Source: Firmicutes bacterium HGW-Firmicutes-14 (GTDB lineage Bacteria; Bacillota; Thermincolia; Thermincolales; UBA2595). Taken from it: 64,000 nucleotides of DNA. Below, one piece after another: positions 1-64,000 of the stretch. A model generated the notes under the pieces. The model did not search any database, had not been told where the DNA came from, and saw nothing but the letters and a program-made list of their open reading frames with translations. The stretch's first letter is position 1. Each line of letters opens with the position of its first letter. The translations under genes were made by a program, and so were the position numbers. The stretch covers positions 1 through 64,000 of the forward strand of contig PHAB01000009.1 in NCBI GenBank assembly GCA_002840275.1, in the 5' to 3' direction.

Positions 1-334
1 TTGAGAGAGTAGTTTTGATTGTTCCAAATGGCTACGGGTTTTTTGAGAACAGGCACTTTAATTTGCTTTTGGTCTTCGGGCTTTAATTTGCCATTTGTAC
101 GAACAGCTTTTTTATACTTGGCAAAAACGCTTTTCGCATCTTGAATTGCCTGGTTTTTAACTGCGCTGGGCAGGTTTGCAATTACATCTTTGCTTGAATA
201 TTGAGATTCATATCCGCATCAACGTAGTTAACAACGATTTGATTCACCAGACAAATATAATCTGCTGTTATTGTTTTAAGGTGTTCAGCCTGTTCTTTAG
301 TTGGCTGAAGTTTGATTTTTACGGTTATTTGCAA
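1..334 (-). pseudogene. tnpB: IS200/IS605-family TnpB, N-terminal part, frameshifted and cut by window edge
   Basis: Translation from a TTG at 334-332, with an AAAGGAGGT site just upstream, gives a TnpB-like N-terminus (MQITVKIKLQPTKEQ) for 50 codons and then stops at TAA 184-182. The adjacent frame continues at once with SKDVIANLPSAVKNQAIQDA and stays open to base 1, which is the normal continuation of OrfB/TnpB N-terminal domains. A single missing base near 195-205 therefore breaks the gene. TnpB is the RNA-guided nuclease accessory of these elements. It starts 5 bases after the tnpA stop, the usual tnpA-tnpB order. The rest lies outside the window, so RuvC residues cannot be judged. A sequencing error is the alternative to real decay. 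Confidence 0.75.
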
Positions 335-338
335 TTTT

Positions 339-746
339 TCACCTCCTTTGCGAAGTTTTTTGGCTTTCGATGTATTGCTTGATTACTGAAAGCGGCGCAC
401 CGCCTACCGTTGCAACAAAATAGCTGTTTGTCCAAAGAGTAGGCAGTTTAGTTGTTAGATGTCTAAATTCCTTCCGGAGCATTCGTGAAGTATGCCCCTT
501 GATTTCTTTGATGAGCTTATGGATTCCATATTGCGGATCTACTTCAACCAACAGATGTACATGGTCTGGCATGGTTTCCATTTCAATAATCTCTGCATGA
601 CGATCAGCGCAAATACTTACAATCAACTCCTTCAATCGCCGTTCTACGTCACCGGCAAGAACCTTCCTTCGATATTTGGGACACCACACAACATGATATT
701 TACAAGAGTATACAACATTTTTGTTTGAGTTAAATTTAATATCCAT
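339..746 (-). CDS. tnpA: IS200/IS605-family transposase TnpA (Y1 HUH)
   Basis: 135 aa, the normal full length for a Y1 transposase. These enzymes cut and rejoin single-stranded DNA at hairpin ends using one catalytic tyrosine. The HUH motif is visible as HVHLL (after METMPD), and the catalytic tyrosine is in VIKQYIESQK near the C-terminus. The N-terminal CKYHVVWCPKYRRKVL segment is typical of the family. The gene looks intact, unlike the tnpB behind it. The start ATG at 746 sits about 7 bases below a perfect TATAAT box and has no clear ribosome binding site, so the mRNA may be leaderless. Confidence 0.93.
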   Translation of the reverse strand: MDIKFNSNKNVVYSCKYHVVWCPKYRRKVLAGDVERRLKELIVSICADRHAEIIEMETMPDHVHLLVEVDPQYGIHKLIKEIKGHTSRMLRKEFRHLTTKLPTLWTNSYFVATVGGAPLSVIKQYIESQKTSQRR

Positions 747-752
747 ATTTGT

Positions 753-781
753 ATTATACTACTTGTTAGTATCTAACACAA
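753..781 (-). promoter_or_regulatory. Promoter of tnpA
   Basis: On the minus strand there is a perfect TATAAT (758-753) and a weak TTGTGT -35 (781-776) with a 17-base spacer. The predicted start of transcription falls on or next to the tnpA ATG. The spacer contains a short inverted repeat (TACTA...TAGTA) that could hinder expression. Confidence 0.5.
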
Positions 782-790
782 ACAAAGTTA

Positions 791-825
791 AACCTATTGA
801 AAAACATCGAGTTTTTCAATAGGTT
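791..825. repeat. Perfect 15-bp inverted repeat, probable IS left-end hairpin
   Basis: Arms 791-805 (AACCTATTGAAAAAC) and 811-825 are exact reverse complements around the 5-base loop ATCGA. It lies about 45 bases upstream of tnpA, where IS200/IS605 elements carry the left-end hairpin recognised by TnpA. In IS200 such a stem also blocks read-through transcription from outside. The exact left cleavage site is not identified. Confidence 0.6.
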
Positions 826-901
826 CTGCCTTATATCCCCATAGCTGAAGCTAGGAGCTTTACGGCAATTTCGGTAAAAACGCGGAAAAAAATGGCATGG
901 G

Positions 902-962
902 GAAAAAAATGAGAAAAGCGCCGCTAAGACTCTCACCTCTTTAGGCGGGAGACAAGCAGCGC
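902..962 (-). terminator. Terminator downstream of the carbonic anhydrase gene
   Basis: Read on the minus strand, GCGCTGC (962-956) pairs with GCGGCGC (924-918, one G-U pair). An inner hairpin, TCTC-GCCT / AGGT-GAGA, lies between them. A run of T (TTTTCTCATTTTTTT) follows. It lies just past the stop of the gene at 1046. Confidence 0.6.
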
Positions 963-1045
963 TGATGTCCGACTTAGAATAAATATGCCTTCTTATTTTT
1001 TGCGGAATTTGTCAACAGGCATCAGAATTTGATTGCTTACCTGTT

Positions 1046-1789
1046 CTATTTGAGATAGCCCTCGGCAAGTTTTTCATTAACATGAAGCACACCTTTGTTC
1101 AGATCTTTTAACGGATAATTTTCGTCAATGACAGGAAGCTGGTCAGCCTGCGCCTGGGTTGTGATAACACTTCCTGCCGGAACATACCGGCCGTCGGCAA
1201 CGACAACACCGTTTAACAGCCTGGCACCAGGCTCAACGACACAGCCCTTACCCACTTTGGCCTTGAAAACCAGCACCTGCATACCGATAAATGTATTATC
1301 ACCGACAACTGCCGGGCCATGAATCTGAGACTGGTGTGCCAGGGAAACATGGTTTCCGACATACACTGCGTATTTCTTGCCGTCTACCTCAACAATATTG
1401 TTTTCAACAGGTTCACTGTTCTCTTCCGTTTCCAGGGCATGGAGGACTACCCCATCCTGGAGATTTGTATTATTGCCGACAAAAATTGGCTGGCCTTCGT
1501 CACCGCGTGCTGAAGCCATTGGCCCCACATAGACATTGTCACCAAGCTGGACGTTACCGATAACCGAAGCCATGGGGTCCACATATGCAGATGGACTGAT
1601 TAGCGGGGTATCAACATCCTTATTGAAATCGGTTGCCACATTAGGCCTGATGTTTGCAGGCCCTTCCGGTTGCTGCTGTTCCGGAACGGTAGTACCGGTC
1701 TGTTGGGCTGAACAGCCTGTGACAATGAACAGTACAATTATGATTAACGCCACGAATGTCTTTGTTGCCAATCTTCCCATCCTAAACAA
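1046..1789 (-). CDS. cam: Gamma-class carbonic anhydrase (Cam type), lipoprotein
   Basis: Interconverts CO2 and bicarbonate, here probably outside the membrane. The N-terminus is hydrophobic and ends in a lipobox (FIVTGC), so the mature protein should be lipid-anchored. The rest is a left-handed beta-helix hexapeptide-repeat protein closely resembling the archaeal Cam enzyme: the three zinc histidines (VVLHALE, and LAHQSQIHG with two), the acidic DEGQPIFVG segment holding the proton-shuttle glutamate region, and the long EENSEPVENN loop that CamH lacks. An upstream GTG at 1801 is in frame. TTG at 1789 was chosen because AAGGTGG lies 8 bases before it. It is a single-gene unit with its own terminator. 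Confidence 0.9.
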   Translation of the reverse strand: MFRMGRLATKTFVALIIIVLFIVTGCSAQQTGTTVPEQQQPEGPANIRPNVATDFNKDVDTPLISPSAYVDPMASVIGNVQLGDNVYVGPMASARGDEGQPIFVGNNTNLQDGVVLHALETEENSEPVENNIVEVDGKKYAVYVGNHVSLAHQSQIHGPAVVGDNTFIGMQVLVFKAKVGKGCVVEPGARLLNGVVVADGRYVPAGSVITTQAQADQLPVIDENYPLKDLNKGVLHVNEKLAEGYLK

Positions 1790-2069
1790 AAACAACACCA
1801 CCTTAATTTGTTTTAATTGGTGAAAAGCCGCTAAGAGCCCGGGATCTCTTTCAGCTTTAAGCCCTTCTGCTATTACTGCTGTAATAATTATGTCATACTT
1901 TTCTGAATGTTCTATAAGTTGAACTCAATATGAATTTTAATATATAAGTAACTAACTGTCAATATTTAACATTATTATAATTCACCTATCATTTTTAGAA
2001 AATATGTCCATTACTTTAACCGTCGAGTGCCGGAAACAGGTGTTTCCAGTGTCCCCAAGAAAGTTCCAT

Positions 2070-2098
2070 TTGACTTTGAAGTACAACTTTGGTAGAAT
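2070..2098 (+). promoter_or_regulatory. Promoter of tRNA-Leu
   Basis: TTGACT (2070-2075) and TAGAAT (2093-2098) are separated by 17 bases. Transcription would begin near 2105, about 35 bases before the tRNA. The rest of 1802-2069 holds no gene that can be supported. Confidence 0.8.
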
Positions 2099-2139
2099 AA
2101 TTTATGCACTCAGGGACATTTCCATAGATTTCTTTTCAT

Positions 2140-2222
2140 GCCGAAGTGGCGGAATTGGCAGACGCACACGATTCAAAATCGTGCGGGAAACCATGAGGGT
2201 TCGAGTCCCTCCTTCGGCACCA
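2140..2222 (+). tRNA. tRNA-Leu (anticodon CAA)
   Basis: The acceptor stem GCCGAAG pairs with CTTCGGC (2212-2218), followed by A and an encoded CCA. The anticodon stem CACGA/TCGTG encloses the loop TTCAAAA, giving anticodon CAA, which reads UUG. The long variable arm and the GGTTCGAGTCC T-arm fit a class II tRNA-Leu. Confidence 0.97.
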
Positions 2223-2237
2223 AATATGGTCAATACA

Positions 2238-2275
2238 AAGGCTTCGGGAGTTCTTCACTCCCGGAGCCTTTTTCT
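2238..2275 (+). terminator. Terminator of tRNA-Leu
   Basis: A 13-bp stem, AAGGCTTCGGGAG / CTCCCGGAGCCTT with one G-U pair and a 7-base loop, is followed by TTTC. It starts 16 bases after the tRNA CCA. Confidence 0.88.
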
Positions 2276-2285
2276 TTGCATGTTA

Positions 2286-2308
2286 ACCCGGATGGCACCG
2301 GGTCTTTT
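2286..2308 (+). terminator. Second, shorter terminator after tRNA-Leu
   Basis: ACCCGG (2286-2291) pairs with CCGGGT (2298-2303) and is followed by CTTTTT. It works as a back-up to the hairpin just upstream. Confidence 0.6.
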
Positions 2309-2631
2309 TGTGTAGAAAAAACCGCTGCAGCCAAACAAGATGTAATAAATCAGTACTACACCGGGACCCAATGTCACAATATTGTATATACGTTATTTCT
2401 CTCCATTAATTGATGTGCAGACAAAAATGGCGTTTCCCGGGTAGAATTTTTGGCAGATTGTACTGCAATACTGACCGAATACTGTCGGAATAATACGACC
2501 TGTTTTTGTGGACAATTGCAGTCTCAGCCCAATAAAATAAGGGCATAAGAACATGTGTTAAAATAAGGAATTTAAAAATCAAAATTAATAACTCATTTGC
2601 CTGAATATATCCTATTTGGGAGTGGGTACAG
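2309..2631. other. Intergenic stretch without a recognisable gene
   Basis: I see no RNA motif or coding signal here. The last part is AT-rich and should hold the promoter of the gene at 2632. A GGGAGTGG ribosome binding site lies just before that ATG. Confidence 0.5.
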
Positions 2632-2961
2632 ATGAACAACACAATCAGAATCATATATAATACGGGTCTGGTTTTTTTTGCCCTGATAGTTTCTCTTGGC
2701 ATTGTGGGTTACAGTGCGGCAGCCTGGAACACAGACCTGCATTCCAGTGGTTCAATAATGACCGGCAATATCGACCCGGTTTTTACGGATGTATATGCTG
2801 TTACGGATTATGACAGGAGTACGGTTGATGTGGATATTTGGTCCAACGGCGGGAAATCCATGTTTATTACAATCAATGACGCATGCCCCGACACGCAGGT
2901 AGAAATAAAATATACTATCACTAACAGGGGCAGTGTCCCCATTAAGTTTTCCAGGGCATAA
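2632..2961 (+). CDS. Small exported protein with SipW/TasA-like N-terminus
   Basis: 109 aa. A single hydrophobic segment (about residues 9-28, ending LGIVGYSAAAW) is followed by a short SSGSIMTGNI stretch. This is the pattern seen after SipW-dependent signal peptides of the TasA/camelysin group, where a conserved aromatic/Asp stretch leads to a T-x-G motif. The C-terminal half (VEIKYTITNRGSVPIKF) looks like a beta-sandwich strand pair. A GGGAGTGG site 6 bases before the ATG supports the start. It ends shortly before a second protein with similar traits, and the two probably form an operon. No SipW signal peptidase gene is visible nearby. The function is unknown, and family membership is inferred from pattern only. 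Confidence 0.65.
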   Translation: MNNTIRIIYNTGLVFFALIVSLGIVGYSAAAWNTDLHSSGSIMTGNIDPVFTDVYAVTDYDRSTVDVDIWSNGGKSMFITINDACPDTQVEIKYTITNRGSVPIKFSRA

Positions 2962-2973
2962 TCAGAGGGATAT

Positions 2974-3803
2974 ATGTTTTTCTTGCAGTTTCTTTTACAT
3001 TAATCACTGCCTGGTACTTCTTCACCACTGCACAGTTTTCCATGGCAGCCGATATCGTAAGCTTTGTTAATACTGAAGGGATTACAGCCAGAACTGATCC
3101 CGAAGAAACATTCTTTGCCATAAAAAACATGGCCCCCGGCAACAGTGAGACCGCCTGTCTCACCGTATATAACGAAGGGCAGATTGGTTTTTCGTCTACC
3201 ATGCGTGTAACGTTGGCGGACGGCAGCCAAATTTTATTCGATGTCCTGGACCTGATGATAACGGATGCTGATGGAAACCGGTTATATACAGGCAAGCTTA
3301 AGGGTTTGCAAAACACGGAATTAGGAACTTTGAACGGCGGCCAATCAGAATCTTTTTATTTCACCGTTGGTTTTCCTGCCGAATGTGGCAATGAATACCA
3401 AAACCTGAATGCACTGATTAATTTTGTTATTGAAGCAGCTGAATCCCCATTTCTTCTCCAGGTGTTATGGGAACCTCCTCTGGAAGTTTCCGATGTCAAT
3501 GTCCGGGAAGGAACTATAATGCCGGTGAGGTTTCACCTGGAAAATAACGGGGAATATGATACCGTGAGAAGAGGGCTCGACCTGATTATAAGCGGAGTTG
3601 ACGGTAACGATAGTCCCGTTCAATATATTTTCAGTGTTACTGAAGGGACACTGCTTTGGAAGGAATCACCACAAAAACCTTATTATGAACTCCCTCTTCT
3701 GGATACCCGGATATACCCCTTAAAATCCGATTCTTATTATACTGCAACGGTAAAATACGGTGACCTCGTATTGGGGACAACACGGTTTAAAAGCGGTCAC
3801 TAG
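2974..3803 (+). CDS. Exported TasA-like protein, start codon out of frame through a T-run indel
   Basis: The long open frame visibly begins at ATG 3042 (253 aa). Upstream in that frame it continues without a start as a hydrophobic segment (VFLAVSFTLITAWYFFTT), so 3042 cuts a signal sequence. An ATG at 2974 with AGAGGG 4 bases before it is in another frame and ends after 9 codons. Adding one T to the T5 run at 2977-2981 would give MFFLAVSFTLITAW and restore a complete signal peptide. The body has PGNSETACLTVYNEGQIG, typical of a beta-sandwich domain of TasA-like envelope proteins. Either the read lost a T, the gene is inactivated, or expression switches by slippage. Confidence 0.6.
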
Positions 3804-4075
3804 GCCTGAATTTTAAATATCCCCCCTAAAAATAATAATTATTATCGTATTATAATATGTAGGAGACAGTTTATTCATCTGTCTTCCCAATAAGGGGCGC
3901 TGACCTTGCCCGGGTTCCCCCACGTCAGGAGGGATGCCATGACAACTTTTATTTAGGATTCCTACAACTGAAAAGAAACTTGGAAACGATGAAGTACAAC
4001 CCGTACCTGGACACTTGGGTTGTATGGAGTTAATAGTGTAACCGGCCTTTAATATAATCGAGTGAGGTGAAAAAA

Positions 4076-4678
4076 TTGAAAAAGCTGTTTATTGCCGCTT
4101 TGACCCTGTTAATGGTTACCGGCATATGTACGGTTTCATTCGCTGCACCGCCTCCCAAGGCTGTCAGTGTTTCCCTGACAAGTTCCTCGCCAGAGGTTAA
4201 TTCCGGGGAAACCGTAACATTTACGGCTGTCACTCTGAAGCATGGTTCCGATTATAGAGATGAGTGGATCGGTGCAGACAAGATTGAAACTGTTCTGACT
4301 GAGGATGGGTATTACATATCCACTGCCCAGGTCACAGCCCAGTCGCCGGTAAATGTACAATATAAGATAACCATGAGCGCCGGTGCCAGTGATGTAACTT
4401 TTACAGGACAGGCCGAAACAACAGTTTCAGTTTCACTGCCGGTCCCGGTCACAGCGACGCGCGAGATAACTGGGGTTGAAGTGAAAAACATAAGCCCGTT
4501 TCCTGAAATAGCCGGAATGTACAGCGGTGATGTTTATATCGTCTTCAGTGACGGCACTTCAGACAAGTACAGCACCATTTATTTCTGTTTCAATGAAGGT
4601 GAAACATCTAAGGTTCTATACATCAGTGTCTCATTGGACGGAATAAAGTATAGTTTTGCAGTAAACGTTTCTAAGTGA
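4076..4678 (+). CDS. Secreted protein of unknown function
   Basis: About 200 aa with a classic signal peptide (MKKLFIAALTLLMV, cleavage probably after SFA). The mature part is rich in Ser, Thr and Val. It begins with an Ig/FN3-like strand pattern (VNSGETVTFTAV) and has a second half, VSLPVPVTATREITGVEV, suggesting two small beta domains. TTG at 4076 is preferred over the in-frame GTG at 4067 because GAGGTG (4064-4069) lies 6 bases before it. I recognise no enzyme motif. The preceding intergenic region (3804-4063) holds no RNA motif I can name. A TATAAT at 4053-4058 looks too close to the start to be the only promoter. Confidence 0.65.
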   Translation: MKKLFIAALTLLMVTGICTVSFAAPPPKAVSVSLTSSSPEVNSGETVTFTAVTLKHGSDYRDEWIGADKIETVLTEDGYYISTAQVTAQSPVNVQYKITMSAGASDVTFTGQAETTVSVSLPVPVTATREITGVEVKNISPFPEIAGMYSGDVYIVFSDGTSDKYSTIYFCFNEGETSKVLYISVSLDGIKYSFAVNVSK

Positions 4679-4708
4679 GCCGGTAACCGGGAAGAACAGA
4701 AAGCTAAA

Positions 4709-4745
4709 AGGGCTGTGGCCTTCAAAATAGCCACAGCCCTGTCTT
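4709..4745. terminator. Bidirectional terminator between convergent genes
   Basis: A perfect 11-bp stem, AGGGCTGTGGC (4709-4719) / GCCACAGCCCT (4730-4740), lies between the plus-strand gene ending at 4678 and the minus-strand gene ending at 4751. T-rich sequence follows on the plus side and TTTTAGCTTTC on the minus side. Confidence 0.8.
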
Positions 4746-4750
4746 ATTCC

Positions 4751-5965
4751 TTATCTCATTTTAATAAATATTAGTGCCAGCAAAACGAGATACAGTATCA
4801 AGGGTATGAGCGATACCCCAATTCTCTTTAAAAACTGCCCCATGTCTCCGCCAAAAAACTCCAGGTTAAATAACAAAGCGGAGTTAACAGGAGAAACATA
4901 GCACCCAATCCGTGTAAGTGTATATATGATAACAATCTGCTGTATATTAGTCGTCATACCCCCGAAAAGCGTAAAAGACAGGGCAATGGCGCCCACATAC
5001 GACCCCAGGCCGTATCCGATGATAAACGAAAATATAACAGCCAGCAGGAATTCATGGATACCCAGCCTCTGCCAGACCACCAGGGCCTTGGACATTAACT
5101 CCGTCTCTGTTACCACCACCTGAAGGAAAAAAACACCCATAATAAGCCCGAATAAGCTCCAGGACAATCCCTTTTTCATCGCCCAAACGAGAGTTTTAAA
5201 CTCCAACCGGTGCTGGAAAATAAAAAGGATTATTGCCCCTATAAGTGAGTATTCTAACGGTATCCGGAGAATTAAAAACGAGAACAAAATCAGCCATATA
5301 AAACTCGTGTTTATCAAAAAGGCGGCCAAGTCCTGCTTAAATCTTCTCTTTTCCTCTTTTCCGCTGCCGGGAATGTTTATGGAGATGTGGCGTATTTCCA
5401 CCATATATCCTGCCGCCAGCATAATCAGGCTTAATGGCAGGAAATTCAGCACCAGCACAGACGGTTTCACTGTCAGTATACCGGTCAGAGTAACGAAAGC
5501 AAAGGTAATCGGTGATGTAAACTGCACTGTGGAGCGAAACCAAAAGTTGGTATAAGCCTTCGTGGTGGGACTTATATCCAGGTTTTTTGTATATTCATCG
5601 ACCAGGGCAGCCGAGAGGAGCGTTGCCCCGGCCCCCGGAATAACGGCGAAAATAAAAGGCATAAGTATTAAAATAGATCGATAACTCTTAATCAGACCTC
5701 TCAGGTTTTCTGTGATTTTATTCATCACATCGGTTGCACCTAAGAGGCAACGCAAAACCTGGATCAGGTAAATAGTCAATATAATGGTCAGATTATCTAT
5801 GTCAGAGACGGCTAAAGCGATAAAATCCAGGACAGCCCAATAATCGCTAAGCATCAGTCCAATCGCCACGCCGGCTGCCAACAGCCCGATTGTCAAATCC
5901 AGTTTCCACAGGATACAGGCAGCAACTATCAAAAAAATAATAAACAGCGCGAGGTTAGCAATCAT
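4751..5965 (-). CDS. DUF401-family membrane permease
   Basis: 404 aa, the usual length of DUF401 proteins, with about ten hydrophobic segments. The central VIPGAGATLLSAALVDEY segment and the C-terminal TRIGCYVSPVNSALLFNLEFFG stretch resemble the paired re-entrant motifs of the ion-transporter (ArsB/NhaD-like) superfamily to which DUF401 belongs. Most likely a carboxylate or other anion carrier. It is the last gene of the catabolic island, 20 bases after the ThDP enzyme, and ends at a terminator. The substrate cannot be read from the sequence. Confidence 0.8.
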   Translation of the reverse strand: MIANLALFIIFLIVAACILWKLDLTIGLLAAGVAIGLMLSDYWAVLDFIALAVSDIDNLTIILTIYLIQVLRCLLGATDVMNKITENLRGLIKSYRSILILMPFIFAVIPGAGATLLSAALVDEYTKNLDISPTTKAYTNFWFRSTVQFTSPITFAFVTLTGILTVKPSVLVLNFLPLSLIMLAAGYMVEIRHISINIPGSGKEEKRRFKQDLAAFLINTSFIWLILFSFLILRIPLEYSLIGAIILFIFQHRLEFKTLVWAMKKGLSWSLFGLIMGVFFLQVVVTETELMSKALVVWQRLGIHEFLLAVIFSFIIGYGLGSYVGAIALSFTLFGGMTTNIQQIVIIYTLTRIGCYVSPVNSALLFNLEFFGGDMGQFLKRIGVSLIPLILYLVLLALIFIKMR

Positions 5966-5985
5966 ATTATAGTCTCACCATCATT

Positions 5986-7620
5986 CTAGGGAAGAATATG
6001 CCGGTCATCCAGTTTTACATCGATTAAAACCGTATTATCAGTCTCCAATGCCAGTTTCATGGCTTTATCCATTTCTTCCCCGGTTCTTACAGTGATTCCT
6101 TCGGCGCCGAAACCCCGCGCTATTATTGCAAAATCCACATCATTAAAAGTGCTTCCCATCAGCCGTCCCCCGTGCTGTTTGATCTGTTTGGTGGTGATAT
6201 TCCCCAGCACGCTGTTGTTAAAGACCACGGCAATCACTTTTTTCCCGCAGCGGACAGCAGTGTCAAGCTCCTGGATGGTCATCGCTGCTCCTCCGTCGCC
6301 CATGACTGCTACGACAGTCTTATCGGGCTTGCTGAATTTGACCCCGATTGCTGCCGGCAGGCCAAATCCCATGCTGCCGCCGGCCGGGGCAAAAAATGTA
6401 TTGGGAAGATTGAACCGGTAAAACTTGGTGATAAAGTACACGAAGGCTCCGGAGTCAGTTACTATCGTCGTATCCGGTTCCAGATGATTGTTCATTGAAC
6501 GGATGATGTCATAAGGAGTTATGGAATCACCGTTTATTTCAGGAAGCGCGGTCTGCTCCAAATATTCACCGCGGAGCCGTGATATCCAGGTTTCCCTGCT
6601 TTTATGCCGGTCCTGGGAGACTGAAACCTGCTCACACATATCTGCCAGGACCGCTTTGTAATTACCGCAAATGCCAAATTGAGGCGGATAAATCTTGCCG
6701 ATTTCTTCCTGGTCTTTATCAATATGAATCAGGGTTTTGCCCGCTAAACCCAATTGGTACCTTGAGGTCGTATTTTCGGAAAACCTGCAGCCAACTGCAA
6801 TAATCAGGTCAGCCTCGGCCAGGGCTTTTTTGGTTGCAGGCATACTGCGAAACCCTGTGCCCAGCATGCCCAGGTAATGCGGATCCTTATAGGGAAAAAT
6901 ATCGTTTCTCATCCAGGCACTTGTAACAGCACTCCCCGTTATTTGAGCAAACTTTGCCAAAAGGTTTTCCCCCGCATAATCCTTAGCGCCGCCACCCGCT
7001 ATAATCAAAGGCCTTTGGGCGCTTTCCAGTGCTTCGTAAACCTCGCTGTTGAACTTTTTATTTAATGACAATGTCCCTTCCGCAGGTAGTTGTTCCCCAC
7101 GGTTTTTAGGTGAAACTTCGACCCGGGCGATATCCCCGGGAATTGAAATGAGCACCGGTCTTTTCCGCCCTGACATGGCAAAATGGATTGCCCTGCCGGT
7201 AAGTTCGGCAGCCCTCTCCGGTTGAAATACCTCTATCTGGTATTTGGTTACCGGTTTGAACAGAGTCTCTAAGTCAATTTCTTCGAAGGCATCTTTATAG
7301 AGAATATCCGAATCTACCTGACCGACAATTGTTATTATCGGAACAGATTCCTGATAGGCATTATGTAAGCCCAGAATGGTATTTGCAGCTCCCACTCCCC
7401 GGGAAACCAGGCATATCCCAGGTTTTCCTGTTGCCCTGGAGTATCCGTCAGCCATATGTACGGCGCCCTGCTCATGCCGGGCTAATACCAGTTTCATCGA
7501 CTGATTTCTGCTGAAGACATCAAAAAGAGCAAGATTGGTTCCTCCGGGATATCCAAAGACGTACTCTGTGCCATAACCGGCCAGTTCGTTCAGTACTGCG
7601 TCAGCTACCAAATATGCCAA
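5986..7620 (-). CDS. Thiamine-diphosphate-dependent enzyme, acetolactate-synthase-like
   Basis: 544 aa with the three-domain layout of the IlvB/benzoylformate decarboxylase superfamily: an N-terminal pyrimidine-binding domain (RHEQGAVHMADGYSRATG with the catalytic Glu), a middle nucleotide-like domain, and a C-terminal PP domain with the GDGG...FNN metal motif (GDGGAAMTIQEL to VVFNN). It would decarboxylate a 2-oxo acid or ligate it to an aldehyde. No small regulatory subunit lies next to it, so a role in valine synthesis is less likely. The start is TTG, with AGGGGG about 8 bases upstream. Its position at the end of the island suggests it acts on a 2-oxo acid formed by the upstream enzymes. 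Confidence 0.85.
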   Translation of the reverse strand: MAYLVADAVLNELAGYGTEYVFGYPGGTNLALFDVFSRNQSMKLVLARHEQGAVHMADGYSRATGKPGICLVSRGVGAANTILGLHNAYQESVPIITIVGQVDSDILYKDAFEEIDLETLFKPVTKYQIEVFQPERAAELTGRAIHFAMSGRKRPVLISIPGDIARVEVSPKNRGEQLPAEGTLSLNKKFNSEVYEALESAQRPLIIAGGGAKDYAGENLLAKFAQITGSAVTSAWMRNDIFPYKDPHYLGMLGTGFRSMPATKKALAEADLIIAVGCRFSENTTSRYQLGLAGKTLIHIDKDQEEIGKIYPPQFGICGNYKAVLADMCEQVSVSQDRHKSRETWISRLRGEYLEQTALPEINGDSITPYDIIRSMNNHLEPDTTIVTDSGAFVYFITKFYRFNLPNTFFAPAGGSMGFGLPAAIGVKFSKPDKTVVAVMGDGGAAMTIQELDTAVRCGKKVIAVVFNNSVLGNITTKQIKQHGGRLMGSTFNDVDFAIIARGFGAEGITVRTGEEMDKAMKLALETDNTVLIDVKLDDRHILP

Positions 7621-7638
7621 TCTATATACCCCCTAATT

Positions 7639-9651
7639 TTAAATAAACCATGAGATCATTTCCCCTTTAGGGAATGGGATATGGAGGAGTTGTCCAAACG
7701 CTCCCCATAGAAATAACAATGTTACCAGGGAATATATCCAGCTAACTGCCCAATTCTCCCTAAAGTAATATTTCAGATACAACAAGGTGACCAGCGGAAT
7801 CCCAAACGGAAATCCCAAAGCCCAGATTGCAACGGTATATGCAACCACCCAACCCATTGTGATTAACGTTATCCGCACCTCATCCTCAGGTTTTTCCGGT
7901 TCCGGTATTCCTGAAAGACCGGTCTCGGGGTGCACAGCATCAGGCAGGCTTCCCTCAATTTGAAGGTTTTGTTTCTTAATCAGCCTGTAAACAAGGGGAA
8001 TTATCTGAATGACGGCAAAGATCAGAGTTGGTATTCCGATTACCCAGGGGAAAAGCCTGGCGCCAAACCGCCACTGACCTGCGTGCCATACGGCAAAAGC
8101 AAGAATGAGTATTAATAAGAAGGAAAAAATTATCCCACCTATACCTGCCATTTCGGTTTTTGCCTTACTGCCCTGCTTTCGTTTCCTTCCGGCAAGGACA
8201 GAATATGCCAGGGAAACGATAACCATAATTCCTATTATAATTACGCTGGGACGCAAAAGCCATGCCGTACCGCTCAAACCCACTGAAATATACAGGTACC
8301 GTTCAGCCAGTTCACCCAAAACTACCCCCAGAATCAGCGGCGGGCGGGGCCAGTCAAATTTTATCATTGCCACTCCCACAATACCGAATACCAGCATTAC
8401 TATGGTATCACCCAGGCTGTTGGTTTCGGCAAAAGACCCCACAAAAAGAAGAAGGAATAATACCGGAACTAACATACTTCCCTTTAATAAAGTTAACTTG
8501 GCAAGTTTCTTGACAATCAGCAGCAGTAATAAAACTGCCAGGGCATTGGCAACAACCAGGACCCAAACCAGGGAAAAAGTTATATCCAGGTTCTTAGTCA
8601 GCATGTCCGGCCCTGGAACTATCCCGATAATCAGCATAGCTCCCAGGAGGATCGCCATTGTTACCGTACCCGGAACACCGAAGGCCAAAGTGGGCATAAG
8701 GCCTCCCGCTTCCTTAGAGTTATCTGCGGCCGCCGGTCCTATGACACCTTCGATAATACCCTTCCCGGCATTTTCCTTTTCCGGGGAACTTTGAACGGCA
8801 TGGGCATATACCATCCACTGGCTTACACTGCCCCCGATACCGGGTATGAACCCAAGGAATATTCCGATAGCGCTGCTCTTAAGGACCAGCCACCACCTGA
8901 CGATTGTATCTTTCACCCCTGACATGAAATCGGTAACTGTACCTTCAACTTCATCACTTCTTGAGATACCGGTTCCGCTTAATATAAGATCCAGCAGTTC
9001 CGGTATGCCAAACAGTCCCAGGGTAATAGGTATGATTCTCAACCCATCCATGAGGAACAACTGGCCAAAAGTGTAACGGTTAATCCCAAACTGCGGGTCC
9101 GAGCCTACCATTGACAACAGCAGGCCAAAACCGGCCATTATAAGTCCTTTCAGGAGAGGACTGGTCCCACCCAGTGAAGCGATAAAACTTAAACCCAAAA
9201 GGACCAGCATCAATAATTCAGGGGCACCGATAAGGGTAACCAGGGGTTTCATTATTGGAATTGCCACTACCAGAACAACGGCACCAAAGATTCCTCCCAG
9301 TAAAGAACTGGCCAAAACCGCACCAAGGGCCCTCCCGGCCTGTCCCTTTTTCGTCATGGGATAACCGTCCAGCAGAAGAGCCGCGGTAGTCGACTCACCG
9401 GGAATACCAAAAAGGACGGAGGTAATATCACCTGCAGTTGTAACAACGGAATGCATACCCATAAGTAAAGCCAGTGCCGCAACCGGGTCATCGATACTGA
9501 ATACAAAGGGCAGCATTAACGCCATGGTAGTCGCTCCGCCCAAACCGGGGAGTATACCGACAATCAATCCAATTATTACCCCGATAAACAGGTAACCTAA
9601 GGCCGGCCAGGAAAACACCTGGATTAACCCGGACAACATTGCATCAAACAT
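7639..9651 (-). CDS. tctA: Tripartite tricarboxylate transporter permease, TctA-TctB fusion
   Basis: 670 aa, about 170 longer than a normal TctA. Residues 1 to about 495 are the large TctA permease with the duplicated family motifs (GILPGLGGATTMALMLPF, and FIPGIGGSVSQWM in the second half). After a linker, residues about 500-670 hold four more hydrophobic segments of TctB (DUF1468) type. The small membrane subunit is thus fused in, which explains why no separate tctB lies beside it. With the TctC protein at 9740 it makes a complete secondary, cation-driven uptake system for a di- or tricarboxylate. RBS AGGAGG is 7 bases before the ATG. Confidence 0.9.
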   Translation of the reverse strand: MFDAMLSGLIQVFSWPALGYLFIGVIIGLIVGILPGLGGATTMALMLPFVFSIDDPVAALALLMGMHSVVTTAGDITSVLFGIPGESTTAALLLDGYPMTKKGQAGRALGAVLASSLLGGIFGAVVLVVAIPIMKPLVTLIGAPELLMLVLLGLSFIASLGGTSPLLKGLIMAGFGLLLSMVGSDPQFGINRYTFGQLFLMDGLRIIPITLGLFGIPELLDLILSGTGISRSDEVEGTVTDFMSGVKDTIVRWWLVLKSSAIGIFLGFIPGIGGSVSQWMVYAHAVQSSPEKENAGKGIIEGVIGPAAADNSKEAGGLMPTLAFGVPGTVTMAILLGAMLIIGIVPGPDMLTKNLDITFSLVWVLVVANALAVLLLLLIVKKLAKLTLLKGSMLVPVLFLLLFVGSFAETNSLGDTIVMLVFGIVGVAMIKFDWPRPPLILGVVLGELAERYLYISVGLSGTAWLLRPSVIIIGIMVIVSLAYSVLAGRKRKQGSKAKTEMAGIGGIIFSFLLILILAFAVWHAGQWRFGARLFPWVIGIPTLIFAVIQIIPLVYRLIKKQNLQIEGSLPDAVHPETGLSGIPEPEKPEDEVRITLITMGWVVAYTVAIWALGFPFGIPLVTLLYLKYYFRENWAVSWIYSLVTLLFLWGAFGQLLHIPFPKGEMISWFI

Positions 9652-9675
9652 AAAAGTCCTCCTGTTGGATTAATC

Positions 9676-9708
9676 CATTGCCCCAGGGATTGTCTCCCTG
9701 GGGCAATG
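9676..9708 (-). other. Strong intergenic hairpin between tctC and the TctA-TctB gene
   Basis: A perfect 14-bp stem, CATTGCCCCAGGGA / TCCCTGGGGCAATG, encloses a 5-base loop. It lacks a T-run on the minus strand, so it probably stabilises the tctC end of the message or lowers downstream expression rather than fully ending transcription. Confidence 0.65.
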
Positions 9709-9739
9709 ATTTTCAGCTGTGGTATGCGAAATGCAAAAT

Positions 9740-10783
9740 CTATTCAACCATGTATATCTTCTTGAGGGCTGCAACTACATCGGGAGGTGAATTCAATGTA
9801 TCGGAAACCATGTTCTGAATTTCGTCCGCTGAAACAGGATTAATGATTACATCCATTTCCTTGGCTTTTGCCTGGTATTCGGGATCCTCGAGCACTTTCG
9901 CAAAGGCTTCACGCATGATTTTCACAGCCTCTTCATTTGTATCAGGAGGGAAAACAAACGGATAGGCAACCTGGTTGCTCTGGGAAAGTATAAGGGCCAG
10001 GGACTTAGCTGTATCTGTCGGTGCAACATCTTCGGCCAAAGGTACATCCGGAAGGTATTTTGCCCCCAGCTGTACCACAGGTTTAACAATACCGGCATCA
10101 ATCATAGGCATGGCTTTTGTCTGATTAATGGAGAAAGCCTTAAGTTCACCCTGCTGAAGGGCCATTTCAGCTTCATTGCTGCCGGCATATCCGGCTACAA
10201 CATTCATGTTGGCATCGAAATAATCATCATACATACGGGCAATGGCGGCAGGTAACGACTGGGCTCCGGTACCGCCGATACTTACGGGTTCTTTGGCAGT
10301 TTTCAGGCCTTCAAGATCATCTACACCCAGTTCTGACCTGACCAGGAGAATATGGCTTGCTGCACCCCCGTTCCCAATTTGAATAAATTTGCCGACATCA
10401 GCTTCAAGACCTTCCAGTCCAACGAGAGTATTGAGACCGATATTGATACCCCGGTCAATTGTTCCCATTGTCAGGCCATCCTTATCAGCTTGGCTGTAAA
10501 GATAATTGGCAGCCTTCATACTGCTCCCGCCAGGCATGTTTTCAACAATTACGTTCGGGTTCCCGGGTATGTATTTCGGCAGATAAGTGGCAAACAAACG
10601 GGCATTGGTATCATAGCCGCCGCCAGCCGAGTAACCGACTATGATTCTGATAGTTTTTCCTTTGTAATAGTCTTCAGCCGGTGCTGCAGCCTGCTTGTCC
10701 TCGGCGCCGCCGCATCCGCCCAATAAAGATGCGGCAATAATCAACAGGGCCACGGTAGCCAGGGCAAGTATTTTTCTCTTCAC
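9740..10783 (-). CDS. tctC: TctC/Bug-family substrate-binding lipoprotein
   Basis: 347 aa from GTG 10783, which has GAAGGGGG 7 bases before it. The open frame extends upstream, but that part lacks a signal sequence. A signal peptide (KRKILALATVALLIIAASLL) ends in the lipobox LLGGCGG. The mature part begins with the family pattern YYKGKTIRIIVGYSAGGGYD. Proteins of this family capture carboxylates such as citrate or other organic acids and pass them to TctAB. The gene is expressed from its own upstream region and is followed by a strong hairpin and the TctA-TctB fusion. Confidence 0.92.
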   Translation of the reverse strand: MKRKILALATVALLIIAASLLGGCGGAEDKQAAAPAEDYYKGKTIRIIVGYSAGGGYDTNARLFATYLPKYIPGNPNVIVENMPGGSSMKAANYLYSQADKDGLTMGTIDRGINIGLNTLVGLEGLEADVGKFIQIGNGGAASHILLVRSELGVDDLEGLKTAKEPVSIGGTGAQSLPAAIARMYDDYFDANMNVVAGYAGSNEAEMALQQGELKAFSINQTKAMPMIDAGIVKPVVQLGAKYLPDVPLAEDVAPTDTAKSLALILSQSNQVAYPFVFPPDTNEEAVKIMREAFAKVLEDPEYQAKAKEMDVIINPVSADEIQNMVSDTLNSPPDVVAALKKIYMVE

Positions 10784-11160
10784 AAATTTACCCCCTTCAA
10801 TTTTTGAAATCGCAGAAAAAACAAACCGGGTTTCATATTGTTTCCGTCTATACATGAATACTGAGCCTATCACCCCCTCCGGTCAAAATAATCGGATTCC
10901 AAAACAATCATTTCTCGTAATTTTAAATATGATATTTTATATATGATATTATATACTACAAACATCTTCATAATCCTTCTTGCATGTAATTATTTTTCTA
11001 AAATATTATAGCGTGTAATAGTTTAATGCATAAAGTTATATTTAATAATTCCTATTATTATATAATATGCCCTGTTATATATAAATGCTTTACCGGTCAA
11101 CGACCTATAATGGCAATTTAACGGTATGGAGAACTTTGCGTAAAATAATTTTGAATAAAG
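10784..11160 (-). promoter_or_regulatory. AT-rich control region of the first TTT operon
   Basis: No gene lies here. On the minus strand it holds a TATAAT box (in ACACGCTATAAT) and, closer to tctC, two tandem copies of AATATCATAT with a 15-base period (10926-10957). The same element recurs upstream of other units of the island. It is a candidate binding site for the GntR protein encoded at 25156-25827. Confidence 0.45.
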
Positions 11161-11185
11161 ACCCTCTACTGTCAAAGTAGAGGGT
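11161..11185. terminator. Terminator after the second TTT operon
   Basis: A perfect 10-bp stem, ACCCTCTACT / AGTAGAGGGT, with loop GTCAA lies 50 bases after the tctA stop. On the minus strand CTTTATTC follows; on the plus strand GCTTTTTTG follows. Confidence 0.8.
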
Positions 11186-11234
11186 GCTTTTTTGTTTTCC
11201 GGGCGAGGGGTAAAGACCCTGTTATCAAGTACCC

Positions 11235-12764
11235 TTATTTTCCAATTTTTAATTTTGACATAAACTTAAACCTGTTGAAAAAATTGACCAGAGGCGTCTT
11301 GAGGTCAACAAAGGCGCCAAGCACGATGATAAGACTGATAATCAAAACTATTAATGAAACAGGCTTCTGGACAAAGATAGCCCAGGACCCGTCTGAAATC
11401 CTCAAGGCCCGGCTCATATTCGTCTCCAGCAATGTTCCGAGAACCAATGAAATGACCAGAGTTGATAAAGGAAAGCCCCCCCTGTCCAGGATATAACCAA
11501 TAAAACCGAATACTATCATGACCCAGATATCAAAAATATGCCCACGGCTTGATAAAGAACCCAGAATCGAAATAACAGTAACCAGCGGGAGCAAAGTATA
11601 AGGTTTTATTTCGGTAATCTTGGCTAAATATTTGATAATGAACAAACCGGGAAGCAAAATCAAGGGAGCTAAGGCCATCCCCCATACCAGGGTTGGGAAA
11701 AACAGGGACTGGGAGGTATCAAAAAAAGCTTTGCCTGGGGTGAGACCCCAAAGAATCAGCCCTCCCAGCAGGATGGCATCACTTGAACCGGACGGAATCC
11801 CCAAAGCAAAGGAAGATGATAAATTGGCGTAAGCAGTGGCATTGTTGGCCACTTCAGGTGCAATAATGCCCCTGATATTCCCCTTGCCAAAGGAATCTTT
11901 TTCTTCTTGCGTTTTAGAAGCATTTTTCTCCAGCATATAGGCCATAATGTTGCCGATATTGATACCCAGACCTGGCATAACACCGGCAATTATCCCGACA
12001 ATCCAAGCCTTGACAACAGTTATGGGATGCTTAAAAACCGCAATAACACCGGGGAGAACATTCCCTGTTACCTTTTCACCGTGGGAAATTGACTGGCCCT
12101 TAATGGCTGAGTTAATAAGCTGGGAAAAGGCAAAGATACCGATAACCGCAGGGCCGAAAGGTACTCCGTCCATTAGAAAGAGACTGCCAAAAGTAAACCG
12201 CTCGTAAGCAGTTATAACATCCATGCCCACAAAGGCAAACAACAGGCCGACCCCGCCCATGATAAACCCCTTGATTGCTTCTCCCTTTGATGCCGCAGCC
12301 ACAAAGGCAAAGGCCAGGATGATCAGGGAAAAGTACTCCACGGGACCAATATAGGCAACAAGCCTGCCCAAAAGCGGGCCAAGAAAAGCAAGGCAGATTA
12401 ACCCGATAAACGTCCCCAATGTGGAAGACATTATACCTGCTCCCAAGGCCTCAGCCGCTCTGCCCTGTTTGGCCAGGGAAAACCCGTCCCAGCATGTTGC
12501 TATTGAACCTGTTGTACCGGGAATATTTAGAAGCACAGAGGAAACTGAACCACCGGTAACAGTGCCGCAATAAATACTTCCCAATAATATCATAGCTGAG
12601 AGTGGTTCCATCCCAAAAGTAAGGGGGATAGCCAGTGCCAAGGCAAAAACAGGGCCCAGGCCGGGAATAGAGCCAATGATAAATCCACTCCATGCACCTA
12701 TTACTGCCCAGATCCAGAAGTTCCCGACAAACAAGTCAGCCAGTGCTGTCAACCAATCCTGCAC
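11235..12764 (-). CDS. tctA: Tripartite tricarboxylate transporter large permease TctA
   Basis: 509 aa, normal TctA length, with about 12 hydrophobic segments. It has the family motif twice (GSIPGLGPVFALALAIPL near the N-terminus and GVMPGLGINIGNIMAY in the middle). It forms the membrane channel of the second TTT system together with the TctB and TctC genes directly upstream. Start GTG with AAGGAGG upstream, 12 bases after the tctB stop. It differs clearly from the fused TctA at 7639, so the two systems are not a recent duplication. Confidence 0.93.
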   Translation of the reverse strand: MQDWLTALADLFVGNFWIWAVIGAWSGFIIGSIPGLGPVFALALAIPLTFGMEPLSAMILLGSIYCGTVTGGSVSSVLLNIPGTTGSIATCWDGFSLAKQGRAAEALGAGIMSSTLGTFIGLICLAFLGPLLGRLVAYIGPVEYFSLIILAFAFVAAASKGEAIKGFIMGGVGLLFAFVGMDVITAYERFTFGSLFLMDGVPFGPAVIGIFAFSQLINSAIKGQSISHGEKVTGNVLPGVIAVFKHPITVVKAWIVGIIAGVMPGLGINIGNIMAYMLEKNASKTQEEKDSFGKGNIRGIIAPEVANNATAYANLSSSFALGIPSGSSDAILLGGLILWGLTPGKAFFDTSQSLFFPTLVWGMALAPLILLPGLFIIKYLAKITEIKPYTLLPLVTVISILGSLSSRGHIFDIWVMIVFGFIGYILDRGGFPLSTLVISLVLGTLLETNMSRALRISDGSWAIFVQKPVSLIVLIISLIIVLGAFVDLKTPLVNFFNRFKFMSKLKIGK

Positions 12765-12776
12765 AGACCCACCTCC

Positions 12777-13277
12777 TTAGAAAATTATTTCCGGTAACGG
12801 TATAGAGAAGAGATCGGCAAATATCCAATACAATAACAAGGAACAAACAATTGCATACACTAAGTTAAAAACCTTCTTCTTCTGGCCTAAATACAGGCCC
12901 ATAGCAACCATAAAAAGCACTGATGTGATAATAAATCCAATGTATTCCATAAGCAGTGTAAACACTACAACTCCTAACAATAAAGCGCTGCCTTTATTGA
13001 TAAAAAGATCCTTTAGGGAAATATTACTATCCTCTTCGTTATCTCCGCAAACGTTGTTATCTCCGGCAGCATCATCGTTCTCAGCAGCAGGCGAAAGGAA
13101 CATCTTGCCCAGCATCAAAACACAGAAGACCAGGGTAACGGCGGCAATCACACGGGGCAGCCTTCCGGCTTCAACAGGAAAAGTGCCTGCCTCAACAATG
13201 GCATAAATACACATGATACTGACGGCGATAAGTATAGCCAGACTAAGTTTATCTGTCTGCCACAGTCTTCTTACCAA
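12777..13277 (-). CDS. tctB: Tripartite tricarboxylate transporter small permease TctB
   Basis: 166 aa with four hydrophobic segments and an acidic loop (about residues 64-87, many Asp/Asn) between TM2 and TM3, as in DUF1468/TctB proteins. It is the small membrane subunit of the second TTT system and lies between tctC and tctA. The start is TTG with GAAGGGGG 6 bases upstream. Confidence 0.85.
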   Translation of the reverse strand: MVRRLWQTDKLSLAILIAVSIMCIYAIVEAGTFPVEAGRLPRVIAAVTLVFCVLMLGKMFLSPAAENDDAAGDNNVCGDNEEDSNISLKDLFINKGSALLLGVVVFTLLMEYIGFIITSVLFMVAMGLYLGQKKKVFNLVYAIVCSLLLYWIFADLFSIPLPEIIF

Positions 13278-13331
13278 AATAATCCCCCTTCCGATTAACC
13301 AGCAGAGTTCCCGGAGCTCTGGCGCTGTTAC

Positions 13332-13364
13332 GGTGGTTACGGGTTTCAGGAACCCGCAACCACC
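13332..13364 (-). other. Intergenic hairpin between tctC and tctB
   Basis: A 14-bp stem (GGTGGTTGCGGGTT on the minus strand, one G-U pair) encloses a 5-base loop. It has no clear T-run. The position matches the hairpin after the other tctC gene at 9676, suggesting the binding protein is made in excess of the permease in both operons. Confidence 0.65.
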
Positions 13365-13396
13365 AGTAACCTTTTACTTATACCGGGAACTGATAC

Positions 13397-14413
13397 TTAT
13401 TTTGTTGCCAGGGCGCTTTCGATGACCGGCCTTATTTCCTCGGCATAGTCATAAAGGCCAAACACATAGTTCTTGTAATCCTCGCCTCCCTTGGGGTCAA
13501 TAGCAAAGGCAGTTTTTGCTTTTTCCAGGAACTCCGGATCCTGAATAGCCTTGTCCATGGCTTCAACCAGTACAGCAACAACTTCATCGGGGGTTCCGGG
13601 AGGTGCAATCAGGCCAACACTGCTGGAATAACCGACGCCATCATATTTATCTCCGAAACGCTCCACATCCTTCATATCTTCCATGGGCTCTTCAGCAAAG
13701 TATGTTAAGAGGCGGACTTCACCGCTTTCAACCAAGGGACGCAGGGACATCAAGCTGGCGATAGTAATGTCAGCATGGCCGCCAACTACAGCCATAGTTG
13801 CTTCGGTCCCGCTGGAATATGGGATATGGGTAAACTCAAGACCCGTCTTGTCTGCCAGCATAGCATATCCCAGGGTACTGTTGGATAAACCTGTCACAGC
13901 GGCGTACAGAAGCTTACGCTCTTTGCCGGCCTTTATTAAATCATCTATGGTGTTAAATTCGGAATCCGGTCTGACTGCAATGCCGTTGCTTTCCTTACCG
14001 GCCACATTGTAAACATATGCAAACTCTTTAAAGGGTGGAGCATTGCCTAAAAAGATTTCGGTAAGTACCTCTGTCGGGTTAACCATGGTCAGCAGAGTAT
14101 AGCCATCGGCCGGTGCATTTTGCACCTGCTTGGCTGCAACCATCCCGCCTGCACCGGTAACGTTTTCTATAACAACCGGAACTCCCAGGTACTTCTGAAG
14201 ATAAGGCTGCAGGGTTCTCATAACAATGTCTGAGCTGCCTCCGGCCTTACGCCCGACAATAATTTTAACCGGCTTCTCAGGATAAGCAATTTCCGTCTTT
14301 TTGTCACCCGCTGCCTTGTCATCTGCTGCCGGTTCCTTGGTCCCGCACCCGGCTGCAAAAATGGCAGTTAAAAGGAGCAGCATAATAACCGATAGGCTTA
14401 ACAGTCTTTTCAT
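13397..14413 (-). CDS. tctC: TctC/Bug-family substrate-binding lipoprotein
   Basis: 338 aa. A signal peptide (MKRLLSLSVIMLLLLTAIFA) ends in lipobox FAAGCG. The mature start AYPEKPVKIIVGRKAGGSSD is the family hallmark, with the carboxylate-binding beta-turn. It captures the substrate of the second TTT system. RBS GGGAGG lies 7 bases before the ATG. It is the first gene of the tctC-tctB-tctA unit, behind an AT-rich motif at 14561-14600. Sequence similarity to the other TctC is only general, so a different substrate is likely. Confidence 0.93.
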   Translation of the reverse strand: MKRLLSLSVIMLLLLTAIFAAGCGTKEPAADDKAAGDKKTEIAYPEKPVKIIVGRKAGGSSDIVMRTLQPYLQKYLGVPVVIENVTGAGGMVAAKQVQNAPADGYTLLTMVNPTEVLTEIFLGNAPPFKEFAYVYNVAGKESNGIAVRPDSEFNTIDDLIKAGKERKLLYAAVTGLSNSTLGYAMLADKTGLEFTHIPYSSGTEATMAVVGGHADITIASLMSLRPLVESGEVRLLTYFAEEPMEDMKDVERFGDKYDGVGYSSSVGLIAPPGTPDEVVAVLVEAMDKAIQDPEFLEKAKTAFAIDPKGGEDYKNYVFGLYDYAEEIRPVIESALATK

Positions 14414-14560
14414 TCACTTACCTCCCTTGTTTTTTCTTTCTGGCCCGTTTTAAAAATTAGATTTCCAGAGTACCCCCCAAGGGTCTTAAAACCACCCCCC
14501 GTTTAAAGCATGATATGGATTTTTACCATTACCAGGCAAAGATTTTGCAAAATAAAGTTA

Positions 14561-14600
14561 GATATATAATATTTTTTATTTTAAATTTTTATATTCTGTG
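14561..14600 (-). promoter_or_regulatory. AT-rich motif upstream of second TTT operon
   Basis: On the minus strand it reads CAGAATATAAAAATTTAAAA, then runs on to TATTATATATC. The beginning matches the motif at 33605-33637 upstream of aconitase X. It may be a shared regulator site or simply an AT-rich promoter. Confidence 0.35.
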
Positions 14601-14667
14601 TTTCCCGGCAAAATCCTTCCTAAAATTTCAACTGGTTAAAAAAAGTTTAACGATTTACACTCAGGCA

Positions 14668-15348
14668 TCAGAATTGCCCGATATATTCCAGGGCCTCAGC
14701 CAGCCCAACAACATTGGCCTGTTTGGCATTCATGTCCCAGAGATTTACTTTGTGGGAAGCCTCCCCACGGTCAAAAACACAGTCTTCCACCAGGCAGATT
14801 TTATAACCAAGGGAAAAGGCGTCATTTACGGATGCCCTCACACATCCACTGGTAACACCCCCGGCAACAATCAGGGTATCGATCTGATTCTTGATCAGAT
14901 AGCTGACCAGCGGGGTACCCCAAAAGGCGCTGGGAGCAATTTTGCTGACAACCGGTTCACCTTCCCCGGGCCGGAGTTCATCAATAATCTGGGTAGCCCT
15001 GTCATTATTGCTGAGAGGCTTTCTCCCGGTATCCAGGTTCTTTTTCTGATCATAAGGGTTTGCCTTATAATCCCGGTCTACCCTTGTATACACTATAGGC
15101 AGTCCCTTCCGGCGGGCTGCCTCCAAAAGCTGCCGGGTAAATCCGGCCGCTTGCCACGCATTTTCTCCACACGCCGTGGGAAAATCATTCTGGGCCTGCA
15201 GGACAGGGACCGGTGCCCAGCCGGTAAACTCATAAGTAAAGTCTATCAGGAGAAGGGCCGGCTTCCGGCCAAGTTCGTACTTGCGGCCATACCCGCCCCG
15301 GGCGAATATCTCTTTATCCTGTTCGGGAATTATGTCATCCCAAATCAT
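14668..15348 (-). CDS. Isochorismatase-family cysteine hydrolase (amidase type)
   Basis: 226 aa. The catalytic triad is visible: Asp36 (LLLIDF), Lys136 (VVSKIAPSAFWGT) and Cys169 (GGVTSGCVRAS). The N-terminal YGRKYELGRKPALLLID stretch resembles N-carbamoylsarcosine amidase and maleamate amidohydrolase rather than true isochorismatase. It would release ammonia from an amide or N-carbamoyl intermediate. It follows the M29/NicX-like gene by 15 bases, a pairing that recalls NicX and NicF of pyridine-ring breakdown. The true substrate is unknown. Confidence 0.85.
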   Translation of the reverse strand: MIWDDIIPEQDKEIFARGGYGRKYELGRKPALLLIDFTYEFTGWAPVPVLQAQNDFPTACGENAWQAAGFTRQLLEAARRKGLPIVYTRVDRDYKANPYDQKKNLDTGRKPLSNNDRATQIIDELRPGEGEPVVSKIAPSAFWGTPLVSYLIKNQIDTLIVAGGVTSGCVRASVNDAFSLGYKICLVEDCVFDRGEASHKVNLWDMNAKQANVVGLAEALEYIGQF

Positions 15349-15363
15349 CCCCCGTCCCCCTTT

Positions 15364-16440
15364 TTAGAGCTCTACACCGAATTCTTTCATCATTTTCCGG
15401 ATTTCAGGGTCGTCAAACAAAACGATATGGCCATTGTCAACACAAATTTCATCATCTATTGTAATAGTGGGCTTGAAAATAAGGTTATCCAGATGGATAC
15501 CTGGTTTGACTGTCCGGAAATCATCCACACTGTTGCCCAGGGCCATATGCACCGTACCTGCTGCCCTGTGGGCATGGAGATGAGAGGTGTCTGACAGTCC
15601 CTGCAGGATATCAACCCACGGATTCAGCCCGATCATTATTTCTCCCAGGTGCCAGGCATCCTTGCCAAACCGTTCCCGCACATTTTCATAGAATTCCAGC
15701 TGTTCACTGTCACCTTCAAACTTGGTCACATAACCTTGGGAAACATGATATTTAAGCGGTGTTTTCAATTTGCCCTGGAAACCTTGGGCCGCATCAAACA
15801 CAGCTACCCCTTCAGAGTCCCAGCCCGGCCATACCCCTACTGTTCCGAAACCGCCTTCCCAGAAAGCAATCCTGCCCTTCTTAGGCCTTCCTTCTTTCAA
15901 GCGTATCCCAAGGGGCGCTCCGGCGCCTTCCCTGCCTATGACTTCCTCCGGAATAATGTTAGCCCTCATATCTGTACCCTTGTCACAAGTCACGCGGATA
16001 ACTTTGCCGTTTGACCACTGGTCAGATATTCTGGTAGCCAGTTCAAAAATAATTTCCGGGGGAAACTTGGCGCTTCTTGCAGCCATAGCTTCCAGGGAGG
16101 GGCCAATACAGAGGAACCGCGCTCCCCTGCTCAAAGCGTTAAATGTTGCGGAGGTATGGCCCTGGATTACCGAGGTACACATGATAATCAGGTCTGCCTC
16201 AGCCATGGCTGCTGCCACCGGTTTTGGCGGTTCCTGGTGGGGAAGTTCCTGTGCGTCTTTCCAAATTGTGTTAACACTGGCCCCCTGGCAGCTGCATACC
16301 GCTTCCAGCCCCAGGATGAGAGTCGGGTCAACTTTGGTGTCTGTAACAATTACTACCTCTTCATTTCTTTTCAGGTTTCCCCACTTGATTACTGCATTGG
16401 TGCAGCCGGTCATAATTTCGCGTATTCTTGTTGTGGACAT
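15364..16440 (-). CDS. M29-like (leucyl aminopeptidase/NicX-type) protein
   Basis: 358 aa. The whole length matches the aminopeptidase T/2,5-dihydroxypyridine dioxygenase-like fold: an N-terminal domain (NAVIKWGNLKRNEEVVIVTD) and a C-terminal metal-binding domain with candidate ligands in HLGEIMIGLNPW, DTSHLHAHRAAG and VHMALGN. The family includes metallopeptidases and NicX, which opens a pyridine ring with O2. In an anaerobe O2 use is doubtful, so a hydrolytic or isomerising role is equally possible. RBS AAAGGAGG lies 8 bases before the ATG. It is translationally close to the isochorismatase-type hydrolase. Confidence 0.75.
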   Translation of the reverse strand: MSTTRIREIMTGCTNAVIKWGNLKRNEEVVIVTDTKVDPTLILGLEAVCSCQGASVNTIWKDAQELPHQEPPKPVAAAMAEADLIIMCTSVIQGHTSATFNALSRGARFLCIGPSLEAMAARSAKFPPEIIFELATRISDQWSNGKVIRVTCDKGTDMRANIIPEEVIGREGAGAPLGIRLKEGRPKKGRIAFWEGGFGTVGVWPGWDSEGVAVFDAAQGFQGKLKTPLKYHVSQGYVTKFEGDSEQLEFYENVRERFGKDAWHLGEIMIGLNPWVDILQGLSDTSHLHAHRAAGTVHMALGNSVDDFRTVKPGIHLDNLIFKPTITIDDEICVDNGHIVLFDDPEIRKMMKEFGVEL

Positions 16441-16523
16441 TTGCCTTCCTCCTTTTATTTGGTTTTATATCTGTGCCCCGTCAGGCAGCGTTGACCTGTT
16501 GAGGCACAGGTATTACTACTCTG

Positions 16524-17954
16524 TTAAGGAGCTATGCCGATAGCAGGCCAATATAGAGTGCTTATCAAAACGAGGATAATTATCAGGGCCAGGTAAGATA
16601 AAAGCCCGGTTTTAATCAGGTCAGATGATGAATAATAACCATAACTGAAGGTAACTACAAAGGATGGAGACTGGCTCGGCAGAATTAAGCCCAGACAGCT
16701 GGCCGCAACCGTCAGGAGAACCAGCCATAATGGTGAAATCTCATGAGCAGCGGCCAGGGAAATGATTACCGGCAGAAAACCGGCCAGCAGAGAATTCATG
16801 TTGTTCAGCCCCAGCCTCAGCAGGATACAGGAAATGGCTACCGCTACAGCCACAAAAGGGGCTGGCTGGCCAGCAATAACGCCGCTCAGCACACCCGCTA
16901 TCCACTGGGCAGTTCCTGTCTGTTCAAGGGCATTGGCCATAGCCAGGCTTATACTGAATAAGATTAATACACTCCAGTCAACTTCCCTGATAGCCTGTTT
17001 CCATTCAAGAAGACTTATTCCCGGAAGAAAAATCGCCGATGCTGCTAACAAGGCGGTAAACTCCTTCTGAAGCTGGATAGCCCCTTCGGCGAACCAGGCT
17101 AAAAGCATTAGGAGAAGTATGACCATGATTTTGACTTCCCCGCCCCTTAAGCCCCCGAGTTCCTTTACTTTTTCAGCCACATAGGCCTGGCTCCGGGGCG
17201 CGCTTTCCCCCGGGGGAAACAGCAGGATAAGTATTGTCCATGCTGAAATAACTGATAGGATACTGAAGGGCATGAAGACTGTCATCCACTTCAGGAATGT
17301 AAGTCCGGCGCCGAGGGCTTCGTTAATATAGCCCGAAGCATAGATCAGGGATGAAGCACCGGTCATGAAACTGAGGGCACCCAGGATGGAAGCATAGGTA
17401 ATCCCTATAAATGAGGCCTTGCCAAAATTACCTGCCCCCTCATTTTTAGAGGCCTCTATCATGCCTCCCAGGATGGGGACAACCAGGGTTACCCGTCCAA
17501 TAATAGTAGGTACAATCAGGACCAGGGCATAAACGGTAAACATACTCATGAGCACTACCATTTTTAAATTACCGTTTGCCAGTTTTAACAGGTTCAGGGC
17601 AATACGGTTGGCCAGCCCCGTTCTTTCCACAGCCTGTCCGATAAGAAGCACCGACATAATCATCCAAATAACAGGTTTTCCCAGGTAAGCGGCAGCAGCA
17701 TCAAAAGACAAAACCCCGCACAAGACCAGACTTAAAAGTATCATCACTGAAGTAAATGCCGGGTGGACGGTATTCGTAGCCCATAATATGCTCGCTGCCA
17801 CAAGAATGCCTACAGTCTGCCTTCCCTGCTGGCTTAAATCCGTGGAAGCCAGCAGGAAATATACCAGTATACCGGTGATGACCGCTGCCGTAAACAGCAG
17901 GAACTGTTTCTTGTTTCCTGCCGTTGCATTCGAACAATTTACTATATCACTCAT
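16524..17954 (-). CDS. DASS/SLC13-family anion symporter
   Basis: About 476 aa from ATG 17954, which overlaps the preceding stop as ATGA. The longer open frame starts at 18011 but has no membrane signal there. It has about 12 hydrophobic segments with the divalent anion:sodium symporter pattern (TSVMILLSLV, MTGASSLIYASG, and RLGLNNMNSLLAGFLPV near the end, where the SNT-type sodium/carboxylate motif sits). Likely imports or exchanges a dicarboxylate or related acid. Placed between the NCS2 permease and the M29-like gene, it is one more carrier in an island that already has two TTT systems. Confidence 0.85.
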   Translation of the reverse strand: MSDIVNCSNATAGNKKQFLLFTAAVITGILVYFLLASTDLSQQGRQTVGILVAASILWATNTVHPAFTSVMILLSLVLCGVLSFDAAAAYLGKPVIWMIMSVLLIGQAVERTGLANRIALNLLKLANGNLKMVVLMSMFTVYALVLIVPTIIGRVTLVVPILGGMIEASKNEGAGNFGKASFIGITYASILGALSFMTGASSLIYASGYINEALGAGLTFLKWMTVFMPFSILSVISAWTILILLFPPGESAPRSQAYVAEKVKELGGLRGGEVKIMVILLLMLLAWFAEGAIQLQKEFTALLAASAIFLPGISLLEWKQAIREVDWSVLILFSISLAMANALEQTGTAQWIAGVLSGVIAGQPAPFVAVAVAISCILLRLGLNNMNSLLAGFLPVIISLAAAHEISPLWLVLLTVAASCLGLILPSQSPSFVVTFSYGYYSSSDLIKTGLLSYLALIIILVLISTLYWPAIGIAP

Positions 17955-19315
17955 TTGGCTACCGCCTTCTGCCTTCCGGCCGGCAGGACCAGCTGCTCCA
18001 AAATAATGCATACCAGGGTACCCAGGACAAAACCGTTTCCAAGCAGGTATTTTAAAAATACAGGCAGACCGTCTAAGTCACTGCCGGAAAAAAACATTAT
18101 CCCGATCCCGAATATGACTGAAAGTCCGATAATATACATCTCCCGGCTGCTGCTGCACACCTGGAAGTAGTTTAAAAACCCGTGGCACAGGAGCTGGGCA
18201 AAAATGCACAACAGCACCGCATAACCCACAAAGGGAGGAATAGCTGCCAGGAACATGCCAATCTTTGGTACAAGTCCCATAATGATCATTAATACGGCAT
18301 AACCAATCAGGGGATACTTTGATGCCACACCGGTTACCCTGAGAAACCCGGCTGAACCCACAAAAGGCACAAATCCTATAGTAGAACCGAGTCCGGCGAA
18401 TATATCCGCCAGTCCCGTAGCAATACACCCTTTGTTATAGGTATCTGAGGTAACCTTTGCCCCGGTAAGCCTCCCTACCGATGACACACCTGCTGAGAGA
18501 TTGGAAATAAGCAGAACCCCAACAACTACACTGGTCGCAATGACCCCCGAATCTACGGTCGGAGTCCCCCAGGCAAATACCTCAGGTACAGAAAAAACCC
18601 CTGTCACTGCAACCGGTTTGGGTGCCATGCCCATTATCCCGGCCAGAATCCAGCCGCCTGCCGCTCCCAGCAAAATTGAAATTGTCCGCCAAAAGCCTGT
18701 TGCCCTGGTAGAAAAAACAGCTGTAAAGATTATGATAACCAGGGAAATTGCTGCCGCTTTCCAGTTTATCCCCTCACCCTGGGTTCCTACCCCCATAGCA
18801 CCTTTCATAAAAGGACCACTGAGCTGCAATACCAGGAGGACCATAACTGTGCCGTTTACAGCCGGAGTAAACAGGACCATTAGTTTGTCGGCAAGCCTGA
18901 AGATACCCATTAAAATCAGTACCATCCCTGCCATTAACAAGCCAAACTCCAGGTCTGTCCTAAGGATGGTCAGAGATTTTCCCGTAGCAGAGGCAATTCC
19001 TGCCATACTTATGAACAGCCCCAGCCACATTCCGCCGGCACCTTCAAGCACGGGAAGCCTATGACCAATGTATATCTGCAGGAGACAGGCCAGACCAGAA
19101 ACAAGAAAAGTCCGCTGGGCTAACTGGGCAATTTCCAGTTCAGTTAGTCCCAGGCTGATTCCCAGGACAGCAGGGACAACTATAACATTGGCCAGGGAAA
19201 AAAACATCCACTGAAAACTGTAAAAAAGATTTTTTGAGAATTCCGGCTTGTCATCTATTCCATAATAAATTTTATCTTGTTCTGAACCTGCAGGATTTGT
19301 CAATACGCAAACCAC
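17951..19315 (-). CDS. NCS2-family nucleobase/xanthine-uracil permease
   Basis: 454 aa with about 14 hydrophobic segments. The NCS2 layout is visible: an N-terminal half with IYIGHRLPVLEGAGG and a second half with STIGFVPFVGSAGFLRVTGVASKYP, corresponding to the signature region before TM10. Family members carry xanthine, urate, uracil or related ring compounds with protons. Its presence hints that an N-heterocycle is among the island's substrates. The reading frame begins with GTG at 19315, but GAGGAG overlaps that codon. TTG at 19303 fits better. Confidence 0.87.
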   Translation of the reverse strand: MVCVLTNPAGSEQDKIYYGIDDKPEFSKNLFYSFQWMFFSLANVIVVPAVLGISLGLTELEIAQLAQRTFLVSGLACLLQIYIGHRLPVLEGAGGMWLGLFISMAGIASATGKSLTILRTDLEFGLLMAGMVLILMGIFRLADKLMVLFTPAVNGTVMVLLVLQLSGPFMKGAMGVGTQGEGINWKAAAISLVIIIFTAVFSTRATGFWRTISILLGAAGGWILAGIMGMAPKPVAVTGVFSVPEVFAWGTPTVDSGVIATSVVVGVLLISNLSAGVSSVGRLTGAKVTSDTYNKGCIATGLADIFAGLGSTIGFVPFVGSAGFLRVTGVASKYPLIGYAVLMIIMGLVPKIGMFLAAIPPFVGYAVLLCIFAQLLCHGFLNYFQVCSSSREMYIIGLSVIFGIGIMFFSGSDLDGLPVFLKYLLGNGFVLGTLVCIILEQLVLPAGRQKAVAK

Positions 19316-19356
19316 TCCTCAAAGGATGCAAATAAATTAAATAGTAATTAACTCTG

Positions 19357-20790
19357 TTAATCCAGATAGTCTGTCAGTTTCATGTTGTTCAACAGGTCGA
19401 GGGGTACTTCACATACTTCGGAAAACGGCTCCCCAAACGGTTTAGTCGCATCTATTCCCATCTTTGCCGTCAGCGGTTTGCTGGAATCAAGGCTGACAGT
19501 GGGGTCAAGGGTAGCACCCATAGCGTCCGGAATTACGAAGAAATTCTTGTTGGGCTGGGTTCTGGTAGCAATCGCCCAAAGGACTTCGGAATCATTGTAA
19601 ATATCCACATCTTCATCCACTGCCACCACAAATTTTATATGCCAGTCACTGATAAATGCTGCCAGGATGGCATCCTTGGCCTCTCCGGCAACCCTTTGCT
19701 TTAACGAAATATAGCATATGTACCTGGCAACACCCGCCGGGGTCAGGTGAACAGCTTTTAGCCCTGGACAGGTGGCCCGGGCCTTTTCGAAGATAACGGC
19801 CTCCTTGGGTATAGAGCCAATCAGGGCCTGTTCGGAATGCCCCAGGAATGCTGATTGGTAATAGGCATCTTTCCTCATAGTAATAGCAGTTATTTTGGTC
19901 ATTGGGTCAAACCGCTTGGCAACCTGCCCGCCCCTGATAGTCTTATAATACCTGGTATGTTCACCTATGGGGCCTTCTTCCAGTATTTCTGACGGGTCGA
20001 CTTCACCTTCAATAATCATTTCCGCATCTGCCGGAACCATAAAATCACTGCCCCAGGTTTGTGACGGCACGAGACGTACAGGTGCCTGCATAGAGGCACC
20101 GGCTATCTCATATTCATTGGTGTCAAAGGGACCTTCCCACTGGCTGCCGAGGAAATAGGAGGGATGGTGGCCAACGACAATGGCAAAAGGAGCCTTTTCT
20201 CCTGCGTCACGGTACTGCTTGATGATCATACCTGAATGGTGATGAGGCTCAGCATGAACCGTAGTTGTGTTCCTGTCTTTGACATGGTACCTGATCATGG
20301 CCAGGTTATAGTTACCGCTTTCCCTGTTTTTGGTCACCGTGGAGCCGCCCAGGATATACGGCCCGCCGTCAAGGGAATGATGTATGGGAATGGGCAGTTT
20401 GAACAGGTCTATATCGTTTCCTTCAATGATCACTTCTTTGGCAGGGGCATCAGAGACTGGTACAGTAACCGGCTTCACCAGTTTTTTATACCTGTCCCTG
20501 AGCTCAAATACCAACCCCATCTTATAGTCATCAGGATTAAGATCCAAGGCCATGCTCAGCTTTTTCCTGGTGGAAAAGGCATTAAACACAAGCGGGTACT
20601 TACAGGGATCACCATTTAAGTCTTTAGGGTCTTCAAATATCACCATAGGATATCTGCCTTCAAGCTCCAGCTTTCTCAGCAGAGTGGTGGCTTCAAACCT
20701 CGGATCCACCGATTTCTTCTTCACACGTATGAGTTCATCATTGCCGTAGGCTTCTAATTGTCTAATATAGGTTCGTAAGTCTTTGACCAT
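19357..20790 (-). CDS. UbiD-family prFMN-dependent (de)carboxylase
   Basis: 477 aa, normal length for UbiD enzymes. These remove or add a carboxyl group on aromatic, heteroaromatic or acrylic acids using prenylated FMN made by UbiX. Typical segments are LFKLPIPIHHSLDGGPYI, the prFMN-binding region with TVTKNRESGNYNLAMIRYHV, the acidic AEMIIEGEVDP stretch and EEGPIGEHTRYY. The cognate UbiX is encoded in the same island at 29470. The gene lies between the LeuCD-like pair and the NCS2 permease. Sequence alone does not distinguish aromatic from heteroaromatic substrates. Confidence 0.92.
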   Translation of the reverse strand: MVKDLRTYIRQLEAYGNDELIRVKKKSVDPRFEATTLLRKLELEGRYPMVIFEDPKDLNGDPCKYPLVFNAFSTRKKLSMALDLNPDDYKMGLVFELRDRYKKLVKPVTVPVSDAPAKEVIIEGNDIDLFKLPIPIHHSLDGGPYILGGSTVTKNRESGNYNLAMIRYHVKDRNTTTVHAEPHHHSGMIIKQYRDAGEKAPFAIVVGHHPSYFLGSQWEGPFDTNEYEIAGASMQAPVRLVPSQTWGSDFMVPADAEMIIEGEVDPSEILEEGPIGEHTRYYKTIRGGQVAKRFDPMTKITAITMRKDAYYQSAFLGHSEQALIGSIPKEAVIFEKARATCPGLKAVHLTPAGVARYICYISLKQRVAGEAKDAILAAFISDWHIKFVVAVDEDVDIYNDSEVLWAIATRTQPNKNFFVIPDAMGATLDPTVSLDSSKPLTAKMGIDATKPFGEPFSEVCEVPLDLLNNMKLTDYLD

Positions 20791-20816
20791 AATGTCCCTC
20801 CTATGTATGATTCCTC

Positions 20817-21308
20817 TTATTTATTTTTTTCTTTATAATAGTTAATTGCTCCGCCTGCATTAACAATATCCATGATCAGCTGCGGATGGGGTATGAATTT
20901 TAATTCTTCCCCGGTATTTACCTTTCTGATGATACCCTTGGTCAATTCGACTTCCAATTCTTCTCCCTCTTCTACCCATTTGGAAATCCCTTTAACAGCC
21001 ACAACGGGAAGGGCATTGTTGATGGCATTGCGAAAAAACGTCCGGGAGAATGAGTCTGCCAGGATGGCAGCCAGACCCGCATACCTGAGAGCCATGGCCG
21101 CCTGCTCCCTGGCGGAACCGGTCCCGAAGTTCTGGCCGGCAACGATAAGGTCACCTTTTTGGACCTTTTCAGCAAAGCCGTCACCCATACCCTCCATAAC
21201 ATGTTTGGCAACTTCTTCAGGATCAAAATGAACCAGGTATTTACCCGGGTAAATCACATCAGTGTCTATGTTGTCTCCATATTTCCATACCTTACCTGAA
21301 ATGTTCAC
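20817..21308 (-). CDS. Aconitase-family dehydratase small subunit (LeuD-like)
   Basis: 163 aa swivel-domain subunit. Recognised by GKYLVHFDPEE near the N-terminus, the substrate-loop motif NFGTGSAREQAAMAL and the ADSFSRTFFRNAINNALP segment. It pairs with the large subunit 3 bases upstream. In leucine synthesis LeuD isomerises isopropylmalate; related pairs act on homoaconitate, citramalate or 2,3-dimethylmalate. The island lacks leuA, so a catabolic substrate is more likely. Start GTG with GAGGAG upstream. Confidence 0.88.
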   Translation of the reverse strand: MNISGKVWKYGDNIDTDVIYPGKYLVHFDPEEVAKHVMEGMGDGFAEKVQKGDLIVAGQNFGTGSAREQAAMALRYAGLAAILADSFSRTFFRNAINNALPVVAVKGISKWVEEGEELEVELTKGIIRKVNTGEELKFIPHPQLIMDIVNAGGAINYYKEKNK

Positions 21309-21311
21309 TCT

Positions 21312-22577
21312 CTAGCTCACTCCTCTCGGGTCTGTTATTTCCCCTGTGATAGCTGAAGCTATAACCGCAGCCGGAGAGGCAAGGTAAATCTCCCCATCCT
21401 TGCTGCCCATCCTGCCCCTAAAGTTCCTGTTGGAAGAAGATATACAAACTTCACCGGCGGCGATTAGCCCCAGGTGTCCTCCCACACAGGCGCCACATGT
21501 AGCGTTTGTTATAGTAGCCCCGGCATCCATGAAAATCTTCAGGTAACCCTTTTCCATTGCCTTATTATATATTTCATTTGAAGCAGGAGTAACGATAAGT
21601 CTGACCTTAGGTGATATTGTTTTTCCCCTGAGCATGTCAGCGGCTATTTTCAGGTCTTCCATCCTGCCGTTGGTGCAGGACCCCAGGAAAGCCTGGTTTA
21701 CCTTCTTCCCTTCGGCTTCTTTGACCGTAGCAGCATTGGAAGGTGTATGGGGCATTGAAATCATAGGCACCATGTCACTGACATCCACATCATATACTGC
21801 TTCATAAGAGGCATCCTGGTCCGGTGTTACCAATTCATATGGTTCACCTTTAAGAGCCTTCTTCAGGTAAGCATCTGTAATTTCATCACATTCAACCAGG
21901 CAGGCCTTCACACCCATCTCCAAAGCCATGTCCGCCAGGCATTCTCTGCTGTCCATACTCATCTCATGGATAATATTCCCGCCAAGTTCCAGGCTCCTGT
22001 AAAGAAGCTCTCCGTCTTTAAATTTGCCAAGCAGGTAAATTGAAATGTCTTTTGCCGATACCCACTCAGGCAGCTTCCCGGTTAGGTTTACCCTTACAGT
22101 TTCAGGTACCACAAACCAGAGTTTCCCGGTTCCCAGGGCAATTGCCACATCGGTAACACCCAGTCCGGTGCCGAATGCTCCGGCAGCGCCGTATGTCGTG
22201 GCATGGGAATCGGGGGCGACAATAATCTGTCCCGGTTTGACGTGTCCTTTTTCCATCATGACTTGGTGGCATATTCCGCCGCGTCCTATTTCGTAATAGT
22301 TTTCAATACTCATCCGCTCAGCAAATTCCCGGGTGATTTTCAGGTTTTCTGCTGCGGCAACAGTATTGGCCGGTACAAAATGGTCCGGTATTATTATGCA
22401 ATCAACACCGTCAGCTATTTTGTCTGTACCCAGCGCATTGAAAGGTCTTTGAATTCCCGGTGTTCCCACATCATGCAGCATTACCGCATCTACCGCGCAT
22501 TCCACAATCTCCCCTGGGACTACTGAATCTTTGCCGGCATGTTTGGCCATAATTTTTTCAATGATATTCATACCCAT
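21312..22577 (-). CDS. Aconitase-family dehydratase large subunit (LeuC-like)
   Basis: 421 aa, with the short LeuC architecture of archaeal and clostridial enzymes. The three 4Fe-4S cysteines are in FLGSCTNGRM and NATCGACVGGH. PDSHATTYGAAGAFGTG and NRNFRGRMG are the usual substrate-contact segments. It would catalyse hydration/dehydration or isomerisation of a branched hydroxy-polycarboxylate with the LeuD-like subunit. The stop and the next start are 3 bases apart. It is grouped with a LeuB-like dehydrogenase, giving an isomerise-then-oxidise pair. Confidence 0.92.
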   Translation of the reverse strand: MGMNIIEKIMAKHAGKDSVVPGEIVECAVDAVMLHDVGTPGIQRPFNALGTDKIADGVDCIIIPDHFVPANTVAAAENLKITREFAERMSIENYYEIGRGGICHQVMMEKGHVKPGQIIVAPDSHATTYGAAGAFGTGLGVTDVAIALGTGKLWFVVPETVRVNLTGKLPEWVSAKDISIYLLGKFKDGELLYRSLELGGNIIHEMSMDSRECLADMALEMGVKACLVECDEITDAYLKKALKGEPYELVTPDQDASYEAVYDVDVSDMVPMISMPHTPSNAATVKEAEGKKVNQAFLGSCTNGRMEDLKIAADMLRGKTISPKVRLIVTPASNEIYNKAMEKGYLKIFMDAGATITNATCGACVGGHLGLIAAGEVCISSSNRNFRGRMGSKDGEIYLASPAAVIASAITGEITDPRGVS

Positions 22578-22586
22578 CTGTTTTTC

Positions 22587-23621
22587 CTACCCCCTTATCT
22601 TGTTGCAGATAGCCTCCACCATTTCACCGGTCGAATTGTTTCCGCCATTCTCCCTGACCACAATCTTCTGCTCTCCCAGCACCTTCTTAATGCCGTCTCT
22701 CATAACTTTTGCCGCTTCCAGTTCCCCCAGGTGTTCAAGCATCATAACACCACAAAGGATAGTAGGCACAGGGTTGACAATCCCCGGTTCCTTAATCTGC
22801 AGTTTAGCTTCATGTATTGGTCTGAAAATCGCACAATCAGCCCCGATATTGGCTGTAGGCACCATACTGCTGACCAGGGCAGCGGCCTCATCTGAAACCA
22901 CATCACCATACATGTTGGTAGTCAGCAGGATATCATAGTCTTCCGGGTTGGCGATAAGCTTATTGGCCACACCGTCAACATATTCGTCTGTAAGCTGGAT
23001 CTCGGGATATTCCTCAGCCACCTTTTTGACAGTATCCAGGAACAGCCCGCAGCCCATCCTCAGCACATTAGCCTTATGGGCAACCGTAACTTTTTTCCGT
23101 TTCTGTCTCCTGGCCAGTTCAAAGGCATAGCGGGCAATCCGTTCTGATTTGTCTTCCGAAATAACCCGGAAGGACATAACCAACCCCGGTTTGGGCATGA
23201 ACTCTCCATAACCCTGGTAAAGGTTCCTGTCAGCCAGGAAACCTTCAGTATTCTCCCTGACCACAATAATGTCCATGTCTTCCTTCAGTGACCATACACC
23301 GGGAAACGACTGAATAGGCCGGACATCGGCATAAACGTCAAAGGTTTTCCTGATCACTCCCATAGGACTTGGCGGTGGAACCAGTCCGGTTGACATGGCG
23401 CCAAGTAAAGTAGCATCAGCTTTTCTGACCCCTTCAATAGCCTCTTCCGGCAATGGTTCTCCAAATTCCTTATATGCCGTATGACCTACTGTAAATTCGT
23501 TGAATTCCATTTTGAAGGTCCCCTGTTTCTCAATAACGGCTTCCAAAACAGCCTTAGTAGCATCGACCACCTCCGGACCGATTCCGTCGCCGCCCAGGAG
23601 AGCAATATTATAAGTTTTCAT
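22587..23621 (-). CDS. Isocitrate/isopropylmalate dehydrogenase-family protein
   Basis: 344 aa beta-decarboxylating dehydrogenase. Visible: GGDGIGPEVV at the N-terminus, RENTEGFLADRN, the metal/substrate stretch with TTNMYGDVVSDEAAALV, and a C-terminal NAD-contact region. It oxidises a 2-hydroxyacid carrying a neighbouring carboxylate and releases CO2, giving a 2-oxo acid. Directly upstream of the LeuCD-like genes (9-base gap), it should use their product. It is related to LeuB, tartrate and homoisocitrate dehydrogenases, and the exact substrate cannot be assigned. Confidence 0.88.
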   Translation of the reverse strand: MKTYNIALLGGDGIGPEVVDATKAVLEAVIEKQGTFKMEFNEFTVGHTAYKEFGEPLPEEAIEGVRKADATLLGAMSTGLVPPPSPMGVIRKTFDVYADVRPIQSFPGVWSLKEDMDIIVVRENTEGFLADRNLYQGYGEFMPKPGLVMSFRVISEDKSERIARYAFELARRQKRKKVTVAHKANVLRMGCGLFLDTVKKVAEEYPEIQLTDEYVDGVANKLIANPEDYDILLTTNMYGDVVSDEAAALVSSMVPTANIGADCAIFRPIHEAKLQIKEPGIVNPVPTILCGVMMLEHLGELEAAKVMRDGIKKVLGEQKIVVRENGGNNSTGEMVEAICNKIRG

Positions 23622-23656
23622 TTATCACCCTTCCCTTCAATTCTTCAATTCTTCAA

Positions 23657-24940
23657 TTACTTAAGAAATATCTCGTCATCAGGAAGCAGTTCGGGATGTG
23701 CTGAAGCCAGCGCTTTGAAGTGGTCAACATCATTATCCCGTTCATGCATTGTGATAGCATTGGCCGGACAAACCTGGCTGCACAGGCTGCAGCCGGCACA
23801 CCGCTCATTCTTGAAAATTGCTTTCCTGTGCATTTCGATCACATCATACCAGCAGACCTTTTTACATCTGCCACAGCCCACACATTTCTTCAGATCAACC
23901 TCCGCATACAGCGGTTTCACCTTATCCACCAGATCTTTATTGTTGTAGATCTGATTAAGGGCTTTATCGGCAAAATCACTTATGGTCTTATAACCTTTCC
24001 GGTCCATAAAGGATGCCATGCCTCCGAGAATCTCATTAACATATCCCAGCCCCCTCAGCATAACCGGTGTACAGTACTGGACCCCGTCGGCGCCGGCCAT
24101 GATAAATTCGATGGCATCCTCCCAGGCAGCTGCTCCGCGGCCGCCCATGACCCCAAAGTTTGTCTTGGCCGCTACCTCTGAAATCCATCTTAAGACAAGG
24201 GATTTTGCCCATGGTCCTGTCCCGGGAGCAGGTCCATAGTTAACCGGTTTTCCGGTTTCAATATCAACCCTCATTATTTTGTTATTGGCAAACATTGTTA
24301 CCCCATCGGCGCCGGCTCTTTCATAAGCCTTCGCCAGTTCAGCGAAATTGCTTCCGTCAGGGCTTACCTTGGCAAAAATGGGGATACCGATCTTTTTCTT
24401 GATACGTTCACATATCATGGCTCCCTCTAAAGGGTTATTAGTATAATAGATACCTATCTTGGCATATTCAGGGTCCTGGCTCAGACCTTCAGGCGGAAAC
24501 GGGCAGCAGAAGTTGAGTTCCAGGGCATCACAGCCGGCCTCGGCATAAAGTTCTGCAATTTCATCCCATTCAGGCCCCCTGGCGGAAAAGCTTCCGACAA
24601 GCCTGGCCCCCTTTTCCTTAACGTATTTAGCAGATTGTTCAACAATCTTCACAAATTTATAAGGGCTGAAAACAGAATTATGTTCACGGTGAATCCAGGT
24701 GAAGTTATCAGGCACCTCATAGGGTTTCTGCGGATTCTTCTTATAATCAAGCAGAGTATATAGAGGCCTCGGATAACGCTGCAGGTGCCATGGAGTAGAT
24801 GTCGTTTTAGTAATCACCACACCAAACCCGGCATCGGCACAGGCCTTTATGTGTTCTACTGTTCCGGCCAGGGGACCGGCCCCTGTCACGATAGGATTCT
24901 TCACTTCAAGAGGACCTATTTTTGTTGATAAATCTGCCAT
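23657..24940 (-). CDS. PreA-like dihydropyrimidine/dihydroorotate dehydrogenase with ferredoxin domain
   Basis: 427 aa. Residues 1 to about 340 form a TIM-barrel FMN enzyme of the dihydroorotate/dihydropyrimidine dehydrogenase type (MADLSTKIGPLEVKNPIVTG, ELNFCCPFP, IFAKVSPDGSN, GGRGAAAWEDAIEFIMAGA). Residues about 360-410 carry two 4Fe-4S clusters (CVGCGRCKKVC and CAGCSLCSQVC). It would reduce or oxidise a C=C bond in a cyclic amide or related compound. The flavoprotein partner PreT is absent here, so electrons may come from ferredoxin. It fits with the NCS2 permease and the amidase-type hydrolase, but no dihydropyrimidinase is present. Confidence 0.85.
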   Translation of the reverse strand: MADLSTKIGPLEVKNPIVTGAGPLAGTVEHIKACADAGFGVVITKTTSTPWHLQRYPRPLYTLLDYKKNPQKPYEVPDNFTWIHREHNSVFSPYKFVKIVEQSAKYVKEKGARLVGSFSARGPEWDEIAELYAEAGCDALELNFCCPFPPEGLSQDPEYAKIGIYYTNNPLEGAMICERIKKKIGIPIFAKVSPDGSNFAELAKAYERAGADGVTMFANNKIMRVDIETGKPVNYGPAPGTGPWAKSLVLRWISEVAAKTNFGVMGGRGAAAWEDAIEFIMAGADGVQYCTPVMLRGLGYVNEILGGMASFMDRKGYKTISDFADKALNQIYNNKDLVDKVKPLYAEVDLKKCVGCGRCKKVCWYDVIEMHRKAIFKNERCAGCSLCSQVCPANAITMHERDNDVDHFKALASAHPELLPDDEIFLK

Positions 24941-24993
24941 TTAAATACCCCTCCTCCAATCAGATAATAATTTAATCCCTAAAAACATATCGA

Positions 24994-25043
24994 AAAAAAG
25001 AAAAAGGGACCCTAACGGCCCCAAAACAGGATGACTGGGCCGT
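24994..25043 (-). terminator. Terminator of the GntR regulator gene
   Basis: On the minus strand ACGGCCC (25043-25037) pairs with GGGCCGT (25021-25015). The run CCCTTTTTCTTTTTTTCG follows. It separates gntR from the PreA-like gene downstream, which therefore needs its own promoter in 24941-25014. Confidence 0.75.
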
Positions 25044-25155
25044 CGGCAAATAACATTTGGCGACAATGATGTACATAAATTTTCAGCAAGAACCAAAGTT
25101 AACACCGGCGGCAGCCAGTCAAGTCTTATTCAGCATCAACTGGTATAACATTTAA

Positions 25156-25827
25156 TTAGCAGGGAAGCAGTACGTCAACCCCTGATATCTGTGAACCGAA
25201 CTTGTCCTTGATTATCCGGCAGATATGTTTTTTCATGGCAAGTTCAGCAGCATCTCCGTCTGCCTTATTCAGCGCGTCAAGCAGCTCTCTGTGCTCTTTT
25301 ATGGAAGATCTCAGACTGTCACCGGGGTACAGGTTATCCACCTGAATCAGCATAACCTTGTACCTAAGATTTTGCATAAGTTCCTGTACCAGCTTGTTTC
25401 CGCTGGCATGCAAAATCAGATCATGAAGTTCCCTGTCTTTTTGCAGGACAAATTTTATGTCCTTCTTCTCAATAGCTTCAGAAGCTTCTATATAAATCCG
25501 CTCCAGCGAAACCAACACTTCTTCCCTCTTGGGTGATTGAGTCATAAGCCTTGCTGCAAGACCCTCCAACACAGACCTTACGGTATAAATTTCGATTGCT
25601 TCTTTAACGGTCAATGTTGCTACTTCCTTCGTATACCCTTTGGCGCCGTTCACGAGCCCGTCTTTTTCAAGCCAGCTAAGGGCCTGTCTTACCGGGGTTT
25701 TGCTGACACCCAGTTCTCCGCATATATCGTCTTCCAGCAGTTTTTGACCACTAACGATTTCCCCCCTGGTAATCTTGTCCCTTAACACCATGTAAACTTG
25801 TTCGGCCAGGCTCTCCCTATTAATCAT
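25156..25827 (-). CDS. GntR-family regulator, FadR/FCD subgroup
   Basis: 223 aa. Residues 1-70 are a winged helix with the GntR pattern (QVYMVLRDKITRGEIVSGQKL, LGVSKTPVRQALSWLEKDGL). Residues about 85-215 are an all-helical FCD ligand domain with candidate metal ligands (Asp/His in DRELHDLILHASGN, and His in EHRELLDAL and MKKHI). FCD proteins usually sense organic acids and repress their catabolic genes. It sits in the middle of the island and is the only regulator seen there. AT-rich motifs upstream of several island units are possible operators. Confidence 0.92.
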   Translation of the reverse strand: MINRESLAEQVYMVLRDKITRGEIVSGQKLLEDDICGELGVSKTPVRQALSWLEKDGLVNGAKGYTKEVATLTVKEAIEIYTVRSVLEGLAARLMTQSPKREEVLVSLERIYIEASEAIEKKDIKFVLQKDRELHDLILHASGNKLVQELMQNLRYKVMLIQVDNLYPGDSLRSSIKEHRELLDALNKADGDAAELAMKKHICRIIKDKFGSQISGVDVLLPC

Positions 25828-25927
25828 TTTTTACCATCCTTCCCTATTTTGCTATAAACACTAATATAGATTATATCACATTTTTTATTAGGAATCCTGC
25901 ATCATTTACTGTTTTTTTACCAAGTTT

Positions 25928-27292
25928 TTATTTGGTAAGCAGGGAAACCAGGTCACTAATATCTTCAACCTCTTCAAGCCTGTCCATGAGAGCTATAACC
26001 TTTTCAATCTTGTCGTCATCGATAGCCCCCTTAGCCAAGCCGCGGAACTTGTCTTTAAGACCTTCAGGCGGAATCGGGTTATTGGGGTCACCGGTCGGAT
26101 AATACTGTTTCTCAGTGAAGGACCGTCCGTCATTTAGGTCAATGGTAACAACCGCAGGGAATTTCTCAGGATAGAGTTTGTTTAGTTCGGGATCAGCTAT
26201 TATTTCTACCTTGGCCAGAACTTCCCTCACTGTTGAATCAAAAATGGTTTCTTCTGTGAATTGTTCCATACCGCCTGCTCCGGTTGCAGCAGTAACAGCA
26301 CAACAGTACGGTACACTCAGGCGGGCTGCCATAACAGTCTGGGGATCGTAATTGGAGAAATGGCTGGCAACGGTATTGTATGTCCTGTTAGTAACCTTCT
26401 TAATGTCTGAAGGTTTGATGTTGTGTTCTTTAACCATCCTGATAATGCAATCCATCGGTGAATGACTTGCTGCCAGGGAAGGATACGGTTTTAGTGAGTT
26501 CTGTAACACTACTTCCCAGTCGGTACCGAGTCTGCGAACCAGGTTGTCCAGTTTGGGCTCTTCAAAACAATAGGCATAACTATAACCGCGTGTGTGTTCA
26601 AGCATGGTAGGGGGAGCAGTCGCACCGATTTCAGCTGCCAATGCAGAAAACAGACCGTTAAATGCTGTTTTACCGGGGTTAATACTCTTGGAGTGATCAC
26701 CAAATTCCAGGTAAGTCAGCAATCCGGCAACCTGCGTACCACATAAGCCCAGGGCGTTAATTATCTGTTCTTCGGAAAGGCCGTAGTTTTTTGCCGCAGC
26801 TGCTGCCGCTCCAAAAGTACAGTTGGTAGCTGTACTGTGCCAGAATTTATAATGGCTGGGCATTACTACCATCCCAACTCTTACTGCCACTTCGAATCCA
26901 AGCACGAAACTTAAAATAAAATCCTTTCCACCTTTTTTTGCCCTTTCAGCAGAAGCCAGAGCAGCCGGTACAACCGGAGCGCTGGTGTGGGTCAGGGCCT
27001 CTTTGTGGGTGTCATCAAAATCAATGCCATGGCCCAAGAGTGCATTGGCAAAAGCTGCTATGGGAGCCTTTGCTTTAAGATTGGTTGATACTACACAGGC
27101 CTCATCACCTTCACCGAAAGCTTTTACGATTTCGAACGCCACGCGGGCCTTCTCAGGATCAGCGACCACGGTCCCGAGCATGCAGCCAAGAGTATCAAGG
27201 ATAGTCATTTTGGCAGTCTGCACAACATTTTCGGGCAGGTCTTCAAATTTTGTCTGAGCTACAAATTTTGCAAGTTGCTCTGTTTTTGTCAT
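25928..27292 (-). CDS. MmgE/PrpD-family dehydratase or decarboxylase
   Basis: 454 aa from ATG 27292, with GGAGG 8 bases before it. The open frame extends further upstream, but only over the RraA gene in another frame. The helical MmgE/PrpD fold is recognised by TILDTLGCMLG, the HGIDFDDTHKEALTHTSAPVVPA segment, and MDCIIRMVKEHNIKPSDI. Members include 2-methylcitrate dehydratase, cis-aconitate decarboxylase and iminodisuccinate epimerase, all acting on di- or tricarboxylates. It follows three RraA-type genes in the same direction. It is the third type of hydratase/dehydratase-like enzyme in the island. Confidence 0.88.
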   Translation of the reverse strand: MTKTEQLAKFVAQTKFEDLPENVVQTAKMTILDTLGCMLGTVVADPEKARVAFEIVKAFGEGDEACVVSTNLKAKAPIAAFANALLGHGIDFDDTHKEALTHTSAPVVPAALASAERAKKGGKDFILSFVLGFEVAVRVGMVVMPSHYKFWHSTATNCTFGAAAAAAKNYGLSEEQIINALGLCGTQVAGLLTYLEFGDHSKSINPGKTAFNGLFSALAAEIGATAPPTMLEHTRGYSYAYCFEEPKLDNLVRRLGTDWEVVLQNSLKPYPSLAASHSPMDCIIRMVKEHNIKPSDIKKVTNRTYNTVASHFSNYDPQTVMAARLSVPYCCAVTAATGAGGMEQFTEETIFDSTVREVLAKVEIIADPELNKLYPEKFPAVVTIDLNDGRSFTEKQYYPTGDPNNPIPPEGLKDKFRGLAKGAIDDDKIEKVIALMDRLEEVEDISDLVSLLTK

Positions 27293-27296
27293 CACT

Positions 27297-27986
27297 CTAA
27301 TCCTCCGTTTTTGATTGTAATTTATGATAACCCGTCTGTTGCCGGGCCTCTCTGAGGCTTTTCCCCTGGCGAATGGCTTCCTCGATCCTTGCCTCTGCAG
27401 CGGCAATTCCTTTAGCCACTTCCAGCACTTCCCCGGCACGCTTTAGGGGTATAACAACAACACCTGTATCATCTCCAACCAGAATATCTCCCGGGCAGAC
27501 TTCAACATTCCCTATACTTACCGGCTCATTTATGGATGCCAGTTTTACCCTGTCCTTGCCGGTTACCATAAACCAATCGCGGGAATATACGGGGTATTTT
27601 AACTGCCTTATCTTCGGAACATCCCTGCACACACCGTCTATAACCGTTCCGGCAACCTTCCTCCTTGTTGCCATGACACTGAGCAGGTCACCCCATACCG
27701 TACAGTCCAGCCGGCCGTTGTTATCGATGACAACTATCTCATCTTCATTGACATCATCTATGTAATCTCCCACTGTACCACCGTCAACACCAAAAGGGCG
27801 ATAAGCCAGAGTAAAGGCTGAGCCGGCCATTTTCACTCCCTGAACAACAGCTTTAATTCCGAAGCAGCCGCATTGTATTCCCAGTTTATCCATAGCATCA
27901 GACAGGCAGCATACATCATATTCCGGTTTCCTGAATTCAGCTATAAGTTCTTTTACTTCATTTGTTATTTCAGGTCTCTCTCCCAA
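27297..27986 (-). CDS. RraA-family aldolase/decarboxylase-like protein (copy 1)
   Basis: 229 aa. The RraA/HMG-aldolase fold is shown by DVCCLSDAMDKLGI, VIDGVCRDVPKIRQL (catalytic Arg-Asp in CRD) and PGDILVGDDTGVVVIP. Enzymes of this fold split 4-hydroxy-4-methyl-2-oxoglutarate or 4-carboxy-4-hydroxy-2-oxoadipate to pyruvate, and decarboxylate oxaloacetate. It is the most divergent of three tandem copies: the N-terminal region has CGCFGIKAVV instead of the usual HHSIKPV-type stretch. TTG start with GGGAGGTG upstream. Confidence 0.85.
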   Translation of the reverse strand: MGERPEITNEVKELIAEFRKPEYDVCCLSDAMDKLGIQCGCFGIKAVVQGVKMAGSAFTLAYRPFGVDGGTVGDYIDDVNEDEIVVIDNNGRLDCTVWGDLLSVMATRRKVAGTVIDGVCRDVPKIRQLKYPVYSRDWFMVTGKDRVKLASINEPVSIGNVEVCPGDILVGDDTGVVVIPLKRAGEVLEVAKGIAAAEARIEEAIRQGKSLREARQQTGYHKLQSKTED

Positions 27987-28011
27987 AAGTTTTCACCTCC
28001 CTGTTTTAATT

Positions 28012-28656
28012 TTATTTGAGTCCCTTCTGTTCCAACAGCTTGTCAAAGCCGTAAATCTCCATAGTGGTTTTACCCTGTTTCATCTGTTCCTTAACCCAGA
28101 CTTCCTTTTCATGAATTGCCTCAGCTTTTTTCAGCACTTCCTCTACTTTTCCGGCAGGTATAACCACAACACCGTCCGTGTCCCCGGCAATGATGTCACC
28201 GGGGTTTACTACCTGGCCGCCGCACTGGATAGTTGTATTAATTTTACCCAATGATTCTTTAACTGTTCCTCCGGGGTTGACAGCACGGGCAAATACGGGG
28301 AAATCCATAGCTTCAATGTCATCCACATCACGGCATGCCCCGTCGATGACCACACCCGCCAATCCCTTCAGTTGTGCGGCAAGAGCCATTATTTCTCCAA
28401 GCAGTCCGGCTTCGGTATATCCATTGCCGGCATTGATAACCAGGACACTTCCGGGTTCAGCTTCGGCAATGGCTTTGTGAGGTGTAAGATTATCCCCTGG
28501 CTGGCAGTACACCGTAACCGCCGGGCCGGCCAGTTTAGCTCCCTTATACACCGGCTTAATCGAATGATGCATAGCGCCTGTCTTACCAAGGCCGTCACTT
28601 AATGAACCTGTTGGTACAGCTTTTAATGCTTCAATGAGTTCCTTGCTTACAGCCAC
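28012..28656 (-). CDS. RraA-family aldolase/decarboxylase-like protein (copy 2)
   Basis: 214 aa, the most typical RraA-like member of the three. Visible: VPTGSLSDGLGKTGAM, VYCQPGDNLTPHKAIAEAEPG, GVVIDGACRDVDDIEAMDFP with the catalytic Arg-Asp, and PGDIIAGDTDGVVVIPAGK. The GDN segment for metal/substrate contact is present here but not obvious in copy 1. Probably a retro-aldol enzyme making pyruvate or a related 2-oxo acid. Start GTG with GGAGGT upstream. It lies 25 bases from copy 1 and 26 bases from copy 3. Confidence 0.87.
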   Translation of the reverse strand: MAVSKELIEALKAVPTGSLSDGLGKTGAMHHSIKPVYKGAKLAGPAVTVYCQPGDNLTPHKAIAEAEPGSVLVINAGNGYTEAGLLGEIMALAAQLKGLAGVVIDGACRDVDDIEAMDFPVFARAVNPGGTVKESLGKINTTIQCGGQVVNPGDIIAGDTDGVVVIPAGKVEEVLKKAEAIHEKEVWVKEQMKQGKTTMEIYGFDKLLEQKGLK

Positions 28657-28682
28657 ATCTCTGACCTCCTTTATTTCCGCTA

Positions 28683-29348
28683 TCAGCTGTCTTTTTTCAG
28701 CATCTTTTCATATGAAAACTTGTTATCTACTTCCAGTATGGATTTGCCTGCCAGTATTTCTTTTATCATAGCCTCTTCTTTAGCCAGAATCTTTTCAGCT
28801 TCCATAAGTACCTCATCCAGTTTCTCCTGGGGAATAACCACTATTCCACTGGCATCTCCCACAATTACATCGCCAGGCCTTACCTGAACCCCGGCCAGCT
28901 GGACCATTACATTCCATGAATCCTGCATAATTCTTCCCCGGGCAGTAACAGGAAGTGCGGTTTTTGCCCATACCGGGAAATCTATTTCAGGATATTCGTC
29001 GGCATCACGGACCGCTCCGTCCACAACCACGCCGGAAATACCTTTTTGCTTGGCGGCAGCGGCCAGTATCCCGCCCCAGCAGGAAGCATCTATCTTGCCA
29101 CCGTTATCCACTACGATTACATCTCCCGCCTCCGCAAAATCAATGGCCTCAATTCCCAGATGATGCTTGCTGGGAGTCAGGCCGGCTGCTGTCATCTTGA
29201 TTGTCACAGCACTGCCGATAATTTTCTTTCCATGAATCGGCAATATGTGCAGTGCCGCTCCACGGACACCAATCTTGTCACACGCATCTGACAGGTTGGT
29301 GGTTGCCAGTTTCTCCAGCCTGGCCCTGTGTTCTTTACCTAGTCCCAT
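28683..29348 (-). CDS. RraA-family aldolase/decarboxylase-like protein (copy 3)
   Basis: 221 aa. Motifs: TTNLSDACDKIGVRG, GLTPSKHHLGIEAIDFAEAG, GVVVDGAVRDADEYPEIDFP (catalytic Arg-Asp) and PGDVIVGDASGIVVIP. It is the first of the three tandem copies to be transcribed, behind an AT-rich motif at 29383-29417. The copies share motifs but not close sequence, so they are old duplicates with likely different substrates or a mixed oligomer. Confidence 0.87.
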   Translation of the reverse strand: MGLGKEHRARLEKLATTNLSDACDKIGVRGAALHILPIHGKKIIGSAVTIKMTAAGLTPSKHHLGIEAIDFAEAGDVIVVDNGGKIDASCWGGILAAAAKQKGISGVVVDGAVRDADEYPEIDFPVWAKTALPVTARGRIMQDSWNVMVQLAGVQVRPGDVIVGDASGIVVIPQEKLDEVLMEAEKILAKEEAMIKEILAGKSILEVDNKFSYEKMLKKDS

Positions 29349-29382
29349 TGTCTTTCCTCCCCTTCTCTTTAAATTGTCTGAC

Positions 29383-29417
29383 TAATATTTTATATATTTT
29401 ATATAATATATTCTATC
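29383..29417 (-). promoter_or_regulatory. AT-rich motif upstream of the RraA/PrpD unit
   Basis: On the minus strand AGAATATATTATATAAAATA leads into ATAAAATATTAG. It shares the AGAATATA...ATAAAATAT core with the motifs at 33605 and 14561. It lies in the 120-base gap between ubiX and the first RraA gene. Confidence 0.35.
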
Positions 29418-29469
29418 TAAAATGTTATTTCCCTTCTTTATTTATAATTATTTTTCATATTTTTTAAGT

Positions 29470-30033
29470 TTAAATTTTCCCTTCCCATCTCCGGGAAAGG
29501 GTGTTTTCAATCCCCAGATGGTCCAAGACCCTTGATACAGTATGGTTTACTATATCATCCAGTGACCGCGGGTTATTATAAAACGCCGGTACAGGCGGCA
29601 TGATAACAGCACCGAGCCTTGCCAGCTTCAGCATGTTTTCAAGATGAATGGCAGTTAAGGGCATCTCCCGGGGCATCAATATCAATCTGCGCTGTTCCTT
29701 CAAAGTCACATCAGCTGCCCTTACGAGCAGGTTTTCAGCGTAACCGCAGGCTATACCGGCCAGGGTCTTCATACTGCAGGGGGCAATAACCATCCCGTCA
29801 TGCCGGAAAGAACCGCTTGAGACTGACGCACCCTGCTGTCCTTCCTCATAGAACTTTGCGGCCATTCCGATCACCTGGTCCACGGTATAATCTGTCTCAG
29901 CGGCAATGGTTGTTTTCGCCCAGCCGCTTATTACCAGATGGACCTCCACCCCTTTTTCACATAATTCTTCTAACAGCCTTATACCGTAAATCGCGCCGGA
30001 AGCCCCGGAAATCGCCAGTACTATACGTTTCAT
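29470..30033 (-). CDS. ubiX: UbiX flavin prenyltransferase
   Basis: 187 aa, full length. Makes prenylated FMN from FMN and dimethylallyl phosphate for UbiD-type decarboxylases. Motifs: LAISGASGAIYGIRLLEEL for flavin binding, MVIAPCSMKTLAGIA, LILMPREMPLTAIHLENML and a C-terminal MPPVPAFYNNP. The ATG overlaps the stop of the AOR gene (ATGA), so the two are translationally coupled. It serves the UbiD at 19357, about 9 kb downstream in the same island. Confidence 0.95.
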   Translation of the reverse strand: MKRIVLAISGASGAIYGIRLLEELCEKGVEVHLVISGWAKTTIAAETDYTVDQVIGMAAKFYEEGQQGASVSSGSFRHDGMVIAPCSMKTLAGIACGYAENLLVRAADVTLKEQRRLILMPREMPLTAIHLENMLKLARLGAVIMPPVPAFYNNPRSLDDIVNHTVSRVLDHLGIENTLSRRWEGKI

Positions 30034-31871
30034 TGCCTGAAGTCCTCGTCAAGGAGTTTGGCTTCCGCACCAAGTCCCAGTTCTCTCAGAGTTTCCGGTT
30101 TCGGAAATCCGTTTTGGTCCCACCCGAAACTTTCATAGAAATCATCTTTTAGCTCCTCCAGGGGGACGACCAGCCCTTTGTTTGGTCCTGCAGGGGCAGG
30201 CTCTTTCAGCAGCCTGTCAGGCAGCCTGTCGTCTTTACGCCTGATCCCGGCCAGTATATTGAAGACCCTTTCGATGTTTAGGGTCCGGAGAGCAGCTTCC
30301 TCCAGGTCATCAACAGATACGTCTTGTCCTGTCATTCCCGTTATTGCTAAACTCAACGGGTTAAGACCGATGACAGTCCTCCCGAAACTGCACAGAATGG
30401 AACTGTCATAAACTACCCGGATTATTGCCGATTTCTTTACTTGTTCACCTTTTCCCTTAATATTTCTGCCGGTACCGTCACTCAGCTCTATTCTTGCCGG
30501 AACCCCCAGGTCATGGTGGCATCCCCCGCGGGGTCCAAGGGCAAACTGAAGCGCCTGGGCATTGTAGCCGCGGCAGTCATATCCGCCAAACTCCATTCCC
30601 TTTGAATGCATGGCAAAGGCCTCTGAGCCGCCGCCGACCTTTTGACTGGCAGCTTTTGCCCCGTCAGCCAGGACCCCGCCTATTCCCTGCCGGTAAGCCA
30701 TCTTGTGCAGGAGTTGCGGAACCACCCTGTAATTGCCAAAAGAGATTTCCAGGCCGTCACAGTCCTCCTGGCTTAGCAGCCCCCTCTCAAAGCATTCCAT
30801 GGCAAATCCGGTGGTTACTCCGGCAGAAATAGTATCCATACCCAGTTCATCACAGAGCCTGTCTGCGGCAATTATTGCATCAAACCGGTCAATCCCGCAA
30901 TTACTGCCAAAAGCATAAACGGTTTCATACTCAGGCCCTTCACTGCTCATTCCGGCGAATTCTCCCTCCCGCACCAGGGTTACCTTTGAACAGGGGGTGA
31001 TGCAATAAGGGCTGCAGCAAACATCCCGGATGACATATTTTTCCCGGAACACGTCAGGTCCTATGTTTTCCACTTTATCGAAAACACCTGACTGCCAGTT
31101 CCGGGCAGGCAGCATCCCGCTGCTGCTCAGGGTCTCCACATCTCCGGGAGTACCGTAGGTATTGCGCCTGTAACGCCATTCCGGCTTGGCCTTGATCATG
31201 TCTCTGATCTGTACCTTAGCTTCATCTATCAATAACGGATTTTGCCTGGTTATCTTTTGACTTCCTTTGATAACCAGTCCTTTCAGGTTTTTGGCCCCCC
31301 AAACAGCCCCACAGCCGCCCCGGCCAAAAGTCCGCCTGCGTTCACCTTCGGTTACCACGCACGCTGTCTTGAGCAGGTGTTCCCCGGCAGGGCCTATAAC
31401 GGCCACAGATGCACCCGGCACCCTGGCCGTCTCCAGCAGGGCCCTCTGGGCATCTGATGTCATCAATCCCCAGTATTGGCCGGCATCCCGAAAGCTGACC
31501 CGGTCATCAACTACCTGCAGAAAAACAGGATCCTCTGACTTTCCGGTAATAACCATGGCCGTATAACCACAGGCCCGCATATTAATACCCAGGGTTCCAC
31601 CGGCATTTGTATAAAGATAGATACCGGTCTGGGGAGACTTGGTAATCATCTGGGTCCGGCCGCTGAAGGGGACTGAGGACCCCTGGAGCGGCCCGGCTGT
31701 AAATATAATTGGATTCTCCGGGCTGAACGGGTCGGCATCAGGCTTAACCGAATCGAAAAGGAGCCTGACCCCTAACCCCCTTCCGCCAATATACTTTCTT
31801 GTTATGTCAACAGGAAGTTCTTCAATACGGGAAGATTTTTCTGTCAGGTTTATAAAAAGGATTTTGTTCAT
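30030..31871 (-). CDS. aor: Aldehyde:ferredoxin oxidoreductase (tungsten type)
   Basis: 613 aa, normal AOR length. Oxidises aldehydes to acids with reduction of ferredoxin, or the reverse, using a W/Mo-bispyranopterin and one 4Fe-4S cluster. Visible: YIGGRGLGVRLLFD near the N-terminus, TNAGGTLGINMRACGY, the cluster cysteines CCSPYCITPC and a later Cys in YDSSILCSFG. RBS AAAGGAGG lies 6 bases before the ATG. It sits between aconitase X and ubiX in one run of genes. In the island it may handle an aldehyde released by an aldolase or ThDP step. Confidence 0.93.
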   Translation of the reverse strand: MNKILFINLTEKSSRIEELPVDITRKYIGGRGLGVRLLFDSVKPDADPFSPENPIIFTAGPLQGSSVPFSGRTQMITKSPQTGIYLYTNAGGTLGINMRACGYTAMVITGKSEDPVFLQVVDDRVSFRDAGQYWGLMTSDAQRALLETARVPGASVAVIGPAGEHLLKTACVVTEGERRRTFGRGGCGAVWGAKNLKGLVIKGSQKITRQNPLLIDEAKVQIRDMIKAKPEWRYRRNTYGTPGDVETLSSSGMLPARNWQSGVFDKVENIGPDVFREKYVIRDVCCSPYCITPCSKVTLVREGEFAGMSSEGPEYETVYAFGSNCGIDRFDAIIAADRLCDELGMDTISAGVTTGFAMECFERGLLSQEDCDGLEISFGNYRVVPQLLHKMAYRQGIGGVLADGAKAASQKVGGGSEAFAMHSKGMEFGGYDCRGYNAQALQFALGPRGGCHHDLGVPARIELSDGTGRNIKGKGEQVKKSAIIRVVYDSSILCSFGRTVIGLNPLSLAITGMTGQDVSVDDLEEAALRTLNIERVFNILAGIRRKDDRLPDRLLKEPAPAGPNKGLVVPLEELKDDFYESFGWDQNGFPKPETLRELGLGAEAKLLDEDFRQ

Positions 31872-31889
31872 GAAGAGCCTCCTTTGAAC

Positions 31890-32291
31890 TTATTCCAGAC
31901 GAATAATCCCGGCATCACCGTCTACTTCAACCATATCACCGTCTTTTATCAGGTCAAAAACGTTTTCCCCGGGGTCAACAACCATAGGCACTTCGGAAAT
32001 TATGCATCCTGTAACGGTTACAGGGTCTGCCTTCAAATTGATTACCGCCACCGGTCCCATCCCGTTGCACACGGTTTCATAAATCAGGTATGACCCGCCT
32101 GTCGAACCTTTCCCTATCGGAAAAATCAACACTTTATCCTTTATTGACCTGCCTTCAAGGGGATGTCCTTTTTCTGTAATCATCCCGGTATTTACATCGA
32201 CACCGCCGAGAAAACAGATGGGTTCCAGGGAAACCATGGCTTCCCCGCGCCCTGTTCCTCCGACAACTTTCCTTGCCTTTATTGCTCTCAC
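31890..32291 (-). CDS. Aconitase X swivel-domain subunit (DUF126)
   Basis: 133 aa small subunit. Recognised by GEAMVSLEPICFLGGVD, GHPLEGRSIKDKVLIFPIGKGSTGGSYL and DPVTVTGCIISEVP. The serine in KGSTGGS and the hydrophobic segment after it are the swivel-domain signature. It pairs with the catalytic subunit 3 bases upstream. In bacteria this pair type is known as cis-3-hydroxyproline dehydratase; in archaea as phosphomevalonate dehydratase. GTG start with GGAAGGTGG upstream. Confidence 0.92.
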   Translation of the reverse strand: MRAIKARKVVGGTGRGEAMVSLEPICFLGGVDVNTGMITEKGHPLEGRSIKDKVLIFPIGKGSTGGSYLIYETVCNGMGPVAVINLKADPVTVTGCIISEVPMVVDPGENVFDLIKDGDMVEVDGDAGIIRLE

Positions 32292-32294
32292 TTC

Positions 32295-33536
32295 TTAAGA
32301 CCACCTTCCGCTTAAAGCAGCTTTGACACACCTGTTAATACTGCCATAAAAAGTGTCCAGGTTCCATGACCCGGGGGAATAATGGGCAAGTTTCGCTGAA
32401 TTGGTAGCAAGGGAGCGGTATCCCCTCTTTTTTACTACTGCTGCCGTTGACCCAAGTACAGGGCATGTATCACATACTATCTGAGCACCTGCCGCTTCAA
32501 TTTCTTTGGTATACCCCATCCGGTCAGCCATGGTTTTGACCGGCAGTGCGGCAAGTATCCACATGTCGGTATTATCAGCCAGCCGCTTTCCCCGGAGCAT
32601 TTCTGCAACCTGGCCGATTTCCTGTATGGATGCATGGGGACAGCCGACGGCCACCAGGTCCACCCGGTCCCCCTTGTGCTTATTCAACCGGGTAACGGTC
32701 TCCACAGCAGCCTCTTCTGTATATTCCAGGAACTGAACGGGTTCACTGCCGCCAAATACAGTTTCCAGGTCCGGAGCCTCCGGAGTTACTCCCAAAACGT
32801 GGAAAAGAGCAACAGAGCCGGAAGATGCCAGGGCCGCTCCCAGCAGTTTTAACTCTTCCAGGCTGACCGACCAGGGAATTCCTTTAAAAACAGGAACCCG
32901 CTCCTGGACGATATTGCCGGCCCAATACCCAAGGGTTCCATAATCCCAGGGCCCATTTAGTTCAGTATTCACATTAATGAGGACCTGTCCCCGGCGGTTT
33001 TCATCCAGGTGGTATCCATAGGCAGGCACTCTGCCCACAAGGGCGGCCGCAAGGGCTGAAGGCCCCCCTTCCCGGTTGGTCCGCGCACCCAGGACAGAAT
33101 TGGCAAAAGCTATCGCTGATGATTCTCCCCATGCCACATGCTCCCCTTTACGGGGAATGTTCCCCGTCAGGTAGGGAGTGCAGGTGTGGCACGGTACTGC
33201 GCCCATCTCCCTGTATCCACCGGTCAATCGTTCTTGCAGTTCCATGTCTTCCCGGGCAAAACCGATCTCCTGCCAGGTATTGAAATCCCCGGCAGCCGGG
33301 TTAAGGGTGGTGGAGACGGCGAATATCCCGCCTTCTTTCGCCATTTCCTCCACCAGTCTTGTCCCTGCCTTACCCGCCACAATTACCGATGCACCTGGCA
33401 TATGGACATTTGAAACAGGTATCATCTTTTCTGCTCCATATATTTCACCCAATTGGAAGAGTATCTGCATTGCTTTCTGATAAACCCTGCCCCTTTTACC
33501 TGCAAGCATCTCCTCTTCATCCACAGTTAGTCTCAA
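32295..33536 (-). CDS. Aconitase X catalytic subunit (DUF521)
   Basis: 413 aa. Motifs: GEIYGAEKMIPVSNVHMPGAS, CHTCTPYLTGNIPRKGEHVAWGESSA with the Fe-S-region cysteines, ANSVLGARTNREGGP, VAVGCPHASIQEI and the late VCDTCPV. It is a dehydratase fold of the aconitase superfamily, here kept as a separate large subunit. First gene of the minus-strand island, it begins with TTG behind GGGGGAAG. No proline racemase or 3-hydroxyproline gene lies nearby, so the usual hydroxyproline role has no support here. Confidence 0.92.
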   Translation of the reverse strand: MRLTVDEEEMLAGKRGRVYQKAMQILFQLGEIYGAEKMIPVSNVHMPGASVIVAGKAGTRLVEEMAKEGGIFAVSTTLNPAAGDFNTWQEIGFAREDMELQERLTGGYREMGAVPCHTCTPYLTGNIPRKGEHVAWGESSAIAFANSVLGARTNREGGPSALAAALVGRVPAYGYHLDENRRGQVLINVNTELNGPWDYGTLGYWAGNIVQERVPVFKGIPWSVSLEELKLLGAALASSGSVALFHVLGVTPEAPDLETVFGGSEPVQFLEYTEEAAVETVTRLNKHKGDRVDLVAVGCPHASIQEIGQVAEMLRGKRLADNTDMWILAALPVKTMADRMGYTKEIEAAGAQIVCDTCPVLGSTAAVVKKRGYRSLATNSAKLAHYSPGSWNLDTFYGSINRCVKAALSGRWS

Positions 33537-33604
33537 GAGTCTTCCCCCTTATGAACCTTTATTATTCTTTGAAAACATTGTCATGACCCGTGGTTATTTC
33601 AGCG

Positions 33605-33637
33605 TATCATATATGATATTTTATATTTTATATTCTG
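33605..33637 (-). promoter_or_regulatory. Palindromic AT-rich motif upstream of the island
   Basis: A perfect 14-bp palindrome, TATCATATATGATA, lies at 33605-33618. It is joined on the minus strand by GCAGAATATAAAATATAAAA. It sits about 70 bases upstream of the first gene of the island, and parts recur at 29383, 14561 and 10926. The remaining bases of 33537-33785 show no gene. Confidence 0.5.
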
Positions 33638-33785
33638 CGCATTTTTTGATTTCCCTTCTTTTATATAATTTTTTTTAGGAATTATTTTTTCAACTAGAAA
33701 AGAGCGCTATTTTAGTTCCTTTTGTGCCCGTTTTTACCCGCAAAAAAATAAGCCCGCGGAAACGGATCCACGAGCCCCCAAAATA

Positions 33786-33807
33786 CCTGCCAGCAGCAAG
33801 CTGCAGG
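33786..33807 (-). terminator. Probable terminator of ilvE
   Basis: On the minus strand CCTGCAGC pairs with GCTGGCAGG (one bulge) around TTGCT and is followed by TATTTTGG. It begins 9 bases after the ilvE stop and separates it from the island. Confidence 0.5.
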
Positions 33808-33815
33808 TTAATCCG

Positions 33816-34889
33816 TCATTCAATTTCTTCCATCCAGTCAAACCTGTCAGGAATATTTCCGTACTGGATACCGGTAATTTCGTCATATAATCTTACGGAA
33901 GTTTCCCCGGCGTGACCGCCATTAAGAGTAATAACTTTTCCATCCCAGTTCAAAGAAGATACCGGTGAAATTACCGCCGCTGTGCCTGTCCCGAATATTT
34001 CCTGCAGAGTCCCCTTGTCGCTGGCTTCATAAATCTCGTCAATAGCCAGTTTTTCTTCCCGGACTTCCATCCCCCAGTCATTAGCCAAAGTGATAACAGA
34101 ATCCCTGGTCATACCGCCAAGGATGCTGCCGTCAAGAGGAGGGGTAACTATCCGGTCTGCAATTTTAAAGAATATGTTCATTGTACCGACTTCTTCAATA
34201 TATTTCCGCTCCACACCGTCCAGCCAAAGGACCTCGGTAAAACCGCGTTTCTTGGCTTCAAACAGGGCCCTGATGCTGGCAGCATAGTTTCCCGAAGTCT
34301 TGGCCGTACCTACCCCGCCCTTGACCGAACGTACATAATCGCTCTCAACCCATATCTTAACAGGTTTAAAGCCTTCTGGATAATAGGCTCCCACCGGAGA
34401 AAGTATAATGAAAAGCCTGTAGGTATATGAGGGGCGCACACCCAGATGCGGGTCAGTAGCTACGATGAAAGGCCTGATATACAGCGAAGAGCCTATACTC
34501 GACGGGATCCAGTCTTTTTCAATACTTAAAAGCTTTTTAAGGGCTTTGTGCACAAAATACACATCAATGCTTGGCATACACATGCGGTCAGCTGATCTGT
34601 TCATCCTTTCCAGATAGGAACGAGGCCGGAATACAGTGACCCTCCCGTCTTTGGTCCTGTATGCCTTCATGCCCTCAAAAATGGCCTGGCCGTAATGGAA
34701 AACCATCATTGAGGGTTCTACATAAAAGGGGCCGTAAGGTTCGATCCTGGCATTATACCAGCCTTTGCCCTCTTCATAATCCATAACAAACATGTGGTCA
34801 GTAAATATGGTCCCAAAAACCAGTTTTTCATCCCTGGGCTTTTCCTTCAGATTTCCTGTCAGATTAATACTCAACTCGCCTGGCATCAT
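33816..34889 (-). CDS. ilvE: Branched-chain amino acid aminotransferase
   Basis: 357 aa, matching the longer IlvE type (fold-type IV). Interconverts Leu/Ile/Val with their 2-oxo acids. Motifs: FHYGQAIFEGMKAYR, TAKTSGNYAAS with the PLP lysine, EVLWLDGVERKYIEEVGTMN and GSILGGMTRDSVI. RBS GAGGGGG lies before a double ATG. It stands alone between two terminator or promoter regions. It probably serves normal amino acid metabolism rather than the adjacent island, although the island's oxo acids could be substrates. Confidence 0.93.
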   Translation of the reverse strand: MMPGELSINLTGNLKEKPRDEKLVFGTIFTDHMFVMDYEEGKGWYNARIEPYGPFYVEPSMMVFHYGQAIFEGMKAYRTKDGRVTVFRPRSYLERMNRSADRMCMPSIDVYFVHKALKKLLSIEKDWIPSSIGSSLYIRPFIVATDPHLGVRPSYTYRLFIILSPVGAYYPEGFKPVKIWVESDYVRSVKGGVGTAKTSGNYAASIRALFEAKKRGFTEVLWLDGVERKYIEEVGTMNIFFKIADRIVTPPLDGSILGGMTRDSVITLANDWGMEVREEKLAIDEIYEASDKGTLQEIFGTGTAAVISPVSSLNWDGKVITLNGGHAGETSVRLYDEITGIQYGNIPDRFDWMEEIE

Positions 34890-34994
34890 GCTTCCCCCTC
34901 TTGATATTTCATGTTCGGAACATTTCTTACATTATAACATAAGTTTGCTGAAAAAATATGTTATATAATATTTTTTAGCAAAAAAATATATCAC

Positions 34995-35924
34995 TTACCG
35001 GTCATCAACAGCGCTATCGGACACAAGCCTTAAACCCAGCTGCTCAGCAAAACCGTGGGCTTCCCTGTAATCGGCGGCACTCAGCCTTAAGGAAATTTCC
35101 TTGTATTCAAATGCTTTGTGGGCTGGATAATACTGGTCCATAAGGTTGACCATACAATCAGGGGATAATTCCTCTTTGATGAATTTCAACACCTCTTTCG
35201 TATCTTCCAGCCCACCGGGCATGACCAGGTGTCTGATAAGAAGGCCTCGGCAGGCGGTCCCCCCTTGATCCAGTTTTAATCCACCAACCTGGCGGTCCAT
35301 TTCCTTTAATGCCGTTTTAACCTTTTCCGGATAGTCCTTCACCCCGGAATACTTTTGTCCCCGTTCCGCCAGGCTGTATTTAAAATCTGGCATATATATG
35401 TCTATAACACCATCCAGCAGGCCCAGGGTCTCCATTCTCTCGTATCCGCCGCAGTTGTAGACCAAAGGCAGGTTGAGGCCCCGTTCTCCTGCCCGGTAAA
35501 GGGCCTCCAGTATGTTTGGCACGAAATGGGTTGGGGTGACAAAATTTATATTATGACAATGGTATCGTTTCTGGAGTTCCAGCATGATTTCCGCCAGTTC
35601 ATCATTGGAAACGGCTTCCCCTTCCCCACCGAAACTCAGTTCATAATTCTGGCAGAAAACACACCTCATATTGCAGTACCCGAAAAATATTGTCCCTGAA
35701 CCATAGCGCCCCACCAGGGGAGGCTCTTCACCAAAATGGGGGCCATAGCTCGAAATTATAGCCACTTCTCCCGCACCACAGAATCCTGTCTGCACTTTCC
35801 TGTCTACCCCGCATTCATGGGGGCACAGTCTGCAGTCCGTCAGGGTTCTCTGGGCTTCCCTCACCCGTTCAGACAACTGTCCGTCCTCCAGAAGTCTCCG
35901 GTAACCGGGTAAATAATGCTTCAT
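34995..35924 (-). CDS. Radical SAM protein, pyruvate-formate-lyase-activase-like
   Basis: 309 aa. Radical SAM cluster motif in YCNMRCVFCQNYE (C-x3-C-x2-C). An additional N-terminal cysteine group (DCRLCPHECGVDR, then GFCGAGE) is typical of the PflA-related subgroup of unknown target. The central NFVTPTHFVPNILEAL and MPDFKYS segments fit this subgroup. No glycyl-radical enzyme lies nearby, so the partner is unknown. It follows the GGDEF/EAL gene by 23 bases and could be co-transcribed with it, under the riboswitch. Confidence 0.85.
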   Translation of the reverse strand: MKHYLPGYRRLLEDGQLSERVREAQRTLTDCRLCPHECGVDRKVQTGFCGAGEVAIISSYGPHFGEEPPLVGRYGSGTIFFGYCNMRCVFCQNYELSFGGEGEAVSNDELAEIMLELQKRYHCHNINFVTPTHFVPNILEALYRAGERGLNLPLVYNCGGYERMETLGLLDGVIDIYMPDFKYSLAERGQKYSGVKDYPEKVKTALKEMDRQVGGLKLDQGGTACRGLLIRHLVMPGGLEDTKEVLKFIKEELSPDCMVNLMDQYYPAHKAFEYKEISLRLSAADYREAHGFAEQLGLRLVSDSAVDDR

Positions 35925-35947
35925 TTCCTAAAACCACCTTTATCAGC

Positions 35948-38900
35948 TTATAGAACTTTCAGGTTCCTGTCCTGCAGGCTCATATATTTTATGAGGATTT
36001 GGTCAATTTCATTCGCAGGCAGTGGACCACTGAACAGATAACCCTGCATCTCAAAACACTCCTGCTGTTCAAAAAAAGCCAGCTGTTCTTCGTTTTCCAC
36101 TCCTTCAATAACCACCTTCAGCTTGAGATTCTGGGCCAGGACAATTATTGTGGCCACAATAGCCGCATCTTCCACGTCAGATAAAACATCCCGTACAAAA
36201 CTCCTGTCCACTTTTAATGTTGTCAGGGGAAAACGCCTCAGATAGCTCAGTGAGGAATAACCGGTGCCGAAGTCATCCATAGCTATCCTTATTCCCATCT
36301 CTCTCAGAGTTTTCAAGGTAGAGATGGAAAAATCGACATCCTGCATGGCCGTACTCTCGGTAATTTCCAGTTCTAGGAATCCCGGTTCCATACCCGTCTC
36401 CTCCAGCACCCGGGCAATTGTTGCTACCAGGTTTTTCTGCCGGAACTGGCAGGCCGAAAGGTTAACAGCAATCCTCATTGGAGGATATCCCATTTCCTGC
36501 CACTTCTTATTTTGGGCACAAGCTGTCCTAAGTACCGATTCTCCGATTGGGATTATTTGTCCCGTCTCCTCGGCAACCGGTATAAAATCCGCTGGCATAA
36601 TCAGCCCCTTTTCAGGGTGGCGCCAGCGCACAAGAGCTTCCATCCCAATAATCTTCCCGGCCCTGATATCTACCAGAGGCTGGTAATGTACCTGGAACTC
36701 TCCCTGCTCCAGCGCTCTGCGGAGGGCAATTTCCATTTCCATCATCTCTAATGCTTTTACATTCATAGCCGGGGTATAAAACTGGTAATTGTCACCCTGT
36801 TCCTTGGCCCGGTACATGGCGGTATCGGCATTTTTTGTCAGGGTATCGGCATCAGTCCCGTCATTGGGATAAAGGACGATACCGATGCTGGCTGTTATTT
36901 GGAATTCATACCCATTGAGTTCCCACGGCCTTTTCAGGGCCTCATTAATTTTCTGCGCCACAACAGCAGCATCCTCTTCGCGGCTTATGTCAGGGAGAAG
37001 GATGGTAAATTCATCCCCGCCCAGACGGGCTACCGTATCATTTGCCCGCACATGGTTCCGCAACTCCCTGGCAACATCCTTCAGGAGCTGATCACCCATG
37101 GCATGTCCCATCATATCATTGATAAATTTAAACCGGTCAAGATCCAGGAACATGACTGCCAGCATTTTCCTGTTCCTCCGGGCGTTGGCAATGGCCACGG
37201 TAAGGCGGTCATAAAATAATATCCGGTTCGGCAGGTCTGTCAAAGGGTCATGATATGCCAGGTGGTTAATTGTCTCTTCAGCCTTCTTCCTTTCCGTTAT
37301 ATCCCGGATGATGGCAAACAGAACCCGTTCATTCCCGTAAATTGTCCCCTGCAGGCTGACCTCCACCGGAAATATAGTCCCATCCCTGCGCTGGTGCATG
37401 GTTTCATACAGAATACCCCTCTCTTCCGCCTGCCTGATTTTTTCGGCAAGCAGGGATTTTGATTCAGGGGCCCGCAGGTCGGTGATATTCATATTTAACA
37501 GCTCTTCCCTGGTATATCCGTACATCTTTACCGAGGCTTCATTGGCTTCTATTATCCGGCCTTCACGCCGGAAAAACAGTATGATGTCACTGGCATGTGC
37601 AGACAGAAGCTGGTACCTCTTAAATACTTCCTCCGCTTCGCGGTGTTCGGAAATATCCTCTCCAAAGCACGTTAAGCCCACTATCTCACCCCTGCCATCA
37701 TAAACAAGAGTTATATTCCATAAAATCAGGCGCCTTTCGCCATGTTTGGTCACTATTGTAGTTTCTTTCCGCAAAGAATAGTGCCCATCCATTTTCCGCA
37801 TTATTTGCATAAAACTCTTGCGGACTTCTTTCCTGCTCTCTGGAGAGATAATGGTGTTAAACCAGTTTTGGCTGATAAGCTCCTCCCTCTTCCAGCCGGT
37901 CAGTTCAAGCAGGTAGTCATTGCAGAACTCTATATTCCCCTGGTTATCCAGGGTAACTGTCATCAGGCGGACATTCTCCAGTATCTCCCTGAAACGCCGC
38001 TCAGATTCCTTCAGGGCTTCCTCAGCCTGCCGTCCGGCAGTAATATCCCTGGCAATACCTTCAAACCCAACCATATCCCCATTCTCATCGAAGACAGGCA
38101 CATTGTGGTGTTCAGTCCAGACAATTGTGCCATCCTTTTTAAAGGACCGCAGGATCATGGGCTGCCGGTTGAGGCCGGTCAGTACCGGGATATCCTTTAT
38201 TTTCGGGAGGTCTTCAGGGTGTACCACCCTGAAGGCCAACTCGGGGTCTGCATAGTATTCTTCCGGCAAATAACCCAAAATCCTTTTAGCCGACGGACTG
38301 ATATATTCAAACCTGACCTCCGGTTTTATACGGCAGCGGTAGACTACATCCTGGGCATTTTCAGCCAGCATCCGGAACCTTTTCTCACTGGCGCTGAGAA
38401 CCCTTTTAACCTTATCGAAAGAACCCAGCAGGGTCCCGGCGGCAACCGTTATCTCCAGTAAAGTGGCAATTAAGTATCCCCAGGGGGCAAACCAGGGAAT
38501 AATTTTCAGAAACGGGTAATTCAGCTTATGGATCCCCCACAGGACAAAACTCCAGCCTGTCAGCCGTCTCCCCGGGCCCTCGATTTCCCTGGAGCGCAGG
38601 ACTACGGCGCCTGTCCATATATAGATGGCCCCTAAAAACCAAAAAGTTGGCAGGTTAAGCACATGCCATGAAAAATCTCCGGAAACCCCTGCAATTATCC
38701 AAATAAGATTAAAAACAAAACCAATAATAACCAGCCTGTTCAGGGATTTTCCCATGAATTCGTAAGTACCGCAAAGCAGCAGGAGGCCGCTGAACAGGGT
38801 AGCCAGCTGGTGCCCAGTAACAAAAATACCGGTATCCCCATAGGCCTGGATTAAAATCTCAAAAACAAGCCTCAGGGAATAAATGGTCCAGCTTAAGGCC

Positions 38901-39010
38901 CATAACCTCAGGTAGCGTTCCCGGTGCTGCCCAAAGAGATGCCAGTTAAGCAGTGCAAGAACGACAGTTCCTATTAGAGTCGCCGTTACTGAAGGAATTA
39001 ACCAGGACAT
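35948..39010 (-). CDS. Membrane PAS-GGDEF-EAL c-di-GMP enzyme
   Basis: 1020 aa. About seven N-terminal membrane helices (residues 1-205) are followed by three PAS domains with PAC ends (about 210-330, 335-455 and 458-575), then GGDEF (about 585-745) and EAL (about 760-1010). The cyclase site is intact (RLGGDEFTILL), and an RAND inhibitory site lies 5 residues before it. The EAL domain keeps EALVRW, NLSACQF, ELEITES, DDFGTGYSSLSYL and KVDRSF, so hydrolysis is also possible. It would change c-di-GMP levels in response to signals at the membrane or in the PAS pockets. A c-di-GMP riboswitch lies in its leader. Confidence 0.95.
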   Translation of the reverse strand: MSWLIPSVTATLIGTVVLALLNWHLFGQHRERYLRLWALSWTIYSLRLVFEILIQAYGDTGIFVTGHQLATLFSGLLLLCGTYEFMGKSLNRLVIIGFVFNLIWIIAGVSGDFSWHVLNLPTFWFLGAIYIWTGAVVLRSREIEGPGRRLTGWSFVLWGIHKLNYPFLKIIPWFAPWGYLIATLLEITVAAGTLLGSFDKVKRVLSASEKRFRMLAENAQDVVYRCRIKPEVRFEYISPSAKRILGYLPEEYYADPELAFRVVHPEDLPKIKDIPVLTGLNRQPMILRSFKKDGTIVWTEHHNVPVFDENGDMVGFEGIARDITAGRQAEEALKESERRFREILENVRLMTVTLDNQGNIEFCNDYLLELTGWKREELISQNWFNTIISPESRKEVRKSFMQIMRKMDGHYSLRKETTIVTKHGERRLILWNITLVYDGRGEIVGLTCFGEDISEHREAEEVFKRYQLLSAHASDIILFFRREGRIIEANEASVKMYGYTREELLNMNITDLRAPESKSLLAEKIRQAEERGILYETMHQRRDGTIFPVEVSLQGTIYGNERVLFAIIRDITERKKAEETINHLAYHDPLTDLPNRILFYDRLTVAIANARRNRKMLAVMFLDLDRFKFINDMMGHAMGDQLLKDVARELRNHVRANDTVARLGGDEFTILLPDISREEDAAVVAQKINEALKRPWELNGYEFQITASIGIVLYPNDGTDADTLTKNADTAMYRAKEQGDNYQFYTPAMNVKALEMMEMEIALRRALEQGEFQVHYQPLVDIRAGKIIGMEALVRWRHPEKGLIMPADFIPVAEETGQIIPIGESVLRTACAQNKKWQEMGYPPMRIAVNLSACQFRQKNLVATIARVLEETGMEPGFLELEITESTAMQDVDFSISTLKTLREMGIRIAMDDFGTGYSSLSYLRRFPLTTLKVDRSFVRDVLSDVEDAAIVATIIVLAQNLKLKVVIEGVENEEQLAFFEQQECFEMQGYLFSGPLPANEIDQILIKYMSLQDRNLKVL

Positions 39011-39069
39011 TGCCTCACTCCATTTTTCAAAAATAACAGCTAAAAATGGTTGAACCCGGGGAAAATGTG

Positions 39070-39108
39070 ATAAAAAGCACTAAAAGCCCGTCCCAAAGGA
39101 CAGGCTTT
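39070..39108 (-). terminator. Terminator of the riboswitch expression platform
   Basis: On the minus strand AAAGCCTGTCC pairs with GGACGGGCTTT around the loop TTTG, and TTAGTGCTTTTTATC follows. It lies between the aptamer and the GGDEF/EAL start, so ligand binding could decide whether this stem forms. Confidence 0.75.
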
Positions 39109-39164
39109 ACATTGCCAAAAACAAGTTTATTACAGGCCGCCGGAAATCACACCGGCACAAAATA

Positions 39165-39250
39165 CAGCCCGCAGCAACCTGGCAGTCCTAGCCCCTTGGC
39201 TTTAGACCCATGGCTTTGCGCCCCCCGCTTTCACGGGGTTTGCCAAAAAA
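39165..39250 (-). promoter_or_regulatory. Probable c-di-GMP-I (GEMM) riboswitch aptamer
   Basis: The minus strand shows the conserved elements in order: GGCAAACCCCG, GAAA, GCGGGGGGCGCAAAGCC, ATGGGTCTAA, AGCC, GGCT and the closing GCCAGGTTGCTGC. These match the two-helix aptamer with its GCAAAGCC core and tetraloop-receptor parts. It lies about 155 bases upstream of the GGDEF/EAL gene, with a terminator hairpin in between. The rest of 39011-39373 shows no gene. Confidence 0.85.
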
Positions 39251-39373
39251 CATTCTATTACTCTTATCTTATTATCAAAATACTAATTGTTATTGATATA
39301 CTACATTTACCGGGATAATTCCTGCAATCTTTTCAGCTGTTTCAAATTTGTTTTTCAGAACCGATCCAGCGGT

Positions 39374-40627
39374 CTAACAACCATTATTTTCATCACCTTC
39401 TTTTCCGGATTGGTTATCAATGGCTGCCCTCAGGGCAGCATTATAGATTTCCCTGACAGGCACACCGGTTTCTGCCGCAATCATTTTACAGTCACTGTAT
39501 TCAGGCGCCCTGTTGGCCACCCTGCCGTTCAACAGAGCTTCCTTTACCCTTACTTCACCGAACTCAGTTACTACAGAAACAATTTGTCTTGGCAGGCAGT
39601 AACGTTCTTTCCTGATTACCCTTACTCCTATTGTGGATGTTTCAAGAAAGATAGTCTTAAGCAGTTCATCTTTGCCGTAATCCGTGCAAAGCGCCGTTAA
39701 CAGCACTCCCGGCCTGTTCTTTTTCATGTAAACAGGGGTAAGAAAAACATCTAATGCCCCTTTTGCAAAAAGGGTGTCAAGGATATGGTCATAGAATTCG
39801 GGGTTCATATCATCTATGTTGGCCTGAAGCTCAATGACGGTCTCCACAGGATCGCTAAATCTCTCATGCAGACCGGCTTCCTCAGGGTCTACTCCGGTGC
39901 CCAGGAATGCCCTGATTAGGTTGGGGACTTCAAAATCCCTCGTCCCCGCTCCATATCCAACCTTTTGTATGGTCATGGGCGGCATCTTTCCCCAGGCGGA
40001 AGCGAGGGTGGACAGGATAGCTGCTCCGGTGGGAGTAACCGTTTCCCCATTGTGTTCCGAACCATAGACCGGCTTGCCTGCCAGCAGTTCAACCACGGCC
40101 GGTGCGGGCACCGGCAGGGTCCCATGGCTGCATTGAACAAAACCTCTGCCCATAGGCAGGGGTGAGACAATAATCCTGTCAACTTCAAGCTGATGGATGC
40201 CGGCCACTGCCCCGACCACATCAATTATGGCATCAATTGCTCCCACTTCATGAAAATGGACCTCTTCCGCCGGTTTACCGTGTATCCCTGCTTCAGCAGC
40301 AGCCAGTCTTCTAAAAATCGCAATGCTTTTTTCCTTAATTTCAGGGGCCAGCCGGCTTTCCTCTAAAATGAAGAGGATATCATTCAATTTCCGTTCTTTA
40401 TGGCAGTGAACATGTTCCCTGCCATCAGTTACCACCTCGAACCCAGTGGCACTGAAACCCGATTTTATCACCTTTTTTGCCTCCAGGGCGTAACCCTCCA
40501 GAGGGAGCTTCGACAATTCCCCCTTCAGCCTTTCCAGTTCAAGGCCAAGGTCAAGAAGTGAAGCCACAATCATATCCCCGCCGGCTCCGGCGAAGCAGTC
40601 AAAGTACAGGACCCTGTCTCCCGGCAT
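39374..40627 (-). CDS. larC: Nickel-pincer cofactor synthesis protein LarC
   Basis: 417 aa. LarC inserts nickel into the pyridinium dithiocarboxylate mononucleotide cofactor of lactate racemase-type enzymes. Motifs: YFDCFAGAGGDMIVASLLDLG, VHFHEVGAIDAIIDVVGA, SPLPMGRGFVQCSHG, GKPVYG, TPTGAAIL and a C-terminal ELQANIDDMNPEFYDH. In some lactobacilli larC needs a ribosomal frameshift; here it is one open frame. LarB, LarE and LarA are not in the window. A histidine-rich stretch (HVHCHKERK) is visible near residue 75. Confidence 0.92.
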   Translation of the reverse strand: MPGDRVLYFDCFAGAGGDMIVASLLDLGLELERLKGELSKLPLEGYALEAKKVIKSGFSATGFEVVTDGREHVHCHKERKLNDILFILEESRLAPEIKEKSIAIFRRLAAAEAGIHGKPAEEVHFHEVGAIDAIIDVVGAVAGIHQLEVDRIIVSPLPMGRGFVQCSHGTLPVPAPAVVELLAGKPVYGSEHNGETVTPTGAAILSTLASAWGKMPPMTIQKVGYGAGTRDFEVPNLIRAFLGTGVDPEEAGLHERFSDPVETVIELQANIDDMNPEFYDHILDTLFAKGALDVFLTPVYMKKNRPGVLLTALCTDYGKDELLKTIFLETSTIGVRVIRKERYCLPRQIVSVVTEFGEVRVKEALLNGRVANRAPEYSDCKMIAAETGVPVREIYNAALRAAIDNQSGKEGDENNGC

Positions 40628-40689
40628 CCCCGTTCCTCCCCGGTATAATTTTCTTATTCACCAAATGAAATTGTAAATTATTATATCAT

Positions 40690-43128
40690 TTACGGACAGG
40701 TAATGGTTACAGGCTTTATTTTCCAAATGCCTGCGGCATATTCCGATATAGTCCTGTCACTGGAGAACCTCCCCGAGCAGGCAATATTGCTGATGCTCAT
40801 TTTCAGCCATTTCTCCCTGTCACTGTATGCCCTGTCCAGCTTTACCTGAGCCTTAATATAAGAATCAAAATCCCGGAGGACAAAAAATTCGTCATTATGA
40901 TGAAGCAGTGAGGCATATATGTTTCTGAATTCATCACCGGGGACCGGGAAGAACCCGCTGACCAGCCGGTCCACGATGGATTTTATCCTTGGGTTTGTAT
41001 TATATATCCCCCAGGAACTATAACCGCCGTTGTTATAATAATCAAGAACCTCTTCCGCAGTAAGGCCGAAAATGAAGATATTGTCATCTCCAACCTCATC
41101 CCTGATCTCTATATTTGCCCCATCCATTGTTCCTATGGTGACAGCCCCGTTCATCATAAACTTCATGTTGCCTGTACCTGAGGCCTCTTTACTGGCGGTG
41201 GAAATCTGTTCACTCACATCTGCAGCCGGGAAAATCTTTTCCGCCAGGGAAACCCGGTAATTTTCCAGAAATACCACCTTAATCTTATCCCTGATTCTTT
41301 TGTCATTATTTATCATCACCGCAAGAGTGTTGATAAGCTTTATGGTGGTTTTGGCCTGGTAATAGCTCGGAGCCGCTTTGGCGCCGAAAATAAAGGTTCG
41401 CGGGTTTATATCCAGATCCGGGTCTTCCAGCAGCCGGTCATAGAGATCCATTATATGAAAGACGTTTAAAATCTGCCTCTTATATGCATGCAGCCTCTTG
41501 ACCTGCACGTCAAATATGGAACCGGTATCCACGATAGTGGAGTTCTGCTCCTTTATTAACCCGGCCAGAGCAGATTTGTTTTGCTGCTTGACCCGGGCGG
41601 CCTGTTCCCGAAATGACGGGTCATCTGCATATTTTCGAAGTTTCAAAAGGTCCAGAGGGTGTTCTGTCCATCCAGGCCCAATGGCTTCGGTTATAAGTCC
41701 TGCCAAGCTCCGGTTGGCCTTGAGAAGCCATCTCCGGTGAGTGACGCCATTGGTTTTATTATTGAACCTGTGAGGGTAAAATTCATAAAAATACTTCATG
41801 ACCTGTTTCTTCAGGATTTCCGTATGTATTTGGGCAACACCGTTTATACTGTTGCTGCCAACTACGGCCAGATGAGCCATCCTGACATGACCTTCGGCAA
41901 TGACCGCCATCTGACGAATTCTTTCCCAGTCACCCGGATACTTGTTCCACAGGTCCTGGCAGAACCTTTCGTTAATTTCATGGATTATCATGTATATCCT
42001 GGGCAGAAGGTGGCTGACCATATCCTCAGGCCATTTCTCCATAGCCTCCGACAATATGGTGTGGTTGGTATAAGAAATGGTATTTATCGTTATGTCCCAG
42101 GCATCGTCCCAGCCCATGCCTTCCTCATCGATCAGTATCCTCATCAGCTCGGGGATAGCCAGGACCGGGTGGGTATCATTTATATGGATTGACACCCTAT
42201 CTGAGATACCCTTTATGGAACCACGTTTTTTCTTGTACCTGCGGACAATGCTCTGGACCCCCGCGGAAACAAAGAAATACTGCTGTTTTAATCTTAATTC
42301 CCTTCCCTTATAGTGGTTGTCATCAGGGTAAAGAATCTGGGAAATGGCTTCTACATTATATTTATACTCCACAGCCTTGAGGTAATCACCATGGCTAAAG
42401 GATGAAAAATCAAAATCCCTCTGAGCCGCTTCAGAACTCCACAGCCTGAGGGTATTGACAGTATTGTTATTATATCCGACGACAGGTGTATCATAAGGCA
42501 CAGCTTTGACAGTCTCATAATTTTCATGAATAAAAACCATTTTCCCGTTGATATTTTCTTCCCTTATGCTGCCGTAAAATTTCACTTCCACAGCCTTATC
42601 CGGCTTTCTGACCTCCCACACGTTTCCATCCCGCAGCCAATTGTCAGGCAGTTCGACCTGATAGCCGTCGACAATCCGTTGTTCAAAAAAACCGTATTTG
42701 TATCTTATTCCGCATCCATGGCCCGGCAGCCCAAGGGAGGCAAGGGAGTCCAGAAAACATGCGGCAAGCCTTCCCAGCCCGCCGTTACCCAGTCCGGCAT
42801 CTGCTTCAAGTTCCTCCAGTTCATTCAAATCCAGGCCCAATTCCTCCAGTGCCTCTGTACAGATATCCGTCAGCCCCAGGTTGAGCAGGTTTGATCCCAG
42901 GAGCCTTCCCAGAAGAAACTCCAGGGAGAGGTAGTAGACCTGTTTCACTCCCTTGTTAAGATACTGGGCATTAGTGCTGACCCACTTCTTAGTTATATGA
43001 TCCCTTATCAATCCACCGGCAGCCATGTATTTATCCATTTGTGACGATTCCTCCAGGCTTTTTCCATACATGGTCTGCAGTTTTTGCAGAAACGCCGCCT
43101 TAAAACTCTCTTTATCGCTGAAAAGCAA
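40690..43128 (-). CDS. glgP: Glycogen/starch phosphorylase
   Basis: 812 aa, normal length. Releases glucose-1-phosphate from alpha-1,4-glucans. N-terminal YYLSLEFLLGR, GLGNGGLGRLAACFLDSLASL, the catalytic/PLP region EASGTGNMKFMMNGAVTIGTMDGANIEI with the PLP lysine, and IFGAKAAPSYYQAK are all present. TTG start with GGGAGG 8 bases upstream. It stands alone, divergent from the PduL-GNAT gene. The debranching enzyme that would assist it is encoded at 55048. Confidence 0.96.
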   Translation of the reverse strand: MLFSDKESFKAAFLQKLQTMYGKSLEESSQMDKYMAAGGLIRDHITKKWVSTNAQYLNKGVKQVYYLSLEFLLGRLLGSNLLNLGLTDICTEALEELGLDLNELEELEADAGLGNGGLGRLAACFLDSLASLGLPGHGCGIRYKYGFFEQRIVDGYQVELPDNWLRDGNVWEVRKPDKAVEVKFYGSIREENINGKMVFIHENYETVKAVPYDTPVVGYNNNTVNTLRLWSSEAAQRDFDFSSFSHGDYLKAVEYKYNVEAISQILYPDDNHYKGRELRLKQQYFFVSAGVQSIVRRYKKKRGSIKGISDRVSIHINDTHPVLAIPELMRILIDEEGMGWDDAWDITINTISYTNHTILSEAMEKWPEDMVSHLLPRIYMIIHEINERFCQDLWNKYPGDWERIRQMAVIAEGHVRMAHLAVVGSNSINGVAQIHTEILKKQVMKYFYEFYPHRFNNKTNGVTHRRWLLKANRSLAGLITEAIGPGWTEHPLDLLKLRKYADDPSFREQAARVKQQNKSALAGLIKEQNSTIVDTGSIFDVQVKRLHAYKRQILNVFHIMDLYDRLLEDPDLDINPRTFIFGAKAAPSYYQAKTTIKLINTLAVMINNDKRIRDKIKVVFLENYRVSLAEKIFPAADVSEQISTASKEASGTGNMKFMMNGAVTIGTMDGANIEIRDEVGDDNIFIFGLTAEEVLDYYNNGGYSSWGIYNTNPRIKSIVDRLVSGFFPVPGDEFRNIYASLLHHNDEFFVLRDFDSYIKAQVKLDRAYSDREKWLKMSISNIACSGRFSSDRTISEYAAGIWKIKPVTITCP

Positions 43129-43380
43129 ACCGGATTCCTCCCATCAAATGCAGGCAGGCCGTCCCCCCGCATAAAAAGCGTTTAGTCTGTTGTCGCATTT
43201 TGTCATCATTTCGCATTTTGGGTATTCTTTCTATGTTAACTTATATTTTCCTGCCTGTTGACGGTAAACTTTTGGCAATACCTATGGGATCGTATATTTG
43301 CCGGTTAATATTGGCAGGGCTTACTGCCTTGTACGTACTACATTCTGCTGTTATAATTAACTGGTGTCTCGTGTATTTTC

Positions 43381-43402
43381 GTACAGTAGATTTGTACTGT
43401 AC
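43381..43402. promoter_or_regulatory. Inverted repeat upstream of the PduL-GNAT gene
   Basis: GTACAGTA (43381-43388) and TACTGTAC (43395-43402) form an 8-bp inverted repeat with a 6-base spacer, 77 bases before the start codon. It is a candidate operator in the divergent region between glgP and this gene. The rest of 43129-43478 shows only a repeated TCGCATTTTG and no supported gene. Confidence 0.4.
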
Positions 43403-43478
43403 AATCATATTTTTTCATCGAAACGGCGGTTCAATATGTCCTTTTACAGTTCCTTAAATGTCAAAGGGGGAGAGGCAG

Positions 43479-44711
43479 ATGCTCAGTTTAAAAGTTGATC
43501 CAAGAAGAGTGGATTTTAAAAAAGAAAACAAATGGCTGGTACCCATCGGTGTTTCAAACCGGCACGTCCACCTGTCCCGTAAAGACACTGATTCCCTTTT
43601 CGGTAAAGGATACCAGCTTACGGTTGCCAAGGAACTGGCCCAGAAAGGCCATTTTGCTGCCAGGGAAACCGTCAATCTGGTCGGCGCCAGGGGAGTATTG
43701 GAAAGAGTCAGGATTGTTGGCCCGCCAAGGGAAATAACCCAGGTCGAACTCAGCCGGACAGATGCCTTTAAGATTGGGGTAGATGCACCCATAAGAAATT
43801 CAGGTGACCTGGAAGAAACGCCGGGCTTGGTTCTTATCGGACCAAATGGGCCGGTAATAATTGATAAGGGTTGTATAATCCCGCGGGCACATATCCACAT
43901 GTCAGGTAAAAAGGCGGAGGCCCTTGATGTAGGTGACGGTGACAAGGTCAGTATCCTGATAAAAGGCCTGAAAACGGTATGTTACCACGATGTACTGGTA
44001 AGGGTTACAGAAAATGGAGAAACCGAATTCCATATAGATACTGATGAAGCCAATGCCGCCTTTGTGGATACCGGGGACCTGGCGATGATTAAACACAGAG
44101 AAATGGTGGTCAAAGATAATTTTGGCAACATCGTTGAGGTGGGTGTGGACAATATTAAATTTATACAGGGGAAAGCGCCCGGGGATTATGCAGCTGTTGA
44201 AGGTATCCGGCTGTTGAGAAACGTCTTTCACTACCCTGTTTCCACCCAGAGGGATATTGTCAATAAACTGTTAGCCCCGTCCACTATTATCCCTAACCAT
44301 TTTTATCTCTTATCAGCCATGGAAGAGGATAAAGTAGTGGGTATCGCCTGCTTCTATTACCTGGCTGAATCTAAGCTGGGCTACCTTGAACACATCGGCA
44401 TTATGCCCGAATTCAGGAACAGGGGTATAGGCAGTTTTCTTTATCATAAAGTCACCTCTGTCCTGGAAAAGGAACACCCGGAAATTGAAGGTATGCTCCT
44501 GGAAGTGCGCCAAAGCAATAATGAAAGTGACACCAGGAAACAGTTCTTTCTCAACCTGGGTGCAATTCCGGTAGATACAGCCTTCTACCCATCCAGGAAT
44601 TTCAAATTCGCGGAAAAACTGCTGCTCATGTTTAAGCCCCTGGTAGTTGAAGCAAACCTAAATACAGTGACCCTTGAACAGGCCTTCCGCGACCTATCCA
44701 GGGTCCTTTAA
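43479..44711 (+). CDS. PduL-type phosphate acyltransferase fused to a GNAT acetyltransferase
   Basis: 410 aa from ATG 43479, which has AAAGGGGGAGAGG just before it. An in-frame ATG 21 bases upstream lacks such a site. Residues about 20-205 are a complete PduL domain, which moves an acyl group between CoA and phosphate: zinc-site motifs NRHVHLS and PRAHIHMS, GHFAARETVNLVG and VGPPREITQVELSRTDA. Residues about 240-400 are a GNAT domain with VVGIACFYYL, LEHIGIMPEFRNRGIGSFL (acetyl-CoA loop R-N-R-G-I-G) and a C-terminal LNLGAIPVD. The fusion suggests the GNAT half acts on or with the product of the first. It is not in a pdu operon. Confidence 0.88.
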   Translation: MLSLKVDPRRVDFKKENKWLVPIGVSNRHVHLSRKDTDSLFGKGYQLTVAKELAQKGHFAARETVNLVGARGVLERVRIVGPPREITQVELSRTDAFKIGVDAPIRNSGDLEETPGLVLIGPNGPVIIDKGCIIPRAHIHMSGKKAEALDVGDGDKVSILIKGLKTVCYHDVLVRVTENGETEFHIDTDEANAAFVDTGDLAMIKHREMVVKDNFGNIVEVGVDNIKFIQGKAPGDYAAVEGIRLLRNVFHYPVSTQRDIVNKLLAPSTIIPNHFYLLSAMEEDKVVGIACFYYLAESKLGYLEHIGIMPEFRNRGIGSFLYHKVTSVLEKEHPEIEGMLLEVRQSNNESDTRKQFFLNLGAIPVDTAFYPSRNFKFAEKLLLMFKPLVVEANLNTVTLEQAFRDLSRVL

Positions 44712-44715
44712 AAAA

Positions 44716-44781
44716 AGAGGTATGGGATATCCGGACAGTGTCATCTGTAACCACATGACAACCGGGATAACCCATACCTCT
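44716..44781 (+). terminator. Long branched hairpin after the PduL-GNAT gene
   Basis: Outer arms AGAGGTATGGG (44716-44726) and CCCATACCTCT (44771-44781) pair over 11 bp, with further paired segments inside (TATCC/GGATA and TGTCAT/ATGACA). It lies 5 bases after the stop and ends before the convergent gene at 44804. The T-tract is weak. Confidence 0.6.
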
Positions 44782-44803
44782 GTTAATTTAAATTGGAACC
44801 AAG

Positions 44804-44977
44804 TTAACCTGCATGCCTCTGGTTTGCAGCCAGAACCAATTTCCTGTTTTTTAAGATAACGACATCTCCCTGGCAGGCCTGTTGGGGGAGTTCATTTATC
44901 GGCACAATTCTTGCTATACCCCCAAATTCTAGAATGGCATATTGTCCAACAATTTCAGCAATTTGCGCTCTTATCAC
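44804..44977 (-). CDS. DUF3006-like small protein
   Basis: 57 aa from GTG 44977, behind a strong AAGGAGG with 7 bases of spacing. The sequence begins MIRAQIAEIVGQYAILEFGG and later reads IVPINELPQQACQGDVVIL. This fits the DUF3006 layout: a conserved acidic/aromatic start, a GQYAILEF strand, and a proline-flanked LP...GDVV end. Such proteins are short, possibly OB-fold-like, and their function is not known. No other gene of the same operon is visible. The assignment is by pattern only. Confidence 0.6.
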   Translation of the reverse strand: MIRAQIAEIVGQYAILEFGGIARIVPINELPQQACQGDVVILKNRKLVLAANQRHAG

Positions 44978-45090
44978 GGCTCTTCCTCCTTATTTCTGTA
45001 TAATCGCCTTCAATATCGAGCTGTAATGCATTGTCAGATGAGTATTATTCTATGTGGTTATCTGCATTGAAATCAGTATAGCATAAATCA

Positions 45091-45120
45091 GGTATATTTT
45101 GGATAATAACTTAACGTCAA
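45091..45120 (-). promoter_or_regulatory. Promoter candidate for the DUF3006-like gene
   Basis: On the minus strand TTGACG (45120-45115) and TATACC (45096-45091) are 18 bases apart, about 115 bases before the GTG. A second TATACT box lies slightly downstream. Confidence 0.4.
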
Positions 45121-45190
45121 ATTCTTACATGTTTTTACACATTATCACAGTAATAAAGTTTGCACTTGCAGTATATGTTGAATCCTATTA

Positions 45191-45457
45191 CTAGCCGATC
45201 TGTTGCTTTTTTTCTTCCTCTTCCTCGGCTAAACGCCTGGCCATTAGTCTTTCAAACTCCTTACCGGCATTCCGTCTTTTAATTTCTGCCTCAACCAGTT
45301 CCCTGACCCTCTTGGCCCTTTCCTTCACCGAAGCAGTACCCCGGCGGTATTCTTCGCCCTGCCAGATGTACTCATCAACCAAGCGCTCCAAAATCATTTT
45401 GGGAATTTGCCTTCTCGCATCACATGTAATGGTAAAATGAAAAAACCTTTGCATCAT
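45191..45457 (-). CDS. Small charged protein of unknown function
   Basis: 88 aa. The N-terminal half begins MMQRFFHFTITCDARRQIPK. The C-terminal half (about residues 40-85) is very rich in Glu, Arg and Lys and would form one long helix (VKERAKRVRELVEAEIKRR, MARRLAEEEEEKKQQ). AGGAGG lies 7 bases before the ATG, and a good promoter is seen at 45514-45542. I recognise no family. The next gene upstream is Hsp20, in the same direction, but the promoter makes separate expression likely. Confidence 0.7.
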   Translation of the reverse strand: MMQRFFHFTITCDARRQIPKMILERLVDEYIWQGEEYRRGTASVKERAKRVRELVEAEIKRRNAGKEFERLMARRLAEEEEEKKQQIG

Positions 45458-45513
45458 GTCGTTTCCTCCTAGCTGCCATATACGATTTTTGATAAAAACT
45501 ATTATTCTTAAAT

Positions 45514-45542
45514 ATTGTATCCTAATTTGTAAATCTTTTCAA
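45514..45542 (-). promoter_or_regulatory. Promoter of the 88-aa protein gene
   Basis: On the minus strand TTGAAA (45542-45537) and TACAAT (45519-45514) are separated by 17 bases, about 60 bases before the start codon. Confidence 0.7.
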
Positions 45543-45596
45543 TAGATTTACAGCAAATTTCGTACTATTTTTTGTAGTAATATAATTAAATCTATT
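45541..45596. repeat. Nested inverted repeat between hsp20 and the 88-aa gene
   Basis: Outer arms AATAGATTTA (45541-45550) and TAAATCTATT (45587-45596) pair over 10 bp. Inside, TACTA (45563-45567) pairs with TAGTA (45575-45579). It lies right after the hsp20 stop and abuts the -35 box of the next promoter. It could be a weak terminator or an operator. Confidence 0.5.
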
Positions 45597-45624
45597 TTTG
45601 GACAAGGCATTCCCGGTAAAATCT

Positions 45625-46026
45625 TCATTCTTTAGGCACCCGAACAGTAATTTTACCATCTTTAAAATCGATTCTGGCATTTTTAGACTTAACTTTTACC
45701 GGAAAATTATATGCCCTCGTAAATTTATTCCACTGGTATTCCCTGGTCCCGTCTTTTTCCCGGTGTAATGTGTTTTCCCCCTTTATGACCACACTGTCCT
45801 GCCTGACTACTACGTCCACATTGTCTTTTAAGGCATTGGGAATGTCTCCGGATATTACAATTTCTTTGCCTTCATCTTTAGCCTGAAGATGTATGCTGTT
45901 TTCAGAAGCCTGGAGAACGCGAAGTTCTTCGGAAAATGACTGCATGAAATGGGAAAACAGTTTATCCACTTCTTCAAAAAATTTTGTCATATCACTAAAA
46001 GGGTCCCATTTAACCAGGTTGCTCAT
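45625..46026 (-). CDS. Hsp20-family small heat shock protein
   Basis: 133 aa from ATG 46026 (AAAGGAG 8 bases upstream). An in-frame start 9 bases earlier overlaps the ribosome binding site. The alpha-crystallin domain spans about residues 38-133, with EIVISGDIPNALKDNVDV, SVVIKGENTLHRE and a late ARIDFKDGKITVRVPKE. The N-terminal WDPFSDM matches the usual PF...M pattern. The central A-x-x-x-n-G-v-L motif is altered (DGKITVRVP), and the C-terminal I-x-I anchor is missing, so assembly may differ. No CIRCE element is seen. Confidence 0.88.
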   Translation of the reverse strand: MSNLVKWDPFSDMTKFFEEVDKLFSHFMQSFSEELRVLQASENSIHLQAKDEGKEIVISGDIPNALKDNVDVVVRQDSVVIKGENTLHREKDGTREYQWNKFTRAYNFPVKVKSKNARIDFKDGKITVRVPKE

Positions 46027-46112
46027 CACAATCACTCCTTTCCGGTATCATTCTATGCGCTTAACATAATATGTGTGCAACCGGTTTGAATAGGATCTTG
46101 ATAAATGAAAAA

Positions 46113-46157
46113 CCGGATGTTTTCTTCACGTCTCACGGGCAGTGAAAAAACATCCGG
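46113..46157. terminator. Terminator of the HAD phosphatase gene
   Basis: CCGGATGTTTTCTTCAC (46113-46129) pairs with GTGAAAAAACATCCGG (46142-46157) with one bulge. On the minus strand TTTTTCATTTATC follows. It lies just past the stop at 46163. Confidence 0.8.
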
Positions 46158-46162
46158 CCTTA

Positions 46163-46801
46163 TTATACATAATTTAGCAAATCGGCAAAGTCATTCAGCC
46201 ACAAGTCAGGCTTACAGGATTCCAGAACATCACGGGGATGAAGGCTCCAGCCGACCGCCGCACTCAATACCCCTGCATTTTTGGCACATGTAATATCATA
46301 AGGGCTGTCACCCACCATAATAATGTCACTTCCACCGGCCTTAAGGTTCAGTCCCTCAAGGGCCTTTAATATCGGGTCAGGTTCCGGTTTATGTTTTTCT
46401 GTATCCTCAAAGGCGATGAATACATCGAAACTGTTCTCCAGCCCAAACAGTTCAAGTCCCCGGCGGGCGAAGTTCCTTGCTTTTGATGTTACCACTCCGG
46501 CCGCTATATTCTCTTTGTTCAGTTGAGCAAGGGTTTCACAAACCCGGGGGAACAGCTCTACAAGGTCATCATGTCTTAAGGCATTATAATTTCTGTAAGT
46601 CAGTACCATCTCTTCTGCCCGGTCCGGATCAAGGTCGGCCATTATCCTGACCAGGGGCTGGCCGAAATACTTATAGAGCTTCTCATCAGCGACCCTTATT
46701 CCCATATGAGTTTTAATAGTGTGCTGAAGGGTTTCCAGAATCAAATTGTTTGTGTTCAAGATAGTGCCGTCCAGGTCAAACAATATACATGCCGCCTTCA
46801 T
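46163..46801 (-). CDS. HAD hydrolase, PpaX/Gph type phosphatase
   Basis: 212 aa from ATG 46801 (GAGGG 6 bases before). The longer open frame adds 12 residues without a better start. HAD motifs: CILFDLDGTILNTNN (nucleophile Asp), VVTSKARNFA, KPEPDP and GDSPYDITCAKNAGV. The cap is of the four-helix C1 type. Likely hydrolyses phosphoglycolate or pyrophosphate as in PpaX. It stands alone between two terminators. Which substrate is used cannot be told from sequence. Confidence 0.88.
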   Translation of the reverse strand: MKAACILFDLDGTILNTNNLILETLQHTIKTHMGIRVADEKLYKYFGQPLVRIMADLDPDRAEEMVLTYRNYNALRHDDLVELFPRVCETLAQLNKENIAAGVVTSKARNFARRGLELFGLENSFDVFIAFEDTEKHKPEPDPILKALEGLNLKAGGSDIIMVGDSPYDITCAKNAGVLSAAVGWSLHPRDVLESCKPDLWLNDFADLLNYV

Positions 46802-46854
46802 TCTAATCCCTCGCATTAATTTTCTGCTGTATATCAATATATCCAGGTTTCATC

Positions 46855-47772
46855 CTATTCATGTCCTAAAAGGGTCCCGACCTCCTCAAGTCTTTCGGCC
46901 CCAGCCTGCAAAAGAGAATCTGAATATTCCGGGTTATGAATGCCCAGGCTCTTATCAGCATCAACAAAGGTAATGTTTGTAAGCGCTGCACCTAGGGCCT
47001 TTTCAGCTTCTGTCACATCTTCTCCGCTCTCTTTGGCTTTCCTAACGGCATTCTGTGCTTCTTCAAGGCGGGTTTTGAGGGTCTCAAGCCTGGCCTTAAT
47101 TCCATTCTGCAGATTTTTTAACTGTTCTTCCATCTTTTCACTGTTATTATGACACCCGCTGCACCTTTCATTTGACGCTATCCCGGTTGCTGTCAGGGCT
47201 TTAAAGTCATGGTCCAGCTGGTTTGTAAAATGGCATTCATAACAGGTAAACTTCTGGTTCATCTTACGGGAAGGCTTATCCTCGACACCTATTCCTTCCA
47301 CACCTTTTAGCATTTCCAACTGGGGATGGTGAACCTCTTCACCTGCAGTAATGCCTTCGGCAGTATGGCATTCACCACAAGAATCCAGCCCCTTTGTCCT
47401 GAGGGAAAACATGTTATCTCCGCCCATTACATGACATACCCGGCAAGTGATGCCTTCCAGTGCTTTTTCATATTTCCCCCCTGGCTGAAAGTCAGTAAAT
47501 TTCGCTTTTGGGTCATCCATTATCCTTACGGCAGAATGACATTTGATACAGGAATCGGCCCTTTCAGGCGGGTATTTTTCTTGTTCAATCATATCCTTAA
47601 AAAATCTGTAGTGACCCGTTGCTTTTACCTGCTCTGCAAGGGGAACGGCTTTGGTTTTCGGAGGCGGCTTTTTGTTGTTTCTTTCTCGCAGGGCGCTTCC
47701 ACAGCCTGTAATTGTCACAAGTAAGGAAGCCATTAATATAGATAAAACCATGATCTTACTCCAGTTACGCAA
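46855..47772 (-). CDS. Pentaheme c-type cytochrome lipoprotein
   Basis: 305 aa from TTG 47772 (GGAGGTG 7 bases upstream). The open frame extends 37 codons further without signal or site. A signal sequence ends in lipobox TITGC (Cys24). Five CxxCH sites: CIKCH (75-79), CRVCH (110-114), CGECH (132-136), CYECH (177-181) and CSGCH (204-208), with extra His in ATGHYRFF, EVHHPQ and QLDHDF as possible distal ligands. Residues about 211-262 are a Lys/Glu-rich coiled coil. Likely carries electrons at the outer face of the membrane. No partner reductase is encoded nearby. Confidence 0.9.
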   Translation of the reverse strand: MRNWSKIMVLSILMASLLVTITGCGSALRERNNKKPPPKTKAVPLAEQVKATGHYRFFKDMIEQEKYPPERADSCIKCHSAVRIMDDPKAKFTDFQPGGKYEKALEGITCRVCHVMGGDNMFSLRTKGLDSCGECHTAEGITAGEEVHHPQLEMLKGVEGIGVEDKPSRKMNQKFTCYECHFTNQLDHDFKALTATGIASNERCSGCHNNSEKMEEQLKNLQNGIKARLETLKTRLEEAQNAVRKAKESGEDVTEAEKALGAALTNITFVDADKSLGIHNPEYSDSLLQAGAERLEEVGTLLGHE

Positions 47773-47911
47773 AATATCCACACCTCCGGTTGAACAGCAA
47801 TTTGTCATTTTAATCATCAAACGGCTGTATTTAACAATACAAAATTCGATATATATCGACAATTTTCCTGCTATAAAAACCATTTTTGCAAAAACCGTTT
47901 GCCATAAAGCA

Positions 47912-47934
47912 GGGCTGCATCTTTGGGGCAGCCC
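47912..47934. terminator. Terminator of the subtilase gene
   Basis: GGGCTGC (47912-47918) pairs with GCAGCCC (47928-47934) just after the minus-strand stop at 47953. On the plus strand GTTTTA follows; on the minus strand TGCTTTATGG. Confidence 0.6.
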
Positions 47935-47952
47935 GTTTTAAGGGGAGGGTAT

Positions 47953-50900
47953 TCACACTTTAATAGATGTATAAACCGGTTTAGACTGATTCCCCGAGCC
48001 GTCGATGGCGACAATCTTTACCTTATAAGTTCCGGGAAAAACATTTCTCCCATTGGCATCCCTGCAGTCCCAGGCAGCTGTTACCCTCCCTTTCCTGACC
48101 CAGGCGCCGTCCAATATCATGGCCACAAACTCATCCTTGCTGTTGATTACTTTTATAAACACTCTTGTATCCTCAGAAACGGTCAGTGATAGTGTTTTTC
48201 CGTCAACTCTCACTCCGGTTACAGTTGGCGGGATGGTTTCCAGGTACCTGGCGGTAAGGGTATATGTCTGGATAGAAGAGTTCCCCAGAAAATCGCAAGT
48301 CATGATATAGTAATACCCCTTTTCAGTTACATTGAATGTCGCGGTTTCTTCTTCCCCGGCCATGGAACTGTCAACCTTGCCCATAAGCCTTCCGGAAGTG
48401 TCATAAACCTCCAAAACCCCATCAATATCATTGGGAACATCAAGGCTCACACCTAATACGCCTTTAGCGGGAACATAAAGCTTGTACCAATCCTTATCCT
48501 CGATGCCCATAAAAGTAGGACGGATTGCCGAACCGCTGTATATGACCCCGGCCTTGTCTATGGTATTGTTATCCTCGAAGGCATCAGGCACAGCTCTGAA
48601 AGGCTTAACACATATTGAATACCTGCCGGTAGACCTGCCTTCCCGGGCAGCGACCCCAATGTAATACCTGCCGGGCTTGGCCGGTACAAACACACCTGTA
48701 TCGGGCTGTCCCAGACCTCCGCCGCCAATCTCTGTAACCGGCTCCAGGTAAGGCTCTTCAGGCACTCCGGGATCAGGGATTTCTTCGTCAAATGCCATTT
48801 CCTTCATTATTACGGCATCAGTATCCAAATCTGCAGGAGGTGTAATAAATACCAGGTAAGGCTGAGGCTTTTCCACGTTGAGGACATAGATATCAATGTC
48901 ATCAGCCGGGTAAAGGGTTCCCTGTTTAACTTCTTCAGGGACCAGTTCCACAGCTTTAAGAGGGCTGTCATTTATTTCCCGGTCCACGAAATCAAAGGCC
49001 TTTAAACTGACTTTTAGTGAATAATCTTCGGCTGACATACTGCCCCAGTTGCTAACCTGTATATAATGTCGTCCGGGGGATGCCGTTACCTCCAGCGGGC
49101 CTTCCTCCTCCTCAAAGTAATATGAATCGGAACCATAGTAAGCGTAACCAAGGGGTGAATCCTCAGGGTCACTGTAAAGGCTTAGGTAACACCAGGTGTT
49201 TTCAGCTTTCTGAAAATCTATTGACAAAACTCCGGTAGCCGGCACATCTATTTCGTACCAGTCTTCATCATCCTCCTTATGGAAGTTGCCTCTGACCGAT
49301 TCCCCTATTTCAATTCCAGCCGCTGTCTGCCATGTATCATTCGTTTCATAATTGTCCTTCCCGAACCTAAATCCGCCAATTGTCAGGGCATAGTTTGCGT
49401 TTACCGAAGCGTTCCCTGTCTCATAAACCCTGATATAATACGACCCGGTTCCTCCTTCAGGCAGTATGATAACCTGGTCCTCGTCTTCACCCTGGCCGCC
49501 TCGGTTTATATGTTCATAGAACCAGTCAGAGAAATAATCGATTTCATCATCTTCCGGCCAATCCCTGTAATTTCCCACACTTTCTATATCCACTGCCAGG
49601 TCCAGTCCTTCCGGGACCTCCAAAAACAGTCTGACAGCCTGTCCCTTAAGGTCAATCCGGTACCAGTCTTCATCTTCTGAATCAAGAACAGCACCATAGA
49701 CAGCGGAATTAAGGTTTATTCTCCTGGCTTCCCCGTAACTGTCATTGGGCTCATAACTATCAGCTGCCAGGTCGTCATCAGTAAGGATTGCAACAGTAAC
49801 CGAATAATTCTCTTCCGACCACCTGAAATGGTTACCAAACACTTTTATGTAGTAATCCCCTTCCTCAAGGTTCATAGCCAGCCCATAAACCGCTTCTGCC
49901 ACCTTGAGTGAGCTTTTGGAACTGAACCCCCAGAGCCATGATTCGGGACTACCTTCAATTTCTCCGGTATTGAAGGATGAAATGACTGCACCCAACCTGT
50001 CATATATCTCCACTCCGGGGCTGACCTTCCCTGCAGGCAGCACCTCTAACTGCAGGTGACTGCCCTCCGGGACAGTTATCCTGAACCAGTCCACATCACT
50101 GCCGTAATCTATCTTCTCCCTGAAGGCCTCGCCATCGGTCAGGGAAATGGCTTTCTCCATGGTCCCATTGGCATCATCTATGTTCTCCAGGGAGATAGTC
50201 AGGGCCTTGTGCATGTCTATCCTCCCATGGCCGAATTGCGGATCCCAGCCGGGGTCCCCCAGGTCAGTGGCTGAAGCTTCTATTATCTGCCTGACATCAT
50301 CATTGGAAACATTCTGGTCTTTAGCCAGGATCAGGGCTGCAAGCCCTGCTACCATGGGAGAAGCCATAGAGGTCCCGCTCATTTCGGCATATGTCGAACC
50401 TTTATAAGGGTCCCAGTATGTGCTGTAGATTTCCTCCCCCGGGGCACAGATATCAATTTCCGGGCCATAACTTGAAAAGCCGGCCAGGTTGTCTTCTTTA
50501 TCAGTGGCAGATACAGAAATCACTTTGGAAACCGCAGCCGGATAACTAATTTCCTCTGAAGCCCAGTTGCCTGCTGCTGCTACCAGGACCACCCCTTTTT
50601 CATAGGCATAATCAATGGCATCTGCCAATATCTTTGAGGGATAATTACTGCCAAAACTCATGTTTATTACCTTTGCCCCGTGGTCAGCAGCCCATATTAT
50701 CCCATCTGTTATAGAAATGTCTGTCCCGTTCCACCCGTCAAAAACTTTAACCGGCATTATCTTTATTCCGGCAATACCGGCAACACCGGCCACTCCGGTC
50801 CCATTGCCCGTCGCTGCCCCGGCGATGCCGGCCACATGGGTGCCATGACCGTCGCTATCCCTGGCGCTTTTCAACGGGTTGACCGTGTTAACACCGGGAA

Positions 50901-51423
50901 CAAGCCGATCCTTCAAATCCGGATGGTTCACATCGACTCCTGAATCGAGCACTGCAATAATCACTTCCGAACCGGGATGGGCGGCATCCCATCCGCCGGC
51001 CGCCTTTATTTTTTCCATCCCCCACTGCCTGGAATATTGAAGATCATTGGGTTTTCCCAGGAGCCGGTATGTATAATTGGGCTGTACGTATAGGACTGCA
51101 GGGTCATTATTAATCCTCGCTGCAAGTTTCAGCAAATCCGTGTTTTCCGATGTTGAAGCCAGGACGTATCCCATGCGGCTGTCCCGGCGAAGCAAAGTGA
51201 GGTTATATTTCTTAAGCACTCTAAATTCATCGGCATCTGAACCCCTTACTTTGAATATGATTTCTCCCTGTTTAAATCCCGGCTCAGTTACATTGTATCC
51301 TGAACGTGCCTCCGGCATCTCTCCGGCCGGTTCCCGGGGAACAGCAAATACTCCCCCGGGCATGGCCAGAGACATTATCATAACAACCACTGCCAGAATT
51401 CTCACCCTTTTAAACCTCTTCAA
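47953..51423 (-). CDS. Secreted subtilisin-like protease with five PPC-type domains
   Basis: 1156 aa from TTG 51423 (GGGAGGGG 5 bases before). Signal peptide (KRFKRVRILAVVVMIMSLAMP), then a propeptide-like region, then the S8 domain with the complete triad: IIAVLDSGVDVNHPD (Asp), DSDGHGTHVAGIAG (His) and MSGTSMASPMVAGL (Ser). About five PPC-like beta domains follow, each with an (E)PND- and DWYRI-type pattern (for example SYEPNDSYGEA, NYETNDTWQTA, AFEDNNTIDKA). A C-terminal FlgD-like Ig domain contains WDCRDANGRNVFPGTYKVKI. Probably acts on extracellular proteins or on the cell's own surface. Confidence 0.92.
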   Translation of the reverse strand: MKRFKRVRILAVVVMIMSLAMPGGVFAVPREPAGEMPEARSGYNVTEPGFKQGEIIFKVRGSDADEFRVLKKYNLTLLRRDSRMGYVLASTSENTDLLKLAARINNDPAVLYVQPNYTYRLLGKPNDLQYSRQWGMEKIKAAGGWDAAHPGSEVIIAVLDSGVDVNHPDLKDRLVPGVNTVNPLKSARDSDGHGTHVAGIAGAATGNGTGVAGVAGIAGIKIMPVKVFDGWNGTDISITDGIIWAADHGAKVINMSFGSNYPSKILADAIDYAYEKGVVLVAAAGNWASEEISYPAAVSKVISVSATDKEDNLAGFSSYGPEIDICAPGEEIYSTYWDPYKGSTYAEMSGTSMASPMVAGLAALILAKDQNVSNDDVRQIIEASATDLGDPGWDPQFGHGRIDMHKALTISLENIDDANGTMEKAISLTDGEAFREKIDYGSDVDWFRITVPEGSHLQLEVLPAGKVSPGVEIYDRLGAVISSFNTGEIEGSPESWLWGFSSKSSLKVAEAVYGLAMNLEEGDYYIKVFGNHFRWSEENYSVTVAILTDDDLAADSYEPNDSYGEARRINLNSAVYGAVLDSEDEDWYRIDLKGQAVRLFLEVPEGLDLAVDIESVGNYRDWPEDDEIDYFSDWFYEHINRGGQGEDEDQVIILPEGGTGSYYIRVYETGNASVNANYALTIGGFRFGKDNYETNDTWQTAAGIEIGESVRGNFHKEDDEDWYEIDVPATGVLSIDFQKAENTWCYLSLYSDPEDSPLGYAYYGSDSYYFEEEEGPLEVTASPGRHYIQVSNWGSMSAEDYSLKVSLKAFDFVDREINDSPLKAVELVPEEVKQGTLYPADDIDIYVLNVEKPQPYLVFITPPADLDTDAVIMKEMAFDEEIPDPGVPEEPYLEPVTEIGGGGLGQPDTGVFVPAKPGRYYIGVAAREGRSTGRYSICVKPFRAVPDAFEDNNTIDKAGVIYSGSAIRPTFMGIEDKDWYKLYVPAKGVLGVSLDVPNDIDGVLEVYDTSGRLMGKVDSSMAGEEETATFNVTEKGYYYIMTCDFLGNSSIQTYTLTARYLETIPPTVTGVRVDGKTLSLTVSEDTRVFIKVINSKDEFVAMILDGAWVRKGRVTAAWDCRDANGRNVFPGTYKVKIVAIDGSGNQSKPVYTSIKV

Positions 51424-51529
51424 GAAATCCCCTCCCTTGAACACAGTTGCGGACCCATATGCTGCCATACTTCGCACATTAAAAAAAGATTCTACATCCT
51501 GGTTAAAAATTCCTTTAAACGAAAATAAC

Positions 51530-51560
51530 CGGGCTCCAGGCGTAAATCGCCGGGAGCCCG
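51530..51560 (-). terminator. Terminator of the trehalose/glycogen operon
   Basis: CGGGCTCC...GGCG pairs with CGCC...GGGAGCCCG (51530-51560) with a single bulge around TAAAT. On the minus strand GTTATTTTCG follows. It lies 28 bases after the stop of the TreT-like gene. Confidence 0.8.
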
Positions 51561-51587
51561 ATCAACAGAGTTCTTGGCGTCAGGACT

Positions 51588-52817
51588 TCACTTATTCAGC
51601 TCGGTAAGCAGGGATAACCAGTTATACAAATAAACCGGGGTTATGAATTTTTTCCGGACGTGTTCCCTTCCTTTCCTGCCCAGTTCCCGGGCCAGTTCAG
51701 GGTTCAGGAGAAGCCTCCGGAGGCAGGCTGCCAATTCGGCTGTTCCCAGGGCCAGGAGACCAGTTTCCTCATGTATTACCTGTTTGAGGATTCCTCCCAC
51801 CGGGGTGGCTACCACCGGTTTCGCCTTCCAGAGGGCTTCCGTTACGGTTAGCCCAAATCCCTCCCGCACCGAGTTCTGGACAATAATATCAGCCGTTCTC
51901 TGCAGGACATTTATCTCCAGGTGGCTGGTGGGAGACAGGTTCAGGACCGTTATGGACGGATGGTTATCAATCTTCTGCAGCAGTTCGTTAAGGACCTCTT
52001 GGCCCTCCGGGTCATCATCAGCCGCGCCACCCGCCAGTACCAGGTGAGACGGTATCTCTTCGGTAACTGCGAGGAAAGCATCCACTACACCGAATGGGTT
52101 TTTCAGCCTGTCAAAACGGGAAACCTGGAGTATTACCGGCACATCCTGCGGCAGGTCAAAACCGGCCAGCACTGCGGCACACTCCCCTTCAGTCACTTCG
52201 CGGTTCTTTTCACTCAACGGGTCAATAGCCGGCGGCAGGAAAAACTGTCTGTTACCCAAATCTTTGGCATATTCTGCCATGTGGTATATGGCAGCATCGC
52301 ATCTTCCGGCATACCTGCTCAAAAAAGACCAGAGGTCTCGATCAACATTTATCGGGTCGATGTGGCAGTACCATATCCATTTACCCCCTTGCCGGTCCTT
52401 CCTTTCGGCAAGGCCCAGGGGCTGCTGGTCATGAAGCACCACGAAATCTGCATCTTCAGCCACCAGGTCCAGGTTGTCTGCTGTTGTCTGCCGGTACGTT
52501 TCCCGCATCTCTTCTGTCAGGTCCAGATCCTCTCCATGAAATGCATTGTGAAAAGCCTTGGTACATTCGAAAAAGCTGCATTCAGCCCGCAAAACATCCC
52601 ACCTGGCCTGCAGGCCAACTGAATTCATAAGGGGTGTAAGGCTCTGGAGGATTTCTGCCACACCCCCGCCCACAAAAGTTGAGTTAATGTGCTGGATGAC
52701 AGCGCCCTGCAGACCGGCAGACAGGTTATTAATTCCTTCCATCATTCCCGGATCGGTAAAAGGAGCATAATCAAGAACAGTAATACTACGTTTGTCATGT
52801 TTTGAATTCAAATCCAC
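51588..52817 (-). CDS. treT: TreT-type trehalose synthase (GT4 glycosyltransferase)
   Basis: 409 aa. The N-terminal IQHINSTFVGGGVAEIL is the hallmark of trehalose glycosyltransferring synthases, which join NDP-glucose and glucose directly into trehalose. The C-terminal GT-B half has VILQVSRFDRLKNPFGVVDAF, NSVREGFGLTVTEALWKAKPVV (E-x7-E type donor site) and GGILKQVIHEETG. GTG start with GGGAGTTG upstream, 1 base after the otsB stop. The same operon thus encodes two independent ways to trehalose. A trehalose phosphorylase-like role is the nearest alternative. Confidence 0.82.
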   Translation of the reverse strand: MDLNSKHDKRSITVLDYAPFTDPGMMEGINNLSAGLQGAVIQHINSTFVGGGVAEILQSLTPLMNSVGLQARWDVLRAECSFFECTKAFHNAFHGEDLDLTEEMRETYRQTTADNLDLVAEDADFVVLHDQQPLGLAERKDRQGGKWIWYCHIDPINVDRDLWSFLSRYAGRCDAAIYHMAEYAKDLGNRQFFLPPAIDPLSEKNREVTEGECAAVLAGFDLPQDVPVILQVSRFDRLKNPFGVVDAFLAVTEEIPSHLVLAGGAADDDPEGQEVLNELLQKIDNHPSITVLNLSPTSHLEINVLQRTADIIVQNSVREGFGLTVTEALWKAKPVVATPVGGILKQVIHEETGLLALGTAELAACLRRLLLNPELARELGRKGREHVRKKFITPVYLYNWLSLLTELNK

Positions 52818-52818
52818 T

Positions 52819-53547
52819 TCAACTCCCGGCAGATAATATTTTTATGAACTTTAAAACTTCCCGCTGACCCGGTAACCGCACCTGGGCCGCCGATTCCCTT
52901 GCGGTTTCGGCAACCAGGATTCCGGCTCCCCGTTCTTTAACCACCATGAAGGCATCTTCATCAGTGATATCATCACCCAAATAGATAGGATAGTATTCTG
53001 GGAAACGGTCCATCAGGTATCTTACAGCTTTCCCCTTATTTACAGTATGGTGCCTGACCTCTGCCACTTTTTTCCCTGATATGATTTCCAGGCCGTGTTT
53101 CTGAATGACGAATCCTGCCTTAGTCTTGAATTCCCGCAGCACAAGCCGGGCTGTTTCAGGAGCGGCAAGTCTGTAATGCAGCGCCAAGGAAGTCTTCTTG
53201 TTTTCTATGATGAACCCGGGGTGTGTTCCGACAGAATCCCGCGCCAGTTCAGCCAGGCGGTTTATCACCGGTTCCAGTTTTCCCGGCTCAACCCCCCGGT
53301 GCCTGCTTCCGTCGGGATGTTCCAGTTCCGCCCCGTGACCACCGGCCAGGTAAAACCCGTTAACCGGAAGGAGGTCTTTAAGGTCTTCCAGGCTGCGGCC
53401 GCTCACTATTGCACAAGCCAAATTTCTCTTCGCCGGCAAGTCTGCCAGCACCTCCAAAACACCTGGGTCCGGGCGGGCCAGTTCCGGTCTTTCCCTTATA
53501 GGCACCAGGGTTCCGTCATAATCCATCATCAGCAGTATCAGGGTCAT
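52819..53547 (-). CDS. otsB: Trehalose-6-phosphate phosphatase
   Basis: 242 aa HAD enzyme. Motifs: [13 protein letters not shown] (DxDxT), [35 protein letters not shown] and [13 protein letters not shown]. Removes phosphate from trehalose-6-phosphate. The ATG overlaps the otsA stop as ATGA, so the two are translationally coupled. Length and motif order match OtsB. Confidence 0.95.
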
Positions 53548-55043
53548 GAAACAACGCCCCCGGTATTAAGCCCGCTGAAATTGTCCACTCCTCCGCACTC
53601 GTCCGGGACAGACCCCAGCAGCCAGCTCTTTAGCAGTGTCTGCCACCACCAGTTGATATCATATTCCTTCACTGTCCGGGCCATTTGTCTCATTCTTCGT
53701 TTTTTCTCCTCAGGGTTCATAGTTAGGCCGGCCGCTATCTGCATAGCGACTTCCCTGGGACTATACGGATTGGCTGTCAGTTGTCCGGTCAACTGTTCCG
53801 CAGCCCCGGCAAACGGGCTTAGTACCAGCACTCCCGTTCCATCAGCCCGGGCAGCCACATATTCCTTGGCAACCAGGTTCAACCCGTCGTTCAGAGGAGT
53901 TACCAGGGCCATATCCGCAGCCAGGTAATGGGCCACCAGGTCCTCCTTTCCCAGGGTCTTATACAGATATCTCACGGGGACATGATATTCTTCCGTGAAT
54001 TTCCCGTTAATCCGGCCGACCGTCTCTTCAATCTGTCGCCGCAGGTTTTTATAATCAGCCACATCTGTCCTGCTGGGAACCGCAATCTGAACAAAGGTTA
54101 TCTCATTCCTGAATTCCGGGCAGTTTTCCAGCAGCCATTCTATAGCCAGCAGCCGTTCCGGTATACCTTTGGTATAATCCAGACGGTCTGCACCGATTAT
54201 TATCCGGCGTTCACCTGTTTCCCGTCTAATCCTTTCCGATTTTTGGATTACCTCTTTCCTGGAAGCGATTTCCCTGAACAACTGCCAGTCAATCCCGATA
54301 GGTAATGCAGCAACCCTGACTTTTCTTCCGGGGAGGTAGATGTCACCTTTGTCGGTATCCACCTCAACTCCGGCTATTTCTGCAGCGCTCTGCAGGAAAT
54401 TTTGGACATACCGTTTGGTATGGAACCCGATAAATTCACAATCCATCATTCCTCTGAGTATTTCCGCCGCCCATGGAAGCACGGCAAATATTTCCGGTGG
54501 CGGGAAAGGGATATGCCAAAACAGGGATATTCTGGCCATCGGTCTCTGGGAACGGATAAACCGGGGTACACCGGTCAGGTGGAAATCATGAACCCATATT
54601 AAATCAGCCGGGCCGGTATGTTTCAGAACAACCTGGGCAAACTTCTCGTTCACCCCCAGATAGGATTTCCACTGTTCCTCGCTGAATTTTACTTTTTCCA
54701 CAAAATTGTGACAAAGCGGCCATAAACAGCCATTGGCAAAACCCTTATAATACATCTCGACTTCACGGCGGGACAGCATTGCCTCAAAAAATGTGCTCTC
54801 ACTGCCGCTGCCGGGCAGGGGCACAGAAAGTCCCGTTGTTTCTATTGAACTGCACCTGCCTCCCCAGGCTACCCACGAACCCGGAACCTTTCTGAGTACA
54901 GGTTCAACCGCCGAAACAAGCCCGCTCACAGATGGGACGGCCCTAATGCCCTCTGCAGTTTTCTTAAAACTATATGCTCCCCGGTTTGAAACAACAGCCA
55001 AACGATGGGTGGTGCTGCTAAAAATGGTTTTATCAAAATCCAC
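53544..55043 (-). CDS. otsA: Alpha,alpha-trehalose-6-phosphate synthase (GT20)
   Basis: 499 aa from GTG 55043 (AAAGGGGGTG 7 bases upstream). An ATG at 55064 is in frame but overlaps the gene before. It joins UDP-glucose (or another NDP-glucose) to glucose-6-phosphate. Motifs: [60 protein letters not shown] and [17 protein letters not shown]. It lies 4 bases after the debranching enzyme and couples to otsB. Confidence 0.95.
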
Positions 55044-55047
55044 TCTC

Positions 55048-57234
55048 TCACACCCCCTTTTCAAATATTATTTTCACATCCCCCTCATTCTCAGTTACAC
55101 TGCAATATGTCTTATCCTGTCGCTTGGTAAATTCCAGACTCACTTTACCGGACCCGGTCCTGATGTTTTCCAGAGACAGGCTTTGCAGAAATCCGGGCAG
55201 CATTGGGTCCCGAACATAAAGCTCACTGCCGCGGCATTCAATGCCCAGCATGGCGCGCAGGAACAAAAAGACCGCTCCCACGGACCATGCCTGTGGATCA
55301 CATGCGATAGGATATTTTACCGGCCCTACTCCATTGGCCTTGGTAAAACCGCAGAACAACTCAGGCAGTCTTCCGTGATAAAAATACCGGGAGGCCTCAA
55401 AAAGAGTATCTGTAACCAGTTTCAGTTCATTCATTTTTCCTGACCGCCTCATGCCAAACCCAATTATCGAGTTGTCATGCGGCCAGACCGAACCATTATG
55501 ATAACTCATGGGGTTGAATGGCACCTCATCGGCGCTCATAGTCCTTATTCCCCAACCGGAAAAAAGGTCGGGTTTCATCAGCCGGTCCACAACCCTCATT
55601 GCCCGTTCAGCGGGCAGGATACCGGTAAACAGGCAGTGACCCGGATTGGAGACTATGGTGGTGAGAGGTTTCTTCTTTCCGTCAAGGGCAAAAACGGGGA
55701 AACCGTTTTTAACAGACCAGAAATCCTGATTAAAATTCTCCCTCAGTTTTTCTGCCTTTTTTCTCAAGCCCTCTGCCGCAGCCGTTTGTCCCACCTGCTC
55801 ATAGATGCCTGCTGCATCCAGCATGGCTTTATAATAATAGGCCTGTACCTCCACCAGGGCAAACGGGCTTTCAGGTATTATCCCCTTCTTGTCCACTAAC
55901 GCATCCCAGGAATCTTTCCATCCCTGGTTGAACAATCCTTTTTCTGACCGGCAGCGGTACTCAATATATCCGTCATCGTCCATATCTCCGTAGTTTTCGC
56001 ACCACATAAGGGCTTGTGCCAGGGGTTGAGCCATCTCCCCAAAAAAGTTTATATCACCTGTCCAGTTAATGTAATCGGCAAGTAATATGATAAACCAGAG
56101 AGTAGAATCCACAGACCCATAATAAGGTGTATGGGGGAGTTCCCCGCTGCGGGCCATCTCCCCGAACCTCATTTCATGGAGGATCTTGCCCGGCTCTTCA
56201 TCCTGCCAGGAGTTCTCTTCCTTCCCCTGGTACCTGGCCAGGAAACGGAGGGTCTCTTTGGCCAGCCCTGGGTTAACAATGAGGGACTGCCACGCGGCAA
56301 TCAGGGAATCCCTGCCAAATGGGGCAGCATACCATGGGATTCCTGCTTCCAGGACAGTACCCACTTCCGGGTATGTAGTACTTAATGCCCTCAAATCAGT
56401 AACAGCCACTTTCAGCGCTGTATTGAAATGCTCGTTGTCAGAGGTAATCTTCAGACACTGGTCTTTCCACCGTTGATAAGACTCAATCAGGTATTCAGCA
56501 GCCTTCCTGAATCCCAGGTCTTTCCTCAGGTTCTCCGATACAGCCGGCCTGTCTCCAACCAGGGGGGTAATTTTCAGGTATATATAGTTCTTTTCCTTGG
56601 GCAAAAGCTTCAGCCTGTATTCCGCTATTATAAAATAATCCTCTTTACTGATGGCCGCCGGCGCCGGAGAGAAACTGATTTCGGCTGACCGGCTGACATT
56701 GTCGGCGCCCAGGTAATTAATGTTAGCCTTGTGCCTTCGGATGACGGGCCCCAGCCATTTGCCTTCCGCAGTGCGGGGAGTGCCCCTGACCTCAAAGATA
56801 TCGGCAAAGTCTGCCCCCAGCCTGATTCTAAGCGTGACTTCCAGCGCACAGGAATAAAAATTAACCACCCTTATCCTTTGATATAAAGCATCTTTTACCA
56901 TGCGCAGCAGCCTGATGTGGACACTGTGAAGCGGTATAACCTGCCCGTCACTTATAAATTGTTTATTTGTCATTTCAACCTGGGAAAAGTGACTGTCCCT
57001 GAGCGTCCGGGACAAAAACACGGGCACGGTGTCATTCAGACTGATTTCCAGGCAGCTGAGAAATCTGGTATCTGCAAAATAGAGACCCAGGCCCCCCAGG
57101 TCATGACAGGGAATCTCACCACCTGGCAGGGAATTCATAAACATCCGGCCTTCTTTTAGGACATCCACACTGCCCCGGATATCACCCGGTGATACCTGAA
57201 GTTTGTCCTGAAGATTTATGCTGCATATTTCCAT
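55048..57234 (-). CDS. Glycogen debranching enzyme / amylo-alpha-1,6-glucosidase family
   Basis: 728 aa from ATG 57234 (ACGGAGGT 4 bases upstream). The N-terminal beta domain (GDE_N type; LGGLGLYFADTRFLS) is followed by an (alpha/alpha)6 barrel with AGIPWYAAPFGRDSLIAAWQ, NQGWKDSWDALVDKKG and VWPHDNSIIGFGMRRSG. The acidic residues in GRDS and in the W-x-H-D segment fit the GH15-like catalytic clan. It may debranch glycogen for GlgP or trim another alpha-glucan. It is between a GT4 enzyme and otsA in one operon. Confidence 0.9.
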   Translation of the reverse strand: MEICSINLQDKLQVSPGDIRGSVDVLKEGRMFMNSLPGGEIPCHDLGGLGLYFADTRFLSCLEISLNDTVPVFLSRTLRDSHFSQVEMTNKQFISDGQVIPLHSVHIRLLRMVKDALYQRIRVVNFYSCALEVTLRIRLGADFADIFEVRGTPRTAEGKWLGPVIRRHKANINYLGADNVSRSAEISFSPAPAAISKEDYFIIAEYRLKLLPKEKNYIYLKITPLVGDRPAVSENLRKDLGFRKAAEYLIESYQRWKDQCLKITSDNEHFNTALKVAVTDLRALSTTYPEVGTVLEAGIPWYAAPFGRDSLIAAWQSLIVNPGLAKETLRFLARYQGKEENSWQDEEPGKILHEMRFGEMARSGELPHTPYYGSVDSTLWFIILLADYINWTGDINFFGEMAQPLAQALMWCENYGDMDDDGYIEYRCRSEKGLFNQGWKDSWDALVDKKGIIPESPFALVEVQAYYYKAMLDAAGIYEQVGQTAAAEGLRKKAEKLRENFNQDFWSVKNGFPVFALDGKKKPLTTIVSNPGHCLFTGILPAERAMRVVDRLMKPDLFSGWGIRTMSADEVPFNPMSYHNGSVWPHDNSIIGFGMRRSGKMNELKLVTDTLFEASRYFYHGRLPELFCGFTKANGVGPVKYPIACDPQAWSVGAVFLFLRAMLGIECRGSELYVRDPMLPGFLQSLSLENIRTGSGKVSLEFTKRQDKTYCSVTENEGDVKIIFEKGV

Positions 57235-57247
57235 GATTACCTCCGTT

Positions 57248-58468
57248 TTATACCGGTTTTTTTTCACCTAGCCGCGCTGTGAGTGAAGAAATGGTTTCTT
57301 CATAGACTTGCATGGTCCGCAGGGTCATTATTTCCTTGGTCCAATTATCTTCAACCATCTTCCTGCCCGAATACCCCATCCTTAGGCATGTGTGGGGGTT
57401 TTTGAGCAAGTACAGGCACTTGTCTGCCAATTGCTTCCCATTGGCCATTTCCACCACAAATCCGTTGATTCCGTTCTGAATAACTTCCGGCATTCCACCT
57501 GCCCTGCTTACGACAACCGGTTTGCCTGAAGCCATACTTTCAAGCATTACCAATCCGAAAGGTTCCTGGAAACATGACGGATAGACGGAAAATTCAGCGG
57601 CTTTATATATAAGGGGCATCTCATCCCAGGCAAAGAATTTAACAAACACATGGTCCCTCAGGGCCATACTGTCAATCATTCCGGAAATCTTCAGCACGTG
57701 CCTGTGGTGGGTTGAGCCCCAGTCCACCGCTTTCTCGGTCCCTGCCAAAACAAGCAGGACATCAGGGAATTCCTTCCTGATAATATCAAGGGCTTTCAGA
57801 CTGATATGGCTTCCTTTTTCCAGGTTTAACCTGGCCGGGTGAAAGATAACCCGTCTTCCTTTAAATTCCGGGTACCTGTCTAAAAGCTTTTGGCTGTCAC
57901 CGGCCTGGGGAGGTGCAAATTTATTTAAATCTATTCCATGATGAACTGTGGTGACCCTTTTATCATCATATCCTGACCTTACCAGCTCTTTTTTTATATA
58001 ATGGCTGACAGCTATTACAGCATCCCAGATGCCAGCTCTTTTGGTCATTTCCTTCCAAATCCTGTTGTTATCGGGCCATACATTGTGAGCGGTCAATACC
58101 AGGGGAATACCGAATCTTTTTTTTATGTCCCCCAGGATATCGGCATGGACTGGGCTGAAATAGTGCATGTTATGGGCATGAACCAGGTCCGGTCCTGTCT
58201 TTTCTATAAAATCTTCCATTTCATTTCTTATTTCCGGGGCCTGTTTCAATATCCTATGTTTGTCAAGAGAATTTAAATCCATATATTGGGTCCTTTTAAT
58301 ATAAACCCCTTTATATCTTTCTTCCTCCGGCCATCCTTCAACGGCAGCTGTCAACAGTGAAACATCACAGTTGTTCATAACCAGTTGGGGTCCCAGCATT
58401 GCCAGGTGGCTTTCCACTCCACCGATTACGGGAGGGAAACCCCAATGCATATGAGAAATTTTCATCAT
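57248..58468 (-). CDS. GT4-family glycosyltransferase
   Basis: 406 aa with GT-B fold. N-terminal HWGFPPVIGGVESHLAMLG is the glycine-rich acceptor-domain loop. The C-terminal half has RVIFHPARLNLEKGSHISLKAL, YPSCFQEPFGLVMLESMASGKPVVVSRAGGMPEV (donor-site E-x7-E) and a GINGFVVE loop. Probably uses an NDP- or ADP-sugar to build a glucan or glucoside. First gene of the trehalose/glycogen operon. AAGGAGG precedes a double ATG. The acceptor cannot be told from sequence. Confidence 0.85.
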   Translation of the reverse strand: MMKISHMHWGFPPVIGGVESHLAMLGPQLVMNNCDVSLLTAAVEGWPEEERYKGVYIKRTQYMDLNSLDKHRILKQAPEIRNEMEDFIEKTGPDLVHAHNMHYFSPVHADILGDIKKRFGIPLVLTAHNVWPDNNRIWKEMTKRAGIWDAVIAVSHYIKKELVRSGYDDKRVTTVHHGIDLNKFAPPQAGDSQKLLDRYPEFKGRRVIFHPARLNLEKGSHISLKALDIIRKEFPDVLLVLAGTEKAVDWGSTHHRHVLKISGMIDSMALRDHVFVKFFAWDEMPLIYKAAEFSVYPSCFQEPFGLVMLESMASGKPVVVSRAGGMPEVIQNGINGFVVEMANGKQLADKCLYLLKNPHTCLRMGYSGRKMVEDNWTKEIMTLRTMQVYEETISSLTARLGEKKPV

Positions 58469-58551
58469 CAGCCTCCTTCCTGAACGTTTTTATATGCCTT
58501 ATGTACTCTATTGTCTTGTTTTTCCACCCCCAGTCCAATAGAAGGTTAAAA

Positions 58552-58577
58552 GGCGGGGGACAGATAGGTCCCCCGCC
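58552..58577 (-). terminator. Terminator downstream of pyk
   Basis: GGCGGGGGAC / GTCCCCCGCC is a perfect 10-bp stem with a 6-base loop, followed on the minus strand by TTTTAACC. The stretch 58469-58829 otherwise holds no supported gene; the open frame crossing 58365-58667 is a shadow. Confidence 0.75.
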
Positions 58578-58829
58578 AAATTGCTGCTGAATAAATTCTG
58601 TAAGAAATTGATTTATGATAAACCACGGAGAACCGTGTCGGACTTGCATCCACCCGGCTATTCCCATTTACTGCACGCACTTTGTCCTAAATTAAAACTA
58701 TTCACCGGCAGGGAAAACTATTCTACCCACCTGTAAATTACTGATTTATGTAATAAGTATATTATTCTTCCATTTTATTGTCAAATTACCAAAGGCAAAA
58801 CCAAGTTGCGGCATTTACAGCATCTTTTT

Positions 58830-60581
58830 TTAAAGAACCCTGGTGACCCCTTTGTATATAAGGCCTCTCATCCCATCCACAGTAACTGTCATACCTGTCT
58901 CGAGGATAGAAGTTGCACCATCCACCCCCACCACTACAGGTATACCCAGGTTCAGCCCCACTATGGCCGCATGAGATGTTAACCCACCTGTTTCCGTGAT
59001 AACAGCGGCCGCACTCTCCATGGCCGGGACAAAATCGCGGTCTGTGGAAACAGTGACCAGAATCTCCCCTGGCTGTATCTGTTCCATCGCCTCACCGGCA
59101 GTCCGCACAATCCGGACCCTCCCGGTCACAGCCCTGGTCCCTATGCCGGCCCCCCGGGCAATGACGTTACCGACGATGTGCACCTTAAGCATGTTTGTGG
59201 TGCCTGGCACACCAACCGGTATCCCGGCCGTGATTACCACCAGGTCGCCAAACTTAATCATATTGGCAGAAAGAGATGTTTCGATGGATTCCTCTATCAT
59301 CTCATCCGTACTGGTGGTCTCTCCTATCAATAGAGAGGATACTCCCCAAACCAGCAGTAGTTTCCTGACCACATCCATTTGTGGTGTAACAGCGATTATA
59401 CGCGCTTTTGGCCGGTATTTTGACACCATACGGGCCGTATGGCCGGATTTGGTGGAAGTTATTATGGCCGTTGCCCCAAGGTCCATAGCCGTCGAACAAG
59501 TGGCATAGCTGATGGCATCAGTCACCGTCCGCATAGGAGCAATCTCCTTCCTCCCCAGCAGTTCCTCGAAGCCCAGGGCACGTTCGGTCCTGACGGCTAT
59601 CCTATGCATCATGGCCACAGCCTCAACAGGGAACCTGCCCACCGCGGTTTCCCCGGAAAGCATCAGGGCATCAGTGCCGTCAAATATGGCGTTTGCCACA
59701 TCTGTTGCTTCGGCCCTTGTGGGCCGGGGGTTATTAATCATCGACTCCAGCATCTGGGTTGCTGTAATGACCGGCTTACCCAACCGGTTGCACTTTTCGA
59801 TAATCATTTTCTGGATAAGGGGGACCTCTTCGGTTGGGGTTTCTACCCCCAGGTCTCCCCGGGCGACCATTATCCCGTCAGCCACCTTCAAAACCTCATC
59901 TATATTTTCCACACCCTGATGGTTCTCAATCTTGGCAATAATCTGTATTTCGGAGTTGTACTCCTCAAGAATTTTCCTGATGGCCAGGACGTCTGTTCCG
60001 GTCCTGATAAATGATGCAGCAATGAAATCAAACCCGTTTTTCACGGCAAACTCTATATCTGCAACGTCCTTATCAGTAACCGCAGGGAGGTTAACCACAA
60101 CCCCGGGAAGGTTAATGTTTTTCCGGCTGGCTATTTCACCGCCGTTAATTATTTTACAGAGAATTTCGGTTCCGTCAACAGATACTACTTCCAATTCTAC
60201 CAGTCCGTCAGCAAGGAGGATTTTTGACCCCGGCCCCACATCCCCGGGCAGCCCCTTATAACTCACAGACAGCCGTTCTTCCGTGCCCTTTATTTCCTCT
60301 GTGGTGAGGATAATGTTCCTGCCCGTTACCAGGGATATCCTATCCCCTTCAACAATCCCGGTCCTCACTTCAGGGCCTTTTGTATCCAGCATCAAAGCCA
60401 CTATCGTTCCGAGTTCACCGGCGGCCTGCCTTATTTTCAGGACCTTTTCCAGGTGTCCTGCATGAGTCCCATGGGAAAAATTGAGCCGGGCCACATTCAT
60501 CCCGTTTATCATCATCTGTTTGAGTTTTTCCACACTGTCACTGGCCGGGCCGACAGTACATACGATTTTTGTACGCCTCAA
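58830..60581 (-). CDS. pyk: Pyruvate kinase with C-terminal PEP-utiliser domain
   Basis: 583 aa, about 100 longer than the basic form because a PEP-utiliser-like domain is added, as in many bacilli and clostridia. Makes pyruvate and ATP from phosphoenolpyruvate. Motifs: NVARLNFSHGTHAGHL, MVARGDLGVE, TATQMLESMINNPRPTRAE, SGETAVGRFPVEAVAMM. The extra domain has GGLTSHAAIVGLNLGIPVVVG. It is 51 bases after pfkA in the same direction. Confidence 0.96.
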   Translation of the reverse strand: MRRTKIVCTVGPASDSVEKLKQMMINGMNVARLNFSHGTHAGHLEKVLKIRQAAGELGTIVALMLDTKGPEVRTGIVEGDRISLVTGRNIILTTEEIKGTEERLSVSYKGLPGDVGPGSKILLADGLVELEVVSVDGTEILCKIINGGEIASRKNINLPGVVVNLPAVTDKDVADIEFAVKNGFDFIAASFIRTGTDVLAIRKILEEYNSEIQIIAKIENHQGVENIDEVLKVADGIMVARGDLGVETPTEEVPLIQKMIIEKCNRLGKPVITATQMLESMINNPRPTRAEATDVANAIFDGTDALMLSGETAVGRFPVEAVAMMHRIAVRTERALGFEELLGRKEIAPMRTVTDAISYATCSTAMDLGATAIITSTKSGHTARMVSKYRPKARIIAVTPQMDVVRKLLLVWGVSSLLIGETTSTDEMIEESIETSLSANMIKFGDLVVITAGIPVGVPGTTNMLKVHIVGNVIARGAGIGTRAVTGRVRIVRTAGEAMEQIQPGEILVTVSTDRDFVPAMESAAAVITETGGLTSHAAIVGLNLGIPVVVGVDGATSILETGMTVTVDGMRGLIYKGVTRVL

Positions 60582-60632
60582 TGGTAACCACCTCGCCGCA
60601 TAACCTTGTTCTTTCTCCAGATCCGGTTTAAT

Positions 60633-61655
<1,023 letters not shown>

Positions 61656-61682
61656 CCTAAATACTGAAGTTACATATGTATT

Positions 61683-62642
61683 CTATCCTGAAACAAATTG
61701 TCCTATGCCGCGAAACTTTTCAAATCTTTTTTCCAACAGTTTATCATCAGGTATTTTCATTAATCCATTCAATGACTTTTTCAGACTCCGGCAAAGAATT
61801 TTTGCCATTTCTTCTTTATTCCTGTGAGCGCCTCCCAGGGGTTCAGGCACTATTTCGTCAATGACACCTAATTCCTCAAGGTCACGGGCAGTCATCTTCA
61901 TAACTGCTGCAGCTTCATTGGCTTTGGCCGGGTCCTTCCACAGAATTGAGGCAAAAGCCTCCGGGGAACTGATAGAATATACGGAGTTCTCCAGCATGGC
62001 CACATGGTCTCCTATGGCAATGGCCAGAGCGCCGCCGCTTCCTCCCTCACCTATGACCGTAGCAATGACAGGCACCTTCAGGGACATCATCCTGGTCAGG
62101 TTGGTGGCAATTGCCTCAGCCTGTCCCCGTTCCTCGGCGCCTATTCCAGGGAAAGCACCGGGGGTATCAACAAAAGATATTACCGGCCTGCCGAATTTTT
62201 CAGCCTGTTCCATCAGCCTGATAGCCTTCCGGTTTCCCTCGGGGTGAGGCATACCAAAGTTTCTGGTCAGGTTATCCTTTGTATCCTTGCCCTTGACATG
62301 ACCGATTACAGTAACCGGCTGTCCGTTGAACCTGGCTATTCCCCCAATGACCGCCGGGTCATCCCCAAAACGCCGGTCCCCATGCAATTCAAAAAAGTCC
62401 TCAAAAATCAGTTTTATGTAGTCAGCTGTCCCAGGCCTTTCCGGGTGCCTGGCCAGCAATACCCTCTGCCAGGGTGTCAGTTTTCCGTAGATTTCCCTTG
62501 TCAGGCTGTCTGCCTTATTCTGCAAGGTTTTTATTTCATCTGACAGGTCAATTTCCTTTTCACTGCTAAAATTCTTCAGTTCCTGTATTTTAGCTTCCAG
62601 TTCAACTATCGGCTTTTCAAATTCCAGCAATATATTAGCCAT
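61683..62642 (-). CDS. accA: Acetyl-CoA carboxylase carboxyltransferase subunit alpha
   Basis: 319 aa. Motifs: [60 protein letters not shown] and [16 protein letters not shown]. With AccD it transfers CO2 from biotin to acetyl-CoA for fatty acid synthesis. Its start overlaps the accD end by 8 bases, so they are translationally coupled. Confidence 0.97.
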
Positions 62643-63495
62643 TTTTGTATCCTCCGGTTGAATGCAAATCTAGAAGCCTCGCCAGGGTGCTTTTCATCTG
62701 GGACCTGGGCACAACCATATCCACAAACCCGTGTTCCAGCATAAATTCAGCTGTCTGGAACCCCTCGGGCAATTTCTGCCTGATGGTCTGCTCTATCACC
62801 CTTGGCCCGGTAAAACCTATCTGTGCCCCCGGTTCGGCCAGGATTATATCCCCCATGGAAGCAAAACTGGCGGTAACTCCGCCTGTGGTCGGGTTGGTAA
62901 GCACCGATATAAACAAAAGCCCGGCCTTGTCTAACCTGGCCAGGACACCACATGTCTTAGCCATCTGCATCAGGGATATGATCCCCTCCTGCATCCTGGC
63001 CCCACCTGAAGCAGAAAAGATGATTAAAGGGACGCTTTTTTCGACAGCCCGTTCGGCTGCCCTGGTCACCTTTTCACCCACTACCGACCCCATGCTGCCC
63101 ATGATAAAATTTGGGTCCATAACCCCAATAATAACCGGCCTTCCTCCTATGGCAGCCTCACCGGTTACGATGGCTTCCCTGAGTTTGGTAGCCTGCTGGG
63201 CCGAAGTAATTTTTTCAGGATAATCCTTGAAGCCAAGAGGGTTTATTGATACCATGCCAGCATCAAGTTCGTTAAAACTGCCTTCATCAACGGTGGCCTT
63301 GATTCTCTCCCAGGCGCCCATTTTGAAATATGAACCGCATTTTTTACAGGTCTTTAGGTCTCTATCGAGTTCTTTCGTATAAACAATTTCGTTGCAGACA
63401 GGACATTTCTGCCATAATCCTTCTGGAATATCCTTCTTTGCGGTATCTGCATGCACTGTAACATACTTGGGCTTGCGAAACAAGTCTTTAAACAT
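62635..63495 (-). CDS. accD: Acetyl-CoA carboxylase carboxyltransferase subunit beta
   Basis: 286 aa. The N-terminal zinc ribbon ([12 protein letters not shown] ... [12 protein letters not shown]) and the carboxyltransferase core ([76 protein letters not shown]) are all present. Partner of AccA. It lies 53 bases after the DUF2007-like gene. Confidence 0.97.
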
Positions 63496-63548
63496 TACAG
63501 ACTAATGCACCTCTATTCTCCATATTGCATTTGGTGTAATAATGAAAT

Positions 63549-63746
63549 TCACCTTACATTGGTATTAAGTATCTCCAGGGCTTCATCAACTTCGGATTCC
63601 GGTACCAGAATCTCCACAGCCCCAGAATCTCCTACATGCGGCAATCCAATGGCACGCAGCATTACCAACAGCCCTTCGTTGCTTAAAACATTATGCAGTG
63701 AATCAGCAACTGATCTGTTCGGTGCAATATACACCACTGTCCACAT
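63549..63746 (-). CDS. DUF2007-like small signal-transducing-type protein
   Basis: 65 aa from ATG 63746 (AGGAGG 9 bases upstream). The frame is open further upstream without a better start. WTVVYIAPNRSVADSLHNVLSNEG and a C-terminal VEILVPESEVDEALEIL fit the small alpha/beta fold of DUF2007/PII-like putative signal-transducing proteins. Homologues sit beside accD in many clostridia. The role is unknown; a link to fatty acid synthesis or ligand sensing is only inferred from position. Confidence 0.75.
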   Translation of the reverse strand: MWTVVYIAPNRSVADSLHNVLSNEGLLVMLRAIGLPHVGDSGAVEILVPESEVDEALEILNTNVR

Positions 63747-63827
63747 GTGTTCAAGCCTCCTTCTCAAACCCTACTCTGAAGGCGCGGTATCTCTGTACAC
63801 CACATCTATAAAGTCCTTTCGACTAGT

Positions 63828-63856
63828 ATTATCGAGATTCCTTTATTTTTAAACAA
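63828..63856 (-). promoter_or_regulatory. Promoter of the DUF2007-accD-accA unit
   Basis: On the minus strand TTGTTT (63856-63851) and GATAAT (63833-63828) are 17 bases apart, about 80 bases before the ATG of the first gene. No clear FapR-type operator is seen. Confidence 0.6.
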
Positions 63857-63867
63857 ATATAAAGAAA

Positions 63868-63888
63868 TCCAGGGCGGCTAACCCTGGA
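63868..63888 (-). terminator. Terminator of the gene at the right edge
   Basis: TCCAGGG (63868-63874) pairs with CCCTGGA (63882-63888) around a 7-base loop, followed on the minus strand by TTTCTTTATATTT. It lies 9 bases after the stop at 63897. Confidence 0.7.
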
Positions 63889-63896
63889 CCTATTTC

Positions 63897-64000
63897 TTAA
63901 ACACCTGACTCGCATTGACCGTGTTTTGTAAAGACCTGGGCCCTTCCCCTTATTTTCATTGCCGAAGTATGTTCCGTGAACTGGGCAATCATCACTTCTC
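63897..64000 (-). CDS. 3' end of an unidentified gene, cut by window edge
   Basis: A minus-strand frame runs from base 64000 to TAA 63899-63897 and reads about 33 residues ([20 protein letters not shown], then VFTKHGQ to the end). The terminator just after it supports a real gene end. In related clostridia dnaE often precedes accD, so this may be the DnaE C-terminus, but the fragment is too short to confirm. Confidence 0.35.

Follow-up and report, generated by a model that had tools for sequence, protein, structure and literature searches.

Several described systems use enzymes of the families encoded at this locus. In the lower pathway of gallate/protocatechuate 4,5-cleavage, the CHA aldolase is LigK/GalC and the 4-oxalomesaconate hydratase is LigJ/GalB, and anaerobic nicotinate fermentation includes the dimethylmaleate hydratase DmdAB and 2-methyleneglutarate mutase. 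Pyrimidines are reduced by PreTA. In the UbiD-family enzyme HmfF, H297 is the histidine that sets furan specificity (PMC7976604). The archaeal modified mevalonate pathway combines two-subunit AcnX with UbiD and UbiX, and the functions of the bacterial AcnX types IIc to IIf were called unknown as of 2023 (PMC10040528).

We analyzed a stretch of 64,000 nucleotides (hereafter, the window) from contig C13 of a 3.65 Mb draft genome. With a probability of roughly 0.55, its segment 19357-33536 encodes enzymes dedicated to breaking down a branched polycarboxylate, cyclic or unsaturated, in a rare pathway that has probably spread laterally. This segment is the conserved core of the locus and contains genes for both AcnX subunits, three RraA paralogs, UbiX, MmgE, a GntR regulator, a PreA-like reductase, an IDH-like dehydrogenase, LeuC, LeuD, and UbiD (Table 1). 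The original prediction had described the larger region 4751-33536 as a single island of about 29 kb with all genes on the minus strand. The strand assignment holds for all called genes; no family matched the sole long ORF on the plus strand (14515-15594), and the minus-strand ORF within it encodes an isochorismatase-type hydrolase. Nearly all of the families named in the region were recovered by Pfam and NCBIfam profile searches. Those found besides the core families are DUF401, a ThDP enzyme, two TTT systems, an isochorismatase-fold amidase, DASS, NCS2, and AOR. As one unit, the island stands only in part: its core of ~14 kb is conserved, whereas the flank of ~14 kb is mostly not.

The strongest terminator-like site (33777-33750) lies between ilvE and AcnX, at the border of the cluster, and a second strong site (25022-25006) lies between the GntR and PreA-like genes. 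Because of these two sites, the core is probably organized as two transcription units. Elsewhere in the window, an IS200/IS605 transposase is encoded near the left end (339-746). A PduL-type phosphate propanoyltransferase domain (residues 28-210) is encoded together with about 200 more residues at 43458-44711, and 46855-47883 encodes a multihaem-cytochrome-like protein with several CxxCH motifs and no NCBIfam match.

Table 1. Coordinates, placement, and supporting matches of the features at the locus (window numbering).
Feature	Coordinates	Strand	Placement	Evidence
AcnX large subunit, type II two-gene form	32295..33536	-	core	Pfam AcnX 493.6 bits
AcnX small (swivel) subunit	31890..32291	-	core	Pfam AcnX_swivel_put
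AOR-type tungsten aldehyde oxidoreductase	30030..31871	-	not core-conserved	AFOR_N/AFOR_C
UbiX flavin prenyltransferase	29470..30033	-	core	TIGR00421 277 bits (cut-off 108.9)
RraA1	28683..29348	-	core	Pfam RraA-like; 56-63% identity in four clusters; own clade
RraA2, CHA-aldolase-like	28012..28656	-	core	NCBIfam PRK09262 196.8 bits (cut-off 179); best PDB match 3noj
RraA3	27297..27986	-	core	Pfam RraA-like; 54-57% identity in four clusters
MmgE/PrpD-family protein	25928..27292	-	variant B core	Pfam MmgE_PrpD N and C
GntR/FCD regulator	25156..25827	-	core	Pfam GntR and FCD
PreA-like FMN/Fe-S reductase	23657..24940	-	core	NCBIfam PreA 194 bits, below cut-off 335
Beta-decarboxylating IDH/homoisocitrate-type dehydrogenase	22587..23621	-	variant B	Pfam Iso_dh; below every equivalog cut-off
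LeuC-like hydratase large subunit	21312..22577	-	variant B	NF001614 552 bits (cut-off 385)
LeuD-like hydratase small subunit	20817..21308	-	variant B	TIGR02087 LeuD/DmdB 194 bits (cut-off 109); 60% identity in G114
UbiD-family prFMN decarboxylase	19357..20790	-	core	TIGR00148 304.4 bits (cut-off 244.85)
DASS and NCS2 carriers	16524..19315	-	flank, not core-conserved	
NicX/M29-fold metalloprotein	15364..16440	-	not core-conserved	predicted fold pLDDT 82; no Pfam match
Isochorismatase-fold amidase	14668..15348	-	possible accessory	Pfam Isochorismatase
DUF401, ThDP enzyme, two TTT systems	4751..14413	-	flank	conservation with core limited to generic Tct similarity

UbiD, PreA-like, RraA1, and AcnX were used as queries against as many as 399 phylum genomes, and the neighborhoods of the matches were then inspected. 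The top RraA1 matches (55% identity or more) fell in four of 398 other phylum genomes, here called G114, G077, G375, and G385. The top AcnX matches (54% or more, among 399) fell in the identical four, and the two genes lie side by side in every one, an association beyond chance. The cluster of G114, which belongs to another family, keeps 13 genes in nearly the same order, with the core at 54-67% identity and the regulator at 38%. It comprises both AcnX subunits, RraA1-2-3, MmgE, PreA-like, IDH, LeuC, LeuD, a Tct system, GntR, UbiD, and UbiX. The window and G114 share MmgE, LeuCD, and the IDH-type gene and are termed variant B. The clusters of G077, G375, and G385 (variant A) have a reduced core of both AcnX subunits, RraA1-3, PreA-like, UbiD, and GntR; MmgE, LeuCD, and IDH are absent from them. 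UbiX is found near UbiD in G114, G077, and G385, and the contig of G375 terminates within its UbiD gene. A GntR gene lies near every cluster (30-38% identity), as does, in G114 and G077, what we take from reading the sequences to be a 2-oxoacid:ferredoxin oxidoreductase. All three variant A clusters encode a divergent SdhA/TfrA-like flavoprotein (L072:14875-16557, L070:9403-11043). It scored below every NCBIfam cut-off where tested and was rejected as a standard fumarate reductase.

It had been predicted that homologous islands should keep their genes together if the region served one pathway. This is the case for the core, which is co-conserved in four genomes from three other families. It is not the case for DUF401, AOR, the ThDP enzyme, and the five carriers, whose inclusion in one pathway is not supported. 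The left half of the region (DUF401, ThDP, TctAB/TctC, DASS, NCS2, NicX-like) and AOR show no conservation with the core, and AOR is absent from the other clusters. Both RraA1 and AcnX are missing from all eight searched genomes of the window's own family, and RraA1 is missing from close relatives of G375 and G385 (sister species, genera g55 and g223). Such patchy distribution is as expected under lateral spread or repeated loss; the core cluster has probably spread laterally. Plasmid searches with PreA-like and UbiD returned generic relatives only (26-28% and 31-34%, respectively), and a UbiD scan of named genomes gave three actinobacterial loci at 39-40% from which the core is absent. Two genomes of the sample, G002 and G027, have 13 and 12 UbiD-family matches, far above what is usual for the sample. 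Since the cluster is kept in five genomes, there are several systems in which its substrate can be sought.

The three RraA paralogs are distinct from one another. RraA2 passes the model for CHA aldolase/oxaloacetate decarboxylase, with RraA1 (106.3 bits) and RraA3 (90.8 bits) below its cut-off of 179. In the tree, the orthologues fall into three groups, one each for RraA1, RraA2, and RraA3 (support 95/97, 94/88, and 100/99, respectively), the second of which includes 3noj. An Arg-Asp pair that is important in the active-site loop and aligns with that of 3noj is kept in all three window paralogs and in every aligned member. Relatives are also found on proteobacterial plasmids, where RraA3 reaches about 50% identity. 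Plasmids of Cupriavidus, Burkholderia, and Pseudomonas carry the three-gene set in the order 1-3-2, whereas those of several further genera have RraA1 and RraA3 as a tandem pair. That three paralogs are conserved side by side, on plasmids as well as in several families of a single phylum, suggests a multi-subunit enzyme rather than redundancy. We infer that the set is a putatively heteromeric aldolase/decarboxylase for 4-hydroxy-2-oxo polycarboxylates. In genome G078, close RraA2 and RraA3 relatives lie near a 4-oxalomesaconate-tautomerase-like gene (343 bits, against a cut-off of 440). Together with the RraA2 score, this fits the branched hydroxy-polycarboxylate chemistry that had been predicted.

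Other RraA contexts were encountered. The tandem 1-3-2 sets of L058, L059, and L060 come from plasmids of C. necator N-1, B. cenocepacia, and P. aeruginosa; those of L059 and L060 adjoin aminotransferase and 5-oxoprolinase/biotin-carboxylase-type genes, another undescribed context. In G078 (L110:11055-14993), the RraA2/RraA3 relatives are near a tautomerase/PrpF-like gene, an aminotransferase, and a nitrilase-like gene. On a plasmid of C. necator C39, three RraA genes stand beside AcnX large and small subunits (53% and 49%), with UbiD and PreA absent from the stretch read. Cupriavidus is an aerobic genus, and the AcnX-RraA pair therefore need not belong to an anaerobic route.

The PreA-like protein is 63% identical in G114 and about 30% in variant A. 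It keeps the position of DPD Cys671, and the pyrimidine contacts are changed (N609 to His, N736 to Ala, T737 to Asn), with residue roles as in pig DPD. Given these changes and its score of 194 against 335, the protein was not classified as the NAD-dependent dihydropyrimidine dehydrogenase PreA. It would nonetheless have a place in a special case of the main reading, in which the starting compound is an N-heterocyclic polycarboxylate such as a pyridine carboxylate. In that case, the PreA-like enzyme would reduce the ring and, after ring opening, hydrolysis of the amide by the amidase would yield an aconitate- or oxalomesaconate-like acid for the remaining steps. The best PDB matches of the amidase are 3ot4/3uao, the maleamate amidase NicF, and N-carbamoylsarcosine amidohydrolases, and a 41% relative recurs once, inside the G385 cluster. 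The predicted fold of the adjoining gene product resembles 2,5-dihydroxypyridine dioxygenase (7cn3/7cup; TM 0.73-0.77 at 16-17% identity), its H298 and H316-x-D318 are invariant in 20 relatives, and an NCS2-type carrier is present. An M29 aminopeptidase was rejected for this protein (TM 0.56-0.59). The amidase and NicX-like pair thus supports a nitrogen-containing substrate for the window version, but lies outside the conserved core. Against such a source, the amidase is absent from the stretches read in G114, G077, and G375, the NicX-like and NCS2 genes are absent from all four, NicX needs oxygen, and the DPD pyrimidine contacts are altered. The N-heterocyclic origin raised in the original prediction keeps some support from the amidase of G385 and the NicX-like fold, and we regard it as rather unlikely.

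The AcnX and UbiD proteins raise a different alternative. The large subunit of AcnX shares 53-62% identity with its counterparts in the four clusters and C. necator C39, and the small subunit adjoins it in all of them. Its three Fe-S cysteines are kept (C119, C299, and C358, equivalent to C122, C297, and C356 of ApPMDh), as are the carboxyl-contact residues S130 and K361. The best PDB match is 7cnr, the type IIb AcnX of T. kodakarensis (290 bits), compared with 204 bits for hydroxyproline dehydratase. The phosphate contacts of TkPMDh (G48, V49, S50, N53, N79, P80) are not fully kept; the window has Ala in place of V49 and Val in place of N53, which speaks against classifying the protein simply as a type IIb phosphomevalonate dehydratase. 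The hydroxyproline pathway was rejected, with 302.8 bits against the NF051439 cut-off of 700. Genes that we read as proline-racemase-like and cyclodeaminase-like stand beside AcnX proteins of 40-43% identity in G238 and G055, and none stand beside the window AcnX. In G121 (L124), the contig ends at a 50% AcnX large subunit, and both a transporter, probably of the TRAP type, and an AOR relative of 29% are located nearby.

UbiD has the N, Rift, and C Pfam domains of its superfamily, a score above the subfamily cut-off, and a UbiX partner at 29470. It is 67% identical in G114 and 35-42% in variant A, and its best solved match is HmfF (6h6v, 234 bits). The position of HmfF His297 is Gln in the window and G114 and His in G077; the furandicarboxylate/HMF pathway was rejected for the window on the basis of this replacement. 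As AcnX is nearer to the type IIb enzyme than to hydroxyproline dehydratase, keeps its cysteines, S130, and K361, and accompanies UbiD in five of five clusters, the two could act in succession, in the manner of the archaeal modified mevalonate pathway. AcnX would dehydrate a tertiary 3-hydroxy acid, UbiD would decarboxylate the unsaturated product, and the compound degraded would be a linear branched acid without a ring, resembling citramalate, methylcitrate, or hydroxymethylglutarate. We consider this improbable: the solved structures nearest to UbiD are those of the (hetero)aromatic HmfF group, the N53 position is Val in the AcnX of all clusters, and the PreA-like reductase would be left without a role. 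Finally, it is very doubtful that the locus consists of several independent operons (AcnX-RraA-UbiX; PreA-IDH-LeuCD-UbiD; transport) with no common pathway; the terminator-like site within the core, the plasmid RraA sets without AcnX, and the non-conserved left half favor this, but both core halves co-occur in G114, and three more genomes combine AcnX, RraA, PreA-like, and UbiD.

The remaining genes distinguish variant B. MmgE probably starts at the ATG at 27292, just after RraA3, since the longer ORF overlaps RraA3. Its best PDB matches are iminodisuccinate epimerase and cis-aconitate decarboxylase. Among the clusters, relatives of MmgE (62%) and the IDH-type dehydrogenase (61%) are found in G114 only; LeuC-like is 65% identical there and is below the LEU2 cut-off in the window. 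Contig C34 encodes a second LeuC (45%) with a LeuB-like gene, and C15 has a separate gene of the IDH type. The window LeuCD and IDH are extra rather than housekeeping copies, and leucine biosynthesis was rejected as the role of LeuCD in view of the C34 genes. As variant A does without MmgE, LeuCD, and IDH, these may serve another compound.

Under the preferred reading, in which a cyclic or unsaturated polycarboxylate with a branched skeleton is degraded, uptake would rely on different carriers in different genomes. The following roles are judged by enzyme family. The PreA-like Fe-S flavoprotein may carry out the reduction of a ring or of a conjugated double bond. One carboxyl group would be removed by UbiD, whose prenyl-FMN UbiX supplies, and AcnX would act as a hydratase or dehydratase on a tertiary beta-hydroxy acid. 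Retro-aldol cleavage of a 4-hydroxy-2-oxo acid (4-carboxy-4-hydroxy-2-oxoadipate-like) could then fall to the RraA set, giving pyruvate together with either oxaloacetate or a similar compound. Variant B may use MmgE, LeuCD, and its IDH-type enzyme to isomerize a tricarboxylate-like by-product, with oxidative decarboxylation to a 2-oxo acid; the SdhA/TfrA-like flavoprotein would replace them in variant A. In some versions, the amidase may serve to liberate nitrogen. The substrate and the order and direction of the steps are thus predicted, and anaerobic life of the pathway is suggested by the presence of AOR and oxygen-sensitive enzyme types. Substrates may differ between variants, considering the low identities of PreA-like and UbiD across them. 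That a cyclic polycarboxylate is degraded anoxically by the joint action of bacterial type II AcnX, a heteromeric three-paralog RraA, a divergent PreA-like reductase, and a prFMN decarboxylase is a tentative proposal, which we place somewhat below even odds.

Literature searches for a published pathway with this gene combination, for dipicolinate, and for citrazinate returned nothing relevant within partial coverage that included few subscription papers. To that extent, the earlier statement that no described pathway has this set agrees with our findings. The gallate/protocatechuate 4,5-cleavage route is similar in having a CHA-aldolase like RraA2 clustered with a hydratase. It differs in that no ring-cleaving dioxygenase of that pathway is annotated here, AcnX is present instead of its hydratase, and the window adds two RraA paralogs, UbiD, and PreA-like. 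Nicotinate fermentation shares the LeuCD/DmdB family of the small subunit (TIGR02087), but no gene of that pathway was recognized in the window annotation. PreTA has the same PreA-like domain order and Cys671 position; the window protein differs in its score below the PreA cut-off, its changed contacts, and the lack of a recognized PreT gene. HmfF is the closest solved UbiD, but its H297 is Gln here and no other hmf-type gene was recognized in the window annotation. The archaeal modified mevalonate pathway has the same two-subunit AcnX with the same three cysteines, together with UbiD and UbiX (PMC10040528); the window cluster is bacterial, has Val at N53 and a UbiD near HmfF, and adds RraA and PreA-like. 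The parts belong to known families, whereas their combination, the three-RraA set, and the genomic context that the cluster provides for bacterial two-subunit AcnX appear to be new.
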